A stretch of DNA of 35,578 bases from a virus. The notes beneath the pieces were generated by a model. That model saw nothing but the letters and a program-made list of their open reading frames with translations, was not told the origin of the DNA and did not search any database. A program made the translations under genes and the position numbers. Positions 1 through 35,578 of the stretch are shown in pieces (the first letter of the stretch is position 1; the number at the start of each line of letters is the position of its first letter). The stretch is taken from the IMG/VR virus record IMGVR_UViG_3300042907_000270, positions 1-35,578 of that record, one strand, 5' to 3'.

Positions 1-69
1 TTCTTTCCACCCGATTGTTGCCATTGTGGAAAATCTATTCTCGTAATACTCTTGTAATTCTTTATCCAA
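1..69 (-). CDS. Hypothetical phage protein, N-terminal fragment
   Basis: The minus-strand frame is open from a TTG codon at 69-67 to the window edge, giving 23 residues that begin (M)DKELQEYYENRF and end GWKE. An AGGAG Shine-Dalgarno inside the end of the upstream HNH gene sits about 9 nt before this TTG. The DKxLxEYxExRF...GWK pattern resembles, from memory, a small protein found between portal and scaffold genes in T7-like and marine podoviruses. The position fits, because portal lies upstream and a probable scaffold ends at the other window edge. The TTG start and the family match are inferences. The gene is cut by the window. Confidence 0.5.
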   Translation of the reverse strand, partial: MDKELQEYYENRFSTMATIGWKE

Positions 70-70
70 G

Positions 71-466
71 CTATTGCACTCCTAAATTAGATGTGTTATC
101 TTGTGCTTTTAAGTAATCTATAGCTGATTGTAGGTATTTTTCATTATCTCTAAAATAACCTAATCCTATATTACATCTACTGCACAATAACCCTCTAATT
201 TTTCCAGTAGTATGGCAATGGTCTACGGCAAGACTTTTCTTAATCTTAACTGATTCCCTTTGTTTACAAATAGCACACACACCTAACTGTGCTATCAACA
301 TATCTTCATAAACTTCTATAGGTAATCTAAACTTAGATTTTATTTCTACTTTTTTTCTTGTCCTTTGAGAACAAGTTTTACATATCTTTTTCTTATTAAT
401 ACATTTTTCAGAATTGCGTACTGTATTTTTTAAGCATTTTTTACAAACAACATCATAAAATTCCAT
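71..466 (-). CDS. HNH endonuclease, recombination endonuclease VII family (free-standing)
   Basis: A 131-residue protein with two zinc-binding pairs near the N-terminus (CKKC, CKTC) and the endonuclease VII core: CAIC, then LAVDHCHTTGKIRGLLC and SRCN. This family binds zinc through paired CxxC motifs and cleaves DNA with a His-containing beta-beta-alpha metal site. T4 endonuclease VII resolves branched DNA, but stand-alone phage copies like this are usually mobile homing-type nucleases. It sits alone between portal and a small late gene, behind its own perfect sigma-70 promoter and a structured leader. A second member lies beside the capsid gene (33906-34364), so I infer a selfish element rather than an essential resolvase. 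The start follows an AAGGGA ribosome site. Confidence 0.85.
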   Translation of the reverse strand: MEFYDVVCKKCLKNTVRNSEKCINKKKICKTCSQRTRKKVEIKSKFRLPIEVYEDMLIAQLGVCAICKQRESVKIKKSLAVDHCHTTGKIRGLLCSRCNIGLGYFRDNEKYLQSAIDYLKAQDNTSNLGVQ

Positions 467-497
467 ATAGTCCCTTAAACTATCCTTAAAGAAAGAT

Positions 498-548
498 TTT
501 AGGCAGGAAAGTAAGGAACTTTCTTTTTGGGAGCTACCCTAGCCTAAA
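498..548 (-). promoter_or_regulatory. Nested stem-loop in the leader of the HNH gene
   Basis: An outer perfect 7-bp stem (TTTAGGC 498-504 with GCCTAAA 542-548) encloses a 6-bp hairpin (GAAAGT 507-512, loop AAGGA, ACTTTC 518-523) and a smaller GGG/CCC hairpin (529-531/537-539). It lies between the promoter at 583-611 and the HNH start at 466, so it would be in the 5' leader RNA. On the plus strand the inner hairpin is followed by TTTTT like a weak terminator, but no plus-strand gene precedes it. Role unknown: attenuation, processing or translation control are possible. Confidence 0.5.
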
Positions 549-582
549 CATAATATAATAAATAAGCTTATATTATACTTAC

Positions 583-611
583 ATTATATCACAAGATTAG
601 TCCATTGTCAA
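583..611 (-). promoter_or_regulatory. Consensus sigma-70 promoter (leftward), overlapping the end of portal
   Basis: Reading leftward: TTGACA (611-606), a 17-nt spacer (605-589) and TATAAT (588-583), with a TGA just upstream that gives an extended -10. Both hexamers are perfect. Transcription would begin near 576, inside the portal-HNH gap, and serve the HNH gene and possibly the scaffold and capsid genes further on. Promoter activity is inferred from sequence alone. Confidence 0.85.
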
Positions 612-2561
612 GGGCTTTTCCATCTGTAGTTTAACAATGTCAAGTTTCTGCATCATGTCTTTTTCTTTTAAATCCAACTCTTTCTCTTTGAACATAAGTT
701 CAGATAACTTGGCACGACGTTCAAATTCCTTGTCATCAGCATTACCAGCAGAAAGATTAGTGGATATTGCAGCAGCAAGTTTAGCTTGAACCTCTTGTGG
801 TTTAAGTTGAGTTTCAACGGCAATTTGTTGAGCTTCCGCTTGTTGTTTACCTGCTTTAGAATTCAAGTCATTAGTTTGAGCAGTAATTAAACCAGCTTGC
901 AATTGCATTTCCATTTGTTGAATTTGTTGCGCTTCAGGGTTTGGTTGCATTGCTTGCATTACTTGAGCAATTAGGTTATTTTTATTAGGTAATGAACTAT
1001 TTGATATTACACCTTGCATCAAGATTGGAAGGATAGGACTATCAGGACCAAGAGTTTTCATCAAGTTAATCATTTGTAGTTGCTCAACTTCACGAGCAAG
1101 CATACCCAATGAGCTAGAAGCCACAAAGCTGTAATCTTTTACAGGGAAATGGTCAGCATCAAATTGCATGAAGCGGTAAGCGGCTTTTTCTACAAAAGGG
1201 ATAAGGAAGCTGTCTTGGAAATTAACAAGAGTGCGTTTATTCTTTTTGATAATAGATGAAAGGGTGATAGACATCTCACCAGCACCAGCAGGGGAAGCTT
1301 GCATTGCTTGTGAATCAAGAGTGCCTGTCGCTTGTAGCAACATACCTTCAAATTTATTAGCAATCTCAATGTTAGAAGCATCCGTTGTGCCAAACTTGAA
1401 TGGCATTAAGATTTCAGCAGGATTGCCATTTGTCAAGATGGTTTTTCCTGGCCTTACTTCAAATTTACTGCCACGAGGGAGGCGTGTAGCGTCCATAGCC
1501 ATCATTGGGACAGCGGTTAGGGCAAGAGAATCTAGGTGACTACGCAACTGGGCATCAATCGCCTTTTGCATATTATAACCCTTCTCTGCAATGCCACGAC
1601 CCCAAAAGCGGTTAGGAATACTGTCATCTTGGTATGCAATAACTGGGCGGTCTTGCATCATGTATGGGTTTTTCTCTGCTTTTAGTAATTTATTATTACC
1701 AATAACAACGATTGCCTCTACTAAATCACCATACTCCTCCATCAACTCGGTTTCATCTTCCTCACCAAGTAGGTCAACAATCTCCTCCTCGCCTTCAGAT
1801 TCTAACAAAGCGGCTGGCACTAAACCATAGTAGCGAATAATGTGAATTTTGTCATCATTATACTCTTGGTCAATCCAAGAAGCTTCTAGGTCTTTATTTG
1901 GTGTAGCATCATCGTCAATATCTGTGTCTTTATACACGCCCTCTTTGACTTTTTGAGCAATAGTGTGGGCAGATACAAATTCTTCAATAGCAACACCCAT
2001 TGCTTCCTCAATAGTTGAGGCATTTGGGTCAATAAGGAAGTTTTGTGGGTTGATTGGACGCAACGCAACATTAATTTTCTCTACTTCTTCCACACCAATC
2101 TGAATTGCATCAGCATTTTCTAGTGGGCGAGTAGCAGGTTTAAACTCTTTGGACTTTTTAAGGGTAATTTCACCAATACCAGTACCATAGATAGAGGCAA
2201 GAAGAATAACATCACCAACAGATTTACGGATTTTATTCTTTTTAAAACATTCCTTCATGTATTGCTGTAAATATTCGATATCCAATGGGTCTTGGTCACC
2301 CATGTTATCTTCAATCTCAAACAAATGGTCACCTTGACCAAAGACAGCTTCCTCAATCTCAGCTGTGTGATTCTCAATGGCTTGTTGCAACGCAGGAGAA
2401 GTAATACGGCTACGCTCTGAGGCACGAGTTAAATCCTCGGCTGCCCATACACCACGCCACAAGCGTTCGTATTCTTTCCAATCAGACAAATAGTTGTCAT
2501 CACGGTGCTCACGCCACTCGTCTGTATAACCTACAATCCATTCTACTAATTTATTTTGCAT
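597..2561 (-). CDS. Portal protein (head-tail connector)
   Basis: A 654-residue protein that forms the portal ring at the capsid vertex, through which DNA is packaged and ejected. Recognised from the overall pattern of podovirus portals: an acidic and aromatic N-terminus, an early SRITSPALQQAIENH segment, a central IRYYG...PVIAYQDDSIPNRFWGRGIAE stretch as in the portal core, and a C-terminal glutamine-rich, probably coiled-coil tail (about 540-640) like the barrel region of long portals. Length lies between T7 gp8 and P22 gp1. It follows terL with one small gene between, the usual packaging order. Its last 15 bp overlap a leftward promoter. One GTTTAAAC palindrome lies inside at 2138-2145. 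Confidence 0.85.
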   Translation of the reverse strand: MQNKLVEWIVGYTDEWREHRDDNYLSDWKEYERLWRGVWAAEDLTRASERSRITSPALQQAIENHTAEIEEAVFGQGDHLFEIEDNMGDQDPLDIEYLQQYMKECFKKNKIRKSVGDVILLASIYGTGIGEITLKKSKEFKPATRPLENADAIQIGVEEVEKINVALRPINPQNFLIDPNASTIEEAMGVAIEEFVSAHTIAQKVKEGVYKDTDIDDDATPNKDLEASWIDQEYNDDKIHIIRYYGLVPAALLESEGEEEIVDLLGEEDETELMEEYGDLVEAIVVIGNNKLLKAEKNPYMMQDRPVIAYQDDSIPNRFWGRGIAEKGYNMQKAIDAQLRSHLDSLALTAVPMMAMDATRLPRGSKFEVRPGKTILTNGNPAEILMPFKFGTTDASNIEIANKFEGMLLQATGTLDSQAMQASPAGAGEMSITLSSIIKKNKRTLVNFQDSFLIPFVEKAAYRFMQFDADHFPVKDYSFVASSSLGMLAREVEQLQMINLMKTLGPDSPILPILMQGVISNSSLPNKNNLIAQVMQAMQPNPEAQQIQQMEMQLQAGLITAQTNDLNSKAGKQQAEAQQIAVETQLKPQEVQAKLAAAISTNLSAGNADDKEFERRAKLSELMFKEKELDLKEKDMMQKLDIVKLQMEKPLTMD

Positions 2562-2569
2562 AGCGTATC

Positions 2570-2893
2570 CTATTTTTTACTTTTTAAAGGGTTAAATTTT
2601 TCTAGGGCAGTGCCTTTTTTGTATCCACCTGAAGCATAACCAATAGCTTCATCTTTAGATTTCATTGGTAAATAATTACCTGTTCGTAAGTTATATTCCA
2701 TTGCTTTATATGGGTCATTAAATTCGTATAACTCGCCTGTAGGCATTTTTACAATAGTTGGAAAAACATACCAATTACCTTTCTCATCTACTTCAGCAGA
2801 CATTTTATGAGTAGAGATTGAACCATCTTTATTTGTTATATAAGGATAATCATTTGGGTTATTGATTCTATCTAAAAATTCAGGTTTATCCAT
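2570..2893 (-). CDS. Conserved phage hypothetical protein between terL and portal
   Basis: A 107-residue, lysine-rich soluble protein with no membrane segment. The fragment NWYVFPTIVKMPTGEL followed by DPYKAMEYNLRTGNYL recalls a short module found near terminase and portal genes of many uncultured podoviruses and sometimes embedded in large phage polyproteins; this is from memory. No catalytic motif is visible. It lies 1 nt after terL stops being read and 8 nt before portal, so it is co-transcribed with the packaging genes. Function unknown. The gene at 4151-4765 has a similar C-terminal flavour (a 'sVDEqGNvhVkDtYDFPKG' type stretch) and could be a related packaging accessory. Confidence 0.7.
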   Translation of the reverse strand: MDKPEFLDRINNPNDYPYITNKDGSISTHKMSAEVDEKGNWYVFPTIVKMPTGELYEFNDPYKAMEYNLRTGNYLPMKSKDEAIGYASGGYKKGTALEKFNPLKSKK

Positions 2894-2894
2894 A

Positions 2895-4151
2895 CTAATA
2901 CCCTGCTATTGCGTCCATTGGTTGATATTCTTCTTCTTCAAAACTATTTGAACTTTCTACTATTTGTATTTGGTCAATGTATGCCAAGGCATCAATAAGG
3001 TCATCATGCAACTGTGAGTTAGGAAAGTTGACAAGCTGGTCAATGAATTCATTATTCCATGTTCCCTCATTTAGCGTGACCTTCCCGTGCTCGAATCGCC
3101 CTTGGAGTGCCCACATGATACGGTCTGTTTTCTTTTGATTGCCATGAGTGACATCGTCAATGCGGAAGTAGTGATTATGCCTACGCATAAGGTCTGTAAG
3201 GTAAGGGTGAGCAGCATTTTTTAAACTTCCTTTTTCAATTCCAACAGCAACAGGTTCATATTGAACAACAGCCCTCATTATCTGAGCGCAAGTTTCCTGA
3301 ATATCCCACCTACCATGCAAAATATCTGCAACCCACCAACCACCTTCGTGCACCTTAACAACAGCTATAGCCGTTTCATCCAGCTTTTTATTCTTATTCC
3401 CTGATTCTCTATCCACATTGATAAAACCAGCCAAGTCCACAGTAATGAAAAAACGACCTTCAATAGGTTCTTCTTCATCTATTTTTATCCATTCTTCTTT
3501 AAACAAGTCACGACTTGCTGCTTCAAACGATGCCATGAACTCTTGGCGGAACGCAAAAGATGACATACTTTGTTTAGCATTGTCAAACTCTTTTGCTGGA
3601 ATAAGGGGATTATCATAGGAAGTAAAATGAAACGCTTTCCACTCATCATCCCTCTCACTTTCCGCATATTTAAATAATTCATAGAAATGGTTTCTACCTT
3701 TTGGTGTCCCGATGAACACCGCACCACCCTGAACGTCTGACAAGGCTGGGCGTAAAATCTGTTCCCAAACATTTGGCTTTAAGTCGGCATACTCATCAAT
3801 TACAAGGAACGCTAAACCCACACCCCGTAGAGTGTCAGGTCTATCTGCACCCTTGAGGTAAATCTTACGACCATTAACAAGTGTAAGGACAGAGGTATTC
3901 TCATGTGCCGAGGCAATGACATCGTGCCCAATCTCTTTTAACAATCCCCACAAGATGTCTTTTGCTTGTTGGTAAGTTGGCGCAACATAGAAGACATCCT
4001 TCTCTGTCGACTTCAGGGCTTCAATAATAAGGAGCCAAGCGGCTAACCGACTTTTACCAAACCGCCTACCAGCAGCAAGAATCTTGAAACGGTGGTTGTC
4101 ATTAAATACTTCTAATTGCTTCTCGTGAAGCTTGACATTTAAATCTGCCAT
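2895..4151 (-). CDS. terL: Terminase large subunit (packaging ATPase/nuclease)
   Basis: A 418-residue motor that pumps DNA into the prohead and cuts it. The ATPase domain has Walker A AGRRFGKS (27-34), Walker B LVIDE (116-120) and the coupling motif FIGTPKG (about 147-152). The C-terminal RNase H-like nuclease has its acidic residues at D239 (ITVDLAG), E306 (GIEKG) and the HDDLIDALA segment near 382-390. All key residues are present and length is normal for a compact podovirus TerL. The ATG overlaps the stop of the preceding gene as TAATG, implying translational coupling. It works with the terS-like product encoded two genes upstream and with portal. Confidence 0.95.
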   Translation of the reverse strand: MADLNVKLHEKQLEVFNDNHRFKILAAGRRFGKSRLAAWLLIIEALKSTEKDVFYVAPTYQQAKDILWGLLKEIGHDVIASAHENTSVLTLVNGRKIYLKGADRPDTLRGVGLAFLVIDEYADLKPNVWEQILRPALSDVQGGAVFIGTPKGRNHFYELFKYAESERDDEWKAFHFTSYDNPLIPAKEFDNAKQSMSSFAFRQEFMASFEAASRDLFKEEWIKIDEEEPIEGRFFITVDLAGFINVDRESGNKNKKLDETAIAVVKVHEGGWWVADILHGRWDIQETCAQIMRAVVQYEPVAVGIEKGSLKNAAHPYLTDLMRRHNHYFRIDDVTHGNQKKTDRIMWALQGRFEHGKVTLNEGTWNNEFIDQLVNFPNSQLHDDLIDALAYIDQIQIVESSNSFEEEEYQPMDAIAGY

Positions 4152-4765
4152 TATTTTTTAGACTTAATTTTGCCTAAATTTATATCTACAGGCATTGGTT
4201 TACTAAACTTCTCACCAAGAGTATGGGCTAATTGGAAAGCCTTAGACCACTTATCATAATCTTGCATTGCGTGACCTTTAGGGAAATCGTATGTATCTTT
4301 CACATGAACATTCCCTTGCTCATCTACAGAATACTTTGCACGACCTATGGCAGTTGACATTGCATAAGCTGGGTCTTTAAATGAAGCGGATATTGGAGCA
4401 TCACCTATGCCATAATTACCTTGTATCGGATAGTCAGGATATTGTAAGGTTGGTGTTATATGCCTAATAGCTTGTTCTAACTCTTGACCTACTGAAACTA
4501 TTTTATTTGGAGTGTAGCGAGATTCAACAGCATCCGTTGCATCCATCGATTTTAAATTATTTATCCAATCTCTTTGTGAAGCTAAATCTTCATTAGCCAC
4601 TCGGTTTTGAGTATTAGCATAAGCTTGTTTTAATTTATCTAATTCATCAGATGTAAAATTAGATTCATTAACAGGAGTTGGGTATACAATACTTTTAGCT
4701 AACATTCGTGCATTAGCAGGAAATATATTTGCTATTCCAAAAGGTATAAAATCCCCAGCAGCCAT
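4151..4765 (-). CDS. Hypothetical protein between the small and large terminase genes
   Basis: A 204-residue protein that I do not recognise with certainty. The N-terminal third has PFGIANIFPANARMLAKS, the middle is a helical stretch, and the C-terminal part (DPAYAMSTAIGRAKYSVDE, DYDKWSKAFQLAHTLGEKF) resembles accessory domains scattered through virion polyproteins of uncultured phages. No transmembrane segment or nuclease motif is visible. It overlaps terL by one base (TAATG) and abuts the terS-like gene in the same way, so it is surely part of the packaging operon and made in step with terminase. Confidence 0.7.
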   Translation of the reverse strand: MAAGDFIPFGIANIFPANARMLAKSIVYPTPVNESNFTSDELDKLKQAYANTQNRVANEDLASQRDWINNLKSMDATDAVESRYTPNKIVSVGQELEQAIRHITPTLQYPDYPIQGNYGIGDAPISASFKDPAYAMSTAIGRAKYSVDEQGNVHVKDTYDFPKGHAMQDYDKWSKAFQLAHTLGEKFSKPMPVDINLGKIKSKK

Positions 4766-5286
4766 TACTCGTCATCCTCAATTATCTCAGCGTCTTGCGC
4801 CTCGTAAGTATCTTGTTCAATATCTACAGTTTGACCTATGCCAGTAATAGATATATTAATTTGATTACCCTTACCACTAGCCTTAGATAAATAATCAGCA
4901 GGGATTATTCGGTCAGCCACCAACTTAAGACATGCCATTTGGTCAGCATCGCCATCAGTTAGGGCTTTGTCCAATATCTTTTGGATTACCGCCTTACCCT
5001 TGCTGTTTAATAAACCAGCTAATATTTCTTGGTGTCTTGCTTTCTTACTAACTGGTAGTATGCGGTTTGCATCCCGTTTAGCATTAATAGGGGTTTTAGG
5101 GATAGGTTTAAGTCCCATCTCTTGCCGCTTGTAATTCTCACGAACTAAAGCAGGGCGACCAGCACCTATTCGTTTACCACCCTTTTTCTTTTTCTCAACA
5201 ACAGGAGCATCAACTGTTGTTTCTTGAACAAGGATATTTATACTACGTCCTGATGGACTTGTTCCATTATTTGGTTTTGGGTTCAT
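4765..5286 (-). CDS. Probable terminase small subunit
   Basis: A 173-residue basic protein, first gene of the leftward late operon. The GGKRIGAGRP motif (about 36-45) is a hallmark of many small terminase subunits and related phage DNA-binding proteins. It is followed by a helical segment (LLNSKGKAVIQKILDKALTD, about 92-111) and LKLVADRIIPADYLSK. The C-terminus is acidic, which in small terminases often contacts TerL. Position directly before the packaging genes supports the call. The consensus promoter at 5345-5373 lies about 60 bp upstream. It should recognise the packaging site. Small terminases diverge strongly, so the assignment rests on the motif plus context. Confidence 0.75.
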   Translation of the reverse strand: MNPKPNNGTSPSGRSINILVQETTVDAPVVEKKKKGGKRIGAGRPALVRENYKRQEMGLKPIPKTPINAKRDANRILPVSKKARHQEILAGLLNSKGKAVIQKILDKALTDGDADQMACLKLVADRIIPADYLSKASGKGNQINISITGIGQTVDIEQDTYEAQDAEIIEDDE

Positions 5287-5344
5287 CGTTCACAAACCTT
5301 ACGGCTTGCTCCTTTAATTGAATTATCCATTTGTTAATACTCTA

Positions 5345-5373
5345 ATTATACCATATCATTTAGCTTTTGTCAA
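5345..5373 (-). promoter_or_regulatory. Consensus sigma-70 promoter for the packaging operon
   Basis: Leftward TTGACA (5373-5368), a 17-nt spacer and TATAAT (5350-5345), with a TGG before the -10 giving an extended -10 element. It is a perfect match to the host housekeeping consensus and lies about 60 bp before the terS-like gene. It should drive terS, terL and portal. No operator is obvious, so how late timing is enforced is unclear. Confidence 0.85.
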
Positions 5374-5404
5374 CTATTGTTTATAACAAGCATTTATTTA
5401 TTTG

Positions 5405-5433
5405 TTGACTTTTATTTAAAACTATGTTACCCT
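5405..5433 (+). promoter_or_regulatory. Rightward promoter-like site with CTATGTTACCCTAA
   Basis: TTGACT (5405-5410), a 17-nt spacer, then TACCCT (5428-5433). The -35 is 5/6, the -10 is weak. The last 14 nt (CTATGTTACCCTAA, 5422-5435) recur exactly, inverted, at 11104-11117, where they again overlap a TTGAC-N17-TACCCT arrangement. It points rightward away from the late promoter 30 bp away, but the first rightward gene is more than 850 nt downstream. It may be a promoter, an operator or both. Confidence 0.5.
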
Positions 5434-5454
5434 AAATACTATATAGTACTAAGT

Positions 5455-5520
5455 AGTTCTAAGTTATATAATAATAATATAATATATTAATATTATTATA
5501 TATATATATTTAATATATAC
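5455..5520. other. A+T block, candidate unwinding element
   Basis: About 65 bp with almost no G or C, made of TA/AAT steps. It contains the 20-mer ATAATAATATAATATATTAA at 5471-5490, repeated exactly at 11065-11084, and TATATATATTTAATATAT near its right end, which occurs inverted at the second site. Position between divergent promoters and DnaA boxes suits DNA melting; this is inferred. Confidence 0.5.
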
Positions 5521-5805
5521 TATTGTCCTACGCTTACGCTACGGAAGTGAAATGCGGCAGCATGAACCGAAGTTGTCAATACCTCCTGTTTAAAGCTCTA
5601 TAGCTTGTTGTTGTCCTCAAGTGATATGTTGGTATCAACAAACAATTATCTCTTGTCCTAGGCACCTTCCTGTGCGTTGTAGCTACCTTTTTATTTTGTG
5701 TAGACTGCCTTATTTGTATTGATTGTCTAATTTACCTTTTTTGTATCCGCTGTGATACCTATAAATATTTATAAAATCATAAAACATACCCCCCCCTATC
5801 AATCT

Positions 5806-5833
5806 AACTATGCAACTATACAACTATATAGTT
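5806..5833 (+). repeat. Three tandem 8-mers (AACTATNN) with an inverted copy
   Basis: AACTATGC (5806-5813), AACTATAC (5814-5821) and AACTATAT (5822-5829) follow one another directly, and the last forms the 12-bp palindrome AACTATATAGTT (5822-5833). Short tandem repeats near DnaA boxes resemble iterons that bind an initiator. Three degenerate AT-rich units are weak evidence on their own. Confidence 0.45.
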
Positions 5834-6012
5834 ATATAACGATGAAGTAATATGATACTAAACTGATACTATAAAGTTATATTAAACAAGTGATTAAATA
5901 ATAGGCAGTTGTAAAGCGATGGGGTAGATGGGTGATGTGATACCGCAATGATAAAATAATAAATACTGATAGCTAAATAATACTTGACTGATTTAGTAGG
6001 TTATAGAAAAAG

Positions 6013-6094
6013 TTATCCACAGCTAAATAGTTATCCACAAAGGGATTTTATTTGTCCACAAATTATCCACAATTTAATGCACAGGATATCCACA
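6013..6094 (+). promoter_or_regulatory. Cluster of five DnaA-box-like sites
   Basis: Exact consensus TTATCCACA occurs at 6013-6021, 6031-6039 and 6063-6071. One-mismatch copies are TTGTCCACA (6052-6060) and ATATCCACA (6086-6094). All five are in one orientation within 82 bp. TTATCCACA is the strong E. coli DnaA box, and three exact copies in so short a stretch is far above chance. I read this as host DnaA binding at a phage replication origin. The cluster lies upstream of the first rightward genes and about 0.5 kb from the A+T block. Confidence 0.75.
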
Positions 6095-6209
6095 GCGAGG
6101 TAAGGCTAGGGTATTGCCATTGATTAAAACCTGTTAAAACCCCCTTAAAATTGATTTAAACCATACATAAGTAAAACTTATTAAACAACCATTAACCATA
6201 AGAAAATAA

Positions 6210-6239
6210 TTTACATTTATCTATTGCTTGTAGTATTAT
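6210..6239 (+). promoter_or_regulatory. Candidate rightward early promoter
   Basis: TTTACA (6210-6215), an 18-nt spacer and TATTAT (6234-6239), each 5/6 to the sigma-70 consensus. Transcription would start about 50 nt before the first early gene at 6297. Plausible as the main early promoter because of position, but AT-rich DNA produces such matches easily. Confidence 0.45.
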
Positions 6240-6296
6240 TTGGTTTCGTAGTTCATTTTTAGTAAGTTAAGTAGTTAATAACAAAGGGGCATAGCC

Positions 6297-6464
6297 ATGT
6301 TAAATGTAACATTAGTAACAACACCAACAAGATATCAGTATGTATATTCAGCAACTGAGGACACTACTCAAGCACTTGCCGATTTTAAAGCCAACCAAAA
6401 CAATGTTTGGGTGTCGGTAGCGTTTACAGGCTTTTTAGGTCATATCAAGAATTTTACTTTATAA
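6297..6464 (+). CDS. Small hypothetical early protein (55 aa)
   Basis: An open frame beginning MLNVTLVTTPTRYQYVYS and ending GHIKNFTL, with AAAGGGG correctly placed before the ATG. It is the first gene after the origin region and is followed 34 nt later by another small gene. No membrane segment or known motif. Being first in the early operon it may be expressed soon after entry, which is where anti-host proteins are often coded; that is inference only. Confidence 0.6.
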   Translation: MLNVTLVTTPTRYQYVYSATEDTTQALADFKANQNNVWVSVAFTGFLGHIKNFTL

Positions 6465-6498
6465 ATTTAATTACCCATTCAGAAAAGGAATTATTACC

Positions 6499-6837
6499 AT
6501 GAACTTACAAACTAGAATTAACATTGAACGCAAGATTGTTTCTCGCATTGTGAAAGACGCATTGGCGAATGATTATAAGGTTAGTGTTTTTGATAGCGAA
6601 GAATATGTATTAAAAAGAAGCCAATCATATAAGGCAATTATGGAAGCCTGTTTCTCTACCGATGATGATACTCTTGTAATAAGGGATAACGCTGGTGAAT
6701 ACATTGGAAGCATAGCTTTGATATACGGAAACTGTGGTTATGATGTGGTTAGCGATTACACCTACAATGAAACCATGGAAACATTGTTAAGTGGTGCCTT
6801 TAAACTGGCTAACAAACTAGAGGAAACTCACTGCTAA
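6499..6837 (+). CDS. Hypothetical early protein (112 aa)
   Basis: A soluble protein with a strong AAAAGGA ribosome site 10 nt before the ATG. The sequence is mixed alpha/beta in feel (KIVSRIVKDALANDYKVSVFD near the N-terminus, IRDNAGEYIGSIALIYGN in the middle) and ends in a helix. From memory this resembles small phage proteins of unknown function with a 'DNaGeyiGsi.liyGn.~~dvisDYt' type core, seen in early regions of other tailed phages. No catalytic residues are evident. It is separated from the next gene by an 84-nt gap with two hairpins. Confidence 0.7.
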   Translation: MNLQTRINIERKIVSRIVKDALANDYKVSVFDSEEYVLKRSQSYKAIMEACFSTDDDTLVIRDNAGEYIGSIALIYGNCGYDVVSDYTYNETMETLLSGAFKLANKLEETHC

Positions 6838-6849
6838 ATTTCAAGCTAT

Positions 6850-6895
6850 TAACCCTTGTTAGTTTACAGGGGTTAGTGGCGTGTGATTTGACACG
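6850..6895 (+). promoter_or_regulatory. Two tandem stem-loops before the SprT-like gene
   Basis: Hairpin 1: TAACCC (6850-6855) pairs with GGGTTA (6870-6875). Hairpin 2: CGTGT (6880-6884), loop GATTTG, ACACG (6891-6895). The second has a close relative upstream of the next gene (7531-7546) in which the closing pair changes from T-A to C-G, so the stem is conserved while the bases differ. Neither is followed by a T run. They may be processing or stabilising structures in the early mRNA. Confidence 0.5.
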
Positions 6896-6921
6896 GCAAC
6901 AACTCAGACAAGGGGTAGAAC

Positions 6922-7491
6922 ATGAATAGAGAAACATACTTAAACACCATAACAACCAAATACCTAGTGCCACATTTCAAGGCGCAAGGGTATGACATAC
7001 CTACTAACATTCGCATGGCTTGCTCACTAACAAGCGGTAGGGGTGCGAAAAACAAGGCAATAGGCTTATGTTGGAATGATAGCGCAAGTGCTGACAATAC
7101 CTTTGAGATAATGATTAGCCCTACAATCGCTGACAGCTCACGGGTGATTGATATTCTTATCCATGAGGTTTGTCATGCTGTTGTCGGTTTAAAAGCGGGG
7201 CATGGCAGTGCGTTTAAACGCTGTGCTCAATCTGTTGGTTTAACTGGTAAAATGACAGCCACCACTGCAAGCGATGAATTAAAAGCCACCATTGCCCAAT
7301 GGGTTGCCGATTTGGGTGCCTACCCTCATGCCGTATTACAGGGCGAGAATAGCGGCAAGCCTAAACAAGGCACAAGAATGCTCAAAGCCACTTGCGCTGA
7401 CTGTGGTTATACTGTTAGACTTTCAGCCAAATGGGCGGCTTTGGGTTCACCTATTTGCCCATGCTGTAATGAGGGCATGGATTTAGAGTAG
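6922..7491 (+). CDS. SprT-like zinc metalloprotease with C-terminal zinc ribbon
   Basis: A 189-residue protein. HEVCHAV (81-87) gives the HExxH zinc site; H94 in KAGHGSAFKRCAQSVGL is the likely third ligand, the SprT/Spartan arrangement. A C-terminal four-cysteine ribbon follows: CADC near residue 157, CPCC near 179. Cellular SprT-family proteins such as Spartan cleave DNA-protein crosslinks; phage copies are mostly uncharacterised. Here it could clear proteins from replicating DNA or act on a host target. It is encoded early, with AAGGGG before the ATG and two hairpins upstream. The GTTTAAAC palindrome at 7212-7219 lies in the third-ligand region (A-F-K-R codons). Confidence 0.85.
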   Translation: MNRETYLNTITTKYLVPHFKAQGYDIPTNIRMACSLTSGRGAKNKAIGLCWNDSASADNTFEIMISPTIADSSRVIDILIHEVCHAVVGLKAGHGSAFKRCAQSVGLTGKMTATTASDELKATIAQWVADLGAYPHAVLQGENSGKPKQGTRMLKATCADCGYTVRLSAKWAALGSPICPCCNEGMDLE

Positions 7492-7503
7492 AGGTGGCAA
7501 GGT

Positions 7504-7546
7504 ATAAGGCGTTTAAACAGCGTCTTATGCCGTGCAATTTCGCACG
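7504..7546 (+). promoter_or_regulatory. Two tandem stem-loops before the gene at 7569
   Basis: Hairpin 1: ATAAGGCG (7504-7511) with CGTCTTAT (7521-7528), eight pairs including one G-U, its loop carrying most of a GTTTAAAC palindrome. Hairpin 2: CGTGC (7531-7535), loop AATTTC, GCACG (7542-7546). The layout repeats that at 6850-6895. An open frame runs through this region from 7494, but the structure and the good ribosome site after it argue that it is untranslated leader. Confidence 0.5.
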
Positions 7547-7568
7547 ATTTCCGAAAAGGATTATTAAA

Positions 7569-7817
7569 ATGGTTATCATTAAAACTAAATACTTAAGCGC
7601 AACAAACACTAGAGGCTCACGCATTAAAGCGAGTGCTAACGGCTTTACTGTTACAATAGGCTATGACTATGCCCTAAGCTATGAAGCTGTGCATTATAAG
7701 GCTGTGCAAGCGTTAGTAGCTAAACATAACCTAGATTGGGATATATCGAACATGGGTTACGGTTCCGACAATGATGGTTATTATTTCACATTCAATCATT
7801 CTGTAATGGGGGCTTAA
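7569..7817 (+). CDS. Hypothetical early protein (82 aa)
   Basis: Begins MVIIKTKYLSATNTRGSR after an AAAAGGA ribosome site; the frame is open further upstream (to 7494), but that part overlaps two hairpins, so I start at 7569. The stretch TKYLSATNTRGSRIKA...VTIGYDYALS, then HYKAVQALVAKHNLDW and a C-terminal YYFTF segment, recalls small phage proteins of the form 'I.TKylgpTntrGsRi.A' found widely beside early genes; their function is not known to me. It is soluble, with no cysteines, and is followed two bases later by another small gene. Confidence 0.75.
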   Translation: MVIIKTKYLSATNTRGSRIKASANGFTVTIGYDYALSYEAVHYKAVQALVAKHNLDWDISNMGYGSDNDGYYFTFNHSVMGA

Positions 7818-7818
7818 T

Positions 7819-7989
7819 ATGACTTACCTAAATCAACAATTGGAAAAACTCGCACTAACTCAAGGCGAGAATTGCCTCTCTTTGCGGATAACATCAACCG
7901 CAGGGGCGACAAATTGGCTAACCTTAACCAATGAACAATTAGCAAAAATCTTTGTTATACTTAACGAGGGGGCACAAAATGACTATTGA
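7819..7989 (+). CDS. Small hypothetical protein (56 aa)
   Basis: ATG at 7819 directly after the preceding stop, coding MTYLNQQLEKLALTQGEN... to NEGAQNDY. The GGGGG stretch before the ATG can serve as ribosome site. The last 11 bases overlap the next gene, whose ATG lies in another frame. Soluble; no motif recognised. Support comes from position, ribosome site and snug overlap rather than homology. Confidence 0.55.
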   Translation: MTYLNQQLEKLALTQGENCLSLRITSTAGATNWLTLTNEQLAKIFVILNEGAQNDY

Positions 7990-8146
7990 AAAAATTACCG
8001 ATAAATGGGTAGGCTTGGATTATTGGCTAGTGAATGACCGCTTTGCCATTTATTCTGATGGCGTGATTTATGACACTAAACAGGCTCGGGATATTCCAAG
8101 CTATATTTTTAATTTAAAACATAAGTTAATCGAGGGGGTTTTATAA
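7979..8146 (+). CDS. Small hypothetical protein (55 aa)
   Basis: Starts MTIEKITDKWVGLDYW; a GAGGGGGC ribosome site ends about 8 nt before ATG 7979. An upstream extension of the frame has no such site. It is aromatic-rich (W, Y, F) and acidic-neutral with no membrane segment. Its stop overlaps the next ATG by one base (TAATG). The 'ItdKwvg..ywlv.drfai' pattern is that of a small beta-rich phage protein, function unknown to me. Confidence 0.65.
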   Translation: MTIEKITDKWVGLDYWLVNDRFAIYSDGVIYDTKQARDIPSYIFNLKHKLIEGVL

Positions 8147-8505
8147 TGGGATACCGTAGCGAAGTTAAAAGCCTAGTGTATGGCACTAGCGAACAGATGG
8201 CGAAGTTTAAAACAGACAATGCCGAACTAATCGAAGCATTAGCCGAGGATTTTGGGGCAGACATCGAACAACTAAATAATGGGGTTTATGAAATAATATA
8301 TTTAGATTTATCTTATAGTAAGTGGTATGACAGTTACAGCGAGGTTATAAGATGGAATAACCTTTTAACCCTTGCTAATGAAGCGGAGTTAATGACAGAA
8401 TTTGTGCGTATTGGTGAGGAAGCGGGCGACATCGAGCAAGAATACTCGCAGACCGATTGCGAATACTACCTCGAAACAGTAAGCACGATTAACGCTAATT
8501 TTTAA
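8146..8505 (+). CDS. Conserved phage hypothetical protein, MGYRSEV type (119 aa)
   Basis: The MGYRSEVKSLVYG opening is very common in a family of unknown phage proteins from proteobacterial and other tailed phages, which I recognise from memory but cannot name. The rest is acidic, with a beta-strand rich middle (YEIIYLDLSYSKWYDSYSEV) and an acidic C-terminus. No catalytic residues or membrane segments. It is translationally coupled to the preceding gene through TAATG, with GAGGGGG upstream. Confidence 0.75.
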   Translation: MGYRSEVKSLVYGTSEQMAKFKTDNAELIEALAEDFGADIEQLNNGVYEIIYLDLSYSKWYDSYSEVIRWNNLLTLANEAELMTEFVRIGEEAGDIEQEYSQTDCEYYLETVSTINANF

Positions 8506-8532
8506 CGTGAGTTCCACAAAGGAGAACGAACT

Positions 8533-8787
8533 ATGCAAGACAGCATAAACTATAAGATACAATGCAGAATAAATAATTGGTTTGAGAGTGGGTGCGATGA
8601 TTGGGATTATGATAGCGCATACTTTAAGCCAGCAGACACGACTTTTTATTGCAACCATTGTCAGACGCATAAAAGCATTAAATTGCAGAAGGTAACATTT
8701 GACAGCTTAAACCGTAAGCTAGTGCGGTGCACCTCTTGTGCAAGTAAAATAACAAAACCTATTAAACCTAAAGGGATTAAAAAATGA
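8533..8787 (+). CDS. Hypothetical protein with possible zinc finger (84 aa)
   Basis: Starts MQDSINYKIQCRINNW after AAAGGAG. Two pairs of cysteines, CNHC (about 54-57) and CTSC (about 75-78), could bind one zinc ion; the tail is lysine-rich (KITKPIKPKGIKK), so nucleic-acid binding is plausible. The stop overlaps the next start as ATGA. Unknown family. Confidence 0.65.
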   Translation: MQDSINYKIQCRINNWFESGCDDWDYDSAYFKPADTTFYCNHCQTHKSIKLQKVTFDSLNRKLVRCTSCASKITKPIKPKGIKK

Positions 8788-8951
8788 TATCAAATAAACA
8801 AATTATATTTTTAATAATGATATTTTTAACGGTTTTATATATGCTATTTGCAAAAATCGTTTACAATAACCCATCTGTTTTTAGTATCGCAGTTTTAACA
8901 CTAACAACAGTTTTAATGACAATTTTATTTTTTGTGGAGTTAGAAAAATGA
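8784..8951 (+). CDS. Small membrane protein with two predicted helices (55 aa)
   Basis: Coupled to the preceding gene by ATGA. The sequence is almost all hydrophobic: residues about 7-27 (IIFLIMIFLTVLYMLFA) and about 31-51 (SVFSIAVLTLTTVLMTILFF), separated by a short KIVYNNP turn, ending VELEK. This is the shape of a small inner-membrane hairpin protein. Small two-helix proteins can be holins, but the phage already has a lysis cassette at 28-29.6 kb, so an early membrane or superinfection role is at least as likely. Confidence 0.65.
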   Translation: MISNKQIIFLIMIFLTVLYMLFAKIVYNNPSVFSIAVLTLTTVLMTILFFVELEK

Positions 8952-9115
8952 CAATAGACCAAGCGAGAGCAGAGTTTTACCAATTACTTAATGATGATAT
9001 AGATTTTTCAGATATGTATGAAAATAATGAATTAGGTTTTTTAGCATGGACAGACGATTATCAAATTTTAACTAATGATTTATGTTTTACAGTAGTTTTG
9101 GAGGATATAAAATGA
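8948..9115 (+). CDS. Small acidic hypothetical protein (55 aa)
   Basis: Begins MTIDQARAEFYQLL at an ATGA overlap with the membrane protein gene and ends VVLEDIK at another ATGA overlap. Very acidic (many D and E), soluble. Small acidic early proteins of phages sometimes mimic DNA or sequester host factors; nothing in this sequence proves that. Confidence 0.6.
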   Translation: MTIDQARAEFYQLLNDDIDFSDMYENNELGFLAWTDDYQILTNDLCFTVVLEDIK

Positions 9116-9312
9116 AACACCCATATAAAAATGCAAGCGATGTATCGCATTATAAGTTTATCTCTTTGCATGGCATGGATAGAAACTGTTTAAACGATGT
9201 GGACTGGGACTATAAACGAGAACGCAACAAATTCCATGAAATAGCGGACACTTTAGCCTTTATAGGGGCGACTTGCTTACTGGCTGTGGTTATCCTATTA
9301 CTTTCTTATTAA
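9112..9312 (+). CDS. Hypothetical protein with C-terminal membrane anchor (66 aa)
   Basis: Starts MKHPYKNASDVSHYKF at an ATGA overlap, with TTGGAGG as a good ribosome site before it; an upstream in-frame extension is unlikely. Residues about 45-66 (TLAFIGATCLLAVVILLLSY) form one transmembrane helix at the very C-terminus, so the charged N-terminal part would face the cytoplasm. GTTTAAAC at 9188-9195 is within the gene. Function unknown. Confidence 0.7.
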   Translation: MKHPYKNASDVSHYKFISLHGMDRNCLNDVDWDYKRERNKFHEIADTLAFIGATCLLAVVILLLSY

Positions 9313-9334
9313 AACAAGCGAGAGGTGCCTTAAA

Positions 9335-9538
9335 ATGTATTACATCATCAATAAAAGCGGTAAGCGACTATCACAATTCGTGCCGAATGATATAAAACCA
9401 AAACTCTTGTTTAGAAATAACGATTATTATTCTTATGCCACAAGCAACGAAGCAATACATCATTTAGAATATATAAACACGCATGGAGTGGGCAAAAACC
9501 TATCAATAGTTAAAGGGGCGGATTATGTCTTATTGTAA
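9335..9538 (+). CDS. Small hypothetical protein (67 aa)
   Basis: Begins MYYIINKSGKRLSQF and ends KGADYVLL; a GAGAGGTG segment acts as ribosome site. The last 14 bases overlap the next gene in another frame. Basic and aromatic, soluble, no recognised motif. The 'yYiinksgkrls' start suggests a small beta-sheet protein. Confidence 0.65.
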   Translation: MYYIINKSGKRLSQFVPNDIKPKLLFRNNDYYSYATSNEAIHHLEYINTHGVGKNLSIVKGADYVLL

Positions 9539-9722
9539 TGATACAAACGAGCAATTATGCCGTGAGGTGCAGCGTTTAAACATCACGGACGACTTAACAA
9601 ACGAAATTTTATTAAGGCTAATGGATTTAGACGAAATTTTATTTAAATTTGACTTAACCCCAAATACCTTATATGCTGAACTGCTTAAAATTCAACAAGT
9701 GAGGGAAATTATATGGGATTAA
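9525..9722 (+). CDS. Small helical hypothetical protein (65 aa)
   Basis: Starts MSYCNDTNEQLCREVQRLN inside the end of the previous gene and after AGGGG. Mostly helical and leucine-rich (LTNEILLRLMDLDEILFKF), which may allow dimerisation. GTTTAAAC (9574-9581) lies within it as part of the R-L-N codons. Its end overlaps the following gene by 10 bases. Unknown family. Confidence 0.65.
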   Translation: MSYCNDTNEQLCREVQRLNITDDLTNEILLRLMDLDEILFKFDLTPNTLYAELLKIQQVREIIWD

Positions 9723-9910
9723 CTAAAGTTTACACAATTTGGGAGTGCGACGATAAAACCGACGATTGGACTAGATGGAGTATGCCTAAAACCTATTGGG
9801 CTAGTAAAAAAGAAGCGGAAAACTTTTTGCTTGAGTATTGGAAAGATTTAGACTTAGGGCAAGAAGATTATAAGATGGACAACTTTCAAATAGAGGAAGA
9901 TTTTGTATGA
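9713..9910 (+). CDS. Small acidic hypothetical protein (65 aa)
   Basis: Coupled to the genes on both sides by short overlaps (10 and 4 bases). Rich in tryptophan and acid: VYTIWECDDKTDDWTRWS, then KEAENFLLEYWKDLDL. No membrane segment. Composition like this is common in small phage proteins that bind host proteins, but no specific role can be assigned. Confidence 0.65.
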   Translation: MGLTKVYTIWECDDKTDDWTRWSMPKTYWASKKEAENFLLEYWKDLDLGQEDYKMDNFQIEEDFV

Positions 9911-10101
9911 AAATCAAATGGACTTCAGTATTTACTTTTGATGTATATTTTTATGACGGTTGGGAAAATTGCGTAAGATTTCGCATATTAGATGGGGCTT
10001 TAATCCCTTGTAAAAAATATGGAAAAATACCTGACAATTTCATGCAATTAACCGAAAATCGCTGTAAATCACGGAAATTGCAACCTAAACACAGCGTTTA
10101 A
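9907..10101 (+). CDS. Small hypothetical protein (64 aa)
   Basis: ATG at 9907 overlaps the preceding stop (ATGA), with GAGGAAG before it. Starts MKIKWTSVFTFDVYFYDGW; the C-terminal third is basic (NRCKSRKLQPKH). The stop codon falls inside a GTTTAAAC palindrome (10096-10103). It is the last of the tightly packed small early genes; a promoter follows. Confidence 0.6.
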   Translation: MKIKWTSVFTFDVYFYDGWENCVRFRILDGALIPCKKYGKIPDNFMQLTENRCKSRKLQPKHSV

Positions 10102-10139
10102 ACACTCTTTGTGTGGGTATAGGGAACCTGAGTTTTATG

Positions 10140-10167
10140 TTGTATTTTTACAACAACCTGTTATAAT
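10140..10167 (+). promoter_or_regulatory. Candidate promoter for the replication operon
   Basis: TTGTAT (10140-10145), a 16-nt spacer and a perfect TATAAT (10162-10167). It precedes the small zinc-finger gene and the primase. A short hairpin ACAAG-GCGAG-CTTGT (10190-10204) lies in the leader, close to the predicted start. The -35 is weak, so confidence is moderate. Confidence 0.55.
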
Positions 10168-10228
10168 AGTGTTGCTTTTTGACAACAGAACAAGGCGAGC
10201 TTGTCTTGCTATTATAAGGAGAATTAAA

Positions 10229-10393
10229 ATTCGTTGCCTAGCTTGTGATTGTGAATTATCAGATTTAGAGGCTATCCGTAAAGATAGTCATGGGGTATAT
10301 GTGGACTTTTGTAACAAGTGCTATCAGTTTACGAAAGACGAAATCACATATATTGAGATTGAAAGAGAATTGCAAGGAATTATAGATGAGTAA
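10229..10393 (+). CDS. Small zinc-finger protein with probable ATT start (54 aa)
   Basis: The frame is open from 10109, but that extension covers the promoter at 10140-10167. The only well-spaced ribosome site is AAGGAG (10216-10221), 7 nt before an ATT at 10229, giving (M)RCLACDCELSDLEA. Related phage proteins, as I recall them, start M-x-C-x-A-C-D-x-E-L-(S/T)-D, which places their methionine exactly at this ATT. Cysteine pairs CxxC (CLAC near the start, CNKC near residue 30) should bind zinc. Its end overlaps the primase start by 8 bases. Probably a nucleic-acid binding accessory of replication. The rare start codon is inferred. Confidence 0.65.
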   Translation: MRCLACDCELSDLEAIRKDSHGVYVDFCNKCYQFTKDEITYIEIERELQGIIDE

Positions 10394-11084
10394 GTTTATT
10401 CAATTCACACCTTGTGAAAAATGTGGCTCAAGTGATGCAAATGCAGAATATGACGACAGCTATTACTGTTTTTCATGTAATCGCTACACTCCTAAGCTTA
10501 GTTTAAAGCGTTTTAAGGCGATAAAAGAGGTTAAGATATGTAATGGTATCACTTTGGACACAAAACTTGCTGGCGGTGCCTTAAAATGGCTCCTAGGGTA
10601 TGGTTTAACGAGTGATGAGATAGCACAATTCACTTATGCAAGGGAAAGAATTGGAAAATATGGCTTAATGCCATGTGATTTACTGGTTTTATATTCTGAT
10701 AGCAATTACTGGTGCGCTAGGAACTTTGGCAAGGGTGCAAAATACCTTACAAGTGGCACAAAACCATTTTTAAAATATGGGTTTAATCAAGATGTATTGG
10801 TGTTTGTCGAGGATATAGTGTCTGCTGTCAAGGTTGGACGACAATTTACTTCTGTTCCAATGTTAGGCAGTATGCCCTCTCAAGATGCGGCAAGCCACCT
10901 AGAAGGCTACAAGAATGTTTTTATATGGAACGACATGGACAAGGCGAAAGATGCCATTAAAACGGCTAGAAACCTGTCAGAGAGGTTAAACAAGAGGGTT
11001 AGGGTTGTAATATCCCCTAAAGACCCTAAAGAGTATGATGATAAGGCAATAAAAGAGTATATATATAATAATATAATATATTAA
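10386..11084 (+). CDS. DNA primase (T7 gp4 N-terminal type, zinc finger plus toprim)
   Basis: A 232-residue primase. The zinc-binding domain has C10, C13, C28 and C31, as in T7 gp4. The toprim domain carries the conserved glutamate at E142 (VFVEDIVSAVKVG) and the DxD at D183/D185 (WNDMDKAKDA). It should make the short RNA primers for lagging-strand synthesis. In T7 primase and helicase are one polypeptide; here they are separate genes with a 74-nt gap. The last nine codons (EYIYNNIIY) are encoded by the left half of an AT-rich palindromic block that resembles the one at the origin, so the C-terminus may have been shaped by that DNA element. Confidence 0.9.
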   Translation: MSKFIQFTPCEKCGSSDANAEYDDSYYCFSCNRYTPKLSLKRFKAIKEVKICNGITLDTKLAGGALKWLLGYGLTSDEIAQFTYARERIGKYGLMPCDLLVLYSDSNYWCARNFGKGAKYLTSGTKPFLKYGFNQDVLVFVEDIVSAVKVGRQFTSVPMLGSMPSQDAASHLEGYKNVFIWNDMDKAKDAIKTARNLSERLNKRVRVVISPKDPKEYDDKAIKEYIYNNIIY

Positions 11085-11134
11085 ATATATATATTATATA
11101 TTATTAGGGTAACATAGATTTCCTATGTTGTCAA
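11055..11134. promoter_or_regulatory. AT-rich block plus leftward promoter-like site, inverted relative of the origin module
   Basis: The block 11055-11104 is nearly pure A+T and includes the 20-mer at 11065-11084 shared with 5471-5490. It is followed by TTAGGGTAACATAG (11104-11117), the exact reverse complement of 5422-5435. Read leftward there is TTGACA (11134-11129), 17 nt, TACCCT (11111-11106). A perfect 7-bp inverted repeat AACATAG-ATTTC-CTATGTT lies at 11111-11129, overlapping the spacer. If it is a promoter, its transcript would be antisense to primase; if not, it is an operator or replication element. Confidence 0.5.
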
Positions 11135-11158
11135 TAAGCAAATTCAAGAGGTATTAAA

Positions 11159-12379
11159 ATGATAGAACATAGCATATTGAAGCTATTTTTAGAGGACAAT
11201 GAGTTATACGAAAAATATCATACTTATTTAAAACTAGATTTTATTAAAACCGATTACCCACTACTGTTCAAGCTATTTAAATCGTTGCCAGCTAAAAGCG
11301 TAGGGGAACTCGAAGCAAAGTATCTAACCTTGTATCCTGTTTTAAAAGATGGTGATAGGAAAGTTATAAGTGAACTGTTGGCTACTGTTGATAAGACCGA
11401 GGTTTATACCCAATCAATCGTTGATTATATGCAACAGCACTACTCACAATCAGTTGCTAGTGAATTATCCCTTGTGGCGATTGATGTTGCCGAGGGGCGC
11501 AAGAAGGTAGAGGATTTAGCACCTATCATTGATAAACTGGAATTATCGGTTGTTGATGAGATAGACGAAGTGGAATGGGTAACAACTGACATTGAGGAAC
11601 TTATGGACGAGGAGGAATTATCACTTGGACTAAAGTGGCGTTTAAACGCACTCAACCAATCACTCGGACCACTACGCAAGGGGAATTTCGGACACATCTT
11701 TGCCCGTGTGGAAACAGGTAAAACCGCCATGTGGATAAGTGAAGTTACCTTTATGGCAGAACAGGTAGAACAACCAATTCTCATATTTTTTAATGAGGAG
11801 GGTGGCAAGGATATTGTATGGAGAATGTATTCTGCTGTTACAGGTTTCACCTACATGGAATTGAGTAACAACATCAAGAAAGCCAAAGCGATATGGGACG
11901 AGAAAATTGGCGATAAGATTAAATTTATTGACCAACCATCCCTTGTTGAACGCAAGACAATGGAAAAGCTGATAGAGCAAGTGCAGCCATCGCTAATTAT
12001 CATTGACAACATGGATAAGGTTAAGGGATTTGTTGGTGATAGGAAAGATTTGGTGTTGCATGAGATTTACAAGTGGGGGCGAGATATCGCTAAGACCTAT
12101 TGCCCTGTAATAAGTGTTGGACAAGCGGACAGCACAGGGCATAATGACCGCTACATCAATGAAAGCCAAATGGCAGACAGTAAGACCAGTAAGCCATCGG
12201 AACTAGATTTTATTATTGGTATTGGTAGGACAGACAAAGAGGGATATGAGAATGTTAGGTATATAAATATCCCCAAGAATAAGTTACGAGGCAGTATAGA
12301 TAGCGTTGAATCTATGCGACATCTAAAAGGCAAAGAAGTTTTAATTGTTCCTCACTTGAGTATCTATCAAGATATGTAA
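11159..12379 (+). CDS. Replicative DNA helicase (DnaB/T7 gp4 C-terminal type)
   Basis: A 406-residue RecA-fold hexameric helicase that unwinds the replication fork. Walker A is ARVETGKT (about 182-189), with the first glycine replaced by alanine, as often in phage versions. FFNEEGGKDIVWR (about 210-222) is the H1a-like segment, Walker B is LIIIDNMD (279-286), and SVGQADST (about 320) follows as the sensor motif. The N-terminal 140 residues are helical and would contact primase or neighbouring subunits. AGAGG precedes the ATG. GTTTAAAC (11640-11647) falls in the W-R-L-N-A codons. Confidence 0.9.
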   Translation: MIEHSILKLFLEDNELYEKYHTYLKLDFIKTDYPLLFKLFKSLPAKSVGELEAKYLTLYPVLKDGDRKVISELLATVDKTEVYTQSIVDYMQQHYSQSVASELSLVAIDVAEGRKKVEDLAPIIDKLELSVVDEIDEVEWVTTDIEELMDEEELSLGLKWRLNALNQSLGPLRKGNFGHIFARVETGKTAMWISEVTFMAEQVEQPILIFFNEEGGKDIVWRMYSAVTGFTYMELSNNIKKAKAIWDEKIGDKIKFIDQPSLVERKTMEKLIEQVQPSLIIIDNMDKVKGFVGDRKDLVLHEIYKWGRDIAKTYCPVISVGQADSTGHNDRYINESQMADSKTSKPSELDFIIGIGRTDKEGYENVRYINIPKNKLRGSIDSVESMRHLKGKEVLIVPHLSIYQDM

Positions 12380-12386
12380 AAATAGA

Positions 12387-12415
12387 TTGACAAGTGACTA
12401 TAATTATGTTAAAAT
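12387..12415 (+). promoter_or_regulatory. Sigma-70 promoter upstream of the AP2-HNH gene
   Basis: TTGACA (12387-12392, perfect), 17-nt spacer ending TTATGT, then TAAAAT (12410-12415, 5/6). It sits just after the helicase stop and 22 nt before the HNH start codon, with a TAGAGGAG ribosome site between. A private promoter is typical of free-standing homing endonuclease genes. It would also read into the polymerase gene. Confidence 0.75.
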
Positions 12416-12437
12416 AGTTATAGAGGAGATATAAACT

Positions 12438-12941
12438 ATGATTACACAAGAGTATTTAAACAGTATCTTAAATTATGATGAATTTACAGGGGAATTAACT
12501 TGGAAAGTTAGAAAAGGTACTAGAGCTTTAATTGGAAGTGTTGCAGGCACATTAGATAATACTGGATATATTCATATTACTATTGATAAAAAGGTTTACC
12601 AGTATCATAGAATTATATGGATGTATGTTTATGGTAAGTTTCCATCTGAATTTTTAGACCATATAAATAATGATAAAACTGATAATCGATTGCAAAATTT
12701 AAGAGAAGCTACTAGGGCTCAAAATGCTTTAAATCGTGGAAAACAATCTAACAATGCTACTGGGTATATCGGGGTTTATTGGCATACTCAGAGTAAGAAA
12801 TACAGAGCAAAATGCACCTATAATGGTGTTCGACATCATCTAGGTAGTTTTAATACGGCTGAAGAAGCTTCTGAGGTTTACAATACATTTACTAAATCCT
12901 TGTATAAGGAATTTCATTATGAAAAATATAATCGCTTATGA
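12438..12941 (+). CDS. HNH homing endonuclease with AP2-like DNA-binding domain
   Basis: A 167-residue protein. The central HNH nuclease reads YHRIIWMYVYGKFP, LDHINNDKTDNRLQNL, REATRAQNALNR, the HNH_3 pattern with DHIN as metal/catalytic site. The C-terminal part (TGYIGVYWH... KYRAKCTYNGVRHHLGSFNTAEEA) is an AP2-like three-strand DNA-binding domain. This architecture is typical of mobile phage endonucleases that cut a recipient gene nearby. It has its own promoter and intrudes between helicase and polymerase; its last 23 bases overlap the polymerase start in another frame. Its codon choice is more AT-rich than the helicase, consistent with recent arrival. Confidence 0.9.
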   Translation: MITQEYLNSILNYDEFTGELTWKVRKGTRALIGSVAGTLDNTGYIHITIDKKVYQYHRIIWMYVYGKFPSEFLDHINNDKTDNRLQNLREATRAQNALNRGKQSNNATGYIGVYWHTQSKKYRAKCTYNGVRHHLGSFNTAEEASEVYNTFTKSLYKEFHYEKYNRL

Positions 12942-14085
12942 TGTAGAAACAACTATTTATGAGAAGGGCTCAACATATAGCCAAACTAATAAACTTGTGT
13001 ATGTAGGATTTTATAAAGATGAGCAAGAGTATTCTCTTTTACCCATAGAATATAATGATGAACCTTATGGGAATTCCCTAAAAGAAGCTCAAAGTATTTT
13101 AGATAATTGCGACCTACTTGTTGGCTTTAATCTTAAATTTGATATTGGATGGGGTAAGCGATATGGGTTAGACTTTAGTAATATTCGCTGCTGGGACTGC
13201 CAACTTGTTCACTTTATGCTACAAGGTCAAGCAGATAGTTATCCAAGTTTAAATGGAGTATGTGAGTATTATGGCATTGGTTCTAAATTAGATGAGGTTA
13301 AGGCTTATTGGGATGCTGGAATAGACACACCTGATATTCCAAGAGATATTTTAGAACAATATTTAAAGCAAGATATATCCTTAACTTTAGAAGTTTATAA
13401 AAAACAGGTTGAAGAAGTAAATGCAAAAAGCACAGCGTTTAAACGACTTGTTTCCCTTCACAACCAAGACCTGATTGTATTACAGGAGATTGAGTATAAT
13501 GGACTGCTGTTTGACGAGGGGGCTTGTCTGAAACAGGCTGAGGTCTTAGGTAAAGAGATTGAGGAGTTACGGGCATCGCTGTATGCAAGCCATTCAATCC
13601 CTGAGTTTAACACCGAGAGTGGTGACCACCTATCTGCTTTGTTGTATGGTGGCACTATCACAATTCCCCGTAAAGAGGTTGTAGGGATTTATAAGACAGG
13701 GGATAGGAAGGGACAGGAGAAGCTGGGTTGGAAGGATTACTCATTTTATATGCCACGGCTTGTTAAACCCTTGGTGGGAAGTGAACTAAAGAAAGAGGGT
13801 TATTGGGCTACTGGGGCTGATGTGCTAAAATCCCTTAAGCCAAAAGGTGAGGCAAAGAAAATAGTAGACACCATCTTGGAACTCGCTAAACTAGAAAAGA
13901 TAGTATCAACTTATTATTTAGGGTTGCCAGCGTTACGAGAGAAAATGAATTGGGGTGTGAATATGTTGCACGGGAACCTCAACCAATGCGTTGCTCGGAC
14001 AGGGCGACTATCATCAACTAAACCCAACCTACAAAACATTAGTGGGGATATGAAGGGTGTGTTTGGGAGTAGATATGCTGTATGA
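12919..14085 (+). CDS. DNA polymerase family A, N-terminal piece (3'-5' exonuclease and thumb)
   Basis: 388 residues of a T7-like polymerase. Exo I is AYDVETT (D8, E10), Exo II is GFNLKFD (N71, D75), Exo III is YLKQD (Y148, D152), so proofreading residues are intact. The rest is the thumb and start of the palm, ending with ARTGRLSSTKPNLQNIS (about 355-372) and GVFGSRYAV, then TGA. In intact relatives this is followed within a few residues by motif A (xxQADASxLE). Here motif A starts in a separate gene at 15405. The two proteins may assemble into an active enzyme, or the RNA may be spliced. The ATG lies inside the HNH gene. Confidence 0.9.
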   Translation: MKNIIAYDVETTIYEKGSTYSQTNKLVYVGFYKDEQEYSLLPIEYNDEPYGNSLKEAQSILDNCDLLVGFNLKFDIGWGKRYGLDFSNIRCWDCQLVHFMLQGQADSYPSLNGVCEYYGIGSKLDEVKAYWDAGIDTPDIPRDILEQYLKQDISLTLEVYKKQVEEVNAKSTAFKRLVSLHNQDLIVLQEIEYNGLLFDEGACLKQAEVLGKEIEELRASLYASHSIPEFNTESGDHLSALLYGGTITIPRKEVVGIYKTGDRKGQEKLGWKDYSFYMPRLVKPLVGSELKKEGYWATGADVLKSLKPKGEAKKIVDTILELAKLEKIVSTYYLGLPALREKMNWGVNMLHGNLNQCVARTGRLSSTKPNLQNISGDMKGVFGSRYAV

Positions 14086-14263
14086 ACGGAACGGTTGGAG
14101 GAAACACGATGGCTCACCTGAATGTTACGAGCCACCTGAGAGTTTGATTGAAGTGGAAACTTACAGCTCTCAAGGCAATTATGTTGTTAAGGCAAGCCAG
14201 CTAGATTGGCAATATGTTAAATTTTATAGAGTAGTAGAACAGGAGAATGATGATGCCATGTAA
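14075..14263 (+). CDS. Small hypothetical protein at the start of the polymerase insertion (62 aa)
   Basis: ATG 14075 lies inside the last codons of the polymerase N-terminal gene (frame +2). Begins MLYERNGWRKHDGSPECYEPPESLIEVE and continues with a strand-rich C-terminus (YVVKASQLDWQYVKFYRVV). The 'W..hDG.~~c..pP.~l.Ve' pattern is common in small phage proteins of unknown function, so this looks like an ordinary phage gene rather than an intron-coded nuclease. AGTAG is a poor ribosome site; coupling to the polymerase stop is likely. Confidence 0.65.
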   Translation: MLYERNGWRKHDGSPECYEPPESLIEVETYSSQGNYVVKASQLDWQYVKFYRVVEQENDDAM

Positions 14264-14474
14264 CCAAAACTGTAATCAAGGACGCAACTGTGATTGTTCA
14301 AAAGACAGGAATATAGACAGAGCCACAGTAGTGGTGGTTACCCTTATGCTCATTGCTTTTGTTTCTATGGGATATGGCGTATGGAAGCTTTTTAATGGAA
14401 CGAAAGGGCAAGAGTGTGAAATAACATTTCAGTTTAAAGACAGTAAGGCTACTTACATAGGAAAGACTATATGA
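14253..14474 (+). CDS. Cysteine-rich small membrane protein (73 aa)
   Basis: Three ATG codons run in a row at 14247, 14250 and 14253; AGGAG at 14241-14245 best suits the third. The N-terminus has CNQNCNQGRNCDC, a cysteine motif I recall from small membrane proteins of proteobacterial phages and plasmids, followed by one hydrophobic helix (about 25-45, TVVVVTLMLIAFVSMGYGV) and a short outer or inner tail. A role at the membrane is likely; the cysteines might bind metal or form disulfides. It lies within the DNA separating the two polymerase pieces. Confidence 0.65.
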   Translation: MPCNQNCNQGRNCDCSKDRNIDRATVVVVTLMLIAFVSMGYGVWKLFNGTKGQECEITFQFKDSKATYIGKTI

Positions 14475-14550
14475 TATATCACTTTTTTGAGTTTAATTTT
14501 ATGCGTAGGTCTACACTATTAGTTTAGTTTTGAACTAAAACTGTTACTTA

Positions 14551-14579
14551 TTGGCAACAAAACTACCAAATTGTACACT
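14551..14579 (+). promoter_or_regulatory. Promoter inside the polymerase insertion
   Basis: TTGGCA (14551-14556), 17-nt spacer, TACACT (14574-14579). It lies in the 150-bp gap 14475-14624, which also holds a hairpin TTTAGTT-TTG-AACTAAA (about 14523-14539). The gap otherwise shows nothing. This would give the gene at 14625, and the polymerase C-terminal gene beyond it, expression independent of the upstream half. Confidence 0.5.
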
Positions 14580-14624
14580 TTGTGTCACATAATTTAAGAA
14601 ATATTACAGACAAAGGAAATAGAT

Positions 14625-15107
14625 ATGAAAATATACCTATCTAATTATAGATACCATTGGATAAGCCCATTGAAAATAGCAGAGAAGTTGTGCTTTTGGC
14701 AAGAGATTAAATATGACGAACCGTGGGTAAAGCGTTTAAACAACATCTTATACCCTGTCATGTCGATTTTGCAGAAGGTTTTAGACACAATCCACCCTCG
14801 TGTCGAATATGTGCACATTGATGAATATGACACATGGAATATGAATACCACCCTTGCTAAAATCATCCTACCAATGCTTAAACAGCTAAAGGAAGACAAG
14901 TATGGATATCCAAGCACTCTTACTGAAAAGAAGTGGAATACCATAGTAGATGAGATGATTTGGTCGTTTGAGCAAGTGTTAGATGACGAAAGTGATGAGA
15001 AGTTTTGGACAGATGGGATTGATTGGGATGGATTAAGGGCGCATAATAAGCGAATAGATAAAGGGCTTGCTTTATTTGGTAAATATTATAGGAATTTGTG
15101 GGATTGA
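14625..15107 (+). CDS. Conserved phage hypothetical protein, KIYLSNYR type (160 aa)
   Basis: Begins MKIYLSNYRYHWISP. Later it has VHIDEYDTWNMNTTLAKIILPMLKQLK and near the C-terminus a DGLRAHNKRIDKGLALFGKYYRNLWD segment. I recognise these blocks from a protein widely conserved in T4-like, T7-like and marine phages ('D.~DtWsMD.TLA.Ii.PML.~LK', 'R.d.GL.LFgkyY.~LW'), whose function is not established as far as I know. Length is a little short because the usual acidic loop (DDEDVP region) is missing. AAAGGAAA precedes the ATG. GTTTAAAC at 14734-14741 is in the K-R-L-N codons. It sits between the two polymerase pieces. Confidence 0.85.
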   Translation: MKIYLSNYRYHWISPLKIAEKLCFWQEIKYDEPWVKRLNNILYPVMSILQKVLDTIHPRVEYVHIDEYDTWNMNTTLAKIILPMLKQLKEDKYGYPSTLTEKKWNTIVDEMIWSFEQVLDDESDEKFWTDGIDWDGLRAHNKRIDKGLALFGKYYRNLWD

Positions 15108-15109
15108 TT

Positions 15110-15187
15110 ATGACACAAGCAGAACTTGAGGAATTGACTTATCTTTTAATCTTATCTAAGATGAAGGAAAATGCAAAGAAATTATGA
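15110..15187 (+). CDS. Very small ORF (25 aa)
   Basis: ATG 15110 overlaps the preceding stop region (GATTATGA) and codes for MTQAELEELTYLLILSKMKENAKKL, predicted helical. It ends in an ATGA overlap with the next frame. Support is only the neat coupling on both sides, so it could be a leader peptide rather than a functional protein. Confidence 0.4.
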   Translation: MTQAELEELTYLLILSKMKENAKKL

Positions 15188-15405
15188 TAGAATGGCATAA
15201 GTTTTACCTACCCCCGATTAACTTATATAACAGACCGAGGAATAACATGGACAGAGAAAACGAATCAGGTATGAATGAAGAAGAAATGTATGTGGAATTC
15301 ACAATGATTGAGATTAACGAGTTTATTAGCAGGTATGGTGCGGAATTCTTCTTGTCAAAACTGAAGTATCCAAACTTAATGGCAATCATACGAGAGTTGC
15401 CGTAA
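15184..15405 (+). CDS. Small acidic hypothetical protein upstream of the polymerase C-terminal gene (73 aa)
   Basis: The frame starts at an ATGA overlap (15184); an internal ATG at 15247 has a better ribosome site (GAGGA at 15236-15240) and would give 52 residues beginning MDRENESGMNEEEM. The C-terminal part (FTMIEINEFISRYGAEFFLSKLKYPNLM) is helical. It ends TAATG, the stop overlapping the polymerase C-terminal start by one base, so ribosomes finishing here can start the polymerase piece. Unknown family; the start is undecided. Confidence 0.55.
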   Translation: MIEWHKFYLPPINLYNRPRNNMDRENESGMNEEEMYVEFTMIEINEFISRYGAEFFLSKLKYPNLMAIIRELP

Positions 15406-16112
15406 TGCTGTTACAGGCAGACGCATCTGCTCTAGAAATCCGTGTTGCCGCCTACCTTAGCCAAGACCAAGTCTTAATAAACGAGATTGTGAATGGTGTG
15501 GACTTGCATACTGATAACCAAGAGAAGTTTGGGCTACCCTCTCGTTTGATAGCCAAGATTTTAAACTTTAGGATATTGTATGGTGGCAATGAATTCTCGT
15601 TTGCTAATGACCCTGACTTCACTTCTATAAGCAAGAGTAAGGCATATTGGAAGGATGTGGTGGATGCCTACTACGACAAGTATCGAGGCATAGGGGCATG
15701 GCACACAAAGATTATTCGTGAGGTAGTGGAAACCAATAAACTAGTAGCCCCAACTGGTAGGGAATATTACTTTCAGAAGTTTGGTGGGCAGTATAAGGAC
15801 ACGCAGATTAAGAATTATGCTGTTCAGGGGACGGGTGCAGACCTCATGGCTTTGGCTAGGGTTAGTGCTCATAACCGATTGAAAAAGCTAGGATATGGCG
15901 ACAAATGTTTGTTAGTAAATACGGTGCACGATTCGATAATCCTTGACTTTGATGACAAAGTGTGCGATACTAAGGAATTAGTAAATATGTTTCACAGCGT
16001 GTTTCACGACCTGCCAGCTAATTTTGAAAAGATGTTTGGTGTGAAATTTAATGTCCCAATGGCGGCTGAGTGTCAAAAGGGTTTGAATTGGGCAGATATG
16101 GAGGTTGTATAA
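15405..16112 (+). CDS. DNA polymerase family A, C-terminal piece (palm and fingers, catalytic)
   Basis: 235 residues carrying all catalytic motifs. Motif A is DASALEIRV (D6, E11). Motif B is R47-K51-F55-Y59-G60, matching RxxxKxxxFxxxYG of the O helix. Motif C is VHDS (174-177, D176). QGTGADLMALA (about 141-151) is also conserved. It ends normally. Without the N-terminal piece it has no thumb or exonuclease, so it should need it as partner. The start overlaps the previous stop (TAATG), with only a weak GAGAG ribosome site, implying coupled translation as a separate protein. Upstream codons in this frame (R-V-A-V) do not clearly extend the homology. Confidence 0.9.
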   Translation: MLLQADASALEIRVAAYLSQDQVLINEIVNGVDLHTDNQEKFGLPSRLIAKILNFRILYGGNEFSFANDPDFTSISKSKAYWKDVVDAYYDKYRGIGAWHTKIIREVVETNKLVAPTGREYYFQKFGGQYKDTQIKNYAVQGTGADLMALARVSAHNRLKKLGYGDKCLLVNTVHDSIILDFDDKVCDTKELVNMFHSVFHDLPANFEKMFGVKFNVPMAAECQKGLNWADMEVV

Positions 16113-16564
16113 TGGAAATTGAGATTGTAGATATAGCAAAGGTAGACAAAGAGGATAAGTTTGGGAAACCAACACGCACTCTAGCCGTAACCTTCACCTC
16201 AGAAGGCGTAACTCGCACACAGAACATAGTCCCTTTTGCTAACCCCAAGGTGTTTGGTGTGTTAGACGATGCGAATATTGGTGACAAATTTGAAGTAGCC
16301 ATCACAAAGAATGGTAAGTATGACAACTGGTCTGCTATTGGTCCAGTAGGGTCGTTTAAACAAGCTGCACCAACGACCAAGGTAATAGGTAGTAACTACG
16401 AGACAGCAGAGGAACGGGCGATTAAACAACGATATATTGTTAGACAATCATCCATTGCTAATGCTATTGCCCTAGCAACAGGTTCACCAGCAACAGTAAA
16501 AGATATTATTACTATTGCCAAGCAATTCGAGGAGTATGTTTTTGAGCCAGCAGAAACCTTATAA
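16112..16564 (+). CDS. Conserved phage protein, probable OB-like replication accessory (150 aa)
   Basis: Starts MEIEIVDIAKVDKEDKFGKPTRTLAV at a TAATG overlap with the polymerase C-terminal gene; an upstream extension of the frame is unlikely. The first 90 residues are beta-rich (LAVTFTSEGVTRTQNIVPFANPKVFGVL, IGDKFEVAITKNGKYDNWSAIG), the shape of an OB-fold. The C-terminal part (RYIVRQSSIANAIALATG... KDIITIAKQFEEYVF) is helical. From memory, proteins of this form lie beside polymerase and SSB genes in several phage groups. A single-strand DNA or polymerase-binding role is inferred. GTTTAAAC at 16354-16361. Confidence 0.7.
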   Translation: MEIEIVDIAKVDKEDKFGKPTRTLAVTFTSEGVTRTQNIVPFANPKVFGVLDDANIGDKFEVAITKNGKYDNWSAIGPVGSFKQAAPTTKVIGSNYETAEERAIKQRYIVRQSSIANAIALATGSPATVKDIITIAKQFEEYVFEPAETL

Positions 16565-16577
16565 TTGGATTAGAATG

Positions 16578-16606
16578 TTGGAAGTTATTACTTGTATTTG
16601 TATTAT
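16578..16606 (+). promoter_or_regulatory. Candidate promoter upstream of the SSB gene
   Basis: TTGGAA (16578-16583, 4/6), 17-nt spacer, TATTAT (16601-16606, 5/6), in the 72-nt gap before the SSB gene. SSB is usually needed in large amounts, which would suit an extra promoter. Weak evidence. Confidence 0.4.
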
Positions 16607-16636
16607 TATCAACACATTTAGACATTGGAGTTAAAG

Positions 16637-17044
16637 ATGACAAAATTAAAAGCAACAATTATGTGGGCAAACCTAAACCATGTAAATGAGATGTCAGGTA
16701 AATATCAAGTAGACCTGTCAAACCTATCCGCTAAAGCAGTAGAAGAATTATCCAAAGAAGGAATTGAAGCCCGTGAATCAACCAAAGCAGAAGACGAACG
16801 TGGTGTGTATATTACTTGTAAATCGACCTACCCAATCCCAGCCTATTACGAGGATGGTTCGGAAGTTCCTAGTAACATCAAAATTGGTAACGGTTCACTA
16901 GCCGTAGCAACGGTTAAACCTTTTGCATGGGAATTTAAGGGTAAGAAGGGTGTAAGTGCCACAATCTCTCGCCTGACAGTTACTAAGTTGTTAGAGTATG
17001 GTGCTGACGAAGACGCTGACACCGACCTAGCTGGTGCCGTGTGA
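16637..17044 (+). CDS. Single-stranded DNA-binding protein (phage type)
   Basis: 135 residues beginning MTKLKATIMWANLNHVNEMSGKYQVDL; TTGGAG lies 7 nt before this ATG, so I reject an earlier in-frame start. The blocks WANL...SGKYQVDLSNLS, DERGVYITCKSTYPI and KKGVSATISRLTVTKLLEY match a phage protein family usually annotated as SSB. The family has a beta-barrel core and here an acidic C-terminal tail (GADEDADTDL), as in T7 gp2.5 and bacterial SSB, which recruits replication partners. It would coat unwound DNA for polymerase and helicase. Confidence 0.8.
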   Translation: MTKLKATIMWANLNHVNEMSGKYQVDLSNLSAKAVEELSKEGIEARESTKAEDERGVYITCKSTYPIPAYYEDGSEVPSNIKIGNGSLAVATVKPFAWEFKGKKGVSATISRLTVTKLLEYGADEDADTDLAGAV

Positions 17045-17148
17045 TTGAATACATCCTTTGTTATAGCACAGCCTTTTTCTTAGGTATGTTGGTAGGGGTT
17101 GGTTGTTGTATATTTTTACACGAGGTAATATATGATAGCGTTAATTGA
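17041..17148 (+). CDS. Small single-helix membrane protein, GTG start (35 aa)
   Basis: A GTG at 17041 overlaps the SSB stop as GTGA. It codes for one hydrophobic helix (about residues 10-26, STAFFLGMLVGVGCCIF) with a short polar tail, and it ends within the next gene (overlap 17 bases). Coupling and a clean membrane segment support it, but its size makes it uncertain. Confidence 0.4.
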   Translation: MIEYILCYSTAFFLGMLVGVGCCIFLHEVIYDSVN

Positions 17149-17845
17149 TATGGATTTGGTGGTATATAGATGTGCTGCTAGTTCAGAGAACGAAGACTTG
17201 TCTATTGCCACTCATCGTGTAGAGGAACTACTAGACAACATCCTTACCAAGGTGCAAACAACAGAGTATAGGGCTTTTCTCACAGGGGCTAGAAACTTCC
17301 GCAAAGAGGTTTACCCTGAGTATAAAGCAAACCGCACACAACCAAAGCCAAACTGGTTACAAGCGTGTCGTGAGTTCTCAATAAAGGAATTATGTGCTGA
17401 GGTTGCACCTGATAATCTTGAGGCTGACGATGCCCTTGGAATCCACCAAACTGCTGACACGATTATCTGTTCATTGGACAAAGACCTTTTGCAAATAGAA
17501 GGTAGACACTTCCAATGGGAGATACAGGGAGGTCCTGAAGCAAAGCGGTGGATTAAGCCTGATACATTCATCACACAGACAGCCCTAGAGGGCACACGCT
17601 TGTTCTACGAGCAATGCCTAAAGGGTGATACATCTGATAATGTGAAGGGTGTAAAGGGATTGGGTGAAGCCAAGGCTCGCAAACTCCTTGCTGGAATTGA
17701 TAATGAGAGGGCTATGTTGGATGTATGCCTTTCACAATACGCCAGCGAGGAGGAGTTCTTGATGAACGCACAATGCTTGTATATTCTTAGGTCTTTAGAT
17801 GATAGTTATATTTCACGATACGAAAGGCTACTAAATGAAGTTTGA
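17132..17845 (+). CDS. 5'-3' exonuclease (FEN/PolI 5' nuclease family)
   Basis: 237 residues of the structure-specific 5' nuclease family (T7 gp6, T5 exonuclease, Pol I N-domain). Visible features: LIDMDLVVYR (D6, D8) at the start, EYKANR (arch and metal region, about 67-72), NLEADDALG (about 94-102) and CSLDKDLLQI (about 110-119) with clustered metal-binding aspartates, and KGDTSDNVKGVKGLGEAKARKLL (about 165-187), the helix-three-turn-helix. It should remove RNA primers and may degrade host DNA. It lies after SSB, as usual in T7-like replication modules. Confidence 0.9.
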   Translation: MIALIDMDLVVYRCAASSENEDLSIATHRVEELLDNILTKVQTTEYRAFLTGARNFRKEVYPEYKANRTQPKPNWLQACREFSIKELCAEVAPDNLEADDALGIHQTADTIICSLDKDLLQIEGRHFQWEIQGGPEAKRWIKPDTFITQTALEGTRLFYEQCLKGDTSDNVKGVKGLGEAKARKLLAGIDNERAMLDVCLSQYASEEEFLMNAQCLYILRSLDDSYISRYERLLNEV

Positions 17846-18017
17846 GGTAAATGTTGTTAGTAAACAAGTAATAGATTTATCAGAAGAAGACTGCGAGAAC
17901 ATCCTGATAAAAACCTTGCACAACGATTGGTATGAGATATTTCATGGGATGGACAAAGAAGACGGTGACGCAATTAAAAGAGTTTATAATATATATTCAG
18001 GTAAAAATCTTGTCTAA
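17835..18017 (+). CDS. Small hypothetical protein (60 aa)
   Basis: ATG 17835 overlaps the exonuclease end by 11 bases. Starts MKFEVNVVSKQVIDLSEEDCENILIKTL; helical middle (NDWYEIFHGMDKEDGDAIKRVYNIYSG). The pattern 'mdleedg.aik.vynyys' is one I recall from small phage proteins beside exonuclease or HNH genes; function unknown. Its end overlaps the start of the next gene. Confidence 0.65.
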   Translation: MKFEVNVVSKQVIDLSEEDCENILIKTLHNDWYEIFHGMDKEDGDAIKRVYNIYSGKNLV

Positions 18018-18402
18018 GGTTCGCAAAGTGGTTGCATCACCAAGTTGGACAGAAGGTCGGTTACGCACCTTTATCACTTCAACTCTGCGAGGTGGGTTTA
18101 GAAAATATCCCCCTAAGTATGAAACTCTAAAAGCGGCATCAGTAGGCAAAAAGGTCAATGCCAAAACAAATAGAATGGCTGAACACTTTACTTGTAATAT
18201 GTGCAAAGGTGAATTCCCAGCTAAAGAAGTGAATGTAGACCATGTAGAACCAGTAGTGTGTCCTTTTACAGGATTTGTAGATTGGAATACTTTTATAAGT
18301 AGGTTGTTTTGTGAGGGTGGGAATTTGCAGGTGTTATGCTCCCCTTGCCACGACATCAAGACCGCTGAGGAAAGGGTAGAACGACATGGCAACAAAAAAT
18401 GA
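18010..18402 (+). CDS. HNH-type endonuclease-like replication protein (130 aa), TTG start
   Basis: The frame opens at 17932, but the conserved part begins SKVRKVVASPSWTEGRLRTFITS, right after a TTG at 18010 with CAGGT upstream, so I place the start there. CNMC (about 64-67), VDHVEPV, then FCEGGNLQVLCSPCHDIKTAEER form a zinc-bound HNH core with CxxC pairs. From memory this form is widespread in T7-like and marine podoviruses and sits beside the exonuclease gene, unlike scattered homing nucleases, so it may have a fixed role in DNA processing. Its end overlaps the next gene by 17 bases. Confidence 0.75.
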   Translation: MSKVRKVVASPSWTEGRLRTFITSTLRGGFRKYPPKYETLKAASVGKKVNAKTNRMAEHFTCNMCKGEFPAKEVNVDHVEPVVCPFTGFVDWNTFISRLFCEGGNLQVLCSPCHDIKTAEERVERHGNKK

Positions 18403-18580
18403 TATTACAGGCGATAGTATAATTAGTGGTAAAGGTAGTAAGAAGAAGTTTGATGAGGGTATTAAACTCATTAAGCCAAGTTGCCTTCCTGATTGTAAAT
18501 ATCTTATTGACACACTAACTAAGTGCAGGGTTTGTGATTTTCGTGACGAATCCCTTGTGCCAAAGAAAGGAAAGAAATGA
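18386..18580 (+). CDS. Small conserved phage protein, MATKNDITGD type (64 aa)
   Basis: Starts MATKNDITGDSIISGKGSKKKFDEGI; this opening is familiar from small proteins in tailed phages, often next to HNH genes. Its second half has four cysteines (CLPDC, CRVCDF), which may bind zinc. Basic overall. It overlaps its neighbours on both sides by 4-17 bases. Function unknown. Confidence 0.7.
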   Translation: MATKNDITGDSIISGKGSKKKFDEGIKLIKPSCLPDCKYLIDTLTKCRVCDFRDESLVPKKGKK

Positions 18581-18915
18581 GAATCCGTTTAAACGACCTC
18601 CCCGAACATCATCCCTACAGGAATATTAAACTTAAAGATTTAGAAGTGTTTTATCGTAAAGAAGATAATAAGGTATGGCAAGAGGTATTCTCCACTTATA
18701 ATATTGCAAAAAACACATACAATGAGTTAGGTGCGGTATGGAAAGATGGGCACGAGTGGGCTGTGGATAGTGATTCATCTTTGTGTCAGATATGCGGTAA
18801 GGATTTAAGTAAGGTTACGGAATGTGCTTGGACATCTTGCCCTAAAGACAATTGGGACGAGGATAGAATTGATAATATAGGTCAGAACGGCAACGAGGGC
18901 TTACACTATGTCTAA
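18577..18915 (+). CDS. Hypothetical protein with possible zinc site (112 aa)
   Basis: Coupled by ATGA to the previous gene and overlapping the phosphoesterase gene by 8 bases. Starts MRIRLNDLPEHHPYRNI; GTTTAAAC (18587-18594) encodes part of I-R-L-N-D. C-terminal half has CQICGKDLS and CAWTSC, which could hold one zinc. Otherwise unrecognised. Acidic C-terminal third. Confidence 0.65.
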   Translation: MRIRLNDLPEHHPYRNIKLKDLEVFYRKEDNKVWQEVFSTYNIAKNTYNELGAVWKDGHEWAVDSDSSLCQICGKDLSKVTECAWTSCPKDNWDEDRIDNIGQNGNEGLHYV

Positions 18916-19687
18916 AAGAATGATGGTGATACCTGACACTCAAGTCAGACCTAATGACGACCTAGAATACCTAGAACGCATTGGGAAATATGCTGTTGAT
19001 ATGCTTCCTGACATAATTGTGATGTTGGGCGATTTCGCAGATATGCCATCCTTGTCTAGCCACGATAAGGCTGGTAGCAAGAGTATGGAGGGGCAACGCT
19101 ACAAAGCAGACATCAAGGTGGTTCACGAGGCGATGGATAAGCTGTTAAACCCCATACGAGAAGAACAGCAACGGAGAATAGATAACCATAAACCCCGTTG
19201 GAATCCCCGAATGGTTATGTTGTATGGAAACCACGAGAACCGCATAAATCGGGCAATTGACAACGACCCTAAACTAGATGGACTAATATCCTTGGAGGAT
19301 TTAAAATATGAAGAAGCTGGCTGGGAAACTGTTCCTTTTCTGCAACCTATCATTATTGAAGGTATTGCTTTCTGTCATTACTTTGTTGCTGGTGTTATGG
19401 GTCGCCCTTGTGGGACTGCCCGTGCTTTGCTTGCTAAGCATCATCAGAGTTGTATTGCAGGGCATCAACAAGGTAGAGATATTGCTTACGGCTTAAGGGC
19501 AGATGGGTCAGAGGTTATGGCACTAATCACAGGTAGTTGTTACGAGCACGAGGAGCATTACCTAAATCACCAAACCAATCGCCACTTCAGGGGCTTGTAT
19601 ATGTTGTTTGATGTCAAGGATGGTATGTTTGATGAATGTCCAATTAGTTTAAGGTATTTAAGGAAAAGATATGCAAAAAAGGATTAA
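18908..19687 (+). CDS. Calcineurin-like metallophosphoesterase (259 aa)
   Basis: Motifs in order: IPDTQVR (D10, about 8-14), VMLGDFADMPS (about 38-48), LYGNHENR (GNHE, about 101-108), an isolated FCHYFV, and AGHQQGRDI (GHxx, about 181-189). This is the full set of metal ligands for a two-metal phosphoesterase. Phage members occur in replication operons of T7-like phages and may act as nucleases or nucleotide phosphatases; the substrate is unknown. Length is typical. Start ATG 18908 has GAGGGC before it. The gene overlaps the next by 17 bases. Confidence 0.85.
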   Translation: MSKRMMVIPDTQVRPNDDLEYLERIGKYAVDMLPDIIVMLGDFADMPSLSSHDKAGSKSMEGQRYKADIKVVHEAMDKLLNPIREEQQRRIDNHKPRWNPRMVMLYGNHENRINRAIDNDPKLDGLISLEDLKYEEAGWETVPFLQPIIIEGIAFCHYFVAGVMGRPCGTARALLAKHHQSCIAGHQQGRDIAYGLRADGSEVMALITGSCYEHEEHYLNHQTNRHFRGLYMLFDVKDGMFDECPISLRYLRKRYAKKD

Positions 19688-19964
19688 TGACATAACACCT
19701 GAACAATGGAATAGTATGAACGCTGTTAAAAAAGAACATAGTGATGGGTCAAGTGCAGATTACTATACTTTTCCAAAAGATTTTAGTGAGTTGCAGGATT
19801 TAATATCATATAAAAATATGAACGCACAAATTGGTGAGATATTTAGGGCTTGCTACAGATATGGAGAAGTTTCTCATAGTCCACCTTTGCGAGATATTAA
19901 GAAAATATTATTTTATGCAAAAGCTGAATTAAAACGATTGGAGAATATTAGTGCTCACGATTAA
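19671..19964 (+). CDS. Conserved phage protein, DUF3310-like (97 aa)
   Basis: The region LQDLISYKNMNAQIGEIFRACYRYGEV, then LRDIKKILFYAKAELKRLE, follows the outline of phage proteins with 'iE.kn...ari~KacYR.g' and 'rDl.Ki..fa..El.RL', called DUF3310 or nucleotide-kinase-like in some phages, although no P-loop is present here. Helical. It overlaps its neighbours on both sides and belongs to the same operon as the phosphoesterase. Role unknown; may be in nucleotide metabolism. Confidence 0.65.
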   Translation: MQKRINDITPEQWNSMNAVKKEHSDGSSADYYTFPKDFSELQDLISYKNMNAQIGEIFRACYRYGEVSHSPPLRDIKKILFYAKAELKRLENISAHD

Positions 19965-20127
19965 AGAATTGCAAGAGGTAATGCTTGAGCAGTTAGATGA
20001 GTTGGAGATATTTGACCTACTGGAAATTACCGCAGAGGATTTAGTCTATGCCTTTGAGGATAAAATAGCGAAATACCAAAAACGCATTTGTCTAGAGTTA
20101 GCTGATGAACAGGAGGATATATGGTAA
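19951..20127 (+). CDS. Small conserved phage protein, LTIKEL type, GTG start (58 aa)
   Basis: A GTG at 19951 follows TTGGAG closely and begins (M)LTIKELQEVMLEQLDELE; then FDLLEITAEDLVYAFEDKI. This is the outline of a small helical phage protein I recall from many podoviruses ('L.lkeL.er......d..llE.L.i..edLv..f.d.i'). An ATG at 19981 is an alternative but would lose the conserved start. It ends by overlapping the next ATG. Confidence 0.7.
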   Translation: MLTIKELQEVMLEQLDELEIFDLLEITAEDLVYAFEDKIAKYQKRICLELADEQEDIW

Positions 20128-20294
20128 AGAAAGCGAAAGTGAAAGTAGACCAAAAGCAATGGCACGTTCAGCTAGATTGTGAAGTGGAAGTTGTCAAGAG
20201 GGGGTATTATCCTGATACAGTTATTGCCAAACTCCCCGATGGAAAAGAAGCTCATGTAGACATGGCATACCTCGCCAAACTCAAAGGAGTTTAA
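20121..20294 (+). CDS. Small basic hypothetical protein (57 aa)
   Basis: ATG 20121, preceded by AGGAGG, the best ribosome site in this region. Starts MVKKAKVKVDQKQWHVQLDC; a beta-rich small protein with a lysine-rich N-terminus. It overlaps the previous gene by 7 bases. No family recognised. High expression is suggested by the ribosome site. Confidence 0.65.
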   Translation: MVKKAKVKVDQKQWHVQLDCEVEVVKRGYYPDTVIAKLPDGKEAHVDMAYLAKLKGV

Positions 20295-20295
20295 T

Positions 20296-20631
20296 GTGCT
20301 TAAAAGAGAAAAACAACGTATTTTTGAAAGTATTAAAGAAAGTGATATAAGTTATGAAGCGATTGAAAAATTACTTTTGTATTATACTAAACACGTTATA
20401 GATACTAATGACGCAGTTGGTAAGGAATTCGTAGATATTCTTGGAAAATCATTACTAGAAATGCAAAAACCTTTTGATACTCTATTTGATGAGTTGGATT
20501 TATATATATTCTACCCTGAAGAATCTACGCATCTTGGTTGTCCTTCTTATCCAATGTGTGATGAAGCTCCTAATGGTTGTATAAAAGTAAATGGTATTAG
20601 TGGTGTTGAATGGTATGGGCACAGAGATTAA
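20296..20631 (+). CDS. Hypothetical protein, GTG start (111 aa)
   Basis: GTG at 20296 follows AAAGGAG and begins (M)LKREKQRIFESIKESDISY. The N-terminal two thirds is helical; the C-terminal part has CPSYPMCDEAPNGC, which may bind metal. An ATG two bases earlier is in another frame. No known family. It is more AT-rich than its neighbours. Confidence 0.65.
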   Translation: MLKREKQRIFESIKESDISYEAIEKLLLYYTKHVIDTNDAVGKEFVDILGKSLLEMQKPFDTLFDELDLYIFYPEESTHLGCPSYPMCDEAPNGCIKVNGISGVEWYGHRD

Positions 20632-20648
20632 TTTAAAAGGGGTTTAAT

Positions 20649-20783
20649 ATGTTTGTATCAGTAGAATTTATTACGGGAATGATGGTCGGGTTTGAGTTAG
20701 TTGATAAGCGTATGCTTGGTGAGGAAAGTGGTCATGTGATTGTAGTAGATTTATTTATTATTCGTTTGATGTTTGACAAATAA
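20649..20783 (+). CDS. Small conserved phage protein, last gene of the rightward arm (44 aa)
   Basis: Starts MFVSVEFITGMMVGFELVD and ends VIVVDLFIIRLMFDK, two hydrophobic stretches around a charged middle. Short proteins of this outline ('GimfGFE.vd....~lvIDLfI.Ri.f') occur in many tailed phages, often near the end of early operons; I know no function. AAAGGGG precedes the ATG. A terminator follows 44 bp later. Confidence 0.65.
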   Translation: MFVSVEFITGMMVGFELVDKRMLGEESGHVIVVDLFIIRLMFDK

Positions 20784-20826
20784 TGATTTTAGCAAGCTTG
20801 TCTTGCACTCTAGGGCTTGTTTAAAA

Positions 20827-20882
20827 AGAGGGGTCTATGTAACGGTATCAGTTTTATATGATATTCGCTTCTAGACCCCTTT
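20827..20882. terminator. Bidirectional terminator between convergent arms
   Basis: AGGGGTCTA (20829-20837) pairs perfectly with TAGACCCCT (20872-20880), and AAAG before and TTT after extend the stem and supply T runs in both directions. The 34-nt loop holds a smaller TATCA/TGATA hairpin. It lies between the last rightward stop (20783) and the first leftward stop (20903), where both strands need termination. Confidence 0.75.
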
Positions 20883-20902
20883 ATGTGCGTTTTAGAGCTA
20901 TT

Positions 20903-22357
20903 TTACTGATTAAATGGTTCTAAAGCCGTATTTTCATCCTGTAAAAACCTACTTGATAGCTCAGCAGGTATCACACCACGAATAATTGATGATTTTAAGG
21001 CAGTAGCCGTAATATCTTTTGTTTTACCTAATTTAGTTTTATTATAAAATCTAGAAACTTGTGATTTTAGTGTTGCTAACTCACCAACATCTATTGTTTT
21101 TAATTTAGCAATCTTTGGATATAATCTATTAAATTCAGATAAAGCTTCTTCTTCAGGTAAATTTTTTAAATAGCTTGCTAAAGCAATACGGAAATCTCGT
21201 TTACCTACTGCAGATTTTCCAATATTCTCAATTGCCCTATCAGTTAGCTCTCCTGTAAATCCTTGGTTTATAATTACAGGAATACTATCCCTAGCAGTTG
21301 CTACATAACCATTAGATTCCATTTCTTTTAAAGTTGAATACAAAGGAGTTCCTGAAACTCGTTGTGTAAATTTATCTACAGATTCTTTTAACAATGCAGA
21401 AGCATCATCACTAATCTTAATACCATTCCATTCAGGTTCAGCTTGTTGTATAGTATTTAAGAATTTACTATTCCAACCTTTTGCAATTAAAGGGTCTTTA
21501 GAATTTTGACCATTAACTAAATTAACAATTGTACCAAAATCTTCTTTTTTAGAGAAACCTTGAGATGGTCCTTGTTTTAATCTTATTAGCATATCTTTAG
21601 CTTCAGGACTATCTTTAAAACTATTATTATCAAAAGTAGTATAAAAATATTTTCTTAATGCCCCTACAGGTTTTTCAGCTTGAGCTATTTGGACACCTAT
21701 ACTAGATACTATATCAGCATCAAGTTTTTCTTGTTGAGCAGTAAATACATCTGTAGCAACACCTGCTTTTCTATTTTCAGCACCAAATAGTTTATTACGA
21801 GCCGCTATATCTGATTCACTACGACCTGCTGCTACTGTTTTTGCTGCCCTAGCCTTACTATAACCACCACCCCCTGTTACAGTTGAACCTAAAGCAATAA
21901 GACCTGACAAAGGGGTTCTAGTGATTAAGTCGCCTGTTAGAGTTGGAACTGCACCTGTAGCAAGTTCTGTCCCAAAAGCCCACATTTGACCTTCAGGTGA
22001 GTTGTTGGTAGCTTCCCTTACAAATTCACCAGCAGTGGTTGAAGCCACACCTGATGTTCCACCTTTGATTGCTTTCCAAGCAGCATTAGCAGCAGTTAAA
22101 GCACCTTTACCTAAGACAGCCTCACCGCCACCAAACACTGTTCCAGCTAAAGTTCCTAATGCAATGGCTTCAGGGCTAATAGTATAAGGCTCTTTAAATT
22201 GTTGAGCAGATTCTATGGCATTTCGTGGACCTGACATCTCTGCAATAGCATCCGCTAATTGATTAGCTTCTTTTAGCAAAACAGGGTCATTAGGTGACGC
22301 TTGTAAAGCTTTATCTACATTACTTAAAGCATCTTCTATTTCTTGAATAGTTGCCAT
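20903..22357 (-). CDS. Probable internal virion / DNA ejection protein (484 aa)
   Basis: Last gene of the leftward late arm. N-terminus is helical (MATIQEIEDALSNVDKALQ), then a glycine- and alanine-rich region (about 60-175, ALGTLAGTVFGGGEAVLGKGA and STVTGGGGYSKARAAK) that could insert in membranes, then a long helical C-terminal half. Position at the end of a run of three similar proteins, after tail genes, fits the ejection proteins of podoviruses (P22 gp7/gp20/gp16, T7 gp14-16), which leave the virion and form a channel across the cell envelope. I see no lysozyme motif. The precise role is inferred from context and composition. Confidence 0.6.
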   Translation of the reverse strand: MATIQEIEDALSNVDKALQASPNDPVLLKEANQLADAIAEMSGPRNAIESAQQFKEPYTISPEAIALGTLAGTVFGGGEAVLGKGALTAANAAWKAIKGGTSGVASTTAGEFVREATNNSPEGQMWAFGTELATGAVPTLTGDLITRTPLSGLIALGSTVTGGGGYSKARAAKTVAAGRSESDIAARNKLFGAENRKAGVATDVFTAQQEKLDADIVSSIGVQIAQAEKPVGALRKYFYTTFDNNSFKDSPEAKDMLIRLKQGPSQGFSKKEDFGTIVNLVNGQNSKDPLIAKGWNSKFLNTIQQAEPEWNGIKISDDASALLKESVDKFTQRVSGTPLYSTLKEMESNGYVATARDSIPVIINQGFTGELTDRAIENIGKSAVGKRDFRIALASYLKNLPEEEALSEFNRLYPKIAKLKTIDVGELATLKSQVSRFYNKTKLGKTKDITATALKSSIIRGVIPAELSSRFLQDENTALEPFNQ

Positions 22358-22362
22358 TTTAC

Positions 22363-23607
22363 TTACCTTTTAGTTTTATATTTATTTACAAGTGAATCAA
22401 CAGAAGAACCACCTGTTGTAGGCATTGCTTTTGGAGAATATATATTAACTAAATCAGGGTCTTTAATACTTTGTAATTTACGAGTGTAGTCATTATAAGT
22501 GGACTTTGCATTACGCTCAACTACATCTGTCAATACTTGAATTTCAGGAATAGTTAAATCATCAATACTACCTGTTGTTGCTTTTTCTACAATTTGTTGC
22601 TCGTAGTTAGATATAGCACCAGTGCCTTTAAGACGAGCACGAGCTGTTAAAGCTAAGTCTGCTAGACCTTGAATTGCAGAACGCGTATTTGCAAGTTGTT
22701 TATCATTAGTACCACCAGCATATACTTGAGCAACTTGAGCCAAGGTTTTTCTTAAGGAGGCTCCTGGCCCTACAATTACTTTATTAGAACTAATGGCTTT
22801 CCGAATATCGCCTACAGCAACAATAGCATCAGCAGAAGCATTTGCAGCAGGAAGTTCTGCAGATAGTATCGCACCTGCTTCAGCAGCAATAGATTTTTGT
22901 GTATTTACTTGAACAGTTGAAGCACCTGACTTAGCTAATTTAGTTTTAAAATTATCTAAATAATCTAACTCTTGTATTTCAGCATTAGTTATAGTTCCTA
23001 AAGCTTTTTTATCCGCTAACTCAACCATACGATTTTCAATAGAAGTTTTATTTTTCTCTACTTCTTTATCAATAGCTAATTGAATATTATTTGCTAATGG
23101 TGTATTATTAGAATCTTTAGCTAATTGTAAATTGTTAGATAATTGTACGATTTTAGGCAAAGCCTCTTGATAAGCTTTAGAAGCCTCACCAATAAATTTA
23201 CTTGTTTGAGCAGCTTCTTTCCCTTGAGCAATAGCTTGATTTTGAGCCACTTGTAAATTCTGATAAGCATTATTAGCTAGTTCAGGTAAATTAGCTGCCA
23301 TAGCTGCTTCATATACAGCAGCACTTAATTTGTAAGGGTCACGCATATCTTCAGGTGACAAAGAGGATTGCACTTCTTGTAATAATTGATTTTCTTTTGT
23401 TTGTCTAGCAAGCATTGGGTCTTCTGAACCTAACAATCCACCAATAGTTCTACCAATATTCCTACCACGAATAGCCGCATCATAAATCATACCTTGTTCA
23501 GGGTCTAATTTAGCTTCTGCTAATGCTTGAGCACGAAACTGTAAATCTTGCTGTTGTTTAAACAGCTCAGGGGAAACCCCAAATAATCCTTGTACTATTT
23601 CAGCCAT
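22363..23607 (-). CDS. Probable internal virion protein, coiled-coil (414 aa)
   Basis: A glutamine- and alanine-rich helical protein: FGVSPELFKQQQDLQFRAQALAEA near the N-terminus, a stretch RTIGGLLGSEDPMLARQTKE, long coiled-coil segments, and GPGASLRKTLAQVAQVYAGG...IQGLADLALTARARLKGTGAISNYEQQIVEKA in the last third, a block I recall from phage ejection or lytic-transglycosylase-neighbour proteins. GTTTAAAC at 23556-23563. Start ATG has AAGGAA upstream. It lies between two other putative ejection proteins, with 5- and 15-bp gaps. No enzyme motif. Confidence 0.6.
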   Translation of the reverse strand: MAEIVQGLFGVSPELFKQQQDLQFRAQALAEAKLDPEQGMIYDAAIRGRNIGRTIGGLLGSEDPMLARQTKENQLLQEVQSSLSPEDMRDPYKLSAAVYEAAMAANLPELANNAYQNLQVAQNQAIAQGKEAAQTSKFIGEASKAYQEALPKIVQLSNNLQLAKDSNNTPLANNIQLAIDKEVEKNKTSIENRMVELADKKALGTITNAEIQELDYLDNFKTKLAKSGASTVQVNTQKSIAAEAGAILSAELPAANASADAIVAVGDIRKAISSNKVIVGPGASLRKTLAQVAQVYAGGTNDKQLANTRSAIQGLADLALTARARLKGTGAISNYEQQIVEKATTGSIDDLTIPEIQVLTDVVERNAKSTYNDYTRKLQSIKDPDLVNIYSPKAMPTTGGSSVDSLVNKYKTKR

Positions 23608-23622
23608 AATTATTCCTTCTTA

Positions 23623-24627
23623 TTAGTAAAATACACCAGCCATGCGTTGACCACCATAGGTAGCTGGGTCTACATAGGAAGATTGCCCTAGTTGATATGC
23701 TTGTACACCCTCAGTAGAAGGAAGACCACCAAATAAACCACTCCAATTTATTTTACCTAAACCTTCTCCAGCACTATTCCAAGCAGCTTGATTAGCTCGT
23801 TGAGTATTTAAATTTTGTAAATAATTTACACGATTTATATCAGCATTGTAAGCAGCAGTTTGATTACCAAGTTGACCAACACTAATACCAGTATTTAAAC
23901 CTTGAGCCATAGTGTTAGCACCAAGATTTTCAAGATTGATACCATAACCCATAAGAGTATTAGCGGTGTTATATGGGTCGGTTAAGTAAGATTGACCTAA
24001 GCCATACAAAGCACCTGCACGTTGTAAGTCTTCACCTTGGATTGCACGAGCACGGTCTTCTGCACTTAATGCAAGAGCAGCATTTTGTTGTTCACGAGCT
24101 TGAGCTAAAGCAAATTGTTGAGGATTCACATAACCAGTCCCCATACCAACACCTTGACCAGTAGTTCCACGAGCAAATTGTAAATCGTTTAAACGACTTG
24201 ATTCTTGAGCACGAGATGGCTCTAACAATGCTTGTTGACGATTATAATAATCTTGGGTCATTGCCCCTGTATCCATACCTGTTGCTCGTCCAAATAATCC
24301 CTTACCGTAATCAGATACTTGTTGAGCATAGGCTGTTTGTTCAGCAGAAGGGAGGGCAGCAGCCGCACCAGCAAAATACTGGTCACGGAACGCTTGCATT
24401 TCAGGGGTAAGGGTATAAGATGCTGTTCTAGCATTTGGGTCAACTGTAGATGTAGCAATACCTGATTTAATGCTATATGGAGTAAATCCAGCAGAAGTAG
24501 GTGAACCGCCCTTACCACCACCGCCACCTGATGTCAAACCACCAAGAGCCCCAGCAGCAGCACCAGCCCAACCTCCTGTGGCAAAACCACCTAGTGCTCC
24601 AGTAACTCCTTTAACTAATTTACCCAT
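23623..24627 (-). CDS. Probable DNA ejection / internal virion protein (334 aa)
   Basis: The N-terminus is glycine- and alanine-rich (GFATGGWAGAAAGALGGLTSGGGGG), a feature of phage pilot proteins that enter membranes. The centre has ESSRLNDLQFARGTTGQGVGMG and QQFALAQAREQQNAALALSAEDRA, which I recognise from a group of virion proteins of marine and freshwater podoviruses with an 'RLr..LfarGttG' signature. Helical, Q-rich remainder ends TYGGQRMAGVFY. GTTTAAAC (24187-24194) encodes S-R-L-N-D. It starts the group of three putative ejection proteins and overlaps the upstream gene. Confidence 0.65.
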   Translation of the reverse strand: MGKLVKGVTGALGGFATGGWAGAAAGALGGLTSGGGGGKGGSPTSAGFTPYSIKSGIATSTVDPNARTASYTLTPEMQAFRDQYFAGAAAALPSAEQTAYAQQVSDYGKGLFGRATGMDTGAMTQDYYNRQQALLEPSRAQESSRLNDLQFARGTTGQGVGMGTGYVNPQQFALAQAREQQNAALALSAEDRARAIQGEDLQRAGALYGLGQSYLTDPYNTANTLMGYGINLENLGANTMAQGLNTGISVGQLGNQTAAYNADINRVNYLQNLNTQRANQAAWNSAGEGLGKINWSGLFGGLPSTEGVQAYQLGQSSYVDPATYGGQRMAGVFY

Positions 24628-24935
24628 TATATATTACTCCAAATAAACATCATATTTTTAGAACCATCCTCTATTAGTATTTCATCTAAACAAGGATAGA
24701 AACCCATCATTGTTATAAATTTAAAATGTTTTTTATCTTCTTTGTCATGCACAGCTACTACTGGTTTATCTTGTTTAGAAAACAAATTATAACTATCTAC
24801 TGCTAACTGGTGTTTTACTGTTTTATTCCATTTAGTTATATCACAATGCACTACTATAATTTCTTGTATTTCATTATATAAAACATATTCAAAATAAATC
24901 GTATAGTCTTTTTTAACTAAGACTGGATGCTTCAT
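24627..24935 (-). CDS. Hypothetical protein, possibly a small GNAT-like remnant (102 aa)
   Basis: Between a tail-fibre gene and the ejection proteins, overlapping the latter by one base. It has AVDSYNLFSKQDKPVVAVHDKEDKKHFKFITMMGFYPC, which loosely resembles the end of GNAT acetyltransferases, where a 'lv...N..ai.fyeklGF' block occurs. Phages often carry a small GNAT-like protein here. There is no clear acetyl-CoA loop, so the enzyme call is tentative; it may be purely structural. More AT-rich than its neighbours. Confidence 0.55.
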   Translation of the reverse strand: MKHPVLVKKDYTIYFEYVLYNEIQEIIVVHCDITKWNKTVKHQLAVDSYNLFSKQDKPVVAVHDKEDKKHFKFITMMGFYPCLDEILIEDGSKNMMFIWSNI

Positions 24936-24938
24936 AAG

Positions 24939-25613
24939 TTAGGCAGTACGTGTCCACATATATACAACAATATATGGAGGCAAGTTAGCATTAGTTCCAC
25001 TTACACCAGCAGTTGCTACAGTTGTTGATACAGAGATACCAGTAGTAGCAGAATTTGTACTTGTTTGTGTAGACCAATCAGGATTACCACGACCTTCTTC
25101 AAAACCATCTTGACCAACATATCCACCTAAAGTAGTAGCAACACGACCAACGTGACTATGACCTGAATCTGAAACACTTGATGTGGCAGTGTGTGAGTGA
25201 CTTGCTACAACAGCATCAGCACTACCACCAGTAGCACCACCTGCAAAGCCACCACCTGCTCCAATTAATGTCCTACCAGCACCAAAAGCAGTCCATGTAC
25301 CAAAACCAAGAGAAGTTGCAGGATTAGAGGAACTTGTAGAACTAAATATAGCACCTACAGGGAAGGCTAAAGCTAAAGCTGCTGTTACAAAAGCAGTAGT
25401 GGCTATTTGAGTACTATTAGTGTTAGCAGCAGCAGTAGGAGCTAAGGGTGTCCCTGTAAATGTAGGAGATGTTGTATCTGCTTTACTAGCTACAGCAGTA
25501 GCAATAGCATTATACTCATCATCAATCTCAGCACCTTTAATAATCTTACTAGGATTACCTGTAAGCAAGGCATCCTTTGTATAGAAGTTTGTTGCTTTTA
25601 CATAGTTTGACAT
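24939..25613 (-). CDS. Tail fibre / tail-collar protein (224 aa)
   Basis: Residues about 40-75 (ASKADTTSPTFTGTPLAPTAAANTNSTQIATTAFV) are the repeat block typical of phage tail fibres. Then PVGAIFSS...GFGTWTAFGAGRTLIGAGGG (about 85-120) is the tail-collar type domain that opens '..P.G.i.......p..~gwG.W...G.gR.lig.gg', followed by HSHTATS and SGHSHVG metal-binding-like histidine repeats and the end NANLPPYIVVYMWTRTA. These are receptor-binding tips. It is late, next to the stabilisation protein gene. It probably attaches to the tail hub. Confidence 0.85.
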   Translation of the reverse strand: MSNYVKATNFYTKDALLTGNPSKIIKGAEIDDEYNAIATAVASKADTTSPTFTGTPLAPTAAANTNSTQIATTAFVTAALALAFPVGAIFSSTSSSNPATSLGFGTWTAFGAGRTLIGAGGGFAGGATGGSADAVVASHSHTATSSVSDSGHSHVGRVATTLGGYVGQDGFEEGRGNPDWSTQTSTNSATTGISVSTTVATAGVSGTNANLPPYIVVYMWTRTA

Positions 25614-27202
25614 TATACCATCTTCCCTGTTTTCAAATAGATTGTTAATTGTTGTAAGCTGACAGGAGCACCTTCAATTGGAACTTCCACACCAAATTGC
25701 AATATTTTACCTGAGCCACCTAGGTGCATAACAATATCATTAATAGCAATACCAGTAGAGAATTCCCCTACATTGTATTCTGCTATATTATACTCAGCAC
25801 TACCACCAATAAAATCTTTTGTAAATGTTCTACTTGTATAGGTTGTTTTATAATCAAACCCATATTTAAATACAACATCTTGTGTACCAGCAGCAATTAC
25901 AATTACACTTACTTTCTTTAAAAATTTAAGACTATAAGGTTCACCTGCATCTATGTTAGAAGTATAATATTCTAAACGATACGATTCACCATTATCAGAG
26001 TAACCAAAATACTTACCAATACCACCTGCCATACCTAGATATAAGTTTCTATCTCTAGTCTTACAAAGAGCTTTAGGTAAGAAACTTTCCCATGTTGTTA
26101 CACGAGCAGCACCATTTTCTAATGTCTGACGTAAGTCAAAGTAAAAGGCTTGCTTTAAATTAGGTAAAACTAATAGATAAAAAGCATCTCTCTCAAAATA
26201 AATACTTTTAACTTCTGTTAATACTTCACCTGAAATGTACTGAACTAAGTCATCACGAACATTAGCAGACAAGTCACGCATTGGCATACTCTTGTCTTGT
26301 ACTACTCGATTAAAACTACGTACACCACTATTACTTAAGAATATTAAATCTGTACCTGTTTGTTGTATAGTATCACGAGCAATACATCCAACACCTGTAA
26401 CCACATCAGCAAGAGTTAAATTAGTAGGGTCATCAGGTGAATCGTATATTATAATGTTATTACGGCAGAATATAATAAGATAATTATTATGTGAGGATAT
26501 ACCAACAATTTGGTCACTGCTACCAACAACAGATTCAATATCAATTAAACCTGAACCTACCCCTGTAAAAGCCGCACCATCTAGTAATTTGCTATAATAA
26601 ACTGTTGTCTTAGCACCAGTTACACCTGCCACCCAATGACGACCAAATGCTGTATGTGAACAGTCAGGGTCAAAGGTAGATACACCTGTAGGTTTAGTGC
26701 CATAATCCCCTACTCGTTGCCAAATATAAGCACCAGTATGGTTAGCTTTGCGATATACAAGGAGTGGATTACCTGTTTGAGCAGCAAACCCATACATTGT
26801 ATTACCATAACCAGCACCTTCTGCTAGTTGTGAGAATTGCCACCTATTACCAGTAAAAGTAATTGTAAGGTTAGTTGTTTGGTCTGCTTGTTTAACTGGG
26901 AGTTCTGTAAGGGTAGTAGAGCCACTATACATCTTACCACCACCACAAGAGAGAATAGTGGCTGTTAAGTCTATATCAATAAACTCAAATAAAGATTCTA
27001 GATAAGTAGTAGAACCTAAAGTACCCCTACTTGTAGTAACTGGTGTCCAACCCCTACGGCTACCTAAACGACCAAACTTATCTATGATACAGTTAATAGC
27101 TTTTGTGGCATATCCACTCTCCAATGTCACACCACTCTCTTGAGTATTTAACCCAAGAAAGCCAAGTGCGGCATTGCTAAGAGCTTTTAAAGCCCCTGCC
27201 AT
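25613..27202 (-). CDS. Tail stabilisation / tail needle-plug protein, P22 gp10-like (529 aa)
   Basis: Starts MAGALKALSNAALGFLGLNTQESGVTL, the ATG at 27202-27200 overlapping the previous stop (TAATG); a slightly earlier in-frame ATG lies inside that gene. The blocks NCIIDKFGRLGSRRGW near residue 45, HWVAGVTGAKTTVYYS, IVGISSHNNYLIIFCRNNIIIY, and FLSNSGVRSFNRVVQDKSMPMRDLSANVRDDLV match the phage stabilisation protein family that forms the lower tail (P22 gp10, T7 gp12-like nozzle). It should close the tail after packaging together with the adaptor at 27202-27843. The C-terminal third is beta-rich. Confidence 0.85.
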   Translation of the reverse strand: MAGALKALSNAALGFLGLNTQESGVTLESGYATKAINCIIDKFGRLGSRRGWTPVTTSRGTLGSTTYLESLFEFIDIDLTATILSCGGGKMYSGSTTLTELPVKQADQTTNLTITFTGNRWQFSQLAEGAGYGNTMYGFAAQTGNPLLVYRKANHTGAYIWQRVGDYGTKPTGVSTFDPDCSHTAFGRHWVAGVTGAKTTVYYSKLLDGAAFTGVGSGLIDIESVVGSSDQIVGISSHNNYLIIFCRNNIIIYDSPDDPTNLTLADVVTGVGCIARDTIQQTGTDLIFLSNSGVRSFNRVVQDKSMPMRDLSANVRDDLVQYISGEVLTEVKSIYFERDAFYLLVLPNLKQAFYFDLRQTLENGAARVTTWESFLPKALCKTRDRNLYLGMAGGIGKYFGYSDNGESYRLEYYTSNIDAGEPYSLKFLKKVSVIVIAAGTQDVVFKYGFDYKTTYTSRTFTKDFIGGSAEYNIAEYNVGEFSTGIAINDIVMHLGGSGKILQFGVEVPIEGAPVSLQQLTIYLKTGKMV

Positions 27203-27843
27203 TAACAGGCTCTCCAAATAGTTTCATCTTGTCTAATAGAAGCTTCAATAGCAATTAAATCAGCAGCAAGTGAACGATAGCGTTGTTCTTGTTCAGCATA
27301 ACCACCATCATCGCCACGCTCACTAATTGCACGAGCTAAAGCACCTTCTACAAGGAGATTGGCTGGAATTTGTATTTGTGTGGAATCTGCTACTAACTCT
27401 TGTTGAGGGAGTATTACATTAATACGGATATTATATACACCATCAGGTATTGGATATAAATCTATTTGAGTATCCCCATTAGAATTTACACCATTGAAGT
27501 TGTAATAGATAGGTGCGCTGTGCTGAACACTTGACATTAAAAACTGTTCATCAAACCAACGGCTACTGCGTTCTTCCATGAATACATCTTCTGTATCATT
27601 TACAACATCTAATACACGGAAACGAGTGCCTGAATCAACTAACACATAGTTAAACAAAGAATCAGTTGTAGTGGCAGTTAGTGTTGTGCGTAGAGCAGAC
27701 CAATTCCAAGAGTTTTCAATCTCTACTTTTACAACATTCACTAAATCCCCAATAAGCTTGGAGTATGGAGTTTCATTGACAGTAGTAACCTCGTTCTCAC
27801 GAAGTCGTCTTAAAACTCTATTACATACTTCTAAATATGTCAA
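27202..27843 (-). CDS. Head-to-tail adaptor / tail tubular protein A-like (213 aa)
   Basis: Starts MTYLEVCNRVLRRLRENEVTTV; then IGDLVNVVKVEIENSWNWSALRTTLT, the outline of podovirus adaptors (T7 gp11, P22 gp4-like), in which an N-terminal helix bundle docks on the portal. C-terminal region is beta-rich then helical (LAVEGALARAISERGDDGG type). It pairs with the stabilisation protein gene, overlapping it by one base. The ATG has AAAAGGAA upstream and a perfect promoter sits about 30 bp before, so it starts a new late transcription unit. Confidence 0.8.
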   Translation of the reverse strand: MTYLEVCNRVLRRLRENEVTTVNETPYSKLIGDLVNVVKVEIENSWNWSALRTTLTATTTDSLFNYVLVDSGTRFRVLDVVNDTEDVFMEERSSRWFDEQFLMSSVQHSAPIYYNFNGVNSNGDTQIDLYPIPDGVYNIRINVILPQQELVADSTQIQIPANLLVEGALARAISERGDDGGYAEQEQRYRSLAADLIAIEASIRQDETIWRAC

Positions 27844-27869
27844 TTTATATTCCTTTTAATTATAATACA

Positions 27870-27898
27870 ATTATATCACAATAGATACAATTTGTCAA
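27870..27898 (-). promoter_or_regulatory. Consensus sigma-70 promoter for the tail genes
   Basis: Leftward TTGACA (27898-27893), 17-nt spacer, TATAAT (27875-27870), with TGA before the -10. The TTGTGATATAAT end is the same as in the promoter at 583-611. It sits in the 63-bp gap before the tail adaptor gene. Confidence 0.85.
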
Positions 27899-27906
27899 CC
27901 TATTTC

Positions 27907-28179
27907 TCACCACTTTTCGCGGTCAGCCCAATAAGCCGCACTCATCTTACCCTTAGCAATGTTACCTGCATGACGAGCCTTAAAGGATTTTTGTCTAGCT
28001 TTTTCAGCAGGAGTAGATGGATTGGAACCTGCACCTCTCACACCTTGTTGACCAAAACGAATTAGTTTCTCTTTATCTCCTTCTTTCGCTAGAACAGCAT
28101 GAGATTTAGTAGGGTGACTAGGAGTACGTTTAGGTTTATTATATCCACTAAAAGTTTCTTGTCCCTTTTTGATAGCCAT
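27907..28179 (-). CDS. Conserved phage protein, basic (90 aa)
   Basis: Very basic: KKGQETFSGYNKPKRTPSHPTKSHAVLAKEGDKEKLIRFGQQGV, then KSFKARHAGNIAKGKMSAAYWADREKW. The blocks 'TPshptKSHaVlak', 'KliRFGqQGv.Ga' and 'RhakNIakGkmSAAYWa...kW' are strongly conserved in podovirus and siphovirus genomes in my memory, always as a small protein near lysis or tail genes (DUF6321-like). Function unknown; basic character suggests DNA or virion binding. Coupled to the previous gene by TAATG. Confidence 0.85.
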   Translation of the reverse strand: MAIKKGQETFSGYNKPKRTPSHPTKSHAVLAKEGDKEKLIRFGQQGVRGAGSNPSTPAEKARQKSFKARHAGNIAKGKMSAAYWADREKW

Positions 28180-28304
28180 TACATCATACCCTTTTTCTTT
28201 TTAGGAGCTGGTTTCTTTTTCATACCTGTTTTCTTAGCATACATTTCAGCTTCATCTTTACCTGTTTTTGTGTATGGGAATTTCTTTTTTCCGACCATTG
28301 GCAT
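28179..28304 (-). CDS. Small lysine-rich conserved phage protein (41 aa)
   Basis: Reverse-strand ATG at 28304-28302, AAGGAAATAATT before it, coding MPMVGKKKFPYTKTGKDEAEMYAKKTG and a KKKPAPKKKKGMM end. The form 'MP.vGgKkFpYT..G...Ak..AkktGk..k' is common as a tiny gene in late regions of podoviruses. Its stop overlaps the next ATG (TAATG). Likely packaged or DNA-binding; unproven. Confidence 0.75.
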   Translation of the reverse strand: MPMVGKKKFPYTKTGKDEAEMYAKKTGMKKKPAPKKKKGMM

Positions 28305-28306
28305 AA

Positions 28307-28681
28307 TTATTTCCTTAAAGTTAAATACATACGTTCACCAATAACGAAGCTCATACAAGCCCCACTTAAATCTAACATAATTAAAGTTATGGCTTCGGGT
28401 ACAGTAGGAGTAAATACTGCACTTACTGTCGCTAACCAAATAATGATAATTGCAATATACCTAAAGCTAGACCTTAAGTTAGTAACCCAAATAGAAGGTT
28501 CACCTGATGGTTTATCTATCTCTGCTAGTGCTTGTAGACGAGCGGTTTCTGCTTGCATAAGTTGTATGCGTTCAGCTACATTGACAGGATTACCTCCTGC
28601 TCCTTTTGTAAACTTAGCAAAGATACCACGAACACCATCTGTTAAAGCTGGTAGTAGAGCTGGAAATAAGACAGACCACAT
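28307..28681 (-). CDS. Holin-like protein, GTA holin/3TM type (124 aa)
   Basis: N-terminal MWSVLFPALLPALTDGVRGIFAKF, then a helical cytoplasmic part and ETARLQALAEIDKPSGEPSIWVTNLRSSFRYIA, which with two following hydrophobic helices (about 72-90 and 95-115) fits the holin_3TMs family (PF11351, gene transfer agent and phage holins). Holins form pores in the inner membrane that let the endolysin out. It lies directly upstream of the tail genes and downstream of the peptidase gene in the transcript, i.e. the lysis cassette. Confidence 0.8.
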   Translation of the reverse strand: MWSVLFPALLPALTDGVRGIFAKFTKGAGGNPVNVAERIQLMQAETARLQALAEIDKPSGEPSIWVTNLRSSFRYIAIIIIWLATVSAVFTPTVPEAITLIMLDLSGACMSFVIGERMYLTLRK

Positions 28682-29097
28682 TATACAATCCCCTTTACGT
28701 ATTTGCCTTTGCCCTTAAGTGTGAGAATATTCCCACGCATACGAGGGTCAAATGATATATGAACCCAAGTCTTTTCATAAATCAATTGGTCAAATTTAAG
28801 ATTACTTTTACTTAGAATATTAGATATAGTAAGTGGAGTATGACCATAGGCTGTGAAGTCTACAGCGTAGCCATAAGTGTGTGACGAGTTGCTAGTGCCA
28901 CCTACTTGACGATTAACATCAGGACTACGGTAGCCACTATTGATTGTAATAGCTACATTGCCTAGTATCTCTCTTACTTTCTCCATGTAGAAAGCTGTTG
29001 TCCTTAAGACTTCAATCGTTTCCTTAGAGGGTACATTATCTAACTTAGTATTAGTAACAGTTAGTTCAGCAAGAGAGAAGTGAGGTGTCAGTTGCAT
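28681..29097 (-). CDS. Endolysin, peptidase M15A family (138 aa)
   Basis: A zinc peptidase that cuts peptidoglycan peptide crosslinks. Starts MQLTPHFSLAELTVTNT; GYRSPDVNRQVGG (about 55-67) and SSHTYGYAVDF (H73, D80) followed by WVHISFD (H113) give the SxHxxGxAxD...H zinc site of M15 (VanY/DacY-like) enzymes. No signal peptide, so it needs the holin-like protein to reach the cell wall. Length is typical for a single-domain phage M15 endolysin. It overlaps the holin gene by one base. Confidence 0.9.
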   Translation of the reverse strand: MQLTPHFSLAELTVTNTKLDNVPSKETIEVLRTTAFYMEKVREILGNVAITINSGYRSPDVNRQVGGTSNSSHTYGYAVDFTAYGHTPLTISNILSKSNLKFDQLIYEKTWVHISFDPRMRGNILTLKGKGKYVKGIV

Positions 29098-29307
29098 TTA
29101 GTGTCCTACAAAAGCACGAGAGATATAAGAGATAATTGCTCCTACTAGAGATGCAATCATCATACCCATCCAAAATCCTCCACGACCCTTATTGGCTAAG
29201 GCAAGTAGTTCATCTAGTGCATTTTCCATCTTGTCTATCTTTTTCTCAAGGGATTCCACCTTGGAGATAAGTTTACCATATTCAACTGGGTCTATTGGTT
29301 CTGACAT
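29098..29307 (-). CDS. Small membrane protein of the lysis cassette, possible second holin or i-spanin (69 aa)
   Basis: A coiled-coil N-terminal part (LISKVESLEKKIDKMENALDELLAL) followed by one transmembrane helix near the C-terminus (MGMMIASLVGAIISYISRAF). This is the form of XhlA/hemolysin-like proteins and short holins. Adjacent to endolysin, so it is likely to assist lysis. Whether it is an antiholin, holin or spanin cannot be decided. Confidence 0.65.
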   Translation of the reverse strand: MSEPIDPVEYGKLISKVESLEKKIDKMENALDELLALANKGRGGFWMGMMIASLVGAIISYISRAFVGH

Positions 29308-29318
29308 TTATTATTCTC

Positions 29319-29600
29319 TTATAGTAAATTTATTAAAGCAAAACCTAAAACACCACCTAGTATAGTAACAAGTAAATCCCATACATCAGGTGTGTGTATA
29401 TGTTTATTTAAATCATCATATAATTCTTTTGTTGTAGCAATTAAGGATACTACAATTACAGAATACCATCCTATAAACGGTGTTAATATTGCTGCAATAA
29501 TGAAACCTGATAACACATGAGCCTGTTTATCAGCAGGTACACGACAAGGTATGTATAGTTTTGCAAAGAACGCATTAGCTATTGCTATCAGGGCTTCCAT
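29319..29600 (-). CDS. Membrane protein, VanZ-like/phage lysis-cassette protein (93 aa)
   Basis: Hydrophobic helices at about 8-20, 27-45, 48-60 and 72-90. The charged KQAHVLSGF... motif, then VVSLIATTKELYDDLNKHIHTPDVWDLLVTILGG, matches a group of small phage membrane proteins ('DK~~Hf~~G', 'KE~yD', 'D~~~T~~Gg') related to VanZ-like domains. Its place upstream of the endolysin gene suggests holin or lysis timing function, unproven. Confidence 0.65.
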   Translation of the reverse strand: MEALIAIANAFFAKLYIPCRVPADKQAHVLSGFIIAAILTPFIGWYSVIVVSLIATTKELYDDLNKHIHTPDVWDLLVTILGGVLGFALINLL

Positions 29601-29601
29601 A

Positions 29602-29814
29602 TTATTCCTCTTTAGGTTCTAGTGCTGTCTTTAACAACTTGATAAACGCATCTTTACCTACATTTAATTGTTGTAGTTGAAAGTTTGTGCTACCTATCTT
29701 GCGGTCTAGGTCTAGGCAATGGTTAAATAGTGCCACCTGTTCCTCATTGAAATTGTTAGCATCGTACTCTACTTCATCTATCGTAACGATTTGGGGCTGT
29801 TTGTCTTTTGCCAT
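29602..29814 (-). CDS. Small conserved phage protein (DUF6447-like, 70 aa)
   Basis: MAKDKQPQIVTIDEVEYDANNFNEEQVALFNH, then LDRKIGSTNFQLQQLNVGKDAFIKLL. The 'i..vtidg.eYd.~~~se.~k.l~~h...ld.ki~~l~~qL' pattern is familiar from late genes of many podo- and myoviruses beside tail fibres. Helical, likely structural or chaperone. Starts after AAAGGAGA. Function unknown. Confidence 0.75.
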   Translation of the reverse strand: MAKDKQPQIVTIDEVEYDANNFNEEQVALFNHCLDLDRKIGSTNFQLQQLNVGKDAFIKLLKTALEPKEE

Positions 29815-29832
29815 TTCGTATCTCCTTTGAAA

Positions 29833-30840
29833 TTAAGCAGCTTCTAAGGCAGCCACTTTAGCCTTTAATTCGTCTATCATTGCTTTAAGTTCTTGAATGG
29901 CAGCAGTTAATAATGGGATGATTGCTGATTTATCTACCATTTGATAATCAGGAGTGCCATCTTCTTTTACTGCATCTTTTTCACCTGTAACAGCACTAGG
30001 AATTACTTCTTGAAGTTCATGTGCTACAAAGAAATCAATGTCTTCACTTGCCCCATTCATACGACCAGTACAAGGTTTTAATAAAGCTACTTTACCTAAA
30101 GCATTTTCAACAGCACCTTTTACAATTTTAGCTCGGTAATCAGAAGTTGTGTTGTAAACAGTTAAACCACCTGCTCGGTTATATGTAATTGAACCTCTTA
30201 CTGTTCCAGCACCCGCCTCAGTAGCAAATTGAGTAAATAAATTATTTCCTGATGTAGATTGATTGACTATATAAACAGTTGAATCAGTAGCACCACCGCC
30301 ATTTGCAAACACTCCTGCGTTTGTTGGACCAGAAACAGCAACAGTTAGCTTTTCGCTACTTGCAACAATTGCACCAGTAGTACCTACTCTTAAATTCCCA
30401 CTAGCATCTAGTGTCATTGCTTGGGTGAAGGTAATAGCGTTACCTGCTGTGCCTGATGGTGCTGTGTAAAATATGTGCTGTCCAGCGTTTTGAGCATAAA
30501 GAGTTGCTGCACCTGTGCCAATATAACGAGAAGCCCCGTTATCAAAATAGTTAGCACCAATAGCAGAATAAGTTATAGAAGATGAGCCAGTTGAGAAACT
30601 ACCACCAGCACCCATTTGAATAGCTTTATATGTTGATGACCAAGCACTAGGCGGTACACCAACCCCCACGTTACCAGCAGCGTCCTTGACCAGCCCGCCG
30701 TTACCAACATTAAGCGTGTCTGTGCTTGCGTCACCGAGTATGGTATTGCCAGTAGTAGTTAGGTTTACGATGGTCTCTGTACCTGTGTTGGTAAGACCCG
30801 GAGTGGTGATTCCCGTGGTGCCGTTGAGTTCGATTGCCAT
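29833..30840 (-). CDS. Tail fibre/spike with C-terminal peptidase S74 chaperone domain (335 aa)
   Basis: N-terminal collagen-free beta region with MAIELNGTTGITTPGLTNTGT, GNAITFTQAMTLDASGNLRVGTT (a repeat found in phage fibres), then the autocleaving S74 intramolecular chaperone: TTSDYRAKIVKGAVENAL (catalytic Ser in TSDYRAK), FFVAHELQEVIPSAVTGEKDAV, and a coiled-coil C-terminus LTAAIQELKAMIDELKAKVAALEA. The domain helps the fibre trimerise and is then cut off. It lies in the tail-fibre group. I expect cleavage just before the serine at about residue 234. Confidence 0.85.
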   Translation of the reverse strand: MAIELNGTTGITTPGLTNTGTETIVNLTTTGNTILGDASTDTLNVGNGGLVKDAAGNVGVGVPPSAWSSTYKAIQMGAGGSFSTGSSSITYSAIGANYFDNGASRYIGTGAATLYAQNAGQHIFYTAPSGTAGNAITFTQAMTLDASGNLRVGTTGAIVASSEKLTVAVSGPTNAGVFANGGGATDSTVYIVNQSTSGNNLFTQFATEAGAGTVRGSITYNRAGGLTVYNTTSDYRAKIVKGAVENALGKVALLKPCTGRMNGASEDIDFFVAHELQEVIPSAVTGEKDAVKEDGTPDYQMVDKSAIIPLLTAAIQELKAMIDELKAKVAALEAA

Positions 30841-30841
30841 A

Positions 30842-31090
30842 TTAAACTCCTACTTTCGCTACCTGTTCTTGATAAGCTGTTACTACATCTGTTGTCCAAG
30901 CTACGTTAGCAATTGCCACTACGTTAGCTGGTACGTCTGTTAAGTCACTCGCTGGTACTAGAGAGCTACGGTGATAGGTTTGTGCTATCTGCTCACCATC
31001 TTTTAAAATACGAGTAGCCTCACGGTAGAGGATAGTGCCGTTCTCTGTAACTGTGATTTGGTCAATTACTTTAGTTTCTGTTAATGCCAT
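30842..31090 (-). CDS. Conserved tail-region protein (82 aa)
   Basis: MALTETKVIDQITVTENGTILYREATRILKDGEQIAQTYHRSSLVPASDLTDV, ending VVTAYQEQVAK. The 'k.idqI.v.e.G.i.vR..~.i..dG..ia.~~~R.~l.Pg.d' pattern is seen in small proteins next to tail fibre genes in many phages. Probably a fibre-linked or connector protein. Coupled with the next gene (1-nt gap). Confidence 0.7.
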   Translation of the reverse strand: MALTETKVIDQITVTENGTILYREATRILKDGEQIAQTYHRSSLVPASDLTDVPANVVAIANVAWTTDVVTAYQEQVAKVGV

Positions 31091-31112
31091 TTGTGTTTCT
31101 CCTTTGTGTCCG

Positions 31113-31133
31113 ACTACACTAATATGGTGTAGT
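31113..31133 (-). promoter_or_regulatory. 7-bp hairpin between tail genes
   Basis: ACTACAC (31113-31119), loop of 7, GTGTAGT (31127-31133), overlapping the stop of the upstream gene and 22 nt before the next start. It is in the transcribed leftward RNA and may block ribosome read-through or partially terminate transcription; there is no T run. Confidence 0.4.
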
Positions 31134-31711
31134 TATGAAATGTACGTACCGCCACAAAATACTTGTTTTCCTGAAAGATTAGAGTTTAATAGCGAAGCTG
31201 TTGCAATAGTATAAAAATAAACAATAGTCCCACTATTGACTGGTAAACAATAAAATGCTGACCCATAGGTACTTGCAGTAATTGCAGACCCAGCCCTAGC
31301 ATTTTCTGAATCTTGAACAGCATAAGGTAAACCTGTCATGCGTGCATGAGCGGTATTAGAAGTTGTTGGAAATATAACATATGCTTGCCATTGAACTACT
31401 CTGCCAATTTTTGTATATGTACCAACGGCTGTTGCATAAGTTATATCGGGGCTTGCTGGTGTCCAAGTACCTTCCTCATAATCATCTAGCGTATTAGCAT
31501 TTGTACTGGCTGATTGCGTAGCAGGGAATGTGATGCCTGCGCCTGAAGCTGATGGCGTAGCTGCGCCAACACCGATGGTTGTCGTAAAGCTAGGTGTGGT
31601 AGCACCGACTAATGTTGTGGTAGCACTTGGTAACGTGATGGTTGCCGTGACTGCGTCTGTGGCTTGTACTGTCGTACTTCCGCTTGTTGCACCTGCGATG
31701 ACTAATGGCAT
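31133..31711 (-). CDS. Tail fibre protein (192 aa)
   Basis: The first half is T/A/G/S-rich with MPLVIAGATSGSTTVQATDAVTATITLPSATTTLVG, typical of fibre-shaft repeat segments. The QSASTNANTLDDYEEGTWTP...TYTKIGRVVQWQAYV block (about 72-112) is a fibre domain recognised in many podoviruses and siphoviruses, a beta-structured receptor-binding or trimerisation region. One of at least four fibre-type genes here. Confidence 0.75.
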   Translation of the reverse strand: MPLVIAGATSGSTTVQATDAVTATITLPSATTTLVGATTPSFTTTIGVGAATPSASGAGITFPATQSASTNANTLDDYEEGTWTPASPDITYATAVGTYTKIGRVVQWQAYVIFPTTSNTAHARMTGLPYAVQDSENARAGSAITASTYGSAFYCLPVNSGTIVYFYTIATASLLNSNLSGKQVFCGGTYIS

Positions 31712-31978
31712 TTAGATTACTCCTCTTATTACATTACGAGCTTCAGCCCTTAATGCACGAACATCTGTTGTGTCTTTGTCGTAGTCTGCTGTCATCATAA
31801 AATCTGTTGATGCTAGGTAGGCTAGTGCCTCTTGACGCTTGGCTTCTGCTTCTTGTTCTGCTTGAACTAATGCTAGGTCGTAGTCAACAATGTTTTCATC
31901 TTTGTCATAAGCAACATCGTTCGTAACAACAGTTACATTAGGGTATAGTGCAAAAATTGCATCATATTTCATTATCAT
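31712..31978 (-). CDS. Small protein, tail fibre assembly-like (88 aa)
   Basis: Starts MIMKYDAIFALYPNVTVVTND; middle acidic; C-terminal AEAKRQEALAYLASTDFMMTADYDKDTTDVRALRAEARNVIRG. The 'L..tDw.......~d~~~~~~R..~R~~ir' end is like the C-terminal part of tail fibre assembly chaperones and of XkdW-like proteins, but the protein is short. It is flanked by fibre genes on both sides and overlaps the upstream one by 4 bases. A chaperone role is inferred. Confidence 0.6.
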   Translation of the reverse strand: MIMKYDAIFALYPNVTVVTNDVAYDKDENIVDYDLALVQAEQEAEAKRQEALAYLASTDFMMTADYDKDTTDVRALRAEARNVIRGVI

Positions 31979-32535
31979 GCTGCTATCTCCATAAGAGTAA
32001 TTGTAACGGTCTGATTGCCATCACCACCAAAATACCCTGTAGCTCCATTATTAGTACGAAGGTATACTGTGTATGCTGTAGATGAAGTTGTTGCAGGGGA
32101 ATCTAAATAACTTATCGCAACTGGTTGCCAAACAGCGCCAAAACCTAATAAAGCCATTCCGTTTGCGCCAGCTAAGTTAGTAGAGTTTCTATACAATGTG
32201 GCATAGGCTGCATATCCTATCCCATATACATTAAACATAGCTGTAACTAGAATTTTACTTGTAGCCGATGTAGGAGTAATGCTTGCTGTTAATGCTGTAG
32301 CAACAAAAGATGTACTATTAAAGCCACTATAAATTGATGAATTTGCTGTTTGAACCACTTGCAACACACTCCCAGTAGGCAAAGAACCTTTGCTCAATCC
32401 AGTTACCGCTACACCTGATGATGTAACAGCAATCTTAGTAGAGCCACCGCTTTGTATGTTTAAGATACCAGTATTATCTGCTGTGGTAATTACACCACCT
32501 ACACCAGCAGTTGAGGCATTTATCGTTGAAGCCAT
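31975..32535 (-). CDS. Tail fibre protein (186 aa)
   Basis: Begins MASTINASTAGVGGVITTADNTGILNIQSGG, an opening common to fibre tips of marine and freshwater phages, then QVVQTANSSIYSGFNSTSFVATALTASITPTSATSKILV, a compact beta domain, and ending VTITLMEIAA. Probably a trimeric receptor-binding protein. It follows the long repeat fibre gene. Confidence 0.75.
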   Translation of the reverse strand: MASTINASTAGVGGVITTADNTGILNIQSGGSTKIAVTSSGVAVTGLSKGSLPTGSVLQVVQTANSSIYSGFNSTSFVATALTASITPTSATSKILVTAMFNVYGIGYAAYATLYRNSTNLAGANGMALLGFGAVWQPVAISYLDSPATTSSTAYTVYLRTNNGATGYFGGDGNQTVTITLMEIAA

Positions 32536-32545
32536 ATTATTTCCT

Positions 32546-33721
32546 TTATAAAACTACCCATCTTGAGCCACTAGGAACTGTAACTGTAGCACCACTTGCA
32601 ACAGTCATTGGTCCTGTGGACATTGCACTATTACCAGCAGCTATAGCATAGTTAGCAGAAATTGTATTACTATGTTCGTATAACCCTTTAGTTGTGACAT
32701 TAGGGTCTACATTAAGAGTTGCCCAAGAAGCTGTAGTAGCATCAGTAGTTAAATATTTACCTGCATTACCTGTTTGAGAAGGTAGTGCATCTACTGTTCC
32801 CCAAGAGGTAGCCGTACCATTAGTAGTAAGGAATTTACCTGAGTTACCTGTTTGACTGGGTGTGAAGCTTGCAGCCGTTGTAGCTGAATTGGCTGCGTTT
32901 GTAGCTGAAGTGGAAGCACTTGAAGCAGACGATGTAGCATTAGTTTCAGAGGTAGCAGCAGCACTTGCACTAGAACTAGCATTAGTGGCTTGTGTTGTAG
33001 CTGTAGCAGCAGATGTTGAGGCACTTGAAGCGGATGATGCTGCATTAGTGGCTTGTGTTGTGGCTGTAGAAGCTGACGCTGCTGCGTTAGTTGCTTGAGT
33101 GGATGCTGTAGAAGCTGACCCACTAGCTGCTGTAGCACTTGATGCCGCATTGGTTGCACTTGTAGAAGCCGCTGATGCTGAACTAGCTGCATTAGTTGCT
33201 GACGTAGAAGCATTACTTGCTTGTGTTGATGCAGTAGTGGCTGAACCTGAAGCTGCTGTGGCACTTGTGCTTGCATTAGATGCTTGAGTTGCCGCAGAGG
33301 TAGCCGAATCACTAGCTGCCGTAGCTGATGTAGCAGCATTAGTTGCCTGAGTGGTTGCTAAACCAGCTTGTGTGGTAGCTGTTGTTGCTTGAGTTGTTGC
33401 AGTAGTAGCACTAGAAGAAGCATTAGTAGCCTGAGTGGTAGCAGTAGAAGCTGAGGCAGCAGCATTGGTAGCACTTGTAGAGGCTTCAGATGCTTTAGTT
33501 GTAGCTGTTGCAGCACTAGCAGCCGCATTAGTTGCTGAAGTAGCAGCAGTAGTTACACTACCTGAAGCAGAAGTAGCTGAACCACTAGCAGCAGTAGCAC
33601 TAGCTGCTGACGCTATGGCACTATTCTGAGAATCTAGAGCAGCAGCAATAGCAATAGCAGAGGTATTGGAGGTATCTGCTGTTGCATCCCCACTACCACC
33701 TTCACCACGATAGATTGCCAT
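32546..33721 (-). CDS. Long tail fibre with Ala/Ser/Thr repeats (391 aa)
   Basis: N-terminus MAIYRGEGGSGDATADTSNTSAIAIAA; residues about 30-285 are a low-complexity block of A, S, T and N with repeating units such as SATNAASSASAASTSATNA, i.e. a heptad-like pattern that forms a long triple coiled-coil shaft. The C-terminal region (QTGNSGKFLTTNGTATSWGTV, twice) is a capping or tip domain as in phage fibres. The repeat tract is known in tail fibre shafts of many phages. It is the first fibre of the group after the capsid gene. The reverse frame is open through the repeat only because of its composition. Confidence 0.85.
   Translation of the reverse strand: MAIYRGEGGSGDATADTSNTSAIAIAAALDSQNSAIASAASATAASGSATSASGSVTTAATSATNAAASAATATTKASEASTSATNAAASASTATTQATNASSSATTATTQATTATTQAGLATTQATNAATSATAASDSATSAATQASNASTSATAASGSATTASTQASNASTSATNAASSASAASTSATNAASSATAASGSASTASTQATNAAASASTATTQATNAASSASSASTSAATATTQATNASSSASAAATSETNATSSASSASTSATNAANSATTAASFTPSQTGNSGKFLTTNGTATSWGTVDALPSQTGNAGKYLTTDATTASWATLNVDPNVTTKGLYEHSNTISANYAIAAGNSAMSTGPMTVASGATVTVPSGSRWVVL
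32880..33640 (-). repeat. Degenerate repeat tract encoding the fibre shaft
   Basis: About 750 bp made of variants of short modules such as GCAGCATCTGC, coding for Ala/Ser/Thr/Asn units. Repeats are imperfect and rich in GC relative to the surrounding DNA, with frequent copy-to-copy changes, as expected for a length-variable fibre shaft. Contraction or expansion by recombination is likely. Confidence 0.7.
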
Positions 33722-33723
33722 AA

Positions 33724-33897
33724 TTATTCCTTAGTTTGAGATTTTACTACTACTGTTTTTTCTTTTACTAAACTTTCAGTTTTAACTACTTTTGGTTCTA
33801 CAAACTCATATTGAGGATGTCTAAGCATTTCTTTAATATCATGTGCGTGTTCAAAAGTAACAATAGTACCTGAAAGTAAACATTTGAATTGAGCCAT
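33724..33897 (-). CDS. Small conserved phage protein (57 aa)
   Basis: ATG at 33897-33895, coding MAQFKCLLSGTIVTFEHAHDIKEMLRHPQYEFV and a lysine-rich tail (LVKEKTVVVKS). The form 'mkkFkC..SGn.v.f....D.~~m~~H~~Y.~v' is a tiny protein close to the capsid genes in podoviruses, from memory. Its stop precedes the fibre ATG by 2 bases. Function unknown. Confidence 0.75.
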   Translation of the reverse strand: MAQFKCLLSGTIVTFEHAHDIKEMLRHPQYEFVEPKVVKTESLVKEKTVVVKSQTKE

Positions 33898-33905
33898 ATA
33901 TTTTC

Positions 33906-34364
33906 CTATTTTTCTTGATGTTTTATAATATAATTTCTTAAAGAAGTTATTATATTTAAATCATCATATAATAACCCTAAAGATGTATTACAATTAGCAC
34001 ATAATAACTCTCTATTTTTTCCAGTTTTATGGCAATGGTCTACAGCTAATTGTTTTTTATTTGGAGGAGTTTTACAAATTGCACAAACTCCATTTTGTTC
34101 TTGTAACTTTAAATTATATTCCTCTAAAGTTAAATTATAATTCTTTTTTAATGCCCATTTTTTATAGGTATTTTTTAAATTAGTACCTTGTGTTTTTCGC
34201 CAAGATTTTACCCTTTGTTTTTCTTTTTCAGGGTTATCTTTATATCTAGTATCTGCTTTTGATTCACAATTTTTACAATTACTTTTTTTGTTATTTATCT
34301 TTTTTAAGTCTTTTCTAAAAAATTCTTCAGATTTTATTTCTAAACATTTAGTGCATTGTATCAT
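33906..34364 (-). CDS. HNH endonuclease, recombination endonuclease VII family (second free-standing copy)
   Basis: 152 residues from the ATG at 34364, with AAGGAA upstream; a longer in-frame start would run through a stem-loop and is less likely. N-terminal zinc pairs CTKC and CKNC, a long basic middle, then CAIC, QLAVDHCHKTGKNRELLC and ANCN, the same endonuclease VII core as the gene at 71-466, but only distantly similar elsewhere and more AT-rich than neighbouring late genes. It sits alone between the capsid gene and a small protein, the typical place of a mobile nuclease. Confidence 0.85.
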   Translation of the reverse strand: MIQCTKCLEIKSEEFFRKDLKKINNKKSNCKNCESKADTRYKDNPEKEKQRVKSWRKTQGTNLKNTYKKWALKKNYNLTLEEYNLKLQEQNGVCAICKTPPNKKQLAVDHCHKTGKNRELLCANCNTSLGLLYDDLNIITSLRNYIIKHQEK

Positions 34365-34375
34365 TATTAGTTTCC

Positions 34376-34427
34376 TTGAGAGAAGAATTAGGGGATTCTG
34401 CCACACTTCCCCTAAGAGTGTTCTCAA
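34376..34427 (-). terminator. Nested stem-loop between capsid and HNH genes (probable terminator)
   Basis: Inner perfect 8-bp stem TTAGGGGA (34388-34395) with TCCCCTAA (34408-34415), loop of 12; outer 6-bp stem TTGAGA (34376-34381) with TCTCAA (34422-34427). Leftward, the inner stem is followed by TTCTTCT. It follows the capsid gene stop by about 30 nt, so a partial terminator that raises capsid RNA over downstream genes would make sense. The nested form resembles that before the other HNH gene. Confidence 0.55.
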
Positions 34428-34457
34428 CTATTTCTAGTCGGCATATCTAACCAATCA

Positions 34458-35372
34458 TCATGCAGGCACTGCTAAAGCAAAGCAAGAACCATCACGCAAC
34501 TCTTTTACACCGTACAATGTATCAGCAGTGTATAGAGTACCTAAGTATTCTTGTTTGTATTGAGTTTGTGAACGAACACCTTGTTGTTCAACCAACACAG
34601 CAGCATCTTTGTGACCTAGTAATGCAATACGAGCAGCACCAGTAGCAGTATCACAGTTAGATGATACAAATACAGGGATACCATACAAATTACCAATTTC
34701 ACCGTTGCGGATTGTGTTGTTAGCACCTGATTCACCAACAAATGCTTGCTCAGTGTAACGGTCTAAACCCATCAATGTGTTGCGAGATGAAGGTGGAACG
34801 ATGAAGAAACGACCATCCATAGGAACATCGTTATCATCAAGACGTTGAATTGTACGACGGATAGCAGCATCAGTTAATGCAGAAGCATTAGGTGTACCTG
34901 AGTTGTATGCAGTTGTACCGTCACCACCGATGTAAGCACCACCGTAAGTAGCAGCACCGTTACCACCGTTGAAGCCACGACCTAATTGAATAAGAGATGT
35001 ATCTACTTGTTTAGATAGAGCATAACCAGCATCTTCAGTGTAGAAGCGACGTAGTGAAGTTAAAGCTTGTGCTTCGACGATATCCTCAATCAAACGTGAG
35101 TACTCGTAGTGTTTGTCAATAGTTACAACTACATCGCCTTCAGTTGCGGCTTGTAATTCAACTTGTGTGTTAGCTGCTTTTAAAGAAGCTGTACCACGGG
35201 TTGGTGAAGGGATATGAACTGTATCACCTTTTTTACCAACGAATGACATTTTTTTAAATAAGTTTGCAAGAACTAGGTTCTTTTTGTAAGCGGCAACAAT
35301 CTCATCACTCCAAATCTCAGGAATAAAGGTTGCAGCAGTTGTGGTTGTTACTTGATTTGAGCCTAAAGCCAT
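34458..35372 (-). CDS. Major capsid protein
   Basis: 304 residues that build the icosahedral shell. Begins MALGSNQVTTTTAATFIPEIWSDEIVAAYKKNLVLANLFKKMSF; DTVHIPSPTRG, ANTQVELQAATEGDVVVTIDKHYEYSRLIEDIVEAQAL and VPMDGRFFIVPPSSRNTLMGLDRY are blocks I recognise from HK97-fold capsid proteins of marine and freshwater podoviruses. The C-terminus ends with TADTLYGVKELRDGSCFALAVPA. No protease cleavage or delta domain is visible, so the scaffold would be a separate protein, as the partial gene upstream suggests. AAAAGGA precedes the ATG. Confidence 0.9.
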   Translation of the reverse strand: MALGSNQVTTTTAATFIPEIWSDEIVAAYKKNLVLANLFKKMSFVGKKGDTVHIPSPTRGTASLKAANTQVELQAATEGDVVVTIDKHYEYSRLIEDIVEAQALTSLRRFYTEDAGYALSKQVDTSLIQLGRGFNGGNGAATYGGAYIGGDGTTAYNSGTPNASALTDAAIRRTIQRLDDNDVPMDGRFFIVPPSSRNTLMGLDRYTEQAFVGESGANNTIRNGEIGNLYGIPVFVSSNCDTATGAARIALLGHKDAAVLVEQQGVRSQTQYKQEYLGTLYTADTLYGVKELRDGSCFALAVPA

Positions 35373-35401
35373 TTTGTAAATCCTTTTCTATATTGTTTAA
35401 A

Positions 35402-35578
35402 TTAAATTACTCGACCTTCACGATAGGCTTGCATAATTTCTTGTGAGCGAGCTTCATACGTTTCAGGGTCAGTTTGCATAAGTTTAATAATATCGCTTCG
35501 ACGATATTTCTTTTTTGAAACAGATTCTTGGGCATTTCCATTACCAACATCAGCCGCTTTGAGTTGTAAGTCACGGTC
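35402..35578 (-). CDS. Probable scaffolding protein, C-terminal fragment
   Basis: 58 codons and a TAA at 35404-35402; the frame is open to the window edge. The visible part ends YRRSDIIKLMQTDPETYEARSQEIMQAYREGRVI. A basic helical C-terminus of the form 'y...~f~~l...dP..Y......I~~A...GRv' is typical of scaffolding proteins, which sit just upstream of the capsid gene and bind the shell through such ends. The position 29 bp before the capsid gene supports it. The gene is cut by the window. Confidence 0.65.
   Translation of the reverse strand, partial: DRDLQLKAADVGNGNAQESVSKKKYRRSDIIKLMQTDPETYEARSQEIMQAYREGRVI

Follow-up and report, generated by a model that had tools for sequence, protein, structure and literature searches.

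A recurrent 8-bp palindrome in a freshwater phage and unrelated phages: candidate dispersed operators linked to a SprT-like metallopeptidase gene

We found that the palindrome GTTTAAAC, present in 13 exact copies in a freshwater phage, tracks a phage gene for a SprT-like metallopeptidase (phrog_6361) across unrelated phages. The sequence analysed (hereafter the window) covers an IMG/VR virus record in full, 35,578 bp. We propose, with confidence evenly divided for and against the reading as a whole, that the palindromes are dispersed operators, 18-bp sites for a symmetric and probably dimeric DNA-binding protein, and that this binder belongs to a regulatory system linked to the SprT-like protein. 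The bound protein would act along the operon of early and replication genes in a stoperator-like manner, either as a repressor or as a transcription roadblock, and in several other phages it would act on sprT itself. The SprT-like protein could itself bind the sites, its conserved zinc ribbon perhaps serving for this, or else be a protease that removes the binder.

Number and placement of the palindrome

An earlier note on this sequence had counted 13 copies where about one was expected, concentrated in the rightward arm, and had argued that protein coding does not explain them. All of this is borne out. Dinucleotide shuffles of the window yield 1.33 +/- 1.24 copies, with a maximum of 6, and the rightward arm, which makes up 41% of the window, holds 10 of the 13 sites (binomial p = 0.010). 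Within genes there are 11 copies, and the codon-preserving shuffles proposed as a check do not reproduce that number (mean 1.54, maximum 8 in 2,000 synonymous-codon shuffles that held the protein and the codon counts of each gene constant). When all 256 8-bp palindromes are scored by the codon shuffle, GTTTAAAC reaches z = 7.4 and the runner-up z = 2.0. Taken together, the two kinds of shuffle rule out chance and codon usage as the cause of the copy number. Moreover, CGTTTAAAC and GCGTTTAAAC are among the top-scoring k-mers of the window, and GC lies immediately 5′ of the core on the + strand at 7 of the 10 rightward-arm sites. No alternative enriched palindrome was found in sister lineages.

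The sites fall mainly within early and replication genes. The SprT-like gene (6922..7491, + strand) contains one at 7212..7219, and a second follows in the intergenic DNA about 20 bp past its stop codon (7511..7518). Further along the rightward arm, cores lie in a small ORF at 9115-9312 (9188..9195), in ORF 9525-9722 (9574..9581) and across the stop codon of ORF 9907-10101 (10096..10103). The DnaB-like helicase gene carries one at 11640..11647, where the codons TGG CGT TTA AAC specify W-R-L-N, and the N-terminal DNA polymerase A ORF one at 13437..13444, within A-F-K-R codons; a lineage-2 site in the same polymerase gene codes V-F-K-R. The last three of the arm are in ORF 14625-15107 (14734..14741), in ORF 16112-16564 (16354..16361) and just past the start codon of ORF 18577-18915 (18587..18594). 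Leftward ORFs hold the other copies: 2138..2145 in the portal-like ORF 597-2561, 23556..23563 in ORF 22363-23607 and 24187..24194 in ORF 23623-24627.

The note had also described the copies as occurring in different frames and encoding different residues. Codon phase is indeed mixed, and the stop codon at 10096 is overlapped; most copies nevertheless use one of two codon solutions, x-CGT-TTA-AAC (R-L-N) or xCG-TTT-AAA-C (F-K). Its statement that no site lies in the origin region stands, the origin-like region with DnaA boxes at about 6013-6071 being without an exact GTTTAAAC. A packaging or second-strand mark, one of the functions it had suggested, is not favoured, as the sites are symmetric, no strand bias was found, and other phages often have them at the start of genes or ahead of sprT.

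An 18-bp element and its conservation

The extended unit is an 18-bp palindrome, R-N3-Y-GTTTAAAC-R-N3-Y. Its first copy, at 7207-7224 within the SprT-like gene, reads AGTGC-GTTTAAAC-GCTGT, and its core is unchanged in the relatives G001 and L030. Both sides fit this rule at 11 of the 13 window sites, that is, at all ten sites of the right arm and at 24187. The site at 23556 follows it on one side and that at 2138 on neither, and the latter is possibly a chance occurrence. Single-mismatch versions of the core show no enrichment (59 against 53.5, and 71 against 73.4). Measured against these versions, exact sites have an excess of Y at -1 and of R at -5 on both sides in lineages 1 and 2 (p 7e-11 to 6e-7), and again in SprT-selected contigs outside these lineages (p 4e-22 at -1 and 1e-11 at -5); the p values are guides only, half-sites at homologous positions not being independent. 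Venkman, R5C and Pan1 taken together, and the gamma/beta-proteobacterial phages also follow the -1 rule. For the -5 rule, neither Venkman nor the gamma/beta group reaches significance, and R5C with Pan1 does not follow it. The flanking rule, full or partial, recurs in unrelated phages. A strict symmetric core with contacts nine bases from the dyad is the imprint expected of a dimeric DNA-binding protein, and the element looks like the predicted recognition site of a symmetric, probably dimeric, protein.

Conservation acts on the DNA itself. In G001, at 79-93% local identity, all alignable cores are unchanged. Between the window and G001 10 of 10 sites are kept against 3.7 expected, and between G001 and G009 8 of 8 against 2.1, where the expectation is local identity raised to the eighth power. 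Site by site, the core at 7511 is unchanged in G001, that at 9188 in 7 of 8 relatives (it is lost in L008), that at 10096 in 8 of 9 relatives and that at 14734 in G001, where local identity is 79%. The core at 18587 is kept in G001 and L017 despite differing adjacent 5′ bases. On the leftward side, the core at 24187 is unchanged in G001 and G009, while 23556 is unchanged in G001 and lost in G010. The helicase-gene site is shared by the window clade and many members of lineage 2, whose helicase is only ~41% identical to that of the window clade; in sister clades with 59-66% helicase identity the W-R-L-N position is coded by other codons. The constraint is not universal, since two sites are lost in L008 and retention from G015 to the lineage-2 member G016 (2 of 8 against 1.9 expected) shows no excess. 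The earlier note had proposed that free loss of the sites in related phages would speak against a DNA-level signal, and close relatives do not lose them freely. Together with the codon shuffle, the strict core and the shared flanking rule, this core conservation supports such a protein-binding signal well, and we are confident, as far as sequence comparison can tell, that the palindromes would prove to be protein-binding sites.

Association with the SprT-like gene

The SprT-like protein is common to the window clade and G015, which with 15 sites in 22.9 kb is the lineage-2 contig richest in the motif; the protein was not found in the non-enriched kin. Our first association was that any match to the phrog_6361 HMM coincided exactly with enrichment in 22 kin records, a coincidence that is weakened because the weak lineage-2 matches are to a different, short HExxH protein. 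A search of IMG/VR for homologues of the SprT-like protein, made without reference to the motif, gave contigs with site counts far above expectation: 30 against 0.79 (L362), 27 against 0.88 (L351), 18 against 0.55 (L361), 16 against 0.32 (L339) and, at 57% GC, 6 against 0.02 (L347). After removal of near-duplicates and relatives, GTTTAAAC is enriched in 15 of 22 contigs with the gene and in 1 of 100 control contigs without SprT by tblastn (Fisher p 4e-13, uncorrected for phylogeny), and it is the top-ranked 8-bp palindrome in 15/22 of the former and 0/100 of the latter. Sequenced isolates give the same picture, with 34 sites against 1.71 expected in Venkman, 17 against 0.04 in R5C, 16 against 0.02 in Pan1, 8 against 0.98 in Alexa and 7 against 0.09 in Mica; ECO1230-10 has 5 sites and Persinger 4. 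Among Persinger-type myoviruses, those with SprT hold 6 sites (MQ-4) and 4 (Mano), whereas those without it hold none (RcRhea, S-LBS1) or two (PPpW-3, FoX2); in each of the last two phages, one of the two sites lies in the first codons of a ParB-like gene.

In the tree of SprT proteins the enriched phages span its depth. The non-enriched phages, in which the SprT-like protein is present and the motif absent, fall mainly into one clade (actinophages, L342 and L358), plus the pair L345 and L350. Conversely, the lineage-2 contigs G014 and G005 are motif-rich and have kept their sites without a full-length phrog_6361 protein, and each has a short HExxH protein in the late arm; either the full-length SprT was lost recently or another protein suffices. 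No other protein family was found to be as widely shared among the SprT-positive phages, which were themselves chosen by SprT. On this co-occurrence, a functional link between the motif and SprT is likely. The earlier note had left the binder as a phage or a host protein; a phage-linked protein is now favoured, because the motif tracks the SprT-like gene across unrelated phages. It is because of G014 and G005, of PPpW-3 and FoX2, and of the motif-less actinophage SprT proteins that we place the complete reading, dispersed operators of a SprT-linked regulatory system, no higher than midway.

The position of the sites in other phages bears on what they may do. A site lies 15 bp upstream of the sprT start in Mica, 16 bp in Alexa, 18 bp in Persinger and 19 bp in ECO1230-10, and G015 has a consensus promoter (TTGACA-16-TATTAT) whose spacer is taken up by a site, 61 bp before sprT. 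Six Venkman sites directly adjoin annotated start codons, and of 32 sites in that phage 8 lie within 20 bp upstream of an annotated start against 1.7 expected. Several lineage-2 sites lie between ribosome-binding site and ATG, and a site forms part of a terminator-like hairpin in G015 (2115) and in L344. In the window no site precedes the sprT start, the nearest upstream being 4.8 kb away, and good sigma-70-like promoters overlap none of the sites. That the sites share a sigma-70 promoter was rejected, as only the one at 1470 of G015 exceeds the 99th percentile of random positions. Whether as operators or as roadblocks, a role of the sites in transcription strikes us as a balanced proposition.

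Candidate binding proteins and known systems

The window's SprT-like protein matches PF10263 (33.6 bits, cut-off 25.6) and phrog_6361 (4e-47), a family with no function assigned in PHROGs. Homologues are present in 163 phage records, where the usual annotation is protease or 'transcription elongation protein'. The residues H81, E82, H85 and H94, which form the HExxH motif and a further histidine, are invariant in 25 homologues, the C-terminal zinc ribbon is conserved, and phrog_6361 proteins have a G-L-T-G-K-M-T-A-T-T stretch of their own. AlphaFold models the monomer confidently (pLDDT 87). A Foldseek search of this model against the PDB returned no significant match; the top one was CapP (E 0.17), which we treat as a lead only. 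That the SprT-like protein itself is the binder is a candidate explanation that we hold at somewhat less than even confidence, with a slight lean towards it over a protease that removes the binder.

The latter possibility takes its fullest form if the sites are bound by a separate repressor, encoded by phage or host, which the SprT-like protease cuts to free the early genes. The invariant HExxH and further histidine suggest an active protease, the sites before sprT in other phages would put sprT in the regulon, and the top structural match, although not significant, is CapP. However, a scan of 57 proteins from the window and its enriched relatives turned up no helix-turn-helix (HTH) or ribbon-helix-helix repressor family, a scan of 97 from SprT-positive contigs no common one, and a second family shared by the SprT-positive phages was not found. 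We put this arrangement at roughly one chance in four, in other words rather unlikely.

It is less likely again that the sites bind a host-encoded protein which the phage turns to its own use, such as a host marker or a regulator of the nucleoid or cell cycle. The motif is common to lineages 1 and 2 despite their divergent helicases, and no phage-encoded repressor was found. Yet motif-rich isolates come from alpha-, beta- and gamma-proteobacterial hosts alike, and the presence of the motif goes with that of a phage gene. Moreover, in Burkholderiales, the order assigned to the hosts of three motif-rich SprT-positive phages, the 18-bp pattern occurs in 193 of 399 genomes in counts usually at or below those of the reversed control; this lack of a general excess speaks against the host marker that the note had suggested. 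An exact-pattern scan of genome contigs likewise gave 73 scattered matches, the sole cluster being hairpin repeats in one Endomicrobia bin, and a search for the host through TerL matches in genome contigs found none.

A replication, segregation or genome-organisation mark, for example ParB-type centromere-like or DNA-synthesis sites, ranks just below a host protein and is improbable. The sites are concentrated in the replication arm of the window, their spacing is more even than random in R5C (P 0.034) and Pan1 (P 0.005), and one myovirus group has a conserved site at the start of a ParB-like gene. Against this, many Venkman sites are at gene starts, and PF02195 was not detected in G001, G014, G005, G015, Venkman, R5C or L362, a set that includes the window's close kin G001 in place of the window record. 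PF02195 is confined to some phages, and a ParB-like binder was rejected as a general explanation. A restriction-modification or nuclease site, which the strict core without enriched one-mismatch variants might suggest, is very improbable, given that phages usually lose rather than gain restriction sites, that the R/Y positions outside the core and the gene-start sites fit a regulator better, and that no methyltransferase was found among the window proteins examined.

Set beside known systems, the proposed dispersed operators have several partial counterparts. Plasmid KorA and ParB/parS palindromes have GTTT...AAAC ends like the GTTTAAAC sites, a likeness that is a lead only; they differ in spacing and sequence, and searches of the window's motif-rich kin gave no ParB domain. 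Further counterparts are pairs in which a peptidase acts on a repressor, as IrrE/PprI does on DdrO, ImmA on ImmR and CapP on CapH. The IrrE/PprI-DdrO (PMC10904395), ImmA-ImmR-like and CapP-CapH pairs tie a HExxH zinc peptidase to palindromic operators, as here, but the enzyme here is of SprT-like type (PF10263) and carries a zinc ribbon at its C-terminal end, and a partner HTH repressor was not found. Neither an adjacent nor a co-inherited repressor gene was seen, there being no shared family and no common HTH. Spartan/SprT DNA-protein crosslink proteases are, to our knowledge, not known as sequence-specific binders. They share the SprT-like HExxH domain and a zinc-binding region with the phage protein (PDB 6mdx, 6mdw) and differ in that the sequence match is weak (E 0.11) and the G-L-T-G-K-M-T-A-T-T stretch is peculiar to phrog_6361.

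In layout the element resembles the mycobacteriophage stoperators, many copies of one short asymmetric site across a phage genome, bound by a monomeric repressor (PMC9283540). The dispersed multi-copy arrangement is alike (cluster A immunity repressors; PMC9283540 and PMC6550527). Stoperators are asymmetric, whereas the element here is an 18-bp palindrome, and for that reason we do not file it under stoperators. The phages here are also unrelated, the linked gene encodes a SprT-like peptidase, and no repressor gene or HTH family was found among the proteins scanned in the window clade. Among open-licence papers we found no description of the GTTTAAAC motif and no SprT-like protein tied to a phage palindrome, and the 18-bp site is apparently undescribed before. 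The pairing of site and SprT points to an unrecognised phage gene-control system. More tentatively, phrog_6361 may be a new class of sequence-specific regulators in alpha-, beta- and gamma-proteobacterial phages, with early control from dispersed sites and proteolysis as a means of release or sensing. The link from a protein family to a DNA site gives a direct and cheap test of phrog_6361 function, and would account for the recurrence of one palindrome in phages that are unrelated and infect many proteobacteria. Were the operator reading true, phages that lack a recognisable repressor would have in common a regulatory network that has so far gone unnoticed.

Origin-like region and neighbouring features of the window

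Three DnaA-box-like repeats, TTATCCACA, lie at 6013-6071 of the window, close to an AT-rich array at 5464-5519, and both gene direction and GC skew switch in this region. This is likely a replication origin, which may use host DnaA. Elsewhere, an Rfam match to int-alpA RNA (RF02996, 47 bits) is found at 484-549 on the minus strand, flanked by an HNH-like ORF and a portal-like gene; despite this match, no integrase was seen in the window.

Gene arrangements shared with or seen in lineage 2

The coding sequence of DNA polymerase A is divided between two ORFs (window 12919-14085 and 15405-16112), with the break directly ahead of motif A and small ORFs intervening. The polymerase is likewise split in MEP401 and in lineage 2, the second motif-bearing phage lineage. 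Members of the latter, including G014 (28562-28900) and G005 (15153-15530), carry on the minus strand of the late arm a short HExxH protein of 112-126 aa, which is weakly similar to the SprT-like metallopeptidase phrog_6361 and lacks its GLTGKMTATT stretch.

Palindromes within and outside the 18-bp pattern

The highest counts of the 18-bp pattern among 399 Burkholderiales genomes came from G087 and G164, with 12 matches each versus 1-2 control matches; this excess could reflect composition or possibly real operators. The 12-bp palindrome AGGTTTAAACCT (G001 8210, G003 13235, G004 3216, G006 13590, G008 1980) is conserved, with similar surroundings between carriers, mostly kin records not enriched for the 8-bp core. 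Because its flanks violate the 18-bp rule (R-N3-Y on either side of the core), it looks to be an element separate from the 18-bp site. Intergenic hairpins, ACGGCGTTTAAACGCCGT, repeated in one bacterial genome bin (Endomicrobia; contigs L280, L295 and L302), are apparently unrelated to the phage sites.

Lastly, in a group of myoviruses a ParB-like gene has GTTTAAAC at its start, as in L428 and L429 (1124 in each) and in the isolated phages Persinger (16174) and Mica (32519). The site is present there even in members of the group without the SprT-like gene; in FoX2 and Persinger the ParB-like gene is phrog_1033.
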